Shown here: one piece after another, positions 1 to 64,000 of the stretch
Position numbering within the stretch: the first letter of the stretch is position 1
Layout of the letters: the number at the start of each line of letters is the position of its first letter
Assembly (NCBI GenBank): GCA_963921825.1
Contig: OY997594.1
Span: 58,327,675-58,391,674 of the forward strand
Length of the DNA stretch: 64,000 nt
Direction: 5' to 3'
Source: Erodium maritimum
Taxonomy: Eukaryota; Streptophyta; Magnoliopsida; Geraniales; Geraniaceae
The notes under the pieces: generated by a model
Databases searched by the model: none
What the model saw: only the letters and a program-made list of their open reading frames with translations
What the model was told of the DNA's origin: nothing
Translations under genes and position numbers: made by a program

Positions 1-339
1 TGGTTTCGTCATAGTTTAGTTTTATTTTCAGTTCGCATTGAAATCAATGATCACGGGTTCGGTTTAATATAATGAATGGAGCATGAAGGCTACACCTTGA
101 GCATCAATCATTGATTTTGTCCTAGTTTAATTTTATTTTCGGTTCGCCTTTATGGCTCTTCCTACACCGGTTGTACCAAATTATTTGTCTCTGAGTTTTT
201 TGTAAAGAGACCTATTGGGTCTCTATATAGTATAATGATTCTTTTCTATTTTGTGGTCAGAGACTTCCTCATGATGCACTCATTTGTAGTTGATATTTAA
301 TTTAATGAAATTGCAACTTTCATCCCCCAAAAAAAAAAG
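1..339 (+). mobile_element. 3' tail of a LINE-like retroposon, cut by the window start
   Basis: The segment ends in a run of about ten A (329-338). It is preceded by a block (aaattgcaactttc) that resembles the 3' end of the LINE at 54254-58454 (agttgcaactttagc then A-run). A stretch near 5-36 is imperfectly repeated at 118-149 (both read tagttta-ttttatttt-c-gttcgc). No coding sequence is visible in this piece. I infer a LINE 3'UTR whose body lies left of the window. The 5' target duplication cannot be seen. Confidence 0.5.
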
Positions 340-1019
340 ATCACTGGAGATTCCCTAATTATACATAACGGATAAACATGAATATGAAGATTAAATATCA
401 ACAATATTATTGGTAGGGAATTGCAACTTTCCCATTATCAATGTATTTTTTCAATAGTCAAACTAAAGAAAGTGTTATTAAGTCTCTTGCTCTGTTAGGG
501 TTTTTGCGTCGCTAGCACAAGCGACATTGTCCTCTCAAGGTCAGTCTTGCTCCTCCCGGCATAGGTTCGGTGGTTCTGCTCCGCCTCAATGGCTTCGATC
601 CCAACCCTCCTCTGGCGCTCCCCTGATTCCACTATCACTGGAGGCGCGCCAATCTCCTTTTCCAAATCCACCCCACTTGGTCAGCGTCTCTTCGGTCTAT
701 CCACCACGATCCGGGATGACCCCTTCCCCATTCGATTTATCCTAACTGACCTCATGCCTCAGTGCAAGTGCTGAATGGATCCTGACTCAAGGATACTTCC
801 CGATTCAAGTCTTGCCATAAAAAGCCTGACTTCAAGATTCTAGCTTAGAACTGTCAAGGGATAATATCGCATCCGCACAAGCAGTATATGCGGCATCTTC
901 TAAGGGATCATAAATATGATATTCTATTCTCATCAGAGACCCTTCTATCTCCACAAAATTTCGTACTCCTAGCTTAATCCCTAGGATTTTATGGGCATAT
1001 TTGTCTCCCGACTTCGGAG
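340..1019. other. Intergenic; no supported gene
   Basis: AT-rich sequence followed from about 500 by a moderately GC-rich stretch with short overlapping reading frames of 61-73 codons that match nothing I recognise. It may be 5' sequence of the decayed LINE that follows, but I see no ORF1 zinc knuckle or other diagnostic motif. Confidence 0.4.
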
Positions 1020-4000
1020 ACACAAAGGGGATTGGCCCTGTTTTGGGTACATGGGGTCGATGTGATTCTACATGAACCTAACGGGCATTACATTTATGTA
1101 GAAGTATTGATGCAAGGTCATGAGGATGTGTCTTACAAGTATCTATGGTGAGGCACGACGAGAACGCCGACATCGAACCTAGGATCTGCTATGTCAATTG
1201 CATCAATCTTCCCGTCCCAATTTAATTATTATGGGGATTTTAATGGGGACTGGACCAAGAAGAGACGACAGGTGGTAAGACTTATCCCGATGGCTTGGCG
1301 GAGGATTTTGTCAAGTTGATGAGGACCTAGATCTTGTTGATATCCCGATGTCGGGCCACCAATTTACTTGATTTTGGGGGAGAACCCACAATCGACGCAA
1401 TCAGTCTTGACTAGACAGGGCATTGACGCCATTTCGTAATATTATTCTTTGTCAGACTTGGACTTCTACAATACGAGTACTACGACCGTGATCACTGGCC
1501 AATCCTGCTCTCTCTAGCATGTAAAGTGAACCACCGTGGCTCCCCAAAATTTAAATTCCAATTGTAGTGGAAACGGGATCCGAAATACGGTAAAGTGGTG
1601 TAAAAGATGTGGGATAAATCGCCCTCGAAACCGATTACGGATGTGATACAAAAGGTGAGGTTATCACTGAGTAAATGGGGTCGGTTTCATTTAAAAAAGA
1701 AATGTGAACCAAATCAAGTGGTGTCAACGACGTATTGCATAACTTAATGGAAGGGTTGACCGAGCCGGGGTCCATAGGCAAGAAGATATTCATATCCAGT
1801 ATGAAAAAGCGTTGTGTACTCAGGAGGTTTTTTGGTGCCAGAGGGCTGAGTAGCATTGACTGTGGAGGGGGATAAGAACACTAATTTCTTTCAGGCAGCG
1901 ACCTCTTATAGGCGTAGGATAAATGTGGTGGTAGCACTTAAGAATACGATGGGAAAATTGGTCATATAGAACACATTAATGCAGGAGCTCATTATTGAGT
2001 ATTTTGGCCACCTATTCACTACCAGTCACTCGGATTTGGATAATTTTCCTATTAACCTCCCCCCTCGGATTACGATCTCACAAAATCAGTCTCTCTTGGC
2101 ACCAGGAACTACATATGAAATTCGGACGGTCGTTTTTCAGATGGGACCAGACAAATCTCCAAGCCCGAACGGTCTTAACCCGCGATTCCATCAGTATTAT
2201 TGGCCTCTGGTAGAAGAGGAGGTAATCCGCTTCATCAAGGGCGTCATCACGACTAGGGGCTTTGATCTAAAACTGAACGACACTTTCATTGTCCATATCC
2301 CCAAGAGACCGGACTCGGACGTGGTTACAGACTTACGACCCATTGCACTATGTAATGTTATATTCCGTATCATGTCAAAGGTCATGGATAATAGACTTCA
2401 TCCTCTCCTTCAACATGTGATCTCAGAGTCGCATAAGGCTTTCATCTCGTACCGCTTTATTCAGGACAATGTACTCATCTTATTTGAAATTATACATTAT
2501 TTAAGAAGGAAAAGACATAGTGCTACGGGTCTTATGACTCTAAAACTGGACATAAGTAAGACCTATGATAGGGTCAAATGGGATTACTTACTGACTATTA
2601 ACAACATGCTTGGCTTCTTGGTAGATTGGATTGTGTTGGTGACATGTTGTATGAGAACGGTCCAAAATACTAAGTGTCCTCGGGAGTTCGGGAAACACCT
2701 CGGTTCACCCCATCATAGGGTATCCGCTAAGGAGATCCTGTAGACCATATTTATTCCTCTTTTTTTTATAGAGGGACTATATCACCTTCTCTAATAAGCG
2801 TATAGAGCTGGTTCTATTCATGGCGTTTGGGTTGCTAATTAGCCCCTAAGATATCGCACATGTTTTTTTACTGGAGATTTTTACATCAACTGTAGGGCTA
2901 CTACAAGCGAAGCACAACATATACGGGACATCTCTAGTGTTTTGGGGAAAGTGTCGAGGCAGGTCCTAAATCTAAATAAATCATCTATCTTTTTCAGCAT
3001 AAATAAGCAAACTGGTATGCGCCATTGTGGGATTCTTTCTATTGCCGAAACTTCAGCTACATCCATGTACCTTGGGGTTCTTAATATGATCGGACAAAAT
3101 CGAAATACGGTTATGGCTTATTTAGGGGATCAGATCCTTACGTGAATCAGGTCGTGGGATGGTAAATTCCTCTCGCCTGAAGAACTGGAGGTTATGATCC
3201 GATGGGTCCTCACATCCTTACCGTTTTATGGCATGTTAGTTTTTTGAGTCCCCCGTCGAATTGTGGATCTTATCCATGTCACATTAGCCCGCTTCTGGTG
3301 GGAGGGGGGGATCAGCTCGACTGAATATTTTGAAAGATTGGTATAAGCTATGTATGCCAAAGGAATGTGGGGGTATGAAATTTTGGCACATGCAAGATTT
3401 GAATACAACTCTCCTTGGGAAACAGGCTTGGGGCCTTATTCAGCGTCCTCAATCTCTAGTGCCTCGGATCCTCAAAGCCCAATATTACCCACCCACCGAT
3501 TTTCTACAAGCACAAATTGGGCTTAACCCAAGCTTTACATGAGATAGTATTTTCTCAACACAAGAAATCCTACGTAATGGCCTTTAGATTGCTATTATGG
3601 ATGGACAAGATACTATGATCAAAGGCAGACCATGGTTGATTGGGACGATACCATAAATAGAATCATCAGGAGCCACTCTGAATGGAGCCCCTATCGCATG
3701 TCTCATGATTCCTGGCTCCCGTTTTTGGGACGTTGATCTTATTCATCGCCTGTTTGACGTTACGGATCGAGAGAATATTCTTCAGGTTCCTCTCTATGAT
3801 AACATAAGAAGGGATGAATGGTATTAGGCGACCGATAGAACGAGTTTTTATTCGACGAAAGCAGGGTATGTAGAACTAGGTCATACTCGCACCAAGCTCG
3901 TCAAAATACCGCGACAGTCACATGAGCCTCTTTGTGGAACATCCCGATACCGCCACGCCAACGAGTTTTTCTGTGGAGGTGTCTTACATATATCCTTCAG

Positions 4001-4888
4001 GTGGCATCTAATCTAATTCGTCGGTATATTTCGGCTTCTCCAATATGTGTTATTTGTGGTCAGGGTCAAAACACCGTTGTCCATCTATTTCTATCTTGTG
4101 GCTTTGCGAAACATGTTGGGCACAATTGGGAGGGGTTTCACCATATGCAAATAACATCGTGTTTGAGACATGGTAGGAATCTATTTCAGCGGGCATGAAC
4201 ATGGGTCGGATATCAGAGATCCTTAGTGACCTTATGGGAATATGGAAGGCACGAAATGCTCTAATGTGGGGGGCTATCACGCCCATTGCTCTGGAGGTGA
4301 TCTCGGCTGCAAAAACTAACTTGTCAGCCTGACGGGAAACAAATGGTAACCTCCTGACTCCACACTCGATATCACTGGCCGTCTAGATGGGTATCTCCTC
4401 CATTAGGCACAATTGTCATCAATGTGGTTGGAGCAATTTTCCAAGACTCTGGCTAATCTGCCTAGGGTATTATAGCCCGAATGACCGGGGGGATTGTGAG
4501 CCTAATTGTTAATGGGGCCCTTCTGGGTTGCTGGTCCCCGATCATGATTGAAGCATCCACTTTAGGAATGGTTCTACGAAATAAACACACCCTGGGGGCA
4601 GGCCCGATTATTTTCAGATTCGATGCCTAAGTCCTCCTGAATATGATCAAGACGAGTGAGCCACCAACATCCCCGATGTGTACTATCATCTGGGACATTC
4701 GTCACATACTTCTTCAAAACGAGAGGATAACTCTCGAATTTGTAAAAAGATCTGCGAACAAAATTACTTACTGATTAGCCAGAAAAAAAATGTTCGATAC
4801 GTATTCTTAATGATCAGGACTTTTCCTGATGCACTTCAATATATTCTTATCTAAATAATAAAATTTACAACTTTTAATATAAAAAAAT
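1020..4888 (+). mobile_element. Decayed L1-type LINE, copy 1 (EN, RT, RNase H)
   Basis: A non-LTR retrotransposon whose single polyprotein would copy its own RNA into DNA at the insertion site. Visible in order: endonuclease remnant (YGDFNGD near 1235; DIPMSGHQF-like block near 1340), reverse transcriptase from about 1979 with [33 protein letters not shown] and the motif A block LKLDISKTYDRVKWDYL, then the connecting region near 3330-3540, a zf-RVT-like part (ICVICGQGQNTVVHLFLSCG near 4040) and an RNase H-like tail near 4420-4790. The longest open stretch is 254 codons (1979-2743). Stops and frame changes interrupt every domain, and the first RNase H aspartate block reads NVVG where copy 2 has NVDG. 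It is collinear with the element at 54254-58454. The left boundary is approximate. The 3' end is an A-rich stretch ending near 4888. Confidence 0.85.
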
Positions 4889-4904
4889 GTAATTTTCCAT
4901 ATAT

Positions 4905-6304
4905 TTTTTTGAAACGGGAAATAAGTAGTATTACGATCTTATCAGTCTTACAAGGGGGGACCTAACAGTCCCGGACACCAGCTTTTGTCCCGATCGGTCG
5001 TGGCCCATCGGGCGCACATGGTTCCATACATTTAGTCTGCTTTTTTTCGCAGATCCGAACTCAAGAGCTTCTCGATCCAACGTTTTGAAGGGTAAATAAA
5101 TGACAGAATAGAAACTAACTAGCCAACACATTATTCTCCCTAAACCAAGTAAACTGAAATGAAATACAGCCTTGGTTGCGGATTCCCCGAGACTTCCCGG
5201 CTTTGGACGTCCCGGGTCTGTGGGTATAGGCCCCTGACGGTCCTCACCACCCCCGCCCTGGGGGATCATTCATCCCCCGGGGGATTGTTGTCCTCCGGGC
5301 TAACTTCCCGTTCCTGTACTTGCTCAGTAATGGTTGGCAATATCTTGAACTCCGGCTTGTGACCCGTCTTTATCACCCTGGGTCTTGGTCCAACGGCTGT
5401 GGTAAATCGCAGGAACCCCCGGCGGGCCAAGGTGCAGTCCTTCAAGTCACCCAATCTCGGATCAGGTCTTTTCCACTTTGCTCCGATCTTCAGGTTTGAT
5501 ATAGGGCTTGGGGCTTCCTAGCCTTGTTGCTTGGTTATCGTTGGAGACGGGACCAAAACCCTAACCGTTGTAATACGAGGCTCATGGTGTCCATGACTCC
5601 TACTATTCGCGAATCTCCTAGGGTTTGCTGGCCCCGTGTAGTGAGAAGCCCTCCCAGGTTGTATCCCAGTCCTCAAGTGAGCATATCCTGGTTTGTAAGC
5701 TGAAGCCCAGGAGAAGCATTGTACCGGATCCCATTGGTAGGCCGGGATCACGATGTGCACCGGCGGGAGGGGGGGGGGGGGGGGGGGACAGGCCCCGATG
5801 CAAGGCCTCCTGTCGCCGGAGTTCCTGATCCCAGTCCGGAAGGGGACGTCGGTTGTCGTGACTGGCTGCAAAGGACCGTACGAGCTCCGGTACGGGTCGA
5901 CTCCAGGGGGCCGGATGTAACCACGTCGGTTCGTGGGTCGCACCGTGCATGGACCACCCATGATTGTGCAGGATCAGAGTGGGGTTGGGGTGGTCGATCA
6001 TGGGGGGACGCAAATGACCTAGCGAAGGAGCGATCATGGGGTAGGTGGTCCGACGACCATGGTGTCCGAGTGGGATAACCATCTCGATGACAGCGTGAGA
6101 ATGGTAGAACCATAACTGATGCGTAGGGGAGGGAGCACGGTGGAAAAGGGGATACAAACGATGGAGGAGGGACGATGCCTGGCGGTGGAGCAGCGGCGGC
6201 GGCGACGACGACTGTAAACTCTAGTAGGGTATGAGAGGAACCTCAATGAAGTGTGTGGAGAGCGTTTTTTTAAATATATCACACCTTAATTTAACAACTT
6301 CAAG
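4905..6304 (-). mobile_element. Non-autonomous retroposon, family R copy 1
   Basis: A 1.4 kb element on the minus strand bounded by a 16-bp target duplication, gtaattttccatatat, at 4889-4904 and 6305-6320. Its 3' end is CCCGTTTC plus an A-run (read as tttttt-gaaacggg on the plus strand). The last ~190 bp match the ends of the elements at 22071-23401 and 22055-24229; shared blocks include ACGTTGGATC, GAGTTCGGATCTGCGA and CCGATYGGGAC. No reverse transcriptase is present, so it was probably mobilised by a LINE. Several frames are open for 100-180 codons but are low-complexity and overlap on both strands, so I do not call a gene. It carries a 19-base G run at 5769-5787. It landed just at the 3' end of LINE copy 1. 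Confidence 0.8.
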
Positions 6305-6382
6305 GTAATTTTCCATATATCTTGAGTCGATAAAACAAAAGTCAACCGTAAATTTTGGTAATGAAATCCCCGAAATATTACA

Positions 6383-6390
6383 TATAAAAA
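6383..6390 (+). promoter_or_regulatory. Possible TATA box of the 6628 gene
   Basis: TATAAAAA lies about 245 bp before the start codon of the membrane-protein gene, which would leave a 5'UTR of roughly 210 bp. Position and sequence suit a plant core promoter, but the surrounding DNA is AT-rich, so chance matches are likely. Confidence 0.35.
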
Positions 6391-6627
6391 GATATATTTA
6401 TTGAGAGATATAGGAAAATAGTCACTCGGTGCCTAACATTTTAAAGGGAAATTGAAATCGAGAAAGGGTCATTTACTGCTCTGTGCCAAAGCCGCAAGTC
6501 TCTGCCGCGGAGATCTGCGACACTTCATTTAATTCTCGAAGCATCAAAGAAGGCTCCCAGCTCTCCACTGAGCTTTGCCTTACACAAAAAGCGACCCAAC
6601 CAAAGCCAAAGCTCTCTCTGAGCTTGA

Positions 6628-8145
6628 ATGGGCTTTTCTTCAAAGGCCAAGGCCAGAGCCACCGGCGGCGAGAACTGGGGCATGGGTCTGCTCTTTGTCT
6701 TCTTCCCCGACGAACCCATTGTCGACACCACCGACCTCTTCTCTTCTTCTCCCTCTTCCCTCAAATCTCCTATCCGAAGAAGCAATTCCAATCCCATCCT
6801 CAGCAAGGCTCAATCCACTATCTCGATCTGCTTCCTCCTTGTCTGCGTCACTTTCCTCCTCTTCACCCTCTCCACCTTCGAGCCCACTGTGTCTCCGACC
6901 ACCAACCCACAAATCAACCCTTCCCGGAGACTGATGTCGGAGAAGTTCCCGGCCAAATACGGGCTCAAATCGAACCCCAGACCCAATTCTCCGTTATCTG
7001 CGTTCTGGCTACGGAACAAATGGAGGGGAAAATCCGATTTCGAATCCAAATCGGCGTCTCCGTACCCAATTGCGTTGCAGGGGATGGGTGCTCTGTACAG
7101 GAGAGGAACCAGAGCCATGAACGATCTCATTGTCGGCCATTTAGTGGAAAATGTCACCGACGCCGAGCTCCGGTTGTTCCTGAGGCTCCTCCACCGCTCA
7201 GGTCTCACCGCCAAATCAGACCTGGCGCTCGTCTTCGACTCCCTGGCCTCCGCGACGAGATTCGGCCCCGTGGTCGAAGAAGAGAACGACTTGTTCCTCC
7301 AACTCATCGACCGCTACCGGAGTATCAACGTCAGCTCAGCACCGACCTCCAAAACGGCGGCGAGTTTCGACGTGACCCAGTTTGTGAAATCCGGTAAAAC
7401 GGAGAAGGAGCCGGGAGAGCCATTGTGGGGAAAGAAGAGTCGGAGCAATTACAATTACAACGCCTCGGGGAGCGGAGAAGGAGATACAGAATCGACTCGG
7501 GTGAGTTGCGGGTCGGTGGTGGGTTTCGACGTCACCGAGCTCGACCCGGAGAACTCGCTTTCCGGGTTCGTGAACCACGTGCCGGTGAGTCTCCGACGGT
7601 GGGCTTGCTACCCGATGCTACTCGGCCGAGTCAGGCGGAATTTCAAGCACACAATGCTGGTAGACGTGAAGAGCCTGCTGATTCTCGGGGACCCACTCAG
7701 CCGAGTCCGGAACCGGGGAGCCGAGTCGGTGCTTATATCGGCAACGAGTTCCGGCAAGCACGCGAAGAAGACTCACCCACACCGGCCACTGAACTCGGCG
7801 ATGATTATGGGCGGAAGCCGCGGCGTGCGGCGGCTGGCGAGCGCGATGCTGACGGAGATCGCGAGGGCCGCAATGCAACGCAGCAAGAAGAACCCGGTGA
7901 CGGAGTCTGGCGTACTGAGTCAACTCGCCGGCAACGACATCATACTGAAGGGAAAGGGTATAAGTTTGGTGACGTCAGCAGACCCGGTTCCGGAAGCGAG
8001 TTCACTGCACTCGGGGTCTCACTCGGCCTTGGCGGTGATTCAGCGCGGTAACAGTAACAGTAATAACCATCATGAAGTGAGTAAGGTTATTATGAAGCAA
8101 ATATGTTCGATTGAGGTAGATTCTTCTGTGTATAGTGATTGCTAG
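6628..8145 (+). CDS. Intronless single-pass membrane protein, plant family of unknown function (DUF7780-like)
   Basis: A 505-residue protein in one GC-richer exon. The ATG at 6628 is the first in frame; overlapping frames here are shadows. Residues 1-60 are Ser-rich and basic. Residues ~64-84 (SICFLLVCVTFLLFTLS) form one hydrophobic span with basic residues before it, suggesting a type II Golgi/ER membrane protein. Residues 141-235 form a helical block (GMGALYRRGTRAMNDLIVGH onward). Residues 296-370 are the most recognisable part, with VGFDVTELDPENSLSGFVNH and RRWACYPMLLGRVRRNFKH followed by MLVDVKSLLILGDPLSRVR. I recall this block from plant proteins labelled only DUF, with a layout reminiscent of glycosyltransferases; the domain name is from memory and the enzymatic idea is inference. 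Residues 255-292 and 455-485 look disordered. The stop is TAG, and an AATAAA-like signal follows at once (8149). The gene looks intact. Confidence 0.88.
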   Translation: MGFSSKAKARATGGENWGMGLLFVFFPDEPIVDTTDLFSSSPSSLKSPIRRSNSNPILSKAQSTISICFLLVCVTFLLFTLSTFEPTVSPTTNPQINPSRRLMSEKFPAKYGLKSNPRPNSPLSAFWLRNKWRGKSDFESKSASPYPIALQGMGALYRRGTRAMNDLIVGHLVENVTDAELRLFLRLLHRSGLTAKSDLALVFDSLASATRFGPVVEEENDLFLQLIDRYRSINVSSAPTSKTAASFDVTQFVKSGKTEKEPGEPLWGKKSRSNYNYNASGSGEGDTESTRVSCGSVVGFDVTELDPENSLSGFVNHVPVSLRRWACYPMLLGRVRRNFKHTMLVDVKSLLILGDPLSRVRNRGAESVLISATSSGKHAKKTHPHRPLNSAMIMGGSRGVRRLASAMLTEIARAAMQRSKKNPVTESGVLSQLAGNDIILKGKGISLVTSADPVPEASSLHSGSHSALAVIQRGNSNSNNHHEVSKVIMKQICSIEVDSSVYSDC

Positions 8146-8417
8146 TGAAATAAAACATACATTTATATCGAGTGATAAAAAAAATATGAAATTAGGGATT
8201 AGAGAATATTTAGAAGTGGACCTTTCCTTTTTGTAGGTGAAATTGCTATTGTTTTCTTCTTTGTTGTATGGTCCAATAATGAATGCGAAAACAACTGCGT
8301 TGGCTGCATTGCATGCCTTCTTTTTTCCAGCCTTTTCTTTCGGAGCATAATGATACTGATTTTATTGATAAAAGTAAGGTACGAAATAACATTAAGTTTC
8401 AGGTTATAGTCTGGGGA

Positions 8418-9612
8418 GGAGAAATCAAATACAACCATGTCTTAACCTAAAAACTAGAGAACCAATCTAAACCATGTATTTTAAGAATGGATGGATGAGA
8501 TGCAATTGAGTAGTTGACTTGTTGACTGCAAAAAAAACAGCACTTTTTAATAAGTACTAAGGGCTTTTCAGTAAAACTATCTTGTTATTTTTTTAATCAA
8601 TTCACTAATTTAATTTTTCCCGTTTCGTTTGAACTCCGATTGGCTTCAAACTTGCGCCATTAGTTTTTTTTTATAAGGGATTTAAATCAAGATCAGTCAT
8701 GAATATATTTTGAAGCACGAAAAAAAAAATTATTTCGGTGTTGATTTTTTTTTCAAATCTGGGTATTTTTTTATCAACACTTTGCTCTGGATTTATCAAC
8801 ACTTGTACACTGGTTTTATCAACACTTTACACTGGTTTTATCACCTCATTTTCCAAAACTGATCATGTTTTTATCACCTCATCGCGTGCTTTTTATGAAC
8901 ACTAGGTTTATCATTCAATTACGTGTGTTTTATCATCCCCATCAGATGGTTTTTTTGAAGCACGAATTTTGTTTTATTTCGGGGCTGGCTTTTAAAGAAA
9001 TTATATCTGGCTAATTTTTACCAACACTTTGCTCTGGTTTTATCAACACTTTATATTGGTTTTATCAACACTCTACACTGGTTTTATCACCCCATTCTCC
9101 AAAACTGATCATGATTAGTTTATCACACTTATTATCAAAATTGAACATGGTTTTTATCATCTCAGTACATGTTTTTATCAACATTTAGCACTAGTTTGAT
9201 ACCTCCGATATAAAACATTTATTAGTGAAGATTTATCAACACTCAACATTTTTTTATCACTCCGATATACCTTTTTATTTTCGTGCTTCAAAATATATTC
9301 ATGATTGATCTTGATTTAAAGCCCTTGAAAAAAATAAAAATATTGGCGCAAGTTTGAAGCTAATCGGAGTTCAAACGAATCGGGAAATATTAAATTAGAG
9401 AATTGGTGAAGAAAAAAATGGACACTTGTCCACATGGCACCATGCTTTTACAATTATGCCCTTGCTTGTGTGAGAAAAGATGAAATTGGCGTGAGTTTGA
9501 GTGAAATTGGGGTGATGATGTGGCATCATGTGGAATGTTGGATGTTAGGTGTGTGTGGCTAGGATTGGTTCTCTAGTTTTTAGGTTAAGAGTGGTTTGTA
9601 GCCGATTTCACC
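8418..9612. mobile_element. Foldback (long terminal inverted repeat) element with internal duplication
   Basis: The left arm from 8418 (ggagaaatc ... aacctaaaaactagagaacc) is mirrored at the right end (ggttctctagtttttaggtt ... gatttcacc, to 9612). A second arm block (caaacttgcgcca; aatatattttgaagcacgaa at ~8703) is mirrored at 9285-9400. Between the arms a segment is directly duplicated with a period of about 247 bp, and both copies hold runs of TTTATCAACACT variants. No transposase frame is present and no clear target duplication is seen, so the superfamily is unassigned. Part of the right arm resembles sequence at about 49725-49900. It begins about 270 bp downstream of the membrane-protein gene. 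Confidence 0.7.
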
Positions 9613-11040
9613 TCTTTACATCAATAAACAAGTATATCAGAATTCAAGATCGCAATAATTATGACCGTTTTGTATTGCAACTAAACAAACTAGTAATACA
9701 CGTAAACACAACATACTAACGATGACTATTACACGTGTATATTTAGGAATCTGACCTAATCTCGTAAGGAGGCGCGTAACCTAGACTTGAACTGAATATC
9801 ATAATTGGTTCGACCTGAACCCAACTATCATAGCTAGAAAACTTGTGGATCCTCCAAGGGGTACCTTTGAACTGTTGATGGATGCACATGGTTTGGGGAG
9901 AGATCACGTGACATGGTGGACAGTTAAAACTTACAAAAAGGAAAAAACAGATAAGGTAAAATAGAACCAAACGATCATGACGACCCAAAATCGGGAGAAT
10001 GATCGAGGAGAAGGCAACGGTGGAGGCCAAGGAGGATATTTATCGATAGCGATTTTAGGACGACGGGGGCTGATAAGGGGAGCGGCGGCTCTGACGGCTT
10101 CCCCTTGGGACCTCAGTAGATCCACAAGCTCTAAGGAAGGAGGCAGAGGCGGCGACGATCGTCGACCGCGAGTAGTGAGGGGAGGATGAGGCACCATGGA
10201 TCTCTTCTTATGACCAATCCGAGAGGAGATCCAGAGAAAGAAGACATGCGACGAACAGTTAGTCCGTTATTGTAGCAGATGTACAGACGTTTAGTCCGCT
10301 ATTGTAGCATCACCCTGGTGAAACCTAGGGATTGGTTCAACAAACAAATACCGTTTGCATTTTCTTGTTAGTCTTACGATGTTACAATTTTTTGCTTATT
10401 ATGTTGCATGTGTTTCATTTGGATATTCCATTTTCTAGGTGATGGTTGCACTCTCTCCACCCTCATATTAATGGTTTTGGTGAAATTGACGCCTTCTTTC
10501 TTCGTGCTCGTTACCGTCTCTTAAAAAACGATTTTTTGGCGGAGGTACTGTGAGGGGCTTGTGGTATGGCCTCTCGGAGGTTGGCGGAAGAGATAGGGAA
10601 GCTCCAACAGGAAAACAAAAGCATGTTGACGATGGTTCGAATAACGACATATAACAAGGCCTGATCACCTCTACCCCAGATTTGCGATGACGATGATCGG
10701 TCTGTGGGGATTTCGGTGATCATGGAAATGGGGTGATGGGCCTCACAAGATGGCGGTTGGTCGGCACCAAGTGGTCGCTGAAGGTTGACTGTCTACCATG
10801 CAATGTATAGTGAGCAGCCTTATCAAGGGTTATGATGGGGGGGGGGGGGGGTGTGCTAGAAGACCACCTCACAGCAGAATTGGACAAGTTTTCCCGACTT
10901 TCTTCTACGAATTGGGGAAACCTTAATTGTCTTAACAGTTCAAGGCATTAACCCAGTAGTGTCATTAACTCTTTGTGTCTACTTAATTGTCCATGGCAGT
11001 TGAGCTGAACTAATGCATCCTATGTTGACTAATATGAACG
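9613..11040. other. Intergenic; no supported gene
   Basis: Mixed AT-rich and GC-rich DNA. A GC-rich stretch near 9990-10190 is open in several frames on both strands without recognisable motifs. A poly-G run lies near 10838-10850. The 10440-10960 stretch has the texture of an old retroposon, but I see no boundary. Confidence 0.35.
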
Positions 11041-11049
11041 AATTTTATA

Positions 11050-12300
11050 ACAAGTCTAATAAAATGATCTCTCTTTTTCTCTCTAAACTCTTCCAAACCC
11101 TAACTCGACTTCTTATCGTTTCTTCCAACGGTCTCGCATGCGGCGTCCATGGCCTTTGGCCATAGGTTCCACTGGTGATTACATTTCCCCTCTTTCCTGT
11201 CGTCCCCTTCTATGTTTTTCCTCCCTCTTCCTTGATTTCTTTATTTGCGCCTCATATTTTTCCCTCTCAGCACTGTCGTCTTCCACGAATATGGTGAGCT
11301 CATCATTCTCGAGGTGCTCCTCCGAATTTGACATTAAGATTTGCTCCCATTTCCCTTTGTTTTCTCCTTTTTTCGGAGATATGTTCCGGTTGTACTCCGG
11401 TGTTATATGGTGGTTGGTCTACCTTTAGGGAATAAGTTTTTTGTGTTTGTTTATTTGGTATTGGGGCCTGATATGTTAGGTGGGCTTGGGGTTCTTACTA
11501 CGAGTGTGGTTGCTTACTCTGTGGCTTAGTGTTTTCGGTTACTCGCTACCATTCTTAGTGCATTTCTCCTATCTCTTTTCGGATGGAAGAAGATATGAGA
11601 GAGTTTGGTGGCTAACTCTTTGTGTTGGATCGTCGTGGAGGCTGGTCTTCAATGGGTTACATCCGGTAGTTGAGTAGTGATGGGTAGAGGCTGTCAAGAG
11701 CTTCGTTGCAGTTCTGGTGGTGTTGCTTCACTCTCCTTCCCAGATTTTTGCGGCCGGTCGTTGCGCACAACATGGTCTCCCCCTCATTTCGTCTTCTCCA
11801 GTGACGTCTTAGAACCTGACAGTGTTATCTCTCTTGATGGTGTCGGCCACGAGTTTGGCCTTTTGGTGTTCCGAGAGTGTGTGTGGTGGCTCGTTTTGGG
11901 CATCGTGTTGGGGTGTTCCACATATGGTTCTTGGTCTCGCTGTCTTCCAGGTGCCGTGATCTTCAAACGGTCTTCAGGAGCTCGAATTTGTGTTGCTGGG
12001 TCCCGATGTCGTGTTGTCCGCGTGGTGAGGGAGGTAAGCTCTATGCTCAAGGGTGGTTCGGGACTCGAGATTTTCTCTATTTTTTTTTCGTTTTGTTGTT
12101 TTTAATTACTTTGGCTTAGTTGCTGGGCTTGAGGCTTTTTTTGAGTTGAGCTTCATGGTTGTGAAATTTGCTTTATTTGTGTTGGTTGATGCTTCATGGT
12201 TGAGAATTTTGTGTTTGTAAGCTGTTGGTCTGTACTGAGGGTGTTGATTTGTCAGCCCTTTATCCTTTTCTTCACGTTGAAGAATAATATTTGCTGAAAA
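11050..12300 (+). mobile_element. Retroposon-like sequence, unclassified
   Basis: It starts with the leader style of plant LINE derivatives (aaaccctaact, then ggcgtccatggcctttggcc near 11142). That block resembles the 5' part of the retroposon near 23500 (cctccatggctttggccata). It ends in a T-rich, LINE-like 3' stretch near 12250-12300 (gaataatatttgctgaaaaa). Open frames of 60-142 codons have no recognised domain. No target duplication was found, so both ends are approximate. Confidence 0.4.
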
Positions 12301-14210
12301 AGAGGATTGAATTCTATGACTTAATGTGTCGATACACCTATTTATATTAAGATCCTGTACTATATACTCGGTCTTAAAGACACGTCTATCCGTTTGAATT
12401 TTGACCGCCTATAATCAATAAAAAAAGCACTGATTCTAAAAAAAAAGGAATATATGATTGGATCTAAAGTTGAACATAAACATGAAGAGTTATTGAGTCA
12501 ATTAAGTTAGAAAGTAGCTTGTAGGAGAATCAACTCAACTCAACCATATGTGTATAGAGGAACAAAGACCAGGAAACCAAGGTCATGGTGGGAAGTGTAG
12601 CCTGTAGGTTTAGCCCTACTGCTACTTGATTAGATTAGATTGGGTGCTTTGTAGTTGTATTAAACAAATGGATGGAGGCACGCGACGCGATTGTTCCCTT
12701 TTTATCCATCTTAATTGTTTATTTGATATCACTTTAACTTTTTAAGGTGACACCACTCTTCTATATTCAATTAAAATTAAAATGTGTTTTATCCTTTCTT
12801 AATACCAGAGCTGTAATTTATCTTATTATTACCCTTCTTTTTGTAAGAAAGGCAACAGAGACTTTTTACATAAGAGAAAAATATTTATCAACTTCTCCAC
12901 TCAATCACGTTATAAGAGTTTAGAATATCATATTCTCTTGTAATATGGGCAAATTGTTTGTTTTTTTTCTCTGTTTCAAAATTTGTAGTTATGAAATAGA
13001 AAAACTTTCTCAAGTTGAACTTGATGGGTAAAAAAGTAAGAAACTATGTGACTATTAATAAACTATTTTATTAGTCCCTATTATTCTATTGCAAGAGATG
13101 CTAATGTCTAATGAGGATGGATAACGTAGATTGAAAATAGTGGTAAAAATATTCACATAACTCAACACAAAATTTAGGAGAGACGAAAAATAGAATATTT
13201 AAATTCAATAAAATGTAGTAATTTATATTTAAAGCTAATATTGTTAAGTTTGGTTCACAGTTTGAGAAGAAAAGTCACGGAGGTAATGTGAATCAACGAC
13301 CTTAAAAGTTGAAATAGAGAGAAGTGAGAAAGGCAAGGGAAGTGGCACTGGTGTGGTGGATGCTTTGATTAGGCTGGCAATGGCATGTGCCTTTCCTTCT
13401 TTAATAATATATAGAGTTAAAGCAAAAACGTGTCATTTACGCGCCCCTTATCTGTTTTTTTAACCTTCTTTACAATTCACATCCCCTCCCTTTCTTTATT
13501 TCAATATGACATATTTAATTTAATTGTTTAAACAAAAATAAAAATAAAATATTTCAATACCCATGTTTCATCAACCTGATCCAAACATGTATGTTTACAA
13601 AATTATCTACCATTTGACATTAGCATAAAGTTACTTGGGTCACTAGTAACTTCAGCCTTTGAAAGATAAGTTTCTTAACATTTGTTTTTAGAGCTTTTTT
13701 TTTGAATAGTTACTGTTTAATGTGAGAAATAGTAATAATCATTTAAAATTATATTTTTGGTGTTGAAAGGAGATAAATTAGCAAGCAAGCAAAGTGAGTG
13801 CAATTTGTTAATACCCCCAAGACTAATCCACCGCCTTGTTGACTTTCTCTTTTAACATTCATTAATTTGTCATTTCATATCACTTGTTTTAGCAATTTTG
13901 GGGAAATGGAGGGTAGTTACGTAATAAGCATGATTATGGACCTTTTTGTTGCTGTTTAGTGTTTAGCATTAACTGGCGCAATCATATTGTCCCGCCACAA
14001 TGTTCATATGTCCAATTGCTGGAGGATACAAATAGACATGATCAACATCCTTATTGTTTCCTTTTGAGCTAATAATTCTTAGATATACTACTAACTGTAC
14101 CTCATTAATCAGTAAAATTATAATCTGATGATTCATAATTAATTTTGATTGACTTTATTAATACAAATGTGTATCTCCATACGATTGTTCTGCTAACAGA
14201 TTTACAGATG
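12301..14210. other. AT-rich intergenic DNA; nothing recognised
   Basis: Long A/T-rich sequence with many short homopolymer runs and no frame of useful length, RNA gene or repeat boundary that I can support. Confidence 0.5.
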
Positions 14211-14219
14211 GCTTGTATA

Positions 14220-15715
14220 AAAACCTTAGGACGGCGGCGGGTTTTGTTTCTTTTACCGTCCTCTCTAGCATATTTTGACTCCACTCGTTATGGAGTAGAA
14301 GTAGGAGGGCGCTCACTTTTAAAAGAGAAAGGAGTGGCAGAGAGTATAATATGCACTCTCTCCGGTCAATTTGGACCTGGGACCATGGCTTCGGGGGAGT
14401 CATGTGATCGTGGTGATGTCTTGTCTTCGATGCCGACGAGACAATACGTTGTCAGAGGGGATTCGGCGAGAGAAGGCATGCCTCTCAAGTCGGATGGTGC
14501 AACCTCTAGAGTTCTCGCTCTCGTCTCTCAAACCCTAGAGGGAGCGTTTGTAAAGATGGCAGCACAACCTCTTGACATGGTGATAGTAGTGACGTATGGG
14601 TGGATGACGATGTGGCAGGGCAGAAGGACGGTTGGGGGCGTTGACAAAATCCGGTGAGGGGCATCGGGGGAGTGGTTGGAGAGAGGCGAGACACTCAGTC
14701 GTTTGACGGCGCGACCACCTCCTTCTCAATTGGCGCAACCAATCCACACAGACGAAGAGAAAGCCCGAGGACGAGTGGGGACGACGATGTGCTAGCAAGG
14801 AACGGTGGGGACAAGCTCGCCCTTGGGATGAGACGGTGGAGATCATTTCGAAGCGGTTGGCGCCATAGTTTTCCCGCGATTGCGGTGATGGAAGAGATAA
14901 AAAATAGGGTGCCTCGAGGGGCCAGAGAACAGTGTAGGACTGGGTGGTGTGTCATCAAGGATTTACAAGTTGCTGCTACCGAGGGGCCGAAGGCCGCAGT
15001 TTAGTTCTGATGGTTGGGGTTGTGTGTGGTGATGGTGAAATCGTGAGCTTTACGGAGTTCGATGGGGATGGATTACCGACGAGGGAAGACACATACCCTT
15101 GCCTGTCCCAATGAATAATAAGGGGTGGTTGAGGGGTCCGCGGGTATTCCCCCCCTCATTGACCATAAAGTGGTATCGATTCCACCAAGTACCGACACGA
15201 CATTATCCAATCAGGTCGGGAACCATCACTTTTATGTTTCTATAGGCCCTTATTATGATCATAAGGGGGACGACGTCAGTTGGCTCTTCGGGGGAATGCA
15301 TAGTCCAATTGAGTCATCTCAGTTGCTGGTTATAGAGCTGACCATGTCTTCACTCTCAGGTTTCAACAACTGGTTTAGTGGTCTCGACTACTAACACAAT
15401 ACTTTCCTATATCATATCTTAGAGTCGATTTGTACCTTTTTGAAAACTGCGCTCGTTCGGCCCCCTATCCCACCGTCTTCAGCAGTTTTACCGATGGCCT
15501 CAACTTCTATCGTAGTATCCCCATCTCGACACCTTTTGGAGCACTTCGACAAAAAACATATTTTTTTTCCAGTTTTCTGGTTGTCCCATGATGTGTAGAC
15601 TTATTAGTTATTTTTTTACCTTTGTTTCAGTTGGACTTTGTCTCTCTTGGTTGACTCGCTTTGAGTCAATGCCTCCGGGCATTTCTTTTTATTAATATAT
15701 TGGTTATGTTTAATG
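14220..15715 (+). mobile_element. Retroposon-like sequence, unclassified
   Basis: A GC-richer block with a 170-codon frame (14145-14657) and a partly overlapping 116-codon frame, flanked by AT-rich DNA. It ends in a T-rich 3' stretch (gcctccgggcatttc, then tttttattaatatattgg) like the 3'UTRs of plant LINEs. No reverse transcriptase, poly-A tract or target duplication is visible. I infer a decayed non-autonomous retroposon and do not call the frames as genes. Confidence 0.3.
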
Positions 15716-15770
15716 TTTAAAAAATGTATAAAACAGATATTACACATATGGACAAATCATTTTTTTAAAT

Positions 15771-17468
15771 AGGGTAAATTACAAATACATACCCCATACT
15801 TTACACGATTAACCGATACCTACCCCAATCTTTTTTTGTAACCGATACCTACCGAAATATAACAGATAGCCCATTCCGTCTGATTTTCCATCCCTTTTCT
15901 GTTAGTTTTTTTCAAAAATACCCATAATACCCTTAACCCTAATCCAACTACATCTTTCAAATATTTACGAAAATACCATCACTTATTTACGAAATTACCA
16001 TTGTTTACAAAAATTCAGTTTTTTTTTTTAAATTCATTTTTTATTTTTCAAAAATTCTGATTTTAATTTAAAAACTACATAAAAATCAGTTTTTTTTTAT
16101 AAATTCAGTTTTTATTTATAAAAATTATTTAATATTTTTAAAAATTCATAAAAATCATTTTTTTTATATAAATTCAGTTTTTATTTAAGAAAAATATTTT
16201 TATTTTCAAAAATTCATATTTTAATTTAAAATATACACAAAATCAGTTTTATTTTTAAAAAATACATAAAATCAGTTTTTTTTAAATACATAAAATCAGT
16301 TTTGTTAATATAATTAATTTAATTATCTTTTATTTTTTATTTCAGTTTTTCATTTTTCTACCCAAAAATCATTTTTCCATTTTTTCCATCACAACCATGC
16401 TCTTCTCCAATTCCATCACAAACATGTTCTTCCCAATGTATTTCAGTTCATGTTCTTCCCATCCCAATCAATTTATTACTCTTCCATCCTCTCCAAACTA
16501 CCCCATACATCTCTCCAAAATCAACAACTCTAACTCATGGATCTATAACACTCAATTTATTTCTCTTCCCAATGTTTTTATCAGCCGCACACAAAAATCT
16601 ATCTGAAAAGCTTCAGCAACCGTAACTCATGGACCCTAATTCATATTGCTTCAGCAACCCTAATTCATATTTCTATTTCTCTTCCATCCTCTCCAAAATA
16701 CCCCATATATCTCACCAAAATCAACTATGGCCGGAGCTTCCTTTGTGCTCGACTCTGCAAATCCGAAGAGGAGGAGCTCCGCCGTCGCTGCCAGAGCTAC
16801 GCCGCTGCCTCTTTGCCTACTCCGCCACCACCCACGGCTCCACCAGAGACATCCCCAGGCAGCTCGAAGCAAACCCCAGAAACCACCGGATCTACACCGC
16901 CGTCGCTGCCAGAGCTCCGTCGGATTTATGTCGCCGCCGCTGCTAGAGCTCCGCCGGATCTACGCCGCTGCCAGAGCTCCGACCGTGAAGACGAAGAGAT
17001 GAAGATGAAGATGAAGCAAGGTTAAAGATGGTTAAAGATGAGAAGAACACAAGGGAGGGGATGAGAGGTTTGATATAATGGTGAAAGAGAGAACATATGG
17101 TGGTGGCTGTGAAAAAAATGACTTAGTATTAGGGTTTGAATACATATGGGGAGGAGGAGAGAGAAAAAAGGTTTTGGGTAGAAAAAGAAAAAATAAAAAA
17201 AAAACTGAATTTTCAAAAAAAAACTGAATTTGGTAATTTCGTAAATAAGTGATGGTATTTTCGTAAATATTTGAAAGATGTAGTTGGATTAGGGTTAAGG
17301 GTATTATGGGTATTTTTGAAAAACTAACAGAAAATGGATGGAAAATCAGACGGAATGGGCTATTTGTTATATTTCGGTAACAATTGAGTAGGTATCGGTT
17401 ACAAAAAAAGATTGGGGTAGGTATCGGTTAATCATGTAAAGTATGAGGTATGTATTTGTAATTTACCA
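15771..17468. mobile_element. Mutator-like foldback element A (non-autonomous)
   Basis: About 250-bp terminal inverted repeats: the left begins agggtaaattacaaataca and the right ends tgtatttgtaatttacca. The flanks give a nearly perfect 9-bp duplication (tttttaaat at 15762-15770, attttaaat at 17468-17476), typical of Mutator-like elements. Inside the arms lie arrays of CAGTTTT motifs (16015-16350), then a GC-rich core (16720-17000) with a tandem repeat. No transposase is present. The core is open in two or three frames for 70-105 codons, which may be a captured host fragment or only repeat expansion. Confidence 0.8.
16784..16985 (+). repeat. GC-rich minisatellite in the core of foldback A
   Basis: Units of about 33-34 bp built on gctgccagagctccg followed by ccggatcta recur near 16784, 16900, 16934 and 16967, with an unrelated insert after the first unit. 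Because the unit is close to a multiple of three, several frames stay open. Confidence 0.65.
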
Positions 17469-17476
17469 TTTTAAAT

Positions 17477-18834
17477 AATGCCAACTTTTATATATTAATG
17501 GAAAGATATACATAGATCTGATGAACACACGTGACAAATAAGAAAGTATCGACTCCAACATGAAAACAAAATGTATACCAACTATATAGGCTCTAATAGT
17601 ACAATGAAATGCAGCAAATGCACATTTATCCCGAGCCAAACTCAAAACATAACATACAAGAGATTGAGCTATGACCATTGTGGTGTCCTCTTGGGGATGG
17701 AACAACTTCTTGATCTATTTAATATCATGTCAATAGTACATACAATTATTATTTTTTGAATTGTCAACGGATATATTAATTAAAATAAATTTCTGAAGGT
17801 CTAGACCGAGAATGGATCAACCAAAAAGTATATGAAACAATTGCAACATAAATGAAATAGTTGAGAATTCCAAACAATGTTGGACATATTAAAAAATGCT
17901 CATGTACAGAAATGCTCCAAGGGGGATGTCGAGAGAGGGATACTACATAGCGGCTGGAGCAATCGATATAGTTATGCATGACGGTGAGTTAGGATAGAGC
18001 GGGCCCATTTCAAGAGAATTGACTCCACTAGCGGAATAAATACTCCCTCGAGGATCCAGCGTGCATCATCCTCCCTCGAATAATAACATAGGATTCGAAG
18101 AACGCGAGAATACTAGCTCTCGAGATAGTAGAAGAGTATAGTGTCGGTACTTGGTGGAACTTCTGCCACCTTACGACCAGTGAGGTGGTGATACATGCAA
18201 ACCCCTCATCGGTTCTTCTGGTGCTCATTGGGATAGGAGAGGAAATGCAGCACCCATCGTCATTTTGGCTTTCATTTCAATGGACCCGACATGTCCCTTT
18301 AGGTCAATAACCAGAATTCGCATCGAGACAAAGTCATCCGAGAACTAACGACAGACAGGTATACAACGTCGTCGATCGAGAATCAACTCCCTATAGTAGT
18401 TGTCCACCCTACAGCTATACGAACGATAGTTGAGAAATAATACACCGGTCGGTGGTCGTCACTGGTTCCACACTAATGGATCTGCTCCAGCCCGGTCGCG
18501 ATGGAAGTTGAAAGCTCCCCTCCACTACCATCCACGGAGTAACTCAGGTATCTATATTAGTCACAGTCCAAGCTCTCATGCCACCGTCTGGAACCGTCTA
18601 TGCCCATATAGTCATGCTTCGGTGCCCCAGCGTCCTCGTTCCTAGCCAAGCCTCGTCGGACCCAACTCGCACCAGCAACAACGACGCACAACAACACTAC
18701 CGAATCGGGTGCTGTTGCACCCTACCCTAGATTTTAGGGCTGAGCCGACCTAGTTAACGCCTTATCCGTCTACCTTTTTCCCTTTGTGTGTAGACTAGCG
18801 CATTCCACCGTTATTGGATGCAAAAAAAAAAAAT
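17477..18834 (+). mobile_element. Retroposon-like sequence with poly-A end
   Basis: The block ends in an A-run at 18822-18833. An 8-bp match (gacggtga at about 17980 and 18835) might be a target duplication, which would put the element at 17988-18834, but it is short. The part before 17988 is AT-rich with no gene. The 17988-18800 part is GC-richer with no recognised protein. Classification is uncertain. Confidence 0.3.
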
Positions 18835-18913
18835 CGACGGTGATAGTAACCCTAAAGGGAGGAGAGGGCATTCCACTTGGTATAAATTGTATCATGTACA
18901 TACAATTGATATG

Positions 18914-19087
18914 TCTATATGAGTTAGCTTGGTAGTGAATACTTCTTCACATCTCCCATGTCTTTAAGATCACAAATTCGAATCGTAATAGATACACTTA
19001 TTTGAAAATAAGTATGGATGATGAATTAGATTAGACTAAAGTAGATTTTTCTTGTATTTTTTTTATGATAAAAAGAAAAAGAATAAG
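18914..19087 (+). mobile_element. tRNA-derived SINE
   Basis: A 174-bp unit with an A-box-like block (ttagcttggtagtgaa, ~18923) and a B-box-like block (aaattcgaatcgt, ~18976), spaced as in a tRNA-type internal RNA polymerase III promoter. An A-rich tail follows (gataaaaagaaaaag). Both ends carry tgatatg (18907-18913 and 19088-19094), a plausible short target duplication. Confidence 0.55.
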
Positions 19088-19127
19088 TGATATGACATAA
19101 ATAACTTTAACCTGATGATAAATAATA

Positions 19128-20295
19128 GGGGAACTATGGTTCCTAACTTACTATTAGTTTTGTTTTTGCGATCCTAACTTGCGTTTACCTTTTGTTGCAT
19201 TTCCCAACTATGACCTTTACATTTTTTGCACAGACTATCGTTTTTCGTCAAAATTAACAGAGACGTTAGTTTTGGATGGTAAAAGTCCAAAATACCTTCA
19301 GCAAAAAATGTTATCCCATGCAAAAAAATAGAAAGGTCATAGCTGGAAAATGCAAGCTCACTTCAGGTTATTGAGTTTTGTTGAGGGCATTTATGTCTTT
19401 TCCCATCCAAAACTAACATCCTGTTAATTTTAACGATAAACGATAGTCCGTACAAAAGATATAAAGATCATAATTGAAAAATACAGCAAAAAATATAAGG
19501 GAAAATGACACATAACCCTGGCTAACTATCACCGTTTTCACATCACCCCCTAACTATTTTTTGTGACATTTAACTCTTTTAACTTCTTTTTTTTTTTCAC
19601 TTTCGTCTAACGGTGTTAAATTTTGGATGGAAACAACCATGTGCAAAGCACATGTTGTTTTATTTTTATTAAATGACATAATTACCCTTTCATAAACACT
19701 AACTTAAGCTAACTAAACTCAAACCCTTATCTCCCACCCTCTTCCTCTTTCTCATTTCATCTCAACCGCACAAAGCTTCCAACTCCAAACTCTCACCTCC
19801 AATTATCTCCTATGCTCTTCTCTCATCTCAAACACTTTTATTTTCATTAATGTGTTTTTATACTTATATATTAAGAAGGGTGGGAGCAAAAAGAAGTGTT
19901 TGAGATGAGATAAGAGTAGAGAAAATAATTGGAGGTGAGAGTTTGGAGTTGGAAGTTTTGTGCGGTTGAGAGGAAATGAGAAAGAGGAAGAGGGTGAGAG
20001 ATAATGGTGAGTTTAGTTAGGTTAAGTTAGTATGTATGAAAGGATAGTTATGACATTTAATAGAAATAAAGCATCACGTGTTTTGCACATGGTTGTTTCC
20101 ATCCAAAATTTAACACCATTAGACTAAAATGAAGAAAAATAGAAGTTTAAGAGTTAAATGTTACAAAAAATAGTTAGGGTGGTATGTGAAAAACGGTGAT
20201 AGTTAACCATAGTATGTGTCATTTTTCCAAGAGATAAACTCAAATTAGGATTGAGCAAACAAAACTCAAAATAAATAAGAACTCATAGTTTCCCC
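19128..20295. mobile_element. Foldback element B (outer of a nested pair)
   Basis: The left end ggggaactatggttcctaac is mirrored by the right end (gagttcttatttattttgag reversed, then catagtttcccc at 20295). Inner arm blocks also pair: actatcgtttttcgtcaaaa near 19243 with ttttaacgataaacgatagt near 19427. The right arm is interrupted by element C. The flanks taaataata and taagtaatt agree at 7 of 9 bases, consistent with an old 9-bp duplication. No coding capacity. Confidence 0.7.
19499..20228. mobile_element. Foldback element C, inserted in the right arm of B
   Basis: A 730-bp element that is nearly all inverted repeat. The left starts gggaaaatgacacataaccc and the right ends gtatgtgtcatttttcc. 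The arms pair through caaccatgtgcaaagcacat (~19636) and continue almost to a short centre near 19850-19870. The flanks aaaatataa and aagagataa agree at 7 of 9 positions. Removing it restores the right arm of B. The transcript would form a long hairpin. Confidence 0.75.
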
Positions 20296-20318
20296 TAAGT
20301 AATTCTATTGGAAATTTT

Positions 20319-21610
20319 GTGTTGTCCTTACGTGATGAGACTTCAGCGATGTTAGATTGTAATTTCCATCTGTTGCACTTGGCTTCTTCTGAGGCCGTGT
20401 TCTCTCGTGTGTTAGAGTTGAACGGCAAAAGTTACCAGATTAAGGTGGTTAAGTTAGAGTCCTGTGATGTTCATGCAAGGGAGCCGGAGAGAGTGTTGAA
20501 AAAAGCAGAGTATAGGGATGCTTTGTTCTCGCAAAATAGTTCGGAATTTCCACCTCCTGAAGCTGCTCTGAAAGGCAAAGGTGTTCTGCGTTTTTCAACT
20601 CCGGTGAGCAAGGTTTCTGAATCGCCAAGTCAGAGTCCAAGTCCATCTACTTTCTTGCGTGGGCCTCATTCTTCTCGGGCCGATGGTTCTGTAAGTCGTA
20701 ATCTACTTCAGGCTAGCAAACCTAATTATGTTTACCGATCATATGCTGCTCGTGGGATTTCTATTGGAAAGGAAAACGCAGATCGGGAGAAAAGGTGGAA
20801 AATCATCAAGGCTAGTCAGAAAGCTATTGCAGATCACCCTGACGCGGCAGATCAAATTGAAGCTCTTGATTTCGAACTGGGGGATTCTGTAGACCCGGAA
20901 TTTCAGGATGACTCTGATGATTTTGGTTCGAGTGAGGGTGTAGAAGAGGGGGATTCTCTCCTCTTTTCTTTACCTTTTTAACCTGTAAAAGAGACGGAGT
21001 TTGGTTGGGAAGGTATATAAGTTAATTACTCCGTCTTATGAGGTGGTTCGTGGCTGCAGATTTTCGGTTGCTTGCTTTGATGTGCTATTTTTGCAATTCA
21101 TGTTTTGAGGGCTTGGATCACCTGCTACTGCATTGTGCTTACTCTTGGGGTCTATGGGGACTAGTTTTCTCCTGGTGGTCAGTGTGTTGGGTGATTACGG
21201 TTTAGTAGTTTGTGAGAGCTGGGCCTTTGAGGCCGAGTTTTTTGGGTGGCACGATTTGGTTGTCAGTTTTAACCTGCAGACTTTAGTGGTTACAGAGAAA
21301 TCATAAATAATTCTCTGTTAGTGGTTGAGGTGTTTGAGAAGTTGAAGTTGCATGCTTTCAGTTTACTCCGGTTGGCAGGAGATCTTTTGCCTGCTATTTC
21401 TTTCGAGTGGTGGACCGTGGACCCCGTTCGTGTATCCGGGGTAGGCGCAGGAGTTTAGCTGCAGGGTGGTAATCGCTAGTGTTAGTTTAGCTTTCTTGGT
21501 TGGTTTGGTGTTTTCTGTTATTTGGTTGTAGCCTCTTTGAGGTTTTTCTTTGAGCGATTTTTCATCTTGGAATCCCGTAGTAATAAATTCACCGTCTATC
21601 GAAAAAAAAA
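20319..21610 (+). mobile_element. Internally deleted LINE derivative (ORF1-like frame plus zf-RVT end)
   Basis: A frame open to 20981 (first ATG at about 20349, just over 200 codons) has a Ser/Pro-rich middle and an acidic C-terminus rich in Asp/Glu. I do not recognise its family; a LINE ORF1 remnant is the best guess. About 110 bp later comes a short zinc-binding RT tail, GLDHLLLHC followed by a W-rich stretch (near 21115-21180), which normally sits at the far 3' end of LINE ORF2. The endonuclease and reverse transcriptase between the two are missing. The element ends in an A-run at 21601-21610. No target duplication was found. The juxtaposition suggests a non-autonomous internally deleted LINE. 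Confidence 0.55.
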
Positions 21611-22007
21611 ATACACATGGTACTATGCAATGCCTCCGTGATCATCCTAACTACCCAGACCCAATATCAATGGACCAAAAGCCACCGACACCAATAATAT
21701 TTTATCCACCTGTCGTCATGTTATTGGTTGAAAATCAATATTACCGATTTTCTGAAATTTCATTGGCTTTTATTTGTTCAACATTTGGGTTCCACAAATG
21801 TATTATGTAGATATGATATGGACAGTGAGTGTAGTTGGATGGAGGGGCTCATTTTGTATTGCGCATTATTGATTTCTTCTTCTTCACTCATATGGTCCCG
21901 TGTGTTCCGTACCTGCATTTTCTCCACACAAACATTTTTTTATATAAGATATTTCAAGTATGGTAGAATCTTATTTCGTACTGTAATTTATTTAGATGGA
22001 TATTAAG
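21611..22007. other. Intergenic; no supported gene
   Basis: AT-rich DNA with two short frames (86 and 92 codons) lacking recognised motifs. Confidence 0.4.
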
Positions 22008-22020
22008 TGTTTGAATTTTC

Positions 22021-22036
22021 TCGTTTAAAAAAAAAC
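22021..22036 (+). mobile_element. 16-bp remnant insertion with 13-bp target duplication
   Basis: The sequence tcgtttaaaaaaaaac sits between two perfect copies of tgtttgaattttc (22008-22020 and 22037-22049). The insert looks like the last bases of family R (cgtttc plus A-run), so it is read as an extremely 5'-truncated retroposon. Chance is unlikely for a 13-bp perfect duplication, but simple slippage cannot be fully excluded. Confidence 0.6.
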
Positions 22037-22054
22037 TGTTTGAATTTTCAAATT

Positions 22055-24229
22055 AACTTTTCGATAATATATTTTTTTATATTAAAAACAGAGCTCCGCT
22101 ACCTCTGACTAGAGGTGTTTCTTACCCTAACTAGGGTTTCGCCGCCGCCCCTTCTCCACGCCCAACGTACCCTCGCCGCCGCCTGTTGCTGCCCATCGCC
22201 CCCACGCTGACCGTTGTCCTTCCGATCGTTCTCGCCATCTACGAACTGCTCCATATCCCCACTACAATGCATCGACGTCGAGACAACGAGAGCAACTCTC
22301 TCCGGGAGCTGTCACTGCTGTTACCGGCGGGTCCATTTTGGGCCCACCTCCTTCTCTCGAGTTGGCCGGACCAATGGCCATGCACCGACGGTGCGACTGG
22401 CCCATGCAAGGGCGGGCACACAGGCCTCCGTGGCCGTATTGGCCTCACTGGGATATAGATCTCCGGTCGATGGAACTCAGGCCGGAAAGAACATGGGGCC
22501 GAGCCGAGATCCACTGGAGCGGTCCCCATCCGAGGATGCTGCCGAATAATCTACGGGAGCGACTCACCTCTGATCCAGGCATGGAGGCCCTGCCACCAGT
22601 CTTCCCAGGTCGGCCACCATTTCCATACATAAAGGCACGTAAACCCTAGGAGGCATGCAAACCCTAGGGTCGAGGGGGTCGGGGGCCACTGATGCCATCA
22701 TCCAGGCGACACGATCCGGAGGCCCAGAGAGCTAGGACGGTGACGCTGATCGCCCCGAGAGAGGACTCCCCCGCACCGAGGCCTCCATGTAGACCTAGAC
22801 CCCGGTGAATTAATATACTCAGAAGGAGATGCCGTTGGTCCGTCGAGGTATTTGGAGATACAGCCCGAGCATTGGTCCCCGCCCTCGGAGGACCAAGACA
22901 AGGAAGGCCGCGGAAGCGCATGCTGGAGAGGTGGATCCACCGGAGGTCCGGGAGACACCCGAACAGGCTTACGACCAGGATATGAGTCCGGTGGGGCTAT
23001 AGCCACTCGAAGGGGGAATGACCTCCCATTGTGGGGGTGGGGAAGGCCGACTGAGGCCTATACCCACAGACCCGGGACAGCTGCAGCCGGGAGGTCTCGG
23101 GAAATCCGCACTAAAGGCTCAATATCTGGTTTATTTACTTGGTTATTTCCTTGTTTTAGGTCGAATAATTTTTTAGCTAGATAGGGCTAGGTTTTGGGAT
23201 GTGTATTTTTTTGAAACGTTGGATCAAGAATTTCTTGAGTTCGGATCTGCGAGGCAAAGCAGATTATCTTTATGGATCCATGAGCGCCAGACGGACTACG
23301 GCCGATTGGGACACAAATATGGAATCCGGGAAAATTATGTCCCGCCCTGTAAGATTGATATGTTACAGTTAATATAATATCTCGTTCCCGTTTCAAAAAA
23401 AAACTTTTCGATAATATTAGCTAGGATGGTAATAATTAAAAAAAAAGCTCTTTTGGTCTGCGAGAAACCTCACCCCCAAAACCCTAGTCGCCATCGACGG
23501 CCTCCATGGCTTTGGCCATAGAGGTTGTCGATGAAGCTCTCTCTTCCTCTTGTTTTCTTTATTGATCCCCTTTCTCAGCAGTCGTCTTCGCCTGCATAAT
23601 AACAACAACTTTCCTCCATCCGAGCACAGCCGCCGCTATCCCCGTCGTGTCCCTCCACCGTTGCCGGATCTACGCTTCAATCGGGCGAGCCACAAGTTTT
23701 CAATCTCCTCATCGTCATCAATAGAGGTAACACAGAGTCGAGAAGACCATAATGAACCCTCAAGTTTATTCACGAACCGACCTCCACATTTTATCCACTT
23801 GGAGAAGGTTATCGAGCGATATAGTCTGTGGAATTGGGATCCGGGACCTACCCATCATGACTCGGAACCGACGTTGCTTGGCCGTCTCGGGAGGAGAAAG
23901 GAAGCATATCGTTTTTCATGTTTTAGGTTGGATTCAGTTTTAGTTTCAATTTATAATTGCAATGATTGCTTTAGTTGGATTTTATGTTGCTGTAGGATTT
24001 GGTTTTTAGGTCGTTTAAATTTCTCGTTTCGTACTTTTGAGATGTCGGTAAGGGGATGTCCTAAGTTAGTATCTGCGATCCAAAGCAATATTTTTCTACG
24101 GGTCCATGAGCCCCGAGTTGGCTACTGGCAACCAGGACATATATGGAACCCATGACTTTTACGCCATACCTTGTATGGTTTGTTTCTTGTATTAATGCAC
24201 TTCCCCGATTACACGTTTCGAAAAAAAAA
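22055..24229 (+). mobile_element. Family R retroposon copy B, carrying copy C inside
   Basis: Flanked by gaattttcaaatt at 22042-22054 and 24230-24242 (13 bp). Its 3' end is cgtttcg plus nine A. The last ~190 bp align with the other R copies (atctgcgatccaaagcaata, ggtccatgagc). The 5' part has a plant retroposon leader (aaaaccctagtcgcc near 23478). Without the inner element it is about 0.83 kb. A 201-codon frame (23550-24155) has no recognised domain. Confidence 0.7.
22071..23401 (+). mobile_element. Family R retroposon copy C, nested in copy B
   Basis: A 1.33 kb insertion flanked by a perfect 16-bp duplication aacttttcgataatat (22055-22070 and 23402-23417). It starts with a leader containing taactagggtttcgcc (near 22128) and ends ttcccgtttc plus A-run. 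Its tail closely matches the minus-strand copy at 4905-6304. Frames of about 100-110 codons overlap on both strands and are not called as genes. Confidence 0.82.
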
Positions 24230-25486
24230 GAATTTTCAAATTGATTGATCAATGATCAAGTCACAATTACGATTCAAAACTATTGTTCCATCAAGTAATT
24301 TATTCCACATAAACAAATGTTAGGATATGTTCTTCATAACATATTTTTGTTAATTTGATAAAGTAGTTTATTTGAATTTAAAATTTTAGGCTTTGGAATA
24401 ATTTTTGGATAGTTTTTAGTACTTCGTTTTTCAGTATTTATATAGATTTTATGGTCGTAAATCTTTCGTTTCATTGGAATTGGTGGGGAGCTGACAATTA
24501 TGGTTATACTGTTTTTGACCAATGCTTTTTTCATTTGGGTTACCACCTACAACCTTTGTGCCTTTGAGTATGTGGGTGGTTTCAGCAAGAATCTTCAAAT
24601 TGATAAGATGGGTAGTCGAGATAGATCGGAGGTTGAGAATGTTTGATTCTATCGAGTCATCAAAGATTGTCAACTACATTATCCAGCGTTTCCCGGAGCC
24701 CAGTTCACATGAGGTAGTAGAAGGATTATGGTAGAGAATGTGTAGTATAGATCAAATCATTTGAAACAAATAATATTTTTCAGAGAGTTTTTCTTTAGAC
24801 TCGAGTGAAGGTAATGAACTTTTAGGGATCACAGAGCAATTAGGCTGGATATTATTCATACAAAGTACCCAAGGGGGAGTGGTCGTAGAAATTTTTGTTA
24901 CGATCCTTTTAGAGAGAGAGATTTAGACAGCTATTGTTCAAGATATGTGGAGAAGGATGGTCGATGATGAGGGAAAGTATCTCCTCCGTACCATTGAGGC
25001 TTGCGCAAAAGCTTAAACGGTGGAGCAATAACAAATTTGACAACCTTGTTAGCAAGATTACTTAGGTCTCAACCAAGTTGACACATACTATTAAGAGGAT
25101 ATGAATGACGGAAATTAGGACGAGATTAATGTTCTGGAGGAAGCTCGAGTCCATCTTTTAATTATAAAGACGAATAATCGAATACAAAGATCCTGGGATG
25201 ACTAATTGACTCTTGGTGGACAAAACATTGATTTGTTTAATGCTTAAGTTAGTCGTCAGCTTGCTAAGAATATAAATTTGGGCCTTAGAGGATTGATGTG
25301 GGGAATGTCGAAAAGACATGGATGTTATGACGTGGGATCCTCCCAAAATATATGTTTGACATTTTAGATATTATTCGTCGGAGGTTGATCGTATTCAGGC
25401 GGGTGTGGAAGTAGTGTATGCTCAAATAGAGGAGGTTGGGCAGAGGTTTTACGAAGGAATAGATTAAGCGGGCCTTGTTTGAGATA

Positions 25487-27792
25487 GGGGTGTATATGTT
25501 CCGGATACCCGGACCGTGCAGACCGGATCATCCGGGCCAATAATTTTCATGTCCTCGGATTAATTATAAAATCTTGGGGTTTTTGCCTTCCCGATACAGA
25601 CCGGTTCCAAATTTTACCAGGATTTTAATGAGCTCATTATTTTGTGTCTAACTTGTCCATTCCAGTCAAATATGGTTTTAGTTATAATTCATGAACTTTT
25701 AATTTAAAATTTCATAAATTAAAAATTAAATTGGATTCTTTTAAAAGACCACATTAAAATTATTTTCATTTTACAAACAAGTCATTGTTTTTCAAAAACC
25801 ATTCACTTTTAAAGAAACCAATTTTAAACATTTTAAAAACCCTTTCAAATTTATGAACGGATACATTTAAAAAACCATTCACTTTAAAAAAACTAAATTT
25901 TAACATTTTAAATAGTTCAAAAATAATTCTAACATTTGTTAGATTTATAATGAAACTGTTTGGTGCTTGAATTAAACTAATACATAATTACATACAAATC
26001 AATAAACTATTTGGTGACCATTTTTAGTTTTTTTTGATCGGCAAAGCATAATTAAAATTAAACCTCTTACGAGGAGGAAGAGGAGTACATAAGCAGGACT
26101 TGCTACAAGACCTCAAAAGCCCCAATTTGGACGCAGCCAATTGAACGGGCAAGAACTACCAACACCAGAAGAATTACTTGAATAAGAGTTCGACCCAACA
26201 CGGGGAGATACAACCAGAAACAGAACTACCCATAAAACAACAACTTACAGACTTGATCAAGAAAAACCACCAGTACAAGAATTACAACCAGTAAACAACA
26301 GAAACCACCAGTAATACAACCCAGAAACAACCACTGATAAGAAGAAAACAAACAGCACAAGAAGAATACAACCCAGAATCCAACCAACACAAGAAACAGA
26401 TCACACCACACAGATCAACCCACGCAGGGGAAAAGAAAACAGAACAAAAACAATCAAAGGAACTGCAACCGAACCCAACAATGCAACCAAGGAAACTCTA
26501 AACCCTAAACTAGAAAGGAAAGCATTGCTCCCATCTCCTTAGATTGAAAACCCAGAACTGGAATTCCAAGATCTAATTGCTGGTGGTCAGGATCAACACA
26601 GCGAGAGAGACCCGAATTACCCAACTTACCTAGGCTGCTTGTTCTTGGAACGAGCAAACAAAGCCCTAAGACCTCGCCGGCGGCCAACCCCTTAACCGTC
26701 GAGCTCGACACACAAATGGTCGAGAAGAAGGGAAGCAGAATAGCCCAAGAAAGAAAGAACGGGGGGAGGAGTGAAACCAAACTAGAGAAGGGAGAGGAGC
26801 ATACCTACAACACAGATCATCCTTCGAAGATCCACAAATCCGGAGAGGATCCTAGACCTCCACACAAATCCGGCCAACCCCGGGAGACGTTCAACGGAGG
26901 CCAGTATTTCTACCTTGGACGGTCCAGACTTGTAGCTCGTCCGATCTGACCTCAAAAAACGAGAGGTGTGCAAGGACCAAGGAGCATCAAGGCCCAGAAG
27001 CAGCAGATCTGGTCCGAGGGGACCAAATCCGAAGGAATCACTGGCGAGAGGACCTCCAGCCACACGAACAAGGAGTCAGCCCAAATCCTCAAGGATCCAC
27101 GCCAGATGACCGGGAAGCTTGTCCCACACCAGATCTGAGAAGTCCCGCATGTCAGCGCGCCGAGATCTTCACCAAGGAGAACCCGAGGGGGCCAAAGGGA
27201 GCCAGCACGAAGGGGGAGGGAGTGGAGTGAGATAGTGAAGCCAGATCCGCTCAATCATCACTGAAAAAGCACCCACACCAGATCTGAAAAATCACGAAAA
27301 AGGAAGGAAAGGGGGAGAAAAAAAGAGTGAAGGAAAAGGAAGAGAAGAGGGTGGAGAAGGCGAGGATGAAGAGAGAAGACCGCCAGCAACCTCCATAGAC
27401 GGAGATCGCTGGCAGCAAAGCAGGGCGGCGGGCTAGGGTTTCTCTACGAGAGAGAAAGTGAACAGGCAACAATGTTTCTTCCATTTTTAGTTATTATCAT
27501 AATATACACCTTATATGTAATTTTAAGATATGAATAAAATAAAATCTTTTAAATATATGTAAAATAATTAATAGACATACTATAATTATTATTTAATGCA
27601 AAATAGAGTAAAATAGGGGCCGATCGGGGTAATACCCGGAACCTGAGGCAGAAGGTCTCAATTTTGGAATCCATAACTATATCTGGAACATCTAGATACC
27701 CGAATTTTCGGACCAGACTTTTTCAGTTATCATCTAAACCGGTTTATTTTTTATTCGGACGGGCCCGAATTCGGGTTTGTAGACAAACCCCA
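25487..27792. mobile_element. hAT-like non-autonomous element inside the decayed LINE
   Basis: The ends read ggggtgtatatg at the left and gtagacaaacccca at the right, imperfect inverted repeats of hAT style. The flanks share gtttgagata (25477-25486 and 27793-27802); hAT duplications are 8 bp, so two bases may be chance. The LINE frame RALFEIG continues across the removed insertion. Sub-terminal DNA is rich in CCGG-centred words (ccggatacccgg, gaccggatc, ccgggcc; and gacgggcccgaattcggg at the other end). The original element is about 0.85 kb after removing its inner retroposon. No transposase. Confidence 0.65.
26030..27480 (-). mobile_element. Non-autonomous retroposon inside the hAT-like element
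   Basis: A 1.45 kb minus-strand insertion with a 12-bp target duplication ccatttttagtt (26018-26029 and 27481-27492). On its own strand it starts with a leader that contains gagaaaccctagcccgc (near 27425) and ends ttatgctttgccgatc plus A-run, a typical plant L1 3' end. Frames of 77-100 codons on the minus strand (for example 26952-27254) have no recognised domain. No reverse transcriptase is present. Confidence 0.8.
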
Positions 27793-28640
27793 GTTTGAGA
27801 TAGGACATAATAAAATTTTAGCTCTGAATGATTTATATGCTTGTTTCTTCCGGGTTCATTGAGGGGTAATGAGTCTAAGTATCACCAGACTTTGTTCATA
27901 GGGTATTACAGGGGAGATTTCTTTTTGTGGAATTAACCATGCAAATTTTGTTTTTCTCCCGAAAGTGGCCAGTCCGAGGTGATTCTCTGATTAAAGACCT
28001 ATTATATTATGAAATATTTTTATAAGTTGGTTCCTAAGGTAAAGGAGAACATAATAAAATGATCCTTTACTTCGATTATTGATGGATGAAACTCAAAATA
28101 CTTTTATGCAGATTCAGTTTATTAAAAAATATTATTATTTCATTTGAGCTTATGCATTTATATTTTTACGAAAAATTATAGACTGTAATGGTTGGTTTGC
28201 TTTAAAGTTGAATATGAGCAAAGCTATGGCATAGTTGTGTGAGTGTATGTTAAGACTATGTTAACCCGGATGGGGTTTCCGTCTTCGATTGGGTAGATGG
28301 TCAAAGGCTGTATGCACTCATTCAAGTTTAATGAGGAGTTAACTGGTTTTGTTCGACCTTTGAGGGGTTTTCGATCATAGGGAAAATGCTTATTTATTTT
28401 ATGTAGGGGTTTCCGTCTTCGATTGATAATTAAATCTAGGTTATTAGACCTCCGTGTTTTGGTTTATTCCTACTGTTGGGTTTCTTGGTTGATTTATTGA
28501 GTTTGCATACCCCTTTCATTGTTTTATCCCCTTGTTGGGGATAATTATAAGGTTGATCAGTCATGTTAGCGCTTGAGTTTATATCATGTTGGTTTTCTTT
28601 TGTGGTCTGTAGCCGGACATTTTTTTTGTATTCCTCTTTT

Positions 28641-29475
28641 ACCTCGGAATAAATTTTAATTTAAAATTTCTTTGTAGAACATAATAAAAAACGAGACCAT
28701 CAACCTTAGTTATATCAACGATACAATAATCCAATGATTCATACCGTGATGGCAAACTAGCCATAGAAATTGACATAGTGGCAAAATAATTGCACATGTT
28801 GACAGTGTGAAATTCAAATTGGTCGTTCTCATGATGCTGTTTAATTATCAATTAAATGGAATTTAGTATCTGTATTAAGTCACAGTCTGATAATAAGACA
28901 TAGACTCTCCCTCTCTATATACAAAACGTTGAGCAGGAAAGGGATGTAGGCTGTCTGTCACCACCACCGACCCAACAAGTGTACTTGGTTTAAATTTAGA
29001 AAATAAAACAGAAAAGCTGGCCATTTGGGCTCATATATTTTGTGGGTCCCGTGCACATTGATGGCTAATCCTGTGATTAACATGGTAACCATTGATTATT
29101 CTTCTAAGGGCGTGACGTATCAAAATCCAAATCATTGGCAATTGGCTGATTTTACGCCACTTTTGGTTCTAGCGATGGCGTCTTTAGTTTATTAATTTAA
29201 TAAAATAGTAGTTCTTATTTTTAACTTTTGATAATAATACTTCGTATTTTCTGAGTAAAGTAATATATTTTTAAAATTATCCTGTTTTTAGTTTGGGGAA
29301 ACACATAGGTTTCATACTGTTAAAGATCACAAGGAATACGTGAATATACATTTTTTTATTAGCAAGGCAGGCGAACTCTATTTTTGTTATTATATTGTAA
29401 CTCAGGCGTGGGAAAAGGATCTAGGTTTGAGGCTTGATTTACGGTCGTCATTAACTGAAAGAGAGAGTCTGTTGT
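28641..29475. other. Intergenic; no supported gene
   Basis: AT-rich DNA with no gene-sized frame and no boundary signals that I can support. Confidence 0.45.
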
Positions 29476-29479
29476 TCAA

Positions 29480-29900
29480 GACCAATTCGTTGTTGGGGAA
29501 GTACATCGGATCCATTTAACGGTGGATGCTCTCTTGAAAGAGGAGGCAACGAATGGTTGATTGGGTGCACTACACACCAACATCAATCCAACGGAGGTGC
29601 AAGAGGCGATTGGTAAACAAGGGATTTTGGATTTGAAGGTGAAGGCTTTGGGTAACAGAGTCGTCTTGGTTACATGTGTCGACAAGGGGTTCGAAAAAAG
29701 GATGGTAGAAAGCCATTAGAGTTGCCTCTCCCTGTGGATAACTATGAGATTGGATAAGGAACAATTGTTGTTGAAGGGTGGATCTTTCAGCTGGGTAAGA
29801 GTAAAAGGCCTCCCTATTTAAGGGATGTCGAAGGCGAACCAAGAGTTAGCCGTAGGGACAGTAGAAACTGTGGTGATGGTGCATCCCCAGTCCATTACAA
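29480..29900 (+). pseudogene. DUF4283-like remnant (LINE ORF1 or related gene)
   Basis: The plus strand reads VQEAIGKQGILDLKVKALGN followed by VVLVTCVDKGFEKRMVESH and, after a frame break, FSWVRVKGLPI. This order (a strand-rich block, a charged helix, then a WVRV-G-P motif) matches the plant DUF4283 nucleic-acid-binding fold found in LINE ORF1 proteins. At least two stops interrupt it. It is probably a LINE fragment, since LINE 3' sequence lies nearby. Confidence 0.45.
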
Positions 29901-31189
29901 GATTCTCCATTGGGAGTTGCCCTTAATCGGGTCTTTTGATGTCTCGAGCCATCTCCGTATGAGGTACCTATCCGCCTCGACGGTCTATTTTCTCCTAGGT
30001 TGTGTCACCCTTGTTGGTCGTTGTTGGGAAGGGCTGGTAGAGGATGACTGCGACGACATACGAGTGCCGTTTTTGCCGCCGATGTGTTGTTGCCATGCTT
30101 GAGGATTGAGGTATCCATATTAGTTGGGACGGGGTTGAATTACGCTGGAATCGGATAGCTTTGACCCGGAAAGGGGTTGAATCGTTATAGAAAGGGTTGG
30201 AATTAACTTGTGTTGAATTTCATTTTCCAACATTATTGTTATTTCAAATAAATTTTAAAAATGAAAAAAAAAATCGAGACTTTGAAAGTACATGAGGAGG
30301 AACCCGGTTTATAGGGTTGAAAATTCGGATTTAATGAATAATAATAAATTAAGTTACCGTTATCTGAATGTTGCCAACGGTCAGATTTTTTTGACCCGGC
30401 GAGGCCACGTGTCGAGCCACCATTGGTTGGCACGCGATTTGTGGTTCGCAAACCGACGAACCGTAATTACGGTGCGCGACCACGACCGTGATTTAGCGGT
30501 TCGTTAAAACAACGTTCCACAATACACCAACCCGCGAACTACTAAATCACGAGTTGTAGTTGTGGTTTACTTCTAGTTCGCAAAACGCTCGTAGAGCCAA
30601 TAAGATTAGTATATAAAATCCACTGGGGATTTTGAAAATACTTCCACGTACATTAGACCAAGAAGTCTCTGTCTTAAGTAAATTAATAAAAGGGTCTCTC
30701 TCATACACGCACGAATCATTATTGGATTAGTGGCTATGAGCATAGTTGAGTTGAGGAACATAAAAGTGGGTCACTTTGAGAGGCCATGGTTAAGTATCTT
30801 GAAAGAGAAGCCTTGCCATATAATGTATGTATATGACAGAGCATTATTCTCACAAGTGGCTCATGACATTGCTTAGGTCTGATGGGAACAGTACCAACAG
30901 ATTATCAATTTCCTTTAGAAAAAAGAAAGAAGAAGTGTAAGAGACGAGGATAATCATGTGACTAGATAAGCAGATATAGCAAGCCAAAGTCCTAATACGT
31001 CACTTATTCTAACTGTCCCTTAAATTATAGGGTCTTAATCTGAAGCTGTACCTAATTACCTTTATCCTCTGTTAGTTAAGGACACCCACTGTGTGATTTA
31101 TTAACTTTCTTAAACCCTTATTAATATTCATACCACGGTCCGTACTCGTTGCAATCCTTTGAAAGTAGTTCTTTTGAGACACTACTTTT
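29901..31189. other. Intergenic; no supported gene
   Basis: Includes a stretch (30370-30600) with many ggttcg / cgaacc and gtggt / accac words in both orientations, perhaps the end of a DNA transposon. The rest is AT-rich. Short frames have no recognised motif. Confidence 0.35.
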
Positions 31190-32650
31190 TTCTTGATCAA
31201 TGAGGTTTTATAATTCCACTATTTCTATGGGAAGGAAATAGGGAACCTGCATAAAACAGACAAAGTAGACATGCTGCATATTGCAAACAAAATACAAACC
31301 AATGATCTCCCTTTTGTAGCTTAACCTTTGACTATAGGGTAGAAAACTAAATACTGCATAAAAAACTCATAAGGAACATACAAACAAACCAGAAATGCTT
31401 AAGAGTTCTTTTTAAAACTTCTGTTGCAACAAGACAGTTGAGCTCTTCTCCACTCAGTGAACGAAAAAAACACCTTTGGACCATCTCGAATTTGATTGGA
31501 CTTTGATGAAGATATTCTCCCAGATGATCTGTTCATTGTTGAAGACAAGCTTTTTCTTTGCCATGCAAGACTCCCACAAAACTAGACCTGCAATTCCACA
31601 CTAGAGCCTCTTTGACCAACTTGGAGCTAAAAATTTCCAGACAGCAAAGAGGTCTTTAAAATCTCCTGGAATCACCCAAGAGATGTTCCACCAACTCAGC
31701 ACCTTTCCCCCAAGAGCCCAAACTAATGGAAAATGGAGCAGAAGATGAATAACATCCTCAAAATCTTGATGACAAAAGGGACAGAGGCATTGCTGAATTG
31801 AAATCCTTACACCTCTCCCTTCTAAAAAACAATTTGTTGGAACTGCAAGATGACCACATAGCCAAGCAAAACCAGCCATCTTAGGAGAGAAACCAAATTC
31901 CTATAGCACTGACCCCCAAGCCTTTGGGGTTACTTGAGGGACAAGTCTAGCATAAACATCCCTTACTGAATACCCATTAGGGCAGTGTTTCCAAATTGCA
32001 AGATCCTCCATTTCCACCATTACATGAGAAGTTGCCAAAGTCTCATAAAGCTTCCTCTCCAAACCTTGCTCCCAATTAGATCTGTTCCTTTCAAAAAACA
32101 CTTTCCACTCCAGATCTACCCAATAATCCTCGACTCTTCCATTTTTGTTTGAGGAAAGGATGAATAACCTTTCAAATTGGAGTTTCAAACATGATGGTCC
32201 AATCCAGTGATCTTGTCATAATTTAATTCTAGAGCCATCTCCCAAAGATCATTGAATCCCTTCAATACCAAACAAACTGCTAAAATTCATCTCTTTTGAA
32301 AAAACTTTGAATATGATTTATCCAAGAGGATTTATCAATGCTATCAAAAGAGATTAGGTTCTAATCTTTCACCTCCAAACCATTCTTTGCACAAATTACC
32401 TGTTTTCAAAGAGAACCAACCTCAACACAGAATCTCCACCACCATTTTGATAATAAGCTATCATTCATTTTAGAGAGGCATCTAATTCCCAAACCTCCCT
32501 CATTCTTTGGGACACAAACCTTTTCCCAACAAACCTTATGAATCACTTTTACTAGAAGACTTCCCCACAAGAAAGCCCTCTGCCACTGTTCCAGCTTCTT
32601 AATTACTCCTACAGGAGCTTTCATCAGAGACATTTCTGAGGCTACCAACG
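31190..32650 (-). mobile_element. 3' part of an L1-type LINE
   Basis: On the minus strand the end of ORF2 can be read in pieces: an 80-codon frame (32406-32648) with EQWQRAFLWG and CVPKNEGGLGIRCLSKMNDS, a middle part (31901-32188) with LAIWKHCPNGYSVRDVYARL, and a zf-RVT end (31601-31879) with CPFCHQDFEDVIHLLLH. These are the conserved blocks downstream of LINE reverse transcriptase. The 3' end is an A-run at about 31190-31196 preceded by cctcattgatcaag. The 5' truncation is near 32650. Frame breaks separate the pieces. It lies about 0.8 kb beyond the villin stop codon, in the same orientation. Confidence 0.75.
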
Positions 32651-33466
32651 GTAGGTATTAAACTAAAACTAAAATCATAGTTATGGTAGTGAGGTGCAAC
32701 AAACTATTGCTAGGGTAGTGAGACAAAGTTTACCCTTTATTAATAAAGTTTTATATTCTTTTTTACCAAAAAATGAAGCTAACAAGTCCCTCGAAGAATT
32801 ACCTGAATGATTAATGTATATTATGTATTCGGTTATGGAATATACAGTTAAAATGGATGATAAATTAGAATACACAATATATAAGGATAGTTTTCACACT
32901 TGGGACAATATATAGAAGTAGTAATTTCGTTGTCGGAACAACTAGATAATCGTGATAGTTTAAAAACACGGATAATACGAAAGGTAGTTTTCCGCACAAG
33001 GACAGCGTATAAGCATAACTTTTTGCAGCTAACCCAACCTTAAATCTCCAAAGCAATAGAACTATGAGATCTACATCCATTGAAATGAAGAAAACCAACT
33101 CAATATTGACAACTTTGCAATTGCAAAACCTTGCAGCAAAATAAATAAATCCACATAACACCAACCAACAAATTGATCCTTACAGTGAAACTAAGTACAA
33201 CTGTAAAAGCCATATACAATACAACTCTTTTTCTTAGGATCTATCAAAAGTCAACACCACCAAAATAAAAGACTCTTACTGACCAAATGAAAGAATTTGA
33301 CCTGACTGCTGATAGAAAAAAAACCAGAATCAAGAGGAAAGAAAAATAAAATCACTCTCCAGGCAGAATCACATTCACAACCAATACCTGATACTATCCA
33401 CAACTACCCCTTCATCAATGGGTACAGAGCAAGACAAAACGCATAATAAATCACTTGTTGAATGAT
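32651..33466 (-). other. Villin 3'UTR and downstream DNA
   Basis: The DNA following the villin stop codon on the minus strand, AT-rich and without a gene. The first 250-300 bases (33466 down to about 33180) are presumably 3'UTR. I could not fix a single polyadenylation signal. Confidence 0.45.
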
Positions 33467-36400
33467 TTAGAATAGATCAACTTTCTTCTTCAGAATGTCT
33501 TGCTTCCATTTCGGTATTTTGTAGAAATCTTCCTTTGCCATCCCAAATATGGTCTTGAACTCTTCCTCAGACAAATAGGCCTGAGAAATGATCACCCAAA
33601 GCAACATGAAGGGCAGTTCAAAATATGGAGAATAAAAAAACAGTTTGAAAATGTCGATTCATTCATGACTGACCTCTCTCCGTTTGAAATCAATTCCCTT
33701 CACGGGTTTCTTGGATTTAGCCTTGAGCTGGTCATAACTGAATGTAGTTTGACTGCTATCACTAACACTCTCATCGTCTTCTGTTTCTTCCTTTGATTCT
33801 TCATCACCCCCATTGCTTTCAAAATCTGGAGGGGCCACTTCTGACTTCTCCCCTTCTGGAGAACTCTCTTCTGCATCATCTGCACGCACTCCAAGATTTT
33901 AGGTCTTCAGGGATAAGAAAATTTTATTTTACCAGAATTGAGCCTCAAGATTAAGCGGATTGCATAATCCTTGTTTGAATGGCACGATTAAGCGGATGAA
34001 TTTTGTTTAACAGCAAAACTATTATATAAAAAGAAAGGTTAATTGCAGATGGCTATTGCGAACTATACATCTTTTGCATATAGAACACTTCTCCAACAAC
34101 CTAAACTTTCAAAAAAGTGCAGAGCACTCTTTCGCCAAAAAAAGGACAAAAATTCCCTTGACCCCAATCTAAAAAAATACCATTTTTTTCTTTCTTTTAA
34201 AGAGTCTTTTTACATCTACTCAACTGTTTCCTACATCTAATCTAAATGTTTTTGGTAGTCTTTTTTGAGACTAGGGTGAGAGCATTTTCATCATTTCCTG
34301 TCACAAAAGAGTCATCCACAATATTTTTGAAAGTTTAGATACCTGGATAAAAAAGTTCGAAGTTGGGGATAATTATATGAAAAAGGAGTATGGTATGCAC
34401 TAACTATTTGCAATTAACCCTAAAAAGAAACAAAAAGAACAAGTTGGTTTTTGAATATCAGACAAGAGTAGCGGATTTTTTTTAATGTTGGGAAGGAGAG
34501 AAACAGTATCAGTTATGGCTTTTTTACCATGTTCACTTGGGCTGCCAGCAGATTTGGAAGGAGAGGAATCACGTGGGTTGTTTTTCTCAGCTGTAAGAAC
34601 CTGCGAAAGGGCAGCCACTGCAGCTGCTCTTTGTGTTCCCTGACCTACGCGTGATGGCCTTGAAGGAGAACCTTTTCTGGGGACAGCTGAATTAAATGCA
34701 TTGTTTAAGGCAGCTAAAGCCGATGCCCTTTGAGTCGGCCCTTGATTTGACGCATTGGACCTATCCATGCTCTGAAACATAACAAAGCCATTTCATCAGT
34801 TGATAAGTTTAGATGGGAAGATATTAAAACCCATTATATATCCCCATCAAGGCTCAAGTTTTTTTAATTTGAGGCTCCTGGAATTGCATGAAGAAAGATG
34901 ATAATAATGCAGCAAAGTGCATGGCAAATAGTAGTTATGCAACCTAGAAATAAGAAAAATGTTAACAAAAGGAACAATCAGTTCAATACCTGACTGGTAG
35001 ATCCCCCAGAAGATGGATTAAAGGCAGAAGATAGAGCAGCCAAAGCTGAAGCTCTTTGAGTTGGACCCCCTCGACTCCCATTGGACTTATCCTGGCTCAA
35101 CAAGAGTGTAGAAAATTATTCAGAGAACTTGAAATGTTTATAGAAATGGGTTTTGAAGCAAAACAAGAGTGTATTGTCATACATATGCTAGCAGAACTAC
35201 TATAACCACTGGATATAAAGAGCACATATATGCAAACAAATCATGGATACTAGTGAATAGAAATTGGATTGTGCATGATAAAAGATTTCTAACCCACTTA
35301 TTAATCATCAACCCCTACCAACAGTGCGAACAATGACTAGTTGCATCATGGAGTCCAAAGTGACCCATTAAAATAGAGTGACGAAGAAACCATGAAAATT
35401 AACAGAAAATATGCAAAAAAAAATCTTAGCAAGACATCATATGAAGAAGGAACAACAGGAGTTACTAACATATGTAGTGTGCTATAAGCCTCTTTCTGCA
35501 CAATTACTATAATAAGGATGCTGTAAAAAAAAACAAGCTAAGAGACCTAGATTGATCAGCTTACAAGCTCTTGTAATCATAAGCATCTTGTAAATGGTAA
35601 ATCATAATTTCATCACCCCAAGTGACTAATGGTTTCCTTTGATCGAAATGGAAAATCACTGCCGCAATGACATGTCCTCAATTTTCCAAAAAAAAAATTG
35701 CTTATGCATGAAATGGCATGTTCTACAAGACACAACATAAACTACTTGTCATCCAAAAATTGCAAAAAGTGCCTACATCATACAGTTGATGGGAAATGTC
35801 CCTACACTAGTGTTTAGGTCAGGTAGTCCGTACATATCATCAAGATGAGCAGTGTCCACTATGCTACTACAGTAGATGAAGGCCAGTCTTCGACAGTATG
35901 TCTTAAAAGAAAGATGTGATTGACAGCCAACCTTCCAAGAGTTTTAATGTATAAAACAAACAAAAACACAAGGGAAACAAAATCAAACAGCATGAACATG
36001 GGAGATGAAACATGCCGTTTATGGATTTGATGATAAAGGATCTCCATAGCTATAAAATAGATGTCATATACTCGTAGCTGATTACCGCACAATTTGAACG
36101 TGAATATATTGTACAGTAACAAATATATAGTTCATTTCACTTAAAAGAATTTGTCCAATAAAAGTCAAGTATTCACCTCTACAGTATGGCCTCTCCCAAA
36201 GAGTAATGCAACCTTCTTTTGGAATGAGTTTCCTAGAACCTGTTCACCGTGAGAATTATGCTTAGGATGCATACTCAACATAATTAATCCAAAACAATCA
36301 TATATTAAGATATAAGAACTCCTCGGTAACAAAACAGGAGATATTTAAAGCATAGCTTTTAGTGTACTGGTGGATGGTTATCCTCATGGATTTATGCTCA

Positions 36401-39400
36401 GAAACCTACTCTACGCTATAGGCTAATCCTTCGGAACTTAAAAATACTAGTGAAACCTTGTACGATGAATATCTAATATTTTATCAACTTATTTTTGTGT
36501 AATTTAACTTAATTATATAATCAAGACGCTTCCATGAATTTAGTTTGACATCCTTTTGAATCTTGCTAATGCTTAAAGTTCCCTTCTTCACTCTCAGTTG
36601 CTTTAGTAACTACAGCATGCTAGCTACTAAAGATTCGAGGTGAAATTGGGCACTAAAATATCTACAGTCCAATTAAACCTGCCACCTTTTATTGCAGCCA
36701 AACATTTCAATTTGTTTACCCACTGGATATATCATACCTGAAGTGCTTTACATAAAAAATGTGCATGATTATGCAAAACAGAAGCTAAAAACAAAGAGAA
36801 GATTCCAAATGATAAATCTGAAAGGAGAAATTATATCATTGAGGCACATACAGAAGCTAAAAACAAGAGAAGATTCCAAATAACAAATCTGGAAGGAGAA
36901 ATTATATCATTGAGGCACATACAGTAGCTCTTGTAGAATCCCATGAAAAATATGTAGTAAAGAAGCAAGGCTCATTCCCCTCAGAGACTTTGTAAAGTGG
37001 TACACTCCGAGACAATCCCTCAAGTGATGCAGCTGTTTCTATGTATTTCTGCAAAAACAAAAACAAAACTTTATAGTGAATGGAGGACAAAATAAAGAGA
37101 AAACATGACAATAACAAAATAAATAAAATGATAGTGCGTCAAAACATTACCCGACCAATGTCAAAAGCAGCTTGCTTTTCTTTGGTGTCTACACAATGAC
37201 CAAGCCAGACAAAGACTTCAGCACGTGTGTCAAGTATCAAGATATCCTCAGTCAACAGATCATCTTGAGAGAAATTGTATATCTCCTCAACCTGACAAGC
37301 ACGGTATACCATTGAATGCTGAAGGTATAGAAACATAATATATCTAGTCCAAAACTCTGAATCTATGTGTAAATATGTATTTAATGGTAGGAATCCAACA
37401 AAAATTTCAGCCTCGAACTCACCCGAAACTTTCCCGCTGATTGAACCGGCAAGGTAATGGCAAAGAAAAAAATACATTAGTTTTTCCACAATTTATAGAA
37501 CTGAAAGATTATGCCACCAAAGATGTTATTCCCATAGAGGAAAAAGAAAGAATAAGCATCATATGCTGAAATAACTGAATTAAAATGGCACCTCGGTTGA
37601 ATGAGAATGTGAACAAGTGAGGCTCTCTGACAGTCTCTGGAGGTGCACTTTTGCTGGTATAACTTTGTTTACTACCCCCAAGGGCAAACCAAAAAGCTGA
37701 GCTTTCAGTCCCTTCTTTAGCATGTTTTAAAGTAGCTCCTGGCTGAATCAGTAACACAGAATGCTTATTTTGATAAACATATATCAGAGAATGAAACTGC
37801 AATACACAAGCTCCATAGATTTTGCTCAGTACAGTACGAAGCAAAAGAATGTATGATCTCAGTATATTTCCAACCAAACTAACATTCGGCAGGTACCTAC
37901 ATGGTTGAATCAGTTTATTTGTTCTTGTACGCATCATTCAATATTTTAATTAAGCACAGGAAGAGGCTGTTAAAGGTAATGATGCTATATCACCTGGCAA
38001 ATAAACTGGAATTCTCAAATTTATAAAAATGGCTTAAAAACACTCACCTAGATCATATCAATTTTAGCGACATAGCATATTCATACATATTTTATAGTAT
38101 TTCCCTCAAGTCAAAATACCTTCAGGTATTCTGCAACTTTTGCCGCCAACTGCTGCTTCTCAAAAGAACTCTTAGTTCCATGCCATGTGAAAACTGAAGA
38201 TCCAGTTTGCAGCAAGAAACACTCATTAGAGTTCAATGATGTTGGCACCTAAACAACAGTAAACATAGATGAGCCAATAACTCCACTACATTATTATAAG
38301 GGACAACATATGAAAAAAAAATGGATATAACAAAGAGGAGACGGAATACATATTCTGATGCTAGAGTGATATAAATCCTATAAAAAATCTCTATGTAGTA
38401 CTGGTGAGCAAACACACAACAGGACCCTTGAGAAAAGAGCCCTTGGAAATAATTTAACAGCCCAAGACATATAATATCTAGTACACCCACCTTATCGAAT
38501 CATAAATGTCAAATTTACATAGATCAGAGGAATTAATGAGCAGAAAACAGATCCACATGGTAAAGCGTTATGATAATTGTTTACAAGCAAAGGACAAACT
38601 GAATGACAGGGCTTTTGCATGAATAGTCCCTTCGGCTGATTAAAGTGTTTTTATTTCTATTTTGATACATTCCAAGAATAAGACTTTGCAATCAAAAACC
38701 TTAAGAGGCATAGTAATTACAAAAAACCCCACACTAAGTGACAAAGACTTCATATGATAAGTATGAGGTCGCCTGTTCCAATCCGCACACTTATGGTTGA
38801 TAAAAAAACAACCAATATTGCATATTATACTATTTGGAGAACTTGTAGAATCACACTAAATGGTGAATAAAAGGGCATGTCATTGAGAGTTAAGGAGGTC
38901 GTTTTTAGGCTCGATAACATGCTTATACTGAGATCAACACACAGAAGGATATGAAATATAGAATGAGTGGTATTATGTATCAACACTGAGGGTTTCAGAA
39001 AGGCAAATGTGGCAAAGCTGGGGTCTTCTAGGTTGAATGTATCAAAGTTTGGTTGTATAGGAGAGCCTGTCTGGTTTGGAAAGCTGCAGTGGCTTGTTTT
39101 TGTATGATTTATGTTAATGAATTTTTACAGTTTACCCAAAATAAAATCCTAAGAGGAACACAATTTTATGGAAGTGATGTAGTAAACAGATAATATGTAC
39201 ATTTAGACATATAAGGAAGAAATTAACAAAAAAGACTGTAATATTGGTTGAAGCTAATTAACACCCACCGCATCAACTTGCACTGCTTTACTGTTATGAA
39301 TTGCAGAGCCAGATACCCGAATGAGTGCGACACTGTCTGGCGAGTATGTATCATCATTCACATCTTTCTCTGCCACCAAGTTTTTGTAACCAGAGCTCAA

Positions 39401-42400
39401 ACCACCCTAAGGAAGATATCAGTCAAATAACCAGAGCTCAACTTCACAGTATCATAGTAAAAGAAAATAAACTTCAGATAAATGAGAAGAGTTTGTTAAC
39501 AAGCATATATACGAAACCTTAAGAATAATCATCGGTTGGAAAAGAGCAATAAATTGTGGTGGCTCTTTATCTTGAAACACAAACCCCTGCACATATGCAC
39601 ATGCACATTAACGATGATGAAACCTAGTAAACGAATAAGTGTGAGATACTAAAATGTAAATATAGAGTCATTTGCATGGCATTTTATAACAGTATATGGA
39701 AACTATCATCATTTTGCATCAAGGGGTATCTTCATTTTTTAAAATATTGGGTTCCTAGATCTGGTGAGGCCAGTTTTGCCTCAAGAGTTTAGTTTCTTGG
39801 GTAACAAATATCAGTTATACTGAGTCCTCAACAAAATAAAAAGTGGTTAGAGTGAGGATTGGTGTGAAACTTTGATGTCTGTCTATCTAGCTTCTTAAAG
39901 AAGCTTGGAGGTTTTATTTAATTCCAGCTCTGTGTCTGAGAGAACGAGGTACCCCGTGCCATTCTCTTCTTTTCAGACTTATGGCTTTACCCCCCAGTGA
40001 AGGTTTAAAGTATTGAAGGTTATGAGAGTTTCCTCCCATAAATGTTTGACCAGTGCAGACCAGCTTTGTGAGAGGCAAGCATAAAGCTGCCCAGGGGGAA
40101 GGCCTTCGGCGAAACACACCCCAAATAAAAATATTGCACCACCCTGGCTAGATACAGATTGAGACATCCTAATACTACTTGCTACATGCTTTGAGGACAT
40201 TATTTGTTCTTATTTTCATCAACTGCATGTGGTTATATGTTGAAGTTGAACCCACATCGGAAAAATATAAGAATAAAGAGCTACTTATAAAGGTTAGAGC
40301 CACCCCCAACTAACAAGGTTGACCTTTTAGTTGTGGAATCCCGAGCCGATATAAGTGGCTTGTTTTAAAAACAAATTTACATGGTATCAGAGCTGGTTTT
40401 GTCACCTCCACCCTGTTGTCTCCGGTCCATATGCAGATGTCCAGTCCTGCTATGGCCCCACATGTAGATGTCCAGTCTTACACGTGAGGGGGAGTGTTGA
40501 AGTTGAACCCACATCGGGAAAATATAAGAATAAAGAGCTACTTATAAAAGTTAGGGTCACACCCAACTAACTAGGTTGACTTTTTAGTTGTCGAAGCCCG
40601 AGCCGATATAAGTGGCTTGTTTTAAAAACAAATTTACATTATACAAGTTATAACAAATATTGTAACTCCTTCCCTAGATTACAACATACCTGAGTGGGTC
40701 TGCCCTTTAGTGAGTTGTACATCTTATTAGCCAACATAGCAGCCGTCTTCTGGTCCTCCTGAACAAGATGATATAATCATGCAATCATATATATTGCTAC
40801 AGAAGCACCAAACCAACCACAATAGATAGCCAAAGCATGAAAAGAAAATAAGAGTACATGGACATTCGGGTATCATATAGACATCAAAGATAAGCAGCAA
40901 GCAAGAAAAAAAATACAATTCATAAACAATGTGAACTGTCAACCAGAAAGGGTGCACTCACAAGCATCATCAAACTCACTTATCAACGTAAGCCAGGAAG
41001 AAAATTCACTTTGGATGGGCTAAATTACCCATGTTATTTATTTACCAGTGGCCAAAGCAATCATCTATAAGAAAAGTAGAATGTTTGGGCTGGCAGGAAG
41101 ACCTAGGGATATTTAATAAACAAAAAAAAATGATTGCTGAATGGAAATAAAAAGGAGGATGAAGGCAACATGGAGAGTTAAATTACTGATAAAAGAAAAT
41201 ATGTAAGTATATGAGAAATATGCTTTAATATAAGAAATGGTTCAGATAAGGGGAATAAAGGTTAGATGTTTTGACAATGATCAGCAACAGGGAAATATAA
41301 TATAACATGGTTCAGGGCTAGAAAAGTAAAACTGAGGAAGAAACCAAAAGTGATGCAGTCAAGACAGTGTACGAGGAAAAGTGAAAGATATACCCTGTTG
41401 ATTAACAGAGTACATTCACCTTATTTAAAGTGGATTTCAGACAACGGTACTTAGGATCCAAATGAATAAAAGGGCACATCATATTTTATGCCAACCAAAT
41501 AATTGCAAGGAAGATAACAAGGATAACCCTTACATATACACATGTACACTACCAAACTTAGTTCCTTTTGAAAGTAAAAGGCATCCATTTATTTGCAACG
41601 TCTAGCACAATATAGGAGAGAGAGACCCAGCTTCTGAACTGATTATTGCTATACAACAAGTGCTAAAGTTACATGTATTTTCCATGTAATTAAGAATTTA
41701 CATAAGAGGACACACTCATAGAAAAATTGGTGAAATTATTACTAATCTGAAATGGAACCCCCAAATTACCTCAACACTGTCATTTCCAATCCAACAGCAG
41801 GAGAAGTAATCTTCTTTCCTATCACCTGAGTGGTAGGTATACAGTACAATGTAGCAATCTCCGCTGTAAAATTTACCAATATCCTCTTTAGGCAATGGAG
41901 TCTTTGCACTGCCATCAATATACCATACCTGGAAAACAAACAATGTTTAAAATCTTCAAACATGTAAATGTAATCATAGGAAGAAACCAAACTACAAAGG
42001 CCAAATATCAACTAAACCTCCATTTTCCCCCCTCCTTCGAGTAGAGGCGGAACTTCCTCATTTGTAGGAGCACTTTTAGCCACCCCCTTAACGCCAGCAC
42101 CTTGTTGCTTCAGCATAGCTAGCAGTATATAATATAACATATCGTGTCAAGAAACTTGACTAACAAACACCAAATTTGATTCATCACTGAGATAGTAATC
42201 ACTACCTGCTACTTTTCCTCTGCCCTCCTCTGAACCAGGAGTTGTTGACCCTAATGGCCAAGAGTCAAAATTGGCCTTAAATGAATGTGTTTCATAACCT
42301 TGAATAAGGCGGGTTAGACGTGTGGATTTTGGCCTGTTTTGGCTAGCAACGAACTCCTGGAGGAAATATTCAGACATGAGAATTTACCTTTTTCAGTAAC

Positions 42401-44870
42401 ACATAAAACATGGGTGATGTGACACTACCTCAGCAGTTTGGCTGGCTGTTTTTCTCTCCTCCACTTGTGTTGTACGGCCAACCCAAATGAATACCTCTGC
42501 ACCACAATCCAGTAGATAGCATTTGCTGTTCTCCAACAAAGATTTGGATAGATCACCTTCAACAGGTTCCACCTGTCCTTCAGTAATGCTACAGTAAAAT
42601 AATTATTAGCCACTCATGTTAATATAAGGACAGATCATAGATATTAAATACTTCCCCTCCGCATTATGATAATCTCCTAAACAAGAAATTCAAGCAGAGA
42701 ACAAATATCTATGTATGCATATACTCAAAAGCAATGCAAACAAGGCCACATGAACAAAAAAAAATTGACACCAAAAGAAACAAGCAATCAAGAGAATTAT
42801 AATTGTCAACATCAGCACAAGTAAAAATTTGTGTATTTATGCAAAAGCTGATGTGATGTTGATCTGGAGGATAATACTTTCCTTCTACTCAACACATACC
42901 AAGATAAGTAGATCATATAATTTTATGTTGGATAGTCAGCAGCATATTTACAGGAAGAAACAGCCAACAAAAATTAACCATAGGAACTCAAATCCAAACC
43001 TAAACCTGCTAATGAAAAACATATTCACATAAGATATGCCCGCCTACATGAAATGTCTGTATTTTGCTATAACATTACCTAAATAATTTAGCAGGGGTAG
43101 TCTCCGGCACAATATCATCTTCACTGGCAACCTTCTTGCTAATTGGAGCAAAACCACCAAAAAGGACCCAGAACTCACCCGAGTCTGACTCAGTATCCAA
43201 CTTACCATCATCTGGCATTGCAAAACCAATGAATCATTCATGAGTAAATGATTGGCAGTAAATGTAGAAACCACAAAAATTATATTTCATAGCCAGCATG
43301 TCAATTAAACTTTGAAGCCAAAAAAGAACCCTAACAGCCAATAATGTCATATATGGAAAATTTTGAACCTCAATCATTAGTAGTGGCCCTTACCAACAAT
43401 AGCAACATCACATGTCCCATCATGATACTTTTCCTTTAAAAACTGAATAACTTCCAAAGCCTTGGCCCTTTCCTGGATATTAGAGTTTGCGCCATTGAAC
43501 TGATAAATCTTGTTCTCCGTGTCCAATATAAATACATCATCGTGATTTAGTGAAGACCGGACAAAAGGGACCTACACGTGCAAAAAAAAAGGTAAGAACC
43601 AGTGTCTGGAATTCATAAAGCTAATGCTGGGAGAACATGAAACCTGCTTCATTCTGACTGCGCGTTTTCCCTTACAGATATACAGCCGAGTTTCGAACCC
43701 TTCTTCCTCGGGTTTTTTAAATCCAGATGCTATGCCTCCCTCCAAAGGTATAATACAAGGTTTGAAATATGACAAGAATTTGTCAGATTCTAGGCCTTGA
43801 AGTTCCCGATGCTGCACTGCACGTCCTCCAAGGCTGGCATCAAGTTCAACAGTTTTGATAGCTGCCGTTCCAGCTTCATCCTATGTTGAGAAAACAAAAT
43901 GAGTTAAACTAAAATTCTGGTATTATAAATAAAATTGAAATGGAATTTTCAAAAGCTGAATAGTTTTGGGAGAAAATAAACAAAAGCAAACCTGACTTGT
44001 ATCCTTCCCGATCCAGAAGTGTATGTCGTACAGATAAGCACCTCCCCTCCCAGGAGATGTCTACATAAAAAGAAAATATCAACAATTGTAAATGAAAAAG
44101 ACAAATCATATATGTGGATTCGCTAAATCATATTCATCTAACTCTTTGCCAGAATTTCTCATTTTAAACTACCCCCTTGGATGCATGTATAATAATAGCG
44201 GATAAAGAAGAAGCCCAATGCAACAGATGGGTGTCATGACTGATACTCTGCATCAGTTTCTGAAATCTGATTACAGGTAAGTAGCATCCAGCCCCACAGT
44301 TTTAAAATGTGTATGTAAGAAATGAGCACAGAGATCATTATACCATAAGCCAAACTATAAATAACCACTATGACAGTACTGGAATGTGTAATACTCTTCC
44401 CAAATTTCCCATATAAACTTAAACTTGGTACGACATTGCAGTTTCAGAGGAATAGTAAGATCTATTGACAGCAGAAATAAAAGGAGAGAGATTTCTAATA
44501 CCTGTAAAACAATGTATGAATCCCCCATGTAGAACTTTCCATGTTCAGATTTTGGCACTGGAACTGGCTCAAAATTTTCAATTCGCCAAATTTCAGTTCC
44601 TCTGCTGGTTGTTAAGTCTAACACTTAAAATGAAATGTTTTACCATTTTAAAATTCAGTAAGACTGTCAAAACTCATTTATTTTCTATGCATTTTTCGTT
44701 GTAATATAGGAAGTGGAAGTAAACTATATAAATTGTTGAATTCGCCCTTTACCAAAAAAGAAGAAAAGGTTGAGTAGAGAACTTATTTTCAAGTAATAAT
44801 TAAACTAAGGATACATCCTCTGACCAGCACCGTGAAATGCAGGATCCAGAGCTTTTGTAGGGCTAGACAT
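33467..44870 (-). CDS. VLN2/3-like: Villin, VLN2/VLN3 type (actin filament bundling and severing protein)
   Basis: Plant villins bind, bundle, cap and sever actin filaments in the cytoplasm. I joined 23 coding exons by frame and GT-AG sites: 44870-44815, 44601-44502, 44060-43992, 43880-43644, 43571-43394, 43211-43079, 42588-42429, 42356-42206, 42118-42018, 41928-41770, 40758-40690, 39586-39518, 39406-39269, 38248-38120, 37742-37592, 37436-37423, 37291-37151, 37048-36923, 36239-36177, 35091-34990, 34771-34528, 33879-33674, 33580-33467. They sum to 2910 nt, or 969 residues, close to the ~976 of Arabidopsis VLN2, with no internal stop. The start reads [18 protein letters not shown]. Gelsolin repeats fall near residues 20-130, 150-230, 265-350, 395-490, 515-600 and 618-735. 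The linker (736-905) repeats a [12 protein letters not shown] unit three times and is acidic near 865-905. The headpiece (905-969) ends [14 protein letters not shown]. Sequence such as [20 protein letters not shown] is nearly that of VLN2. The assignment to VLN2 versus VLN3 is not settled. Confidence 0.95.
36779..36922 (-). repeat. 71-bp tandem duplication that copies a villin 5' splice site
   Basis: Immediately downstream of villin coding exon 18 (which ends at 36923), the intron's first ~71 bases are present twice in tandem. Each copy begins with the donor gtatgtgcctcaatgatata. The true donor is at 36922-36921; the copied donor is at 36851-36850. The copies differ at a few positions. Use of the second donor would add 71 nt and shift the frame. 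Confidence 0.85.
37423..37436 (-). other. 14-nt micro-exon of villin (coding exon 16)
   Basis: Between exon 15 (ends 37592, phase 1) and exon 17 (starts 37291, phase 0), Arabidopsis VLN2 has FNRGKFQVEE. The only matching sequence in the intron gap is cgggaaagtttcgg, preceded by AG and followed by a consensus GTGAGT donor. Joined, it gives FNRAGKFRVEE and keeps the frame. The one extra residue compared with VLN2 is the only uncertain detail. Confidence 0.8.
38670..38830 (+). mobile_element. SINE-like tRNA-derived fragment in a villin intron
   Basis: Within villin intron 13, the plus strand has a tRNA B-box-like block (gtcgcctgttccaatccg, near 38769) and, about 35 bp before it, a weak A-box-like stretch, followed by a short A-run. 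No target duplication was confirmed. Confidence 0.3.
40238..40638 (+). mobile_element. TRIM (miniature LTR retrotransposon) fossil in villin intron 11
   Basis: Two 144-bp LTRs (40238-40381 and 40495-40638) start tgttgaagttgaaccc and end aaatttaca. The first is followed at once by the initiator-Met tRNA primer site tggtatcagagc (40382-40393). A purine-rich tract (gtgagggggag) precedes the second. A 5-bp duplication ttata flanks it (40233-40237, 40639-40643). It has no genes, as usual for TRIMs, and looks whole in its parts. The LTRs differ at roughly 6% of positions, suggesting an insertion a few million years old. It lies antisense to villin. Confidence 0.9.
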
Positions 44871-46716
44871 CGCCTGAGATTCTTCTTTGTGAGTGCTAGA
44901 AGTTGGTAATACCAAAACAGATGCCCTGCCAACTCCAACTGTACAGTGTAATGAGGGTTACAAAATTTCACTGCCAGTGATGATAAAATATGGGATGTTA
45001 GAAATGGGTCAAGCAAATGCAAGATAAGAATCAAAATAAAATTATGCAATGGCTTCCGCTAACAGCATAGCCTGTGATGTTAATAAAAAAAATACAAATT
45101 ACAAATTATTTTGAACATTTCCTTGTGTATAAGATGAGTCCAAGCTACAAGCACAACATGTAATTAAAAGTTTATTTTAAATTGAGAAGTTGCTATTTTG
45201 CCTACCCTTAGTGAAGTTAATAGAAAATAAACTCAATGCAATTGCATGAATTCAAGGGCATGCAACAAAGAACTGACAATACAAACATACAAAGTTATTT
45301 TTATAAAAACCTCTAAATTGAAAAACATGCTGTTGGGACTCCTTATCTACAAACTAGAAAGCATGTCCATTTAGGTGCCCTGCACTGGCATATACATTTG
45401 CAACTGCGTTGTGTTTAGCATCTTCAAACTGAATTGCATGGTCCTTAATATATCTCTAGCTCCAGCTAGAGATATATGTCTTACTATCTTGTTCGTAAGA
45501 GGTTCACTTGATATGCCATTGTTTGAAGGGTAAAAGTATCCACACACATATCCCGCTTTTACAATCAGGTAAATACGCTCAAAGTTCTAGAAATGACCTA
45601 AACTTCAATGTCATCACATTCCAATGAGCTACTCTCACAGTATGATCTTGAAAACCCTGACTCCCTCCTTTAATATGTCTCTTGGAAATTCAACCAAAAT
45701 CAGTAGGTTTCCTCATTTGTTTGCCAATACTGAAACTCCCACTTGAGAAGATTATTTTGAAGAACTCTATATCACATGGCTCCGAATCTTACAAAACATG
45801 GAAGTCAGCATGAAGCACTACCATGAGTAAATCTCCTGGGGAAGGTCCCCTACCTGAATTTTTTTTGAACTGATTTGTCCATTATTTACCTTGTTACAAT
45901 CCATGTGTCCAGCTGCCATGTCCCAAGTAGCCTATATTCCAAGGCAGGTTCCTTAGAGAGTATTTCATCTTCCCAAGTAGCAAGCTCTATCAGGTAAAAG
46001 GATATTCACCATTGCATTCACCAGTCAAAGTTCCTCTCTGAGTTAGAGTGTCCCTCAAATCAACTCATCAAGAACACTCTCGAAGGCGACACAGTAAAAC
46101 CAACAACCCGATGCACGCGGAATTTCATTCCAATGTAGATTTGAACTGAAGAACACTAATCCCATCAATCATAGATCAAGGCATGGCTAATTACAAATCC
46201 AAGCAGCCACCATCAAATCTGTAAAGAGAAGTCAATAAACCCCTACCATATATCCTCGACTGCACCTCAGGTGCAATCAACATTCAGATCTTCATGCAGT
46301 TTATGCCAAGTAGCATTTACATAGCCAATCATTTCTATTAAATAGACTTCAATTCGACAAACATGAAGCGAATCCAATCCAACCCAGCCATTCATCCAAT
46401 CTCTACAAAATTCAGATCAAAACACACACAGACAACGACTAGATTTGGAAAACTGCGAATTACCAACCACAACAGCAAAAAGACGAAATCACTGTGACAT
46501 TATCTATCCAGCAACTACAACACAACAAACAGCTGAATTCCAGCAGTATCAGCATCATCAGATCAAACTAGAAACAAAAAAAATCACCCAAAGCACATAC
46601 GAAAAAATAGAAAATAACATCAGATTGAGAGAAAAAATGAGAGGGATCTGAAATCACAAAGTCAATTGCTCTGATCGGAAAACCGAAAATTGACGACAAT
46701 TGACCGTCAAACGCAC
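44871..46716 (-). other. Villin 5'UTR intron
   Basis: A consensus donor (cag then gtgcgt) at 46716-46715 follows a CT-rich non-coding exon. Acceptors just before the start codon are at 44896 (acttctag) or 44874 (atctcag, three bases before ATG). The ~1.8 kb between them holds no frame of note. Introns in villin 5'UTRs and CT-rich leaders are usual for plant housekeeping genes. The choice of acceptor is uncertain. Confidence 0.6.
45448..45477. repeat. Perfect 14-bp inverted repeat with 2-bp loop
   Basis: atatatctctagct, then cc, then its exact reverse complement, inside the villin 5'UTR intron. It could form a cruciform or an RNA hairpin, or be a transposon footprint. Confidence 0.85.
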
Positions 46717-46797
46717 CTGAAACGATCTCTCTCCGCAGATACCGATGATGGCGAAGATGAGAGAGAGATGGCTCCGAGAAGAAGAGGAGCTGGCAAT

Positions 46798-46836
<39 letters not shown>

Positions 46837-47008
46837 GGGGAAGGGAAAAAACGAATTATTGCTGTGTGTGTGATTTTCTCCCTCTCTCTAGCTTTATTGA
46901 GGCTTTTGAGAAAATTGTAAATTTGAGAAATAAGATGATTCGAAGGATGATGAAGAAGAAGGTGAGAGCGAAAATATAGATGAATCGAAAAGATTTTCTT
47001 GTTTGGGG
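46717..47008 (-). other. Villin non-coding first exon (5'UTR)
   Basis: CT-rich leader on the minus strand between a predicted TATA box (47037-47044) and the donor at 46716. It contains the GA/CT microsatellite. The upstream end is estimated at about 30 bp below the TATA-like site. Very short upstream ATGs may occur in it, but I did not score them. Confidence 0.5.
46801..46831 (-). repeat. GA/CT microsatellite in the villin leader
   Basis: About 15 GA units on the plus strand, a CT run in the transcript. CT-rich leaders and GAGA-type sites are common near plant transcription starts. Length is likely to vary among individuals. Confidence 0.9.
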
Positions 47009-47036
47009 GAGAAAAAACTGGGGAGCGAGAAAGCGG

Positions 47037-47044
47037 CTATTTAT
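47037..47044 (-). promoter_or_regulatory. Possible TATA box of villin
   Basis: On the minus strand ATAAATAG lies about 320 bp before the 5'UTR donor. Spacing to the CT-rich leader is reasonable. No expression evidence is available. Confidence 0.4.
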
Positions 47045-47323
47045 GGCAAAGATCCGGTGACGATGGCACCACCGGCCATGTTGGATTGGCTTTGCTTGCT
47101 TACATGGATTAGCTTATTGGATTTTTACTCTTCAAAAACAAAAAGCTTATTTTGTGTTTTATTTAACATTTCAGATATAATTAGGTGAGAACACCGTGCA
47201 ATTCGTAGTACGATGTATAAAATGAGAAATCTACGTGAGCCTCACAATGTATAAAATGTCGAAAATATAGTATTTCAAAGAAAATGTCGAAAATGTAATG
47301 TGTGGCATGTAGAACATGTCAAT

Positions 47324-48016
47324 TAGGGCTGAGCAAAAATCCGACCATTCCCGGCCGTCCCCGTCACCGGAAAACCCAAAACCGACCTAACCACGGGCGG
47401 GTATGAGTTGGAAATAGGTGAACCGGCCTGGTCAACGGGTTTGATCGGTTTTCACACCAGAAAACCGGTCCTACCCGAACCGGCCGGTACTGTAGCAGCA
47501 GGTACCTTGATTGCAAGAGATTTCAAGACTTTTGACGACCTTGAATCTGATTTTTCGTTGTAATAGGTCGATTTCAATTTAGTTATAACTGATTTTTTTG
47601 TTCAACTTTTTGTGTTGTACAACAAAAACGGTTTCTTAGACCGTATTGTGTAAGACGATGTTTTATATGATTATGAGGTATTAGTTGTAGGAATTGTTGT
47701 GTTTTGTTTGAATGTTTGAAGTCTCTAAACTGAAATCAGTTTTATACTAGGCAGGTTTATGGAATTAAGTTAAATTGTGTGAAATTAAGTTTGAAATGTA
47801 GGAATTAAGTTGAATGTTTGACTGTTTATTTCAGTAGGCCCAATAAGAAGCCCATTGGGCCTGGGTTGGTTGGTTATAACCGTCCCCGGCCGGTAGTGAG
47901 GTCGGGCGGTTATCGGCCTTCCTTTTAGCGACCGGTGATGGGAATGGGTACGGGTTTTATGTAACCGGGAAAAACGGTTTGGGTAATGGGTTTGGGATTT
48001 TGGGCGGGTACCGGCA
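47324..48016. mobile_element. hAT-like non-autonomous element rich in ACCGG words
   Basis: Begins tagggctgagcaaaaatccg, a start seen in many plant hAT MITEs. The flanks atgtcaat (47316-47323) and ttgtcaat (48017-48024) agree at 7 of 8 bases, the hAT duplication length. Both ends are packed with ACCGG/CCGGT words in opposite orientations (for example gaaaaccggtcc, gaaccggccggtac; ccccggccggtag, gcgaccggtgatg), around an AT-rich centre. The right terminus is not a clear inverted copy of the left. It lies just upstream of the villin promoter. Confidence 0.55.
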
Positions 48017-48024
48017 TTGTCAAT

Positions 48025-49100
48025 AGTCGGGGCGATTAAAATAATGCACCATCTGGAATGAGTGACAACAAATCGAATAGAGTAGCGGTTACTTGAAATG
48101 ATAGTGTACATGAAAAGTACTTGCATAAGTCGCATGAATATGTCGATTGACTATAATGTCGCCTGTAAATAGTTGAGCCTGAATTAGCCGAACAAAGATT
48201 TAAAACATAAGAAAGTTCGATATAAATTTATATGGGGAGAATGGTCAAAGAGTATCATTGTTTGAAAATTTTGGAGAAGTAATCGCACCGTCATCAGAAA
48301 AAATTGTCACAATATGAGATACCGAGAAAAACATGAACAACAGCTCACATCCTAACATTATGTCACCCCAGTAGATGAAGTAATTCAAAAACACATATTG
48401 GCTATATTCATTGCTTACGCATGCTGATCCAACCAGCCAAAGATTCTCTCAAAGCAACACATACGACATTAATGATTAGGGCATACAATATAACCCTTCC
48501 AGCACTCGAAAACGTTGTTGATGCATATAATATAAAGATCATATTCCCGGTCCATATTCAAAGGAGCCCAATATCGTAGAGTTGCATAAACACAAGTGTC
48601 GCTCGGGAATCACAAGGGTAACCTGAAGCCCTAGCAGCGCCCAAAAGCATTGACATTGTCGAATGTACTTCGACTACATAACAAATATCATGGAAACTGG
48701 TGAGGCTTGTGGACGACGTTCATCAAGGCTATCTAAGAGAACTCGTATTATCCCTCGTTGTCGACTATGTGATGTTAATATGCTTTCCATCCACATCAAA
48801 CAAAAAGGGTGTAAAGCGCGGGATCTTGAGCAACATATGCAAGGGGTAGCAATCCACAATGATGCCGACACATCTTTGGCATACATAAGTCATCTGTATG
48901 CACTAGATGTGTTCACATCAAAGTAGAACCATTTGTATATTTTACTGATTATGTATATACGGATTAAGGGTTGCATATTAAGTAGACATTTGCATGGAAC
49001 TATGTGCTTTTGTTCTTATTAGCCTTATTGATTGTCTGTGTGGGCAATTGATTAAGGAATACATATTGTTTATATTTTTGCATGCTCGATTGGCATGTAT
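48025..49100. other. Intergenic; no supported gene
   Basis: AT-rich. An 87-codon frame (48663-48926, basic at the start) matches nothing I recognise. Confidence 0.4.
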
Positions 49101-49104
49101 TTGT

Positions 49105-49220
49105 TCAAGTGTTGGTACCAACATTTTGCATGTTGGTATCAGCACTTATGAATGTTGGTACCAACACTTGTGTATGTAAGGTACCAATATTTTTCTATTT
49201 AAGGTACCAACACATTTTAT
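49105..49220. repeat. Short repeats of a GGTACC-centred palindrome
   Basis: Five variants of gttggtaccaacatttt spaced 20-27 bp apart (near 49111, 49131, 49153, 49179, 49202). Each is itself nearly palindromic (tgttggtaccaaca). Confidence 0.7.
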
Positions 49221-49679
49221 GCATAAGTGCGCGCGGTATATAGCGCGAAAAAAGACATGTGTCAGCATCTTGCGCGCTCCGACACATCAGTGCGCACGCA
49301 TCTGGTGGCTCCTACGAGTTCGTAGTTTGCACAGTAAGGTGCGGTTTGTATTTGGTATCAAAACTATATATATATATGGAAGGTCTCTGGTGTGAACCGT
49401 CATTACACGGTGCGAATTGCGCACCACTTTTTAAGTAGTATGGAAATGGTTTGTATTCTTATAAGAATGGTTTGTAAATTCGAAGGAAATGGTTTGACAA
49501 GCGTCATTCCCGCTCCGTTTGGCTTTCTTCTTGCGCCAACATGTTTAAGATGGATTCACAAAGCATGTTTATGGATTCACAAAACCACTTTTAGGAATTA
49601 CACACCATTTTTAGGATTTACGAACCATTTTAGGGGGGGGGGGGGGTTACATTTCACTTCCGCAGATTTACAAATTGTG

Positions 49680-49950
49680 TTCATCTGATGTACAATAACA
49701 TTCAACTTATCCTACTTTGATTTTTCATGCTCAAAATATATTCAATATGCATCTCGTTAGTTAGCCCTTGGAAAAAAGGTATTGGTGCAAGAACGAAACA
49801 AATTAGGATGGAAACGAAGCGGGAATGATTAAATTAGTGAATTTGCCAAAAAAAAAAAACAAATGTGACATTATCCAAGATGTTGTCATGCGGCATCACT
49901 TAATGATTGTGGTTGGTTCGTAGCTCGCACCACTACTTGAAATCTCTCAT
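49680..49950. mobile_element. Diverged arm related to the 8418-9612 foldback element
   Basis: The order of blocks (tcaaaatatattca, cccttggaaaaaa, attggtgcaag, cgggaatgattaaattag, gaatttgcc, then an A-run and acattatcc) parallels 9285-9440. I could not define the opposite arm or flanking duplications. A G-run lies nearby (49634-49646). Confidence 0.4.
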
Positions 49951-49954
49951 ATAT

Positions 49955-50485
49955 ATTAAGTTTTGTACTTAAATTATAAGAAATCTAGGAGAATTAATTT
50001 GACTGAAAAATGAGAAAACCTAGTTTGACTAGAAAAGAAGAAATATAACTCATTTTTGTTTGCTTCTTTTTCAAATTTTCCTTATTCTAAAAAAGAAGTT
50101 GGTTTTAGTAAAACCCTACACTTATAAATACAAGCATCTTGGTCGAAATTATAATGCACTACGCTAGAGAATTTGGGGCCCCATATTGATGAAAAGAGAG
50201 AATTGTTCAAAAGCTCTATCAAGCTTGAAGTTGTGGGAATTACTTTGTTCGTGTGGATATCGTTAGAGGGTGGACTATGTTGAGGACGCCTTGGAAAATC
50301 TCCAAGGTCTCAAAATCTCAAGATTGAAGTGAAGATAAGATTGGCTATAGAGGAACGTAACCAATTTATATTAAGTTTACATGACTAGTTATTTGATATA
50401 CAAGTGATCAAGGTTAAGTATTATATACAAAAATATATATATGTTGTGTTTCAGAAACCTATTATCCAACGGTGATATCAAAGCC
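49955..50485 (+). mobile_element. LTR-retrotransposon-like fossil fragment
   Basis: The stretch has the style of a Copia LTR end (gtgtggatatcgttagaggg, then gtggactatgttgagg, near 50255) and is followed by a degenerate primer-site-like block (ggtgatatcaaagc, near 50470). No coding domains and no second LTR were found. It appears broken and old. The assignment is tentative. Confidence 0.3.
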
Positions 50486-50599
50486 TCTAGTTCATCGAAT
50501 AATTAAAAAAAATGCATGTTGTGTTTGATTGTATGAATTTTTAGAAAACTATCCACGAAAATAATGTTATAACCATGATTTTCGATTTCCACCTGTGGG

Positions 50600-50895
50600 A
50601 GATTGGGAATTCAAAATTTTATAAAATCTTCAATTTTGAATTTCTGGGACTTGTTACCTATTTTTAAAAATAAAAATCAGAATTTTCAGGATCGGATCCC
50701 AAGTTTTCGAAAAACCCTAGTTTCGGAGAACAAGTTAATTTCGAATTTAACCCGAAGGAACTTGGAATTTCAAAATTTTCAAAACACTTTAATCATGAAT
50801 TTCTTGTATTTATTAGTTATTTTTAAAAAATACACATTAAAATTTTCGGGATCGGATCCCGGGTTTTAAAAACCCTAGTTTCGAGAAAATCGGAT
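50600..50895 (+). repeat. Two tandem copies of a ~158-bp unit
   Basis: The first copy (from about 50602) and the second (from about 50760) share gaattcaaaatttt-like starts, ttttcaggatcggatccc / ttttcgggatcggatccc and aaaaccctagtttcg at matching spacing. They are diverged by perhaps 20%. They may belong to the leader of the LTR-like fragment to the left. Confidence 0.65.
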
Positions 50896-50899
50896 AATA

Positions 50900-52308
50900 A
50901 ACTTGAATGTTCAAAATCCATGTTCAGTGACCCAAATTAGTATGAAATAGTTATATTTATTTACATAATTTAAATTTTTAATTACAAGCGGATGAGTTTG
51001 GGTAGTTATCCCTTAAAGTTATTGTGTAAAAAATTAGGGTAATTTATAGATATTTCAATTATTATGTTAGTGAAGATGTTTCTGAAAAAATGTTAGTGAA
51101 GATGAAATCTCAATTGAAGGAGATAAAAATATGTGGCGCCTAGGGTTTGTGAGTGTGATCTTGGTGATCGTGGTGCGGTGTTTCATGTTTTTTCGATAGT
51201 TTGGCGATCTTGCGTAGGAGATTTAGAGCATTACCAACACTTATAGTGGTTCAGGCTCTACTATAAAGCATGGAACAATGGACGGTAATATCTAGTGTGA
51301 ATCCGTTGTGGGGTGATCCTTGACGAATAGGACTAGTGTGTGTGATTCTAGAAATCTTGATTTAAGTACAACATGTTCCTCGCCATATCGACGATTCATA
51401 GTTTTAGAAAAGGTTCATGTAGTTCGGGCTATGATGCGTAACCACCATAATCATTAAAATTCGAATATAAATAACTCAAAAGGTTATTTTCATATTGTTC
51501 CATAAGACTTTCCTTAATGAATACTTTGAGTTGATAGAAAAAACTACATGTGGTCTCCAACGCGGTGCAATTGTGGGATACGATAGATTCTTGTTTCTTT
51601 TTTAACGTTTCAGCATTAGGTTGACCCTATGTGCTTTGCTCACTCATGAAAGTGATTCTCCATGGAGGGATTAGAGTAGTGCAGGGAATGATGATCATCT
51701 ATAGGGAGATCCCTTAATGATCATTCAAGGTACCCCGTTGCAATAAGGGAGGTTTACAAAGAAATTTCATTGGGACCCATGAGCTCCCAGGTCAAGATCG
51801 GGTGGGAAAAAGGATGTACCTACCTGATCGTCTTAGAACAGTGTTGCCCCTGTCACATCCTCCACAAGCCATCCATTGCAATCACCCGTCAAGAATCCAG
51901 GTTCGAGCCTCTATCATTCACACGTGTGGGAAATAAATTTTTATCGCCGAGTATATGGCACAATTATAGGCTTGTTAACCAGATTTTAGACTATGATATG
52001 ATTGGTGCTTTGGGTGTTGCGTCACCAGTATAATTATAAGGTTCTTTTCTACTCATGGATCTCAAACACAAGATTCAGAGGTAACCAATATGGTGGTCGA
52101 GTTGGGCCATTCTTCCCACTAACTAAATATCATTTGTTATCAAGAAAATGTAATAAATATGGTCATTATAAAAAAAACATAATATCTAGATATTCGCTTT
52201 ATGTGACTTGTAGTCTTTATATATATATAAATACATAATAATTTATTTTTTTGTTTCACTTTGTATAAATTTGATGCAAAAGGATGATTTTATCCTTAAA
52301 ATTTGAAG
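50900..52308. other. Intergenic, repeat-derived; no supported gene
   Basis: No gene. A block near 51770-51950 includes a B-box-like word (aggttcgagcct at about 51899), but no A box at the right spacing, so I do not call a tRNA or SINE. An 87-codon frame there has no known motif. Confidence 0.4.
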
Positions 52309-52317
52309 TTTATAAAT

Positions 52318-53756
52318 GGGCAATTTTCATCTCAGTACCCTAACTATTGGGTTAGCGTCAATTCAGTACCCTAACTATTTTTAGCATCACCTCAGTACCC
52401 TAGAATGTCAATTTCCGTCACTTTAGTACCCACCGTCAACTTTCCATCCATTTTGGATGGAAAATGCATGAAAAGTCTAAAATACCCCTCACAAACAGTC
52501 AAATTTTCAAAATATGCCATTGGTTTCAAATTTTCTTTTTATTTATTTATTTATTTATTTTATAAAAAACATTTATTATTTTATAAAAAATATAATTTCT
52601 TTAAAAATATTAATTTTTTATTTTATAAAATCAGTTTATATTTCAAAAAATATATTTTTTATTTCAAAAAACATATTTTATTTCAAAAAAACATATTTTA
52701 TTTCAAAAATCAGTTTTATTTTAAAAAAACCAGTTTTATTTATAAAAATCATATTTTATTTTAAAAAAATCAGTTTTATTTATAAAAATAATATTTTATT
52801 TAAAAAAAACAGTTTTATTTAAAAAAATCAATTTTATTTAAAAAATTAGTTTTATTTATAAAAATTCAGTTTTATTTTTAAATTAGTTTTTATTTTTAAT
52901 TCAGTTTTTTATTAAAAACAGTTTTATTTATAAAAAAAATAATTTTATTTATATTATAAAAAAAATCTGGAATTATCGTCGAGCAGTTTCGTCCTCTCCG
53001 GCGTCCACTCCGGCCAATCCTTCCTCCGCTGTCGAGCTTCGTCCCCGGCCACCCCACCTCCGCCGCCTCCTCCTCCCTCTTCCACCTCCTCCCCCTCCCA
53101 CGCCCTGAACCAGATCGAATCGCGATTTGGTTCAGATCTCAGATCTGAACTGAACCAAATCGCGATTTGGTTCACAGGCGATGGAGGACGGAATCGAGGG
53201 AGGTCAGGCCGTTGAGGGCGGAGAGCATGGAGTTGACCTTGGAGGGGTCGATGACGGTGGTGGTGGCCATGGAGATCTGAACCAAAACCAGAGATCTGCG
53301 ATTTGGTTCAGATCTGGTTTTTGTTCAGATCTGAACCAAATCAAGTGAGGGCGTGGGAGGGGGAGGAGGTGGAAGAGGGAGGAGGAGGCGGCGGAGGTGG
53401 GGGTGGCCGGGGACGACGCGGCGGAGGAGGGTTGGCCGGAGACGACGCCGGAGAGGACGAAGCTGCTCGACGATAATTCCAGAATTTTTTTTAATATAAT
53501 AATAAATGTTTATTATAAAATAAATAAATAAATAAAAAGAAAATTTGAAACCAATGGCATATTTTGAAAATTTGACTGTTTGTGAGGGTTATTTTAGACT
53601 TTTCATGCATTTTCCATCCAAAATGGATGGAAAGTTGACGGCGGGTACTAAAGTGACGGAAATTGACATTCTAGGGTACTAAGGTGACGATAAAAATAAT
53701 TAGGGTACTGAATTGACGCTAACCCAATAATTAGGGTACTGAGATGAAAATTGCCC
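52318..53756. mobile_element. Mutator-like foldback element D, near-complete hairpin
   Basis: A 1.44 kb element with a perfect 9-bp target duplication tttataaat (52309-52317, 53757-53765). It starts gggcaattttcatctcagta and ends tactgagatgaaaattgccc. The inverted repeat covers the ends, the AT-rich zone and part of the GC-rich core (tcgtcgagcagtttcgtcct near 52978 pairs with aggacgaagctgctcgacga near 53455), leaving a centre of a few hundred bases or less. The left AT-rich zone has a dozen CAGTTTT units; the right zone is much shorter. The core holds repeated gatttggttcagatct words in both orientations. No transposase. Confidence 0.88.
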
Positions 53757-53765
53757 TTTATAAAT

Positions 53766-54240
53766 TAATAAGTACAAAAAAAAAACTAACTCAAAATCAA
53801 TCACACTTTACCTCCAGATATTCTCTCTAAAAAAATCACATCATTTTCTAGCAAATGATATGATCGGAGTTCAAGATAATGATTATTTTGGCTATCTATT
53901 AGACTTCAATTATTTGTTCATGCAACAGTGTATCATGTACAGCACACATCAATACATCATTGTCAAGAAAGGTAAGTAAGAGAGGATATACTTATGTGTA
54001 TTTGTATGGTGGGGCATTAGGGTTCATAAGATTGAAGAATATGCTATGCTGTGCAAATAGCTAAGACTGGCAAGGTGATTTATATGACAAAACTCACATT
54101 TCAATTATTTGATTTGATAGGTGTGAATAAATGAAGGGAAGAAACACGAATGTGGTGATTTGTTTTTGTTTTTTTTCGAACATATGAAAATTATGTTTGA
54201 ACAAAATAAAAATATAGATATTTGTAATAAACAATAAACA
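53766..54240. other. Intergenic; no supported gene
   Basis: AT-rich DNA between the foldback element and the LINE target duplication; nothing recognised. Confidence 0.45.
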
Positions 54241-54253
54241 AATAAGAATAAAA

Positions 54254-57200
54254 GGTCTCGGCCCCAGGACATGCGGATGTGCGGTTTATGGGGATCCACA
54301 GAGAACCTCGTCGGGATCAGAGGCATCCTACATTGGAAATGATCCGGGACCTCCATGCCCCCACGAGACCCAATGGATTCTGATAGGGGACTTCAATGGC
54401 ATTCTTGAACCGAACGAGACTACGGGAGGTCGGTAGTATCCTTTGAGTCTTATGGATGACTTTTGCTCTATGGTGAATGACCTACACCTAGTGGATGTCC
54501 CAATGACTGGCCATCAGTATACATGGTACAGGGGCCGACGACATGATGCACGGATCCAGTCACGGGTTGATAGGGCCCTGGTCTCGGATGCACTATTCTC
54601 TTCTCTACTGGACCTGGACTTCTACAATACGGGTGTGACAACCTCTGATCACTGGCCGGTCCTTTTGTCCATGGCTCGCCATTTCTCTCACCGAGGCCTT
54701 CCGAAGTTCCGTTTCCAATCCCAATGGGTTCGGGTGCCGGACTACGATCGTCTTATTCATGCCTCATGGGATAAACACCCGGCGAAACCTAATGGGGAAG
54801 TCATGCAATCAGTGGGCAAGTCCCTACATAACTGGGGTCGACATTATTTTCGCCGTAATATTAATCATATTAAATGGTGCCAACGACGGATTGCGGTGCG
54901 GAGCTCAACGGTCGCACGGATAGAGCAGGGGTGAATCGTCGGGAGGCTATCCAAATCCAATATGAACGTGCACTGGGGGAACAAGAGGCTTTCTGGCGTC
55001 AACGTGCGAAGCAGCACTGGCTGGATGAGGGTGACCGCAACACTAAGTTCTTTCAAACGACTTGTTCGTACAAGCGTCGAATTAATGCGGTTTTGTCCCT
55101 TGAAAACGATGTTGGGGACTTGGTCACATGGGACACAGGGATGCAACATTTAATTGTGGTGTACTTCACCATGTTGTTTACTTCAAGTTTGCCTGACCTT
55201 CAGAACTTCCCATTGCTCTACCTCAGTGTATTACTCCAGTACGGAACCAGTCCTTACTATCTCCATGCTCAGTATCAAAGGTCAGGATGGTAGTGTTTTA
55301 GATGGGGCCAGACAAGTCCTCGGGTCCAGATGGCCTGAATCCTCGGTTTTATCAGCATTACTGGCCGATTGTGGCGGACGAGGTGGTGCGCTTTATAGGG
55401 GAGGTGTTGATGTCTCGTAAATTTGATCACACTATGAACGACACCTCCATTGTCCTAATTCCAAAGAAGCCTGATCCAGACAAGGTAACAGACTTTCGCC
55501 CAATTGCTTTATGTAATGTTATTTTCAAGATCCTCTATAAGTTTCTAGCCAATTGTTTGCGTCCCCTCCTCCATACTATTATCTCTGATACCTAGGGGCT
55601 TTTATACCGGGCAGGTGTATTCAGGATAATATCCTTATCGCCTTTGAAGTCATCCATTTACTTTGGTAGAAGCGACAAAGGGTGATAGGTTTTATGGCGC
55701 TCAAACTCGATATGAGTAAGGCATATGATCGGGTGGAACGAGACTACCTCCTTCAGATTATGGGTCGATTTGGATTCTCAGCGGACTGGATTGAATTGGT
55801 GGCCTGATGTATAATATATGTCTGCTATACAGTCTCGTCTGGAGGCCGGAAGACGCCTCAGCTTACACCGAATCGGGGGTTACGTCAGGGTGACCCGTTG
55901 TCTCCCTACCTCTTCTTGCTCTGTATGGAGGGTTTATCCTTCCTTATGCGTCAAGCCTAGAGTGAGGGGCGTCTGAGGGGAGTTTGTGTCGCGAAGGGGC
56001 CCCCAGAATCTCACATATGCTCTTCGTATATGATTGCTATATCTTCTACCGAGCCATGCCTGAAGATGTGCACACGGTTAAGGGTATCCTCGACTTGTTT
56101 GGTAAGATCTCGGGCCAAGTTCTGAACCTGGATAAGTCCTTAGTCTTGTTCATCACGAATACAATTGCACTCATGAAACAATAATGTTGTCAGATATTGG
56201 CTATTGAGGAGACCTCGACAACGTCTATGTACCTCGGGGTCCCAAATATGATCGGGCAGAATAATAATACAGTAATGGCATATCTGGGAGACCGTATCGT
56301 TAAGCGTATTAGATCCTGGGATGAGAGGCTCCTCTCTCCAGCAGGACGGGAAGTGATGAGCCGGTCAGTTCTTACCTCGTTCCCTGTTTATGTTATGTCG
56401 TTCTTTACGATACCTTCTAAGATTATATCTCAAATACATGTGGCCCTGGCCCGATTCTGATGGGGGAAAAGTCTGGTCGACCGATTATTTGGCAGGACTA
56501 GGGTAAGCTATGTATGCCGAAGGAAGCTGGAGGTATGACATTTCGTCATCTGAGTGATGTCAATAAGGCTCTTTTGGGAAATCAAGCATGAAGTCTGATC
56601 CATCGACCTCAATCTATGATGGCTCGGCACGTTACTTCCCAAAGGTTAGCTTTCTCGAGGCTGGAGTCGTGGCCAATCAGAGTTTTACATGGGACAGTAT
56701 TCTGTCCGCTCAAGAATTACTTCAGGTTGGCCTTTGGACAACGATAGGGGATGGCCGGGATACCTTCATCAAGGGTACCCCATGACTCTTGTGGCCTAAC
56801 CCGGAGATAACGTCGTCTAACCAGGCCCTGGTTGGGGCTCGAGTTGCGGTGCTCATTGTGCCAGGAAGGTTGTGTCAGGATGTCCCCCGGATGGGTCATG
56901 TATTCTCTGCCGAAGAACGGGATAATATACTTCAGGTTCCTCTTTCGACACTCAGGACTAAGGACACATGGTATTGGGCTGCTGAGCGGACTGGACATTA
57001 TATTACAAAACAGGTTATTCGATACTAACCATGGTAAGACAAGCGGCGAGGCTGCATACGACGTTAGTTACATGATATGCCCTGTGGTCAATCTCCCACG
57101 TCTCCTAATATTCTTGTGGAAAGGTCTAACTAACACTCTACAAGTGGCTACCAATCTCTATCGTAAGTTTGTTCCCATCCTAGCTACTTGTGATATTTGT

Positions 57201-58454
57201 GGACGAGCCCCTGAGATATATTTTTTTGTTCAACAGATTTTTATAAATAACCAGGTTTCCAAAATGGAAAACAAGGCCAAGGGGAGCACCCCTCCGATTA
57301 CATCCCAGAGACTACCACTCAAGCAGCTCAAAACCAGAACAAGGCTAAAAGCCAACAACAACAATGTCTTAAACCTAAATTTTACAGCCATTAAGCAATA
57401 CAATAGGGAAGATACAACAATCTTAAACCCTAAAATAAAAACAAAAGTGTTTCTAGAGTCAAATACTCAGATCTCACAAACATGAAGCTCAAACGAAGCA
57501 AAACTTATAAACAATACCAAAATCGGACATCCCGTACCAGCACAGAGTCACCGGCCTCCAACCGACCCTCACCCGAAAAGATGGATCACCCGATCCCTCA
57601 ACTTCACCAACCCAATCCCCCAGCCCCTGAGATAGTTGACCCTTTATTCCTCGAATGTGGTTTCGCAAAGACATGTTGGGCCCAGGCTGGGGACCTTACT
57701 CCCCAGGGTATAGGAGGAACTTTTGTGCAATGGTGGGAAGGGATAGAGGCTGGGAGGTCTCGGGATAAGGTGGCAGCGGTTCTATCTATCCTATGGGAAA
57801 TATGGAAGGCCAGGAATGAGCTTAAATGGAGGGGAACACCCCGGCGGCTCTACGGGTAATCTCGTTGGTGGTAGCTCATATGTCGGCCTGGCGGGAGGCA
57901 AAGGTTGCTTCCCCGAAGCCCAGAAGTGTACCATCTGTCTGGCCGGCTAAGTGGACACGCCCACCCACAAGTACTATCATTATTAATGTGGATGGGACAG
58001 TCTTCCAGGATACGCAGCATTCTGCATGGGGAATCATTACTCAAGACACCTAGGGGTCGGTTCTTCTGATCGCGAATGGTATCCTCCCGGGAGTATGCGC
58101 TCCGATCATGGTTGAAGCCTGCGCTTTAGCGACGACACTAAATAATGCACCGAGTTTTGCGTCTAATGTTATTATTCGCTCTGATGCTCAGGTCCTCCTC
58201 AACCTGATCTCTCATGCTGACCCTCCGGTCTCGCCCATTGGAACGCTTATTACGGACATATGTGAGCTTATTTCTAAACAAGAGGGGGAAACCCTTCAAT
58301 TTGTAAAAAGAACTACGAACAGGGCTTCCCACTGGCTAGTCAAAGAAGCTTGTTTTATGCATGTTCTTCAGTGGTCAGGCCATATGCTTGGTGCACTCCA
58401 ATTTACCGTCGATTCTGATTTATAATAAAGTTGCAACTTTAGCTAAAAAAACAT
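54254..58454 (+). mobile_element. L1-type LINE, copy 2, 5'-truncated (EN, RT, zf-RVT, RNase H)
   Basis: A 4.2 kb LINE bounded by a 13-bp target duplication aataagaataaaa (54241-54253, 58455-58467). It starts inside the endonuclease: WILIGDFNGILEPNETTGG near 54380, then LVDVPMTGHQYTWYRGRRHD and SDHWPVLL. RT follows: [20 protein letters not shown] (~55307), [15 protein letters not shown] (~55490), motif A LKLDMSKAYDRVE (~55702), [17 protein letters not shown] (~55882), and FVYD at the expected FADD site (~56020). A zf-RVT region (~57085-57210, 57640) and an RNase H tail come last: INVDG (D), VEACALA (E) and RSDAQVLL (D), so all three acidic residues remain. Stops and frame changes interrupt it, for example the stop after LHTIISDT near 55593. 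A 403-bp insertion splits the zf-RVT part. It is inactive. Confidence 0.92.
57219..57621 (-). mobile_element. 403-bp retroposon inserted in LINE copy 2
   Basis: Flanked by a perfect 13-bp duplication agcccctgagata (57206-57218 and 57622-57634). Removing it restores the LINE order CDICGRAPEI to LFLECGFAK. On the minus strand it ends ataaaaatctgttgaac plus A-run. Its 5' half is GC-rich (ggatcgggtgatccatc), its 3' half T-rich. It is SINE-sized, but I see no pol III boxes, so it may be the 3' end of a LINE. Confidence 0.8.
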
Positions 58455-58536
58455 AATAAGAATAAAATAATCAAAATGTATACCCATTAACTAATTATAT
58501 TTTGGTCATGTCCCGTGATCTAATACACAATGTTTT

Positions 58537-59338
58537 CAAAGTCTCTTCGTTAGGGTTGAGACCTATCAACCTTAGCCGCCGTAACCTCTATTATATAATT
58601 GTCATCGTGTATGTCTCCAACTATCACGAGAACAATCGCGAGTCTTCTCTTCTTTCTACTCTTGGTAGTGCTCTTCTCTGTGCATCCACAATTCAACGGT
58701 GTTGTATCGGAAGGATAACATATCGACGATAAACCGTGACTCTCTATTGCAGAGGCGTTTTCCTCTACGCATCCACACTCCGGCATTGCTGTATTGGAAG
58801 GATGGTGCATCGACGACGATCCACGACTCCCTATTGCGGTGATGCTCGCATTCTCCGTGTTAGCCTCATACGTCTCGAGCGGGGACACGACCGGCGGTAT
58901 AATCGGGAAAAATCATATGAATCACGTGAGGACTCCTATGCAGCCTCGCCAAGCCCAATGAGTAAGCAAGGATTCATGGATTATTACTGGGAGGGATCTC
59001 TGAATCATACATGTCCTCAACTATAGGTTGTCAAGTTCAAGTTTGGTAGCTCACATGACGAAAATAGTCTTTGAAAAGCAGGGATCAAGCAACGTTTAGG
59101 CCCTACTCTGAGCGGTTCTTGGCAGTTCAGATCTTTTGGATTTTATTTCCGTTCTATCTTTGGTTTCAATTCCTGTTTTAGTTATATTTCTTGTTTTAGT
59201 TCTGCTTGTTGTTGTTATAACTGTTTCTTGTTGGTCCGGTTCATATCTAAGATTTATTGGATCATTATCTATGTAAGGGCTATGGCCATTGTAATGCCTC
59301 TGTTTTTCTATTAATGAAACTTCTTATTCTAAAAAAAA
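58537..59338 (+). mobile_element. Non-autonomous retroposon with 12-bp target duplication
   Basis: An 802-bp insertion between acacaatgtttt at 58525-58536 and 59339-59350. It begins with a leader (cttcgttagggttgag) and ends attaatgaaacttcttattc plus A-run. Inside, a ~97-bp segment (from 58682 and again from 58779: gcatccaca, ggaaggat, cgacga, gactc-ctattgc) is tandemly duplicated. Overlapping frames of 76-112 codons have no recognised domain. Confidence 0.8.
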
Positions 59339-59350
59339 ACACAATGTTTT

Positions 59351-61830
59351 TTTTATCAGCAATGCAAATTTAGATTAAAACCTCTTTTGAGGTGAAAAGA
59401 TGAGTTACAATATGTTACACTAAGAACCTAGAAGCCCAAAAATAGACACAACTATTTGATTAGAGCAGGAACAATAAACTGAAAAATAAAAACTGATAGC
59501 ACCAGGTTTGAGGATACAAAATAAGCCAACAGAGTACAAGAAGGGTTAAAACATCCTAAAACATATTAATGTACACACAATAGGGGAAGGAAATGCAAAT
59601 GAGAAACTTGAGGATCACGCAACCCCTTGATCTTTTACTGAAACCTGAAGAAGCACGTTGTTGAAAGATCCACTTTGAAGCTAATTGATGGAGATGGAGT
59701 TGTTTCTTGTAAAAGTTTACTTGAATGTAAGATACAATCCCAGGTGAAGAGGTAAAACTGGTAATTGTAAGGCAAAAGGTCTCAGAGCATGAGTGTAAAC
59801 TGGCTTTGATAAGAGGGGGAGCTGAGGGGCAAAAGTCTGTGTAAAAAGAGGGGCACTGTAACTTGTGAATTGATCTGAGAGAGGGACAATGCATCTGAAT
59901 TGCTGATAGGATATTGATAATTGAATTGTATGGAAGTTCTTTGAAGAGAACCATCGCCAACATCAGCTGAAAGTTTCTCCAACAACAAAGCCAACTTCAG
60001 CAAGAGTGGACTAAGATGTGCACCTGCAAAGTAACAAGAGACACAACACAGGAGGCTACAGGACTAAACTCTCAGCCATAAATAGTCTAACCACACACAA
60101 GAAAGGATAGAGCATATATGAGAAAACCCACAAAAAAAAAACAAAGTCACCAAGGACTGAAGGAGAACCCAAAACAGCATCACCAAGCCTCACCCACTCA
60201 GCTAAGACCTACCCCAGAAACCAACCCAACCCAAACCCCCAAGCCAAGAGAAAAATTCATCACACAAGGCAAAGAGCAGGCTTCCATGTTATACAAGACC
60301 TATGATTTGTCTTCTAAAGCTTATAGGAGAGTTGGAAAGTGGAGCTCTTATGCCTTGAAATTTCCCAATTGAAGGATTGATTTACTATAGCCAAGAATAT
60401 TTCTTCTGTAGATAATGAGATAGCTTGGAAAAGAAGTAAATTCCTAGCTAACCAGATTTGCCAACAAACCAGAAGAACCAAGCTTGTTCAAGCCTTGTTC
60501 AGCTTCCTATGTGATACCAAAGATGGCAAAGAGCCTAATAGATCCTTGACTCATACAGGGATAATGAAATTAATCCCCCACCATGTTGATATAAGCCCCC
60601 CCAAACTTCTCATGCTCTCATACAATGCAATAAAATGTGGATACCATCTTCAAAGTCCCAAGAATAAATGGGGAAAATTATTTCCGGTAGAGTTAACTTG
60701 AAGTCTCTCCTATCCAAGTAGCATTTGGAAGGGATAATATCCAGACAATCCATCCAACAAAAGGCTGATACTTTAGGGGGTATCCCATGCAACCAAAGAG
60801 ATTTTGTCCAACTAGTATTTTGAGAGTTTTGGATGCCTTGGTGAGCAAGTAAAGAATATAACCTCTTAACTGAGAAGCCAATTTTATCCCACGCTCAATT
60901 CAAAGTGTCTTCCTCCTGAGTGAGCCTTATACCAGCCAACATTATAGTGAGTAGATCCCACTCTTGTTCCTCCCATCCTTTAGGACTCCTTCTCAACTTT
61001 AGTTCCCATATATGATCTTCCCAAGCTTTTGAAACTCTGGCCTTTTTAGCTTGAGGTAATAAAGAAATTCTAGGAAAGAGATTTTTAAAAGGTGTTTGCC
61101 CCCACCATATATCATCACAGAAGAAGGTGTTGTCACCCTTTCCAATTCTCCAAGATAGTCCTTTAATTCCAAATAAATCATTGAATTTGGTGTCTTTGAT
61201 AAGATCTAGAATATGTGCCATAAAACAACAGCTTCCCACCTCAGTAAAATTACTCAAATCCCATTCATTAGGATCCCAACCAAATTTTGAGCAGATGACT
61301 AATTTCCAACGGGAATTTCTTTCCAAGGAAAATCTCCACCACCACTTGGCTAAAAGGGCCAGATTCATTAGCTCTAAATTTTTAATTCTCAAACCTCCTT
61401 CTTCTTTTGATATACAGACATTGAACCAGTTGGTTTTGCATAAGACTTTTGGGGAAGAATTTCCATGCCACATAAACCATCTCTGTCAGCTCATTTCTTT
61501 AATCACCCCTTTAAGGGCCTTTATAATAGAGAAGAAATAGAGAGGCAATGCTCCCAATGTGGACTTTAGTAGAGTTATTCTCCTTCCCATAGAAAACATC
61601 TTGGCTTCCCATAAGCCAAGAGCATTTTTTAATTTGTTGATGATTGCAGCCCAAGTTACCTTTCTGCTCGGGTTGGATCCTAGGGGAAAACCCAGATAGG
61701 TCATTGGCAATGACCCTTTTGGACAATTGAGAGTACTAACAATCCCCAAGTCTTCCTCTTCTGACAGATTAAAGGTGATGACCTAAGATTGATCATAGTT
61801 CACCTTCAAACCAACAACAACTTTGAACAA
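59351..61830 (-). mobile_element. 5'-truncated L1-type LINE on the minus strand
   Basis: On the minus strand the order is: the end of the RT domain near 61750 (GLKVNYDQS, then PMTYLGFPLGSNPSRKVTWA), the connector KMFSMGRRITLLKSTLGALP, a long open stretch of 192 codons (60895-61473) with CISKEEGGLRIKNLELMNLA and GKGDNTFFCDDIWWGQTPFK, and zf-RVT (60610-60792: PPKVSAFCWMDCLDIIPSK and DGIHILLHC). A 3'UTR of over 1 kb runs to the A-run at about 59347-59354. The catalytic RT core is missing by 5' truncation. Frame breaks separate the pieces. The retroposon at 58537-59338 appears to have used its tail region as target. It is related to, but distinct from, the 31190-32650 copy. Confidence 0.8.
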
Positions 61831-62563
61831 TTTCATTTTGAAACGTTAAGTAATATATAGAGGCGGATCCAGAAATTTAGTTTAAGTTATGCCACTTATA
61901 ATGATTAAATGTAGAAAAAAATTAAAGCCGGTTTATGGAGTCGTAGAGTATGATTGGTCTTCCAAATAAAATAATTTTCTCATACAAGCTCCGATTTTAA
62001 CTCGTAAGATATTAAATCAAATAAAATTCAGATATCTATAATTTTCATATTCGACTTTCAGCAAGGAAAAACATTACATGAACTCATACATGTCATGAAA
62101 GTCAAACGTTCAAGCATACGCAGTCCAGTTCGCCATGGGCAGAGCGCTCTGGGCAAAACATACAACCAATCATACTCAAATATATGAGTTATGAACAAGC
62201 AGTCGAGGATACCCATTCGTGGGTCATATGCGTTTGTAGAACCTACAAACCGAGACTTTTTTTTCTTGTCTTTTTTGTACATAACTTTGTTTAAGTCCAA
62301 TATTCATATTTTACAACTTTAAATATTATAATAAATAATAACAAAGGTCAAGTTTAGAATAACATTTTTTTCAAAAATAAAGTATTAAAATACAATAAAA
62401 ACATTAAAAATACACTTACAAAAGACAGTGTAAAAATTAAGAAATAGACTTGCAAAAAAGACAAGGTTATCCTTCTACAATTGTAATAATATAAGGAAAA
62501 TCTACGATAAAAAGTATATGAATACTACATAATCAAATATACTTACATTTTAGATTATAATAT
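61831..62563. other. Intergenic; no supported gene
   Basis: AT-rich. It contains gaggcggatccagaa near 61860, a word often seen at ends of plant DNA transposons, but no matching second end. An 80-codon minus-strand frame (62058-62300) has no recognised motif. Confidence 0.4.
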
Positions 62564-64000
62564 GGGGAAAACTACAGATACCTACCCAAAACCATGACCA
62601 TTTAACCGATGTTTACTATGAAGTTTAAACGTAACAAACACATACCCTGAACTTTCGAAATGTAACTCAGACCCCCTTCCGTCAGTCAGCTCAGTAAGTT
62701 TACTATTCACTTTTCAAAAAATGCCCAAAATGCCCTTAACTAGTACTCATATTTACACCCCCTACCTTCTACCTCTAAATCCTAAATTTTTTAATTCTTT
62801 TTATTTACAAAAATAGTTTTATTTTACAAAAAATTAGTTTTTATTTTAGTAAAATAAAATTTTAAAAATAATTATTTTGAAAATTCAGTTTTACATAATA
62901 AAATTATTTTAAAAAACAGATTTTATTTTTAAAAACAGTTTTTATTTTAAAAAAAAAATCAGTTATATTTTCAAAAAATCAGTTATTATTTTTAAAAATC
63001 AGTTATTATTTGTAAAAATCAGTTTAATTTTAAAAATCATATTTTCTAACCCTAAACACCCATCTCTTTCAACTACACGCCTCCTTACTCTCCTTCTCCT
63101 CCATATTCTATCACCCAACTCCTTTTCCTCCATTTCTATCAAGCTTGATGTTTTTATCCATTTCTTCTACACTTTGAACCCTAAGTCACAACCATATGGG
63201 AAATTAATGGCCCGTTATTTCCTTCACGGAGGTCGTGCAACCCACGGAGATGGCGACAGCGGCGAGGTCAAGGACGAGCGACAACGGCGAGGTGAAGTCC
63301 ACTCCATCTCCCGCTTCGTCGGCGATGACGACGGGTTGGTCAAGCTCTCGGACCAATTGAAATGGAAGCAACTGAAATTGGGGATCTGATGCTCGAGACT
63401 AAAATCAAAGGGTAATATTGATTCAGATCTGGTTTTTTGAGGGGATTCTTCATCTGGGGTTTTAGGGATGGGGATTTGGGGAAGAACATGTATTTGTGGG
63501 ATTAGATTCATGCCCAGAGAACTTTCGGGTTATGATAATTTTTTGCAGAATCTGAAAACAAGCCCATATACAAGGGATTTTTTTTTGTAGAATTTGAAAT
63601 AATTTTTGGTGTGGGTTAATTTTTTTTGTTCCTTAAATGATATACTGGAAAATCAAGTTGGTCATGGAGGTGAAGGACGTGTTGTTCATGAGCAAAGGAG
63701 ATGGAGATGTCCAAAGCTCAATATTGACCAAAAATGATTTTGCTGAAAATATACAAATTATTGAAAAACTGAATTAATAAATAAAAAAACTGAAAAGGAA
63801 ATATAAAAAAGTTATTAAAAACAAAAATAATGAATTTCAGAAAATAAAAATTAATTTATTAACAATAAAACTGATTTTTTAATAATAAAATGATTTATTA
63901 AAATTGAAATTTGATTTTTTAAATAATAAAAACTAATTTATTAATAATAAACTGATTTTTTAAATTAAAACCGATTTTTTTAAAATAAAAACTGATTTTT
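62564..64000. mobile_element. Foldback element E, cut by the window end
   Basis: Begins ggggaaaactacagatacct and has the same layout as foldback elements A and D: an ACCY-rich end, ttccgtc at 62677-62683, aaaatgcccaaaatgccctt near 62718, a CAGTTTT-type array (62800-63040), a GC-richer core (63180-63520, with frames of 71 and 95 codons on opposite strands), then the reverse-oriented AT-rich array (aaaactgatttttt units, from 63730). The mirrored end must lie beyond 64000. No transposase is visible. Confidence 0.7.

Follow-up and report, generated by a model that had tools for sequence, protein, structure and literature searches.

The ends of five transposable elements in a stretch of the Erodium maritimum genome share a feature that is geometric, an evenly stepped ladder of repeats, rather than a literal code of sequence words. 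Over its outer ~125 bp, each end consists of about four degenerate units of ~30 bp with the core TACCCyNAACT, located at approximately positions 11, 42, 71 and 100 and closed by the sequence CCGTC. Three of the units are strong and one is weaker; counted from the GGG end, the first ACCC core lies at ~20 bases and the others follow at intervals of 29-31 bp. The analysis demonstrates that this ladder is periodic, keeps a register and recurs in further families, and that the elements make 9-bp duplications. The ends probably represent an inherited and selected array of putative transposase-binding sites on non-autonomous Mutator-like elements (MULEs), in which each unit would be bound by one subunit of a MULE transposase.

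The window, which is the whole stretch of DNA analysed, comprises 64,000 nt of contig OY997594.1 from a host genome of 763 Mb, and its coordinates are used throughout. All five elements placed by the original prediction at 15771, 19128, 19499, 52318 and 62564 exist, and the following features were located:

15772-17468: element E1, 1697 bp, with an exact 9-bp duplication TTTTAAATA at 15763-15771 and 17469-17477
15782-15881, forward strand: left ladder of E1, followed by TTTCCATCC at 15885
19128-20295: element E2, ~430 bp without its insert, split by E3, with flanks TAAATAATA and TAAGTAATT
19141-19248, forward strand: left ladder of E2, units at ~19141, 19167, 19198 and 19229 (approximate, positioned via the family consensus)
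19499-20228: element E3, a 730 bp foldback inside the right arm of E2, with flanks AAAATATAA and AAGAGATAA agreeing at 7/9 bases
19506-19616, forward strand: left ladder of E3, units at ~19506, 19539, 19568 and 19597 (approximate, positioned via the family consensus)
32610-32735, reverse strand: decayed, unpaired ladder end (GGGTAAACTTTGTCTCACTACCC...), absent from the original prediction
52318-53756: element E4, 1439 bp, with the exact duplication TTTATAAAT at both flanks
52328-52437, forward strand: left ladder of E4, units at ~52328, 52359, 52388 and 52419, closed by CCGTC at 52433
53638-53746, reverse strand: right ladder of E4, mirroring the left ladder, profile score 65.0 at 53756
62564-64000: element E5, starting at 62564 or 62565, ~1.7 kb, extending ~260 bases beyond the window end
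62575-62683, forward strand: left ladder of E5, units at ~62575, 62606, 62635 and 62663, closed by TTCCGTC at 62677

Unit 3 of the window copy of E1 is 10 bp shorter than in its family consensus, and a palindrome, TTTCCATCCATTTTGGATGGAAA, is located at 52441-52463, just inside the left ladder of E4. The decayed end at 32610-32735 resembles a cluster of 12 among the 100 matches listed; its profile score of 35.1 is not significant alone, because shuffled window sequence scored as high as 39.3.

E1 to E5 are genuine members of the Mutator superfamily, non-autonomous and present in high copy number, with at least 40 genome matches scored for each. Exact 9-bp duplications were found at 40/63 elements from eight families when element ends were allowed to move by one base, compared with matches in 1.2% of mispaired control flanks, and 54/63 elements from eight families had a 9-bp duplication with at most one mismatch; exact 10-bp duplications were seen in two of the 63. 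The E2 family is the weakest in this respect (3/9 elements exact), with the window copy of E2 (family length 430-441) agreeing by eye at 7/9 bases, while the E5 duplication, taken from copy L039, is either 8 bases exact or 9 bases with one mismatch. All five families make 9-bp duplications, where different lengths from family to family could have separated the elements into different superfamilies. This length lies within the 9-11 bp target duplications of MULEs, and the long terminal inverted repeats with G-rich (GG/GGG) ends are likewise those of MULEs, with the internal repetition of Foldback-type MULEs. E2 and E3 fold back over nearly their whole length, and E1 and E4 have ~1 kb between the arms; MITE size is reached by E2 (~430 bp), nearly by E3 (730 bp), and not by E1, E4 and E5 (1.4-1.7 kb). 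The inner segments of E1, E4 and E5 are GC-rich (0.5-0.66), which is suggestive of a Pack-MULE host-gene fragment.

The original prediction described a shared order of sequence blocks, and noticed the repeats only as 'ACCY or AACTAT steps', where the actual code is a ~30-bp ladder in fixed register. Most word positions were as given, except that TTTCGTC of E2 is located at 19243 and not at 19254, and that the CCGTC of E4 in register with those of E1 and E5 is, by eye, at 52433 rather than 52413. We defined the blocks as TTYCGTC at 80-136, GGATGGWAA or its reverse complement, and AAATRCC/AATTACC, and these occurred in that order in 4/5 left arms, E5 lacking the second. All three together were found 0 times in 20,000 shuffles per arm, and in the rest of the window, cut into 37,638 overlapping segments, the first word occurred 190 times, but never with the second or third. 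The words were picked after looking, for which the genome scans correct and the shuffles do not. As a genome-wide signature the literal three-word code was rejected for its rarity, with six matches (most E4-like by eye) versus none in the control; this is an undercount, because the gap limit of 33 left out the main E4 spacing of 35.

Periodicity is apparent from the summed autocorrelation of the ends, which tops at lags 31, 60 and 29 among 51 lags tested; E1 by itself is not significant at lag 28-32 (p 0.43), and the inner 126-246 bp also gives z 2.0 at lag 31. In a leave-one-family-out analysis the common register was recovered in 5/5 families, with best offsets of 10, 11, 9, 10 and 10 for E1 to E5 when trained at 10. 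Scans of the genome for a ladder with free gaps gave 803, 2275 and 1119 matches for the forward patterns, versus 128, 8 and 4 for the reversed patterns. The first ACCC was at base 20 in 96/100 of the matches listed, the second another 30-31 bp on in 94/100, and TTCCGTC at 110-116 in 85/100, although the matches listed come mostly from few families and one chromosome, the largest cluster making up 56/100. The whole-ladder profile is unspecific by score alone, with window shuffles scoring up to 39.3 and some true ends 25-32. It is hardly credible that short words in A/T-rich sequence, picked after looking, produced this pattern by chance, a reading already contradicted by the backward patterns (8 vs 2275, 4 vs 1119) and by the absence of the word combinations from shuffles and non-element segments of the window.

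The ends share a positional, sub-terminal code, albeit not as three literal words, and this code also picked up further families. In one of these families, F9, the two ends are alike across the ladder and diverge near 100-125 bp in 4/4 elements. The fit is poor for F6 (p 0.05 for the left arm and 0.98 for the right), and the right arm of F10 gave p 0.057.

The claim that the elements are unrelated in overall sequence, and form a family by code instead of identity, holds in so far as identity is low, but some consensus ends do align in register: E1 with E5 over positions 1-176 at 69% identity (E=6e-13), E5 with F13 across 137 bp at 75%, and E3 with E4 and E1 with E4 over short stretches (E=0.001). 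Because the families are thus partly related, descent may account for some of the fixed spacing. Pure common descent, from one ancestral end that was internally repetitive by chance and whose spacing persists without present selection, would account for these alignments, but we consider it rather unlikely. The core at 20 and the 30-31 bp steps are nearly constant in length in 94-96/100 of the matches listed while the intervening letters differ, and the likeness of the F9 ends is limited to the ladder; E3 aligns with F9 over 1-124 only. Replication slippage or gene conversion might also have generated ~30-bp repeats and keep them alike in each family, without a role in movement. Units are indeed most alike inside one family (0.564), and by eye six and seven units can be counted in copies of F8; between families, however, units of the same rank are closer than those of different rank (0.493 vs 0.465, permutation p 0.003), and in different families the ladder again starts at a fixed position and is closed by CCGTC near 113, making slippage an unlikely explanation.

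A common structure had also been proposed as the cause of the shared order: what is preserved might be a fold of the DNA or RNA, or the ability of the foldback to yield small RNAs, instead of protein binding. The elements are inverted repeats and several contain short perfect palindromes, but the 183 bases of the E4 arm, the one arm folded, are no better folded than their dinucleotide-shuffled versions (z -0.38), and pairing of two arms needs complementarity rather than one 30-bp register across families; we regard this explanation as very improbable.

The ladder is best read as a set of putative transposase-binding sites, in partial support of the original prediction. With units approximately three helical turns apart, several subunits could be aligned along one face of the DNA, which would bring a catalytic domain to the GGG end. 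Such an array would descend from one common ancestral end, with selection holding the spacing while the letters drift along with the DNA-binding domain of the transposase and are partly evened out inside a family; the palindromes and the AAAATACCC words further inward may be accessory.

MULE genes are present in the genome (150 places scored), but the autonomous Mutator-like element with these blocks that had been anticipated was not found, as none of the MULE genes examined was flanked by ladder ends. Transposase binding of the ladder is accordingly a prediction from its sequence. Several candidates were rejected: L012 has a 112-bp GGGATAATTGC...GTAATTATCCC piece at its 3′ end and no left end in 4 kb added leftward; the end at L010/L021 is that of another element, F6, which measures ~440 bp and lies between two transposase genes; a 4.9-kb E4 copy (L042) contains a copia-type reverse transcriptase; and a 7.2-kb F13 copy has an open frame that by eye (2.5 kb read) looks like what we take to be a gypsy-type gag-pol. 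For L045 and L059, 13 of the 29 frames of at least 90 aa were scanned, and no transposase domain was detected in these 13. A 5.0-kb stretch between two ladder ends at C1:27841120-27846152 is a candidate for an autonomous partner. On C1, among the matches listed and as inspected by eye, no terminal repeat came closer than 10 kb to a MULE or PF03108 match, a result that carries little weight. Searches of the PDB gave no match for the copia frame and nothing on end recognition, and for a non-TIR MULE one weak match to 'Mutator family transposase' 6xg8 (E 0.0012). A literature search on sequence words of the ends returned no transposon paper by title.

The ladder reading predicts about four transposase footprints in 30 bp steps from near position 11. 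It bears on the length of MULE terminal repeats, and on how one enzyme class may serve many dissimilar non-autonomous families. A fixed-register ladder is also a sequence-light search profile, which found further families at once. We suggest, tentatively, that plant TIR-MULE transposases might recognise ends mainly by geometry, through about four sites spaced by three helical turns (30 bp), the outermost having its core 20 bases from the cut, so that diverged families could stay mobile, perhaps via each other's enzyme, while the ladder is kept.

Repeat-bearing ends of MULE and Foldback elements are of a known kind, and the ladder of about four ~30-bp units is a new form of these. The Foldback (FB) element of Drosophila has terminal repeats with ~31 bp tandem repeats and 9-bp duplications, and in this general description resembles E1-E5 in repeat length and duplication, but differs in its long variable arrays and in being an animal element. 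Maize Mutator/MuDR shares with our elements its 9-bp duplications and its long terminal repeats, inside which lies the MURA transposase motif of ~32 bp (PMC3310237), close in length to our unit; as described there, and compared by description rather than with Mu sequences, it is a single conserved motif and not a four-unit ladder. Some plant MULEs carry whole terminal repeats in tandem (PMC3310237), which is likewise repetition inside the ends, but of whole repeats and not of short units. Galileo, a Drosophila element of the P-element superfamily, has several transposase sites in its repetitive long ends, identified by footprint and band shift (PMC3688188), where those of E1-E5 are predicted from sequence; it differs in superfamily, in its nearest site at ~70 bp from the end and in ends of >1 kb. 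The same source calls the role of Foldback and Phantom tandem repeats as binding sites untested. MuTAnT, FARE and other plant foldback MULEs have ends 'built up from modules' (PMC4486113), and share GGGG-type ends and 9-bp duplications with our elements, but target (TA)n, and the descriptions consulted state no ~30-bp register. Foldback-type MULEs with tandem-unit terminal repeats, 8-9-bp duplications and many non-autonomous copies are found in Muta1 and Muta5 of Aedes aegypti and Tm1 of root-knot nematodes (PMC5225508, PMC3169594); in these animal elements the units measure 12, 15 and ~14 bp and are repeated up to nine times, whereas E1-E5 carry about four units of ~30 bp in a plant.

All five elements of the original prediction are real, and represent five non-autonomous Mutator-like element (MULE) families of the 763 Mb plant host assembly. 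These are named E1 (15772–17468 of the window, C7:58327675–58391674), E2 (19128–20295), E3 (19499–20228), E4 (52318–53756) and E5 (from 62564 to ~260 bases past the window end), with at least 40 scored genome matches for each. First-look genome candidates, part of them unconfirmed, numbered 1021, 809, 726, 3571 and 1480, respectively. E1, E4 and E5 are 1.4–1.7 kb long with terminal repeats of ~230 bp or longer, and E2 is a foldback of ~430 bp (insert excluded) whose right arm hosts E3, a foldback of 730 bp. A further E4 copy lies ~230 bases beyond the E5 end, just past the window (L039 2166–3602, C7:58392165–58393601).

Family consensuses built from 16, 20, 20, 41 and 10 arms (E1 to E5) show ~30-bp repeats at their ends, forming a ladder of about four degenerate units closed by CCGTC. 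When identity at lags 10–60 over the first 125 bp was summed over the five families, peaks were found at lags 31 (z 5.7), 60 (z 4.7) and 29 (z 3.4), while in the inner 126–246 bp the top score was z 2.5 at lag 22, with z 2.0 at lag 31. For single families, lags 28–32 gave p = 0.43 for E1, 0.0065 for E3 and E5, and 0 of 2000 shuffles for E2 and E4. A unit profile 20 bp wide, set near positions 11, 42, 71 and 100 in a register initially guessed by eye and trained without the tested family, scored the held-out family above its own mononucleotide shuffles in 5/5 cases (E1 and E5 0 of 1000, E2 p = 0.026, E3 0.043, E4 0.003), although the E1 and E5 results are not independent, since these families are related. 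The best of 31 offsets was 10, 11, 9, 10 and 10 for E1 to E5 (trained at 10). The whole-ladder profile is weak for scanning, as window shuffles reach 39.3, exceeding some real ends.

Genome scans with free gaps, controlled by the same pattern read backwards, recovered the register. Two copies of CCCTNAACT spaced 21–40 bp apart gave 803 matches versus 128 in the control, with a period of 29–31 in 81 of the first 100 matches listed. The pattern GGGNAAA, ACCCTNAA and TACCC, separated by free gaps, gave 2275 versus 8; among 100 listed matches, which form 12 clusters (largest 56), 96 have their first ACCC at base 20 (allowed 13–32), and 94 have the second one 30–31 bp further (allowed 22–42). GGGNAAA followed by a fixed 12, ACCC, a free 70–100 and TTCCGTC gave 1119 versus 4, and TTCCGTC starts at 110–116 in 85 of 100 listed matches (allowed 94–124). 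The listed matches are all on C1, and thus a few families dominate.

The block order originally proposed, taken here as TTYCGTC, GGATGGWAA or its reverse complement, and AAATRCC/AATTACC, held in 4/5 left arms, but E5 lacks the middle block there. For each arm, 20,000 shuffles never gave the three blocks together, and neither did any of 37,638 non-element segments. The blocks were picked after inspection, a bias which the shuffle test leaves and the genome scans remove; searched for verbatim, the words make a narrow code, with 6 genome matches versus 0 in the control.

Sequences behind the scan matches, from further families, carry the ladder, mostly with GGG ends (F12 as taken begins GAG). Shuffle scoring with the E1–E5 profile took in seven arms, with F8 and F11 outside it: four (F7, F9, F10 left and F12) beat all of 1000 shuffles, F10 right (0.057) and F6 left (0.05) were marginal, and F6 right failed (0.98). 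By eye, copies of the E4-like family F8 (L125+L117, L126+L118) reach seven and six units per ladder, and therefore unit number can change. The two ends of single F9 elements are 0.72–1.0 identical over the first 100 bp (4/4 elements), 0.56–0.65 over 101–125 and then mostly 0.24–0.52 (one last bin 0.67). E3 and F9 align only over 1–124, at 82%. Because of these two patterns, the ladder appears to be the common, needed portion of the ends.

The proposal of a family defined by a code rather than by sequence identity stands in that the register is common to families, but some consensus ends do align. At E up to 0.01, E1/E5 align in register over 1–176 (69%), E5/F13 over 1–137 (75%) and E3/F9 over the stretch given above, with short in-register alignments for E1/E4, E3/E4, E4/F9, E5/F12 and F7/F13. 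Between families, units of ranks 1–3 are more alike at the same rank (0.493) than at different ranks (0.465, permutation p 0.003), and similarity is highest within families (0.564), which suggests an array that was inherited and has been evened out to some degree within each family.

E1, E4 and E5 have a common second layer of A/T-rich arrays of ~20-bp units adjoining a GC-rich segment. Counting TCAGTTTT together with its complement, there are 19 occurrences in the 5.7 kb of elements versus 10 in the other 58 kb. A palindrome lies just inside the ladder in E3 and F7 and at the right ends of F9 (by eye). Another inverted-repeat element (8414–9614, arms 8416–8741 and 9259–9614) has ends starting GAGG(A/T)GAAATC and contains a TTTATCAACACT-type minisatellite. 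Elsewhere, F6, a ~440-bp inverted-repeat element with GGGATAATTGCA ends, sits between two MULE genes (L021/L010, C5:69851620–69852062), its flanks agreeing at 7/9 by eye.

Features in the window and at fetched loci (L)
1979–2743: 254-residue open frame, reverse transcriptase match (RVT_1, E 1.6e-11)
6628–8145: 505-residue open frame, Pfam DUF7780 match (E 1.8e-133)
15992–16350, 52528–52953, 62800–63050, 63765–64000: second-layer AAAATCAGTTTTATTT-type arrays
about 19640–19655; L107, L108, L111–L116, L121–L123: palindrome CATGTGC...GCACATG (by eye)
L025–L028, L030, L031, L033–L036, L038: MULE family, copies 97–98% alike

Target duplications were scored on paired ends of 63 fetched elements from eight families (E4 20, E3 10, E2 9, E1 8, E5 5, F7 5, F9 4, F13 2), permitting a one-base end shift and leaving out pairs with <14 flanking bases on either side. 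Flanks matched exactly over 9 bp in 40/63 and over 10 bp in 2/63, compared with a 9-bp match in 1.2% of 652 pairings of flanks from different elements within one family. Duplications are weakest in E2 (3/9 exact, 5/9 with at most two mismatches). Since flanks match at 9 bp across eight families, differing duplication lengths, which would have spoken against the original prediction, are excluded.

The autonomous Mutator-like partner that had been envisaged did not emerge at the loci read. Of 1627 candidate MULE places, 150 were scored; 30 were retrieved together with 1.5-kb flanks on both sides, and BLAST detected no E1–E5 ends at these 30. Longer flanks, read for four of them (L009, L012 left side, L015, L033) and one further place (L106), showed no ladder ends around a transposase. 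Eleven of the 30 places belong to the 97–98% alike family, including the high-copy L033 (601–2673, C2:10007670–10009742), with a 691-residue open frame containing MULE, DBD_Tnp_Mut and SWIM domains. L033 is probably a non-TIR MULE, because inverted repeats are absent from the locus and 4 kb more on each side. Two long element copies contain nested retrotransposon sequence.

Repeat-bearing MULE/Foldback ends are known. Animal ends are described with tandem units of 12 and 15 bp (PMC5225508) or mostly 14 bp (PMC3169594), plant ends are mentioned as modular (PMC4486113), the MURA motif is given as ~32 bp (PMC3310237), and several binding sites within the repeats are demonstrated for Galileo (PMC3688188); passages from PMC12071656 were of no help. 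A ~30-bp four-unit register shared across plant MULE families is absent from the titles and abstract openings listed by open-access searches, a scope that leaves the subscription reports on FARE, SoFT and Jittery outside.
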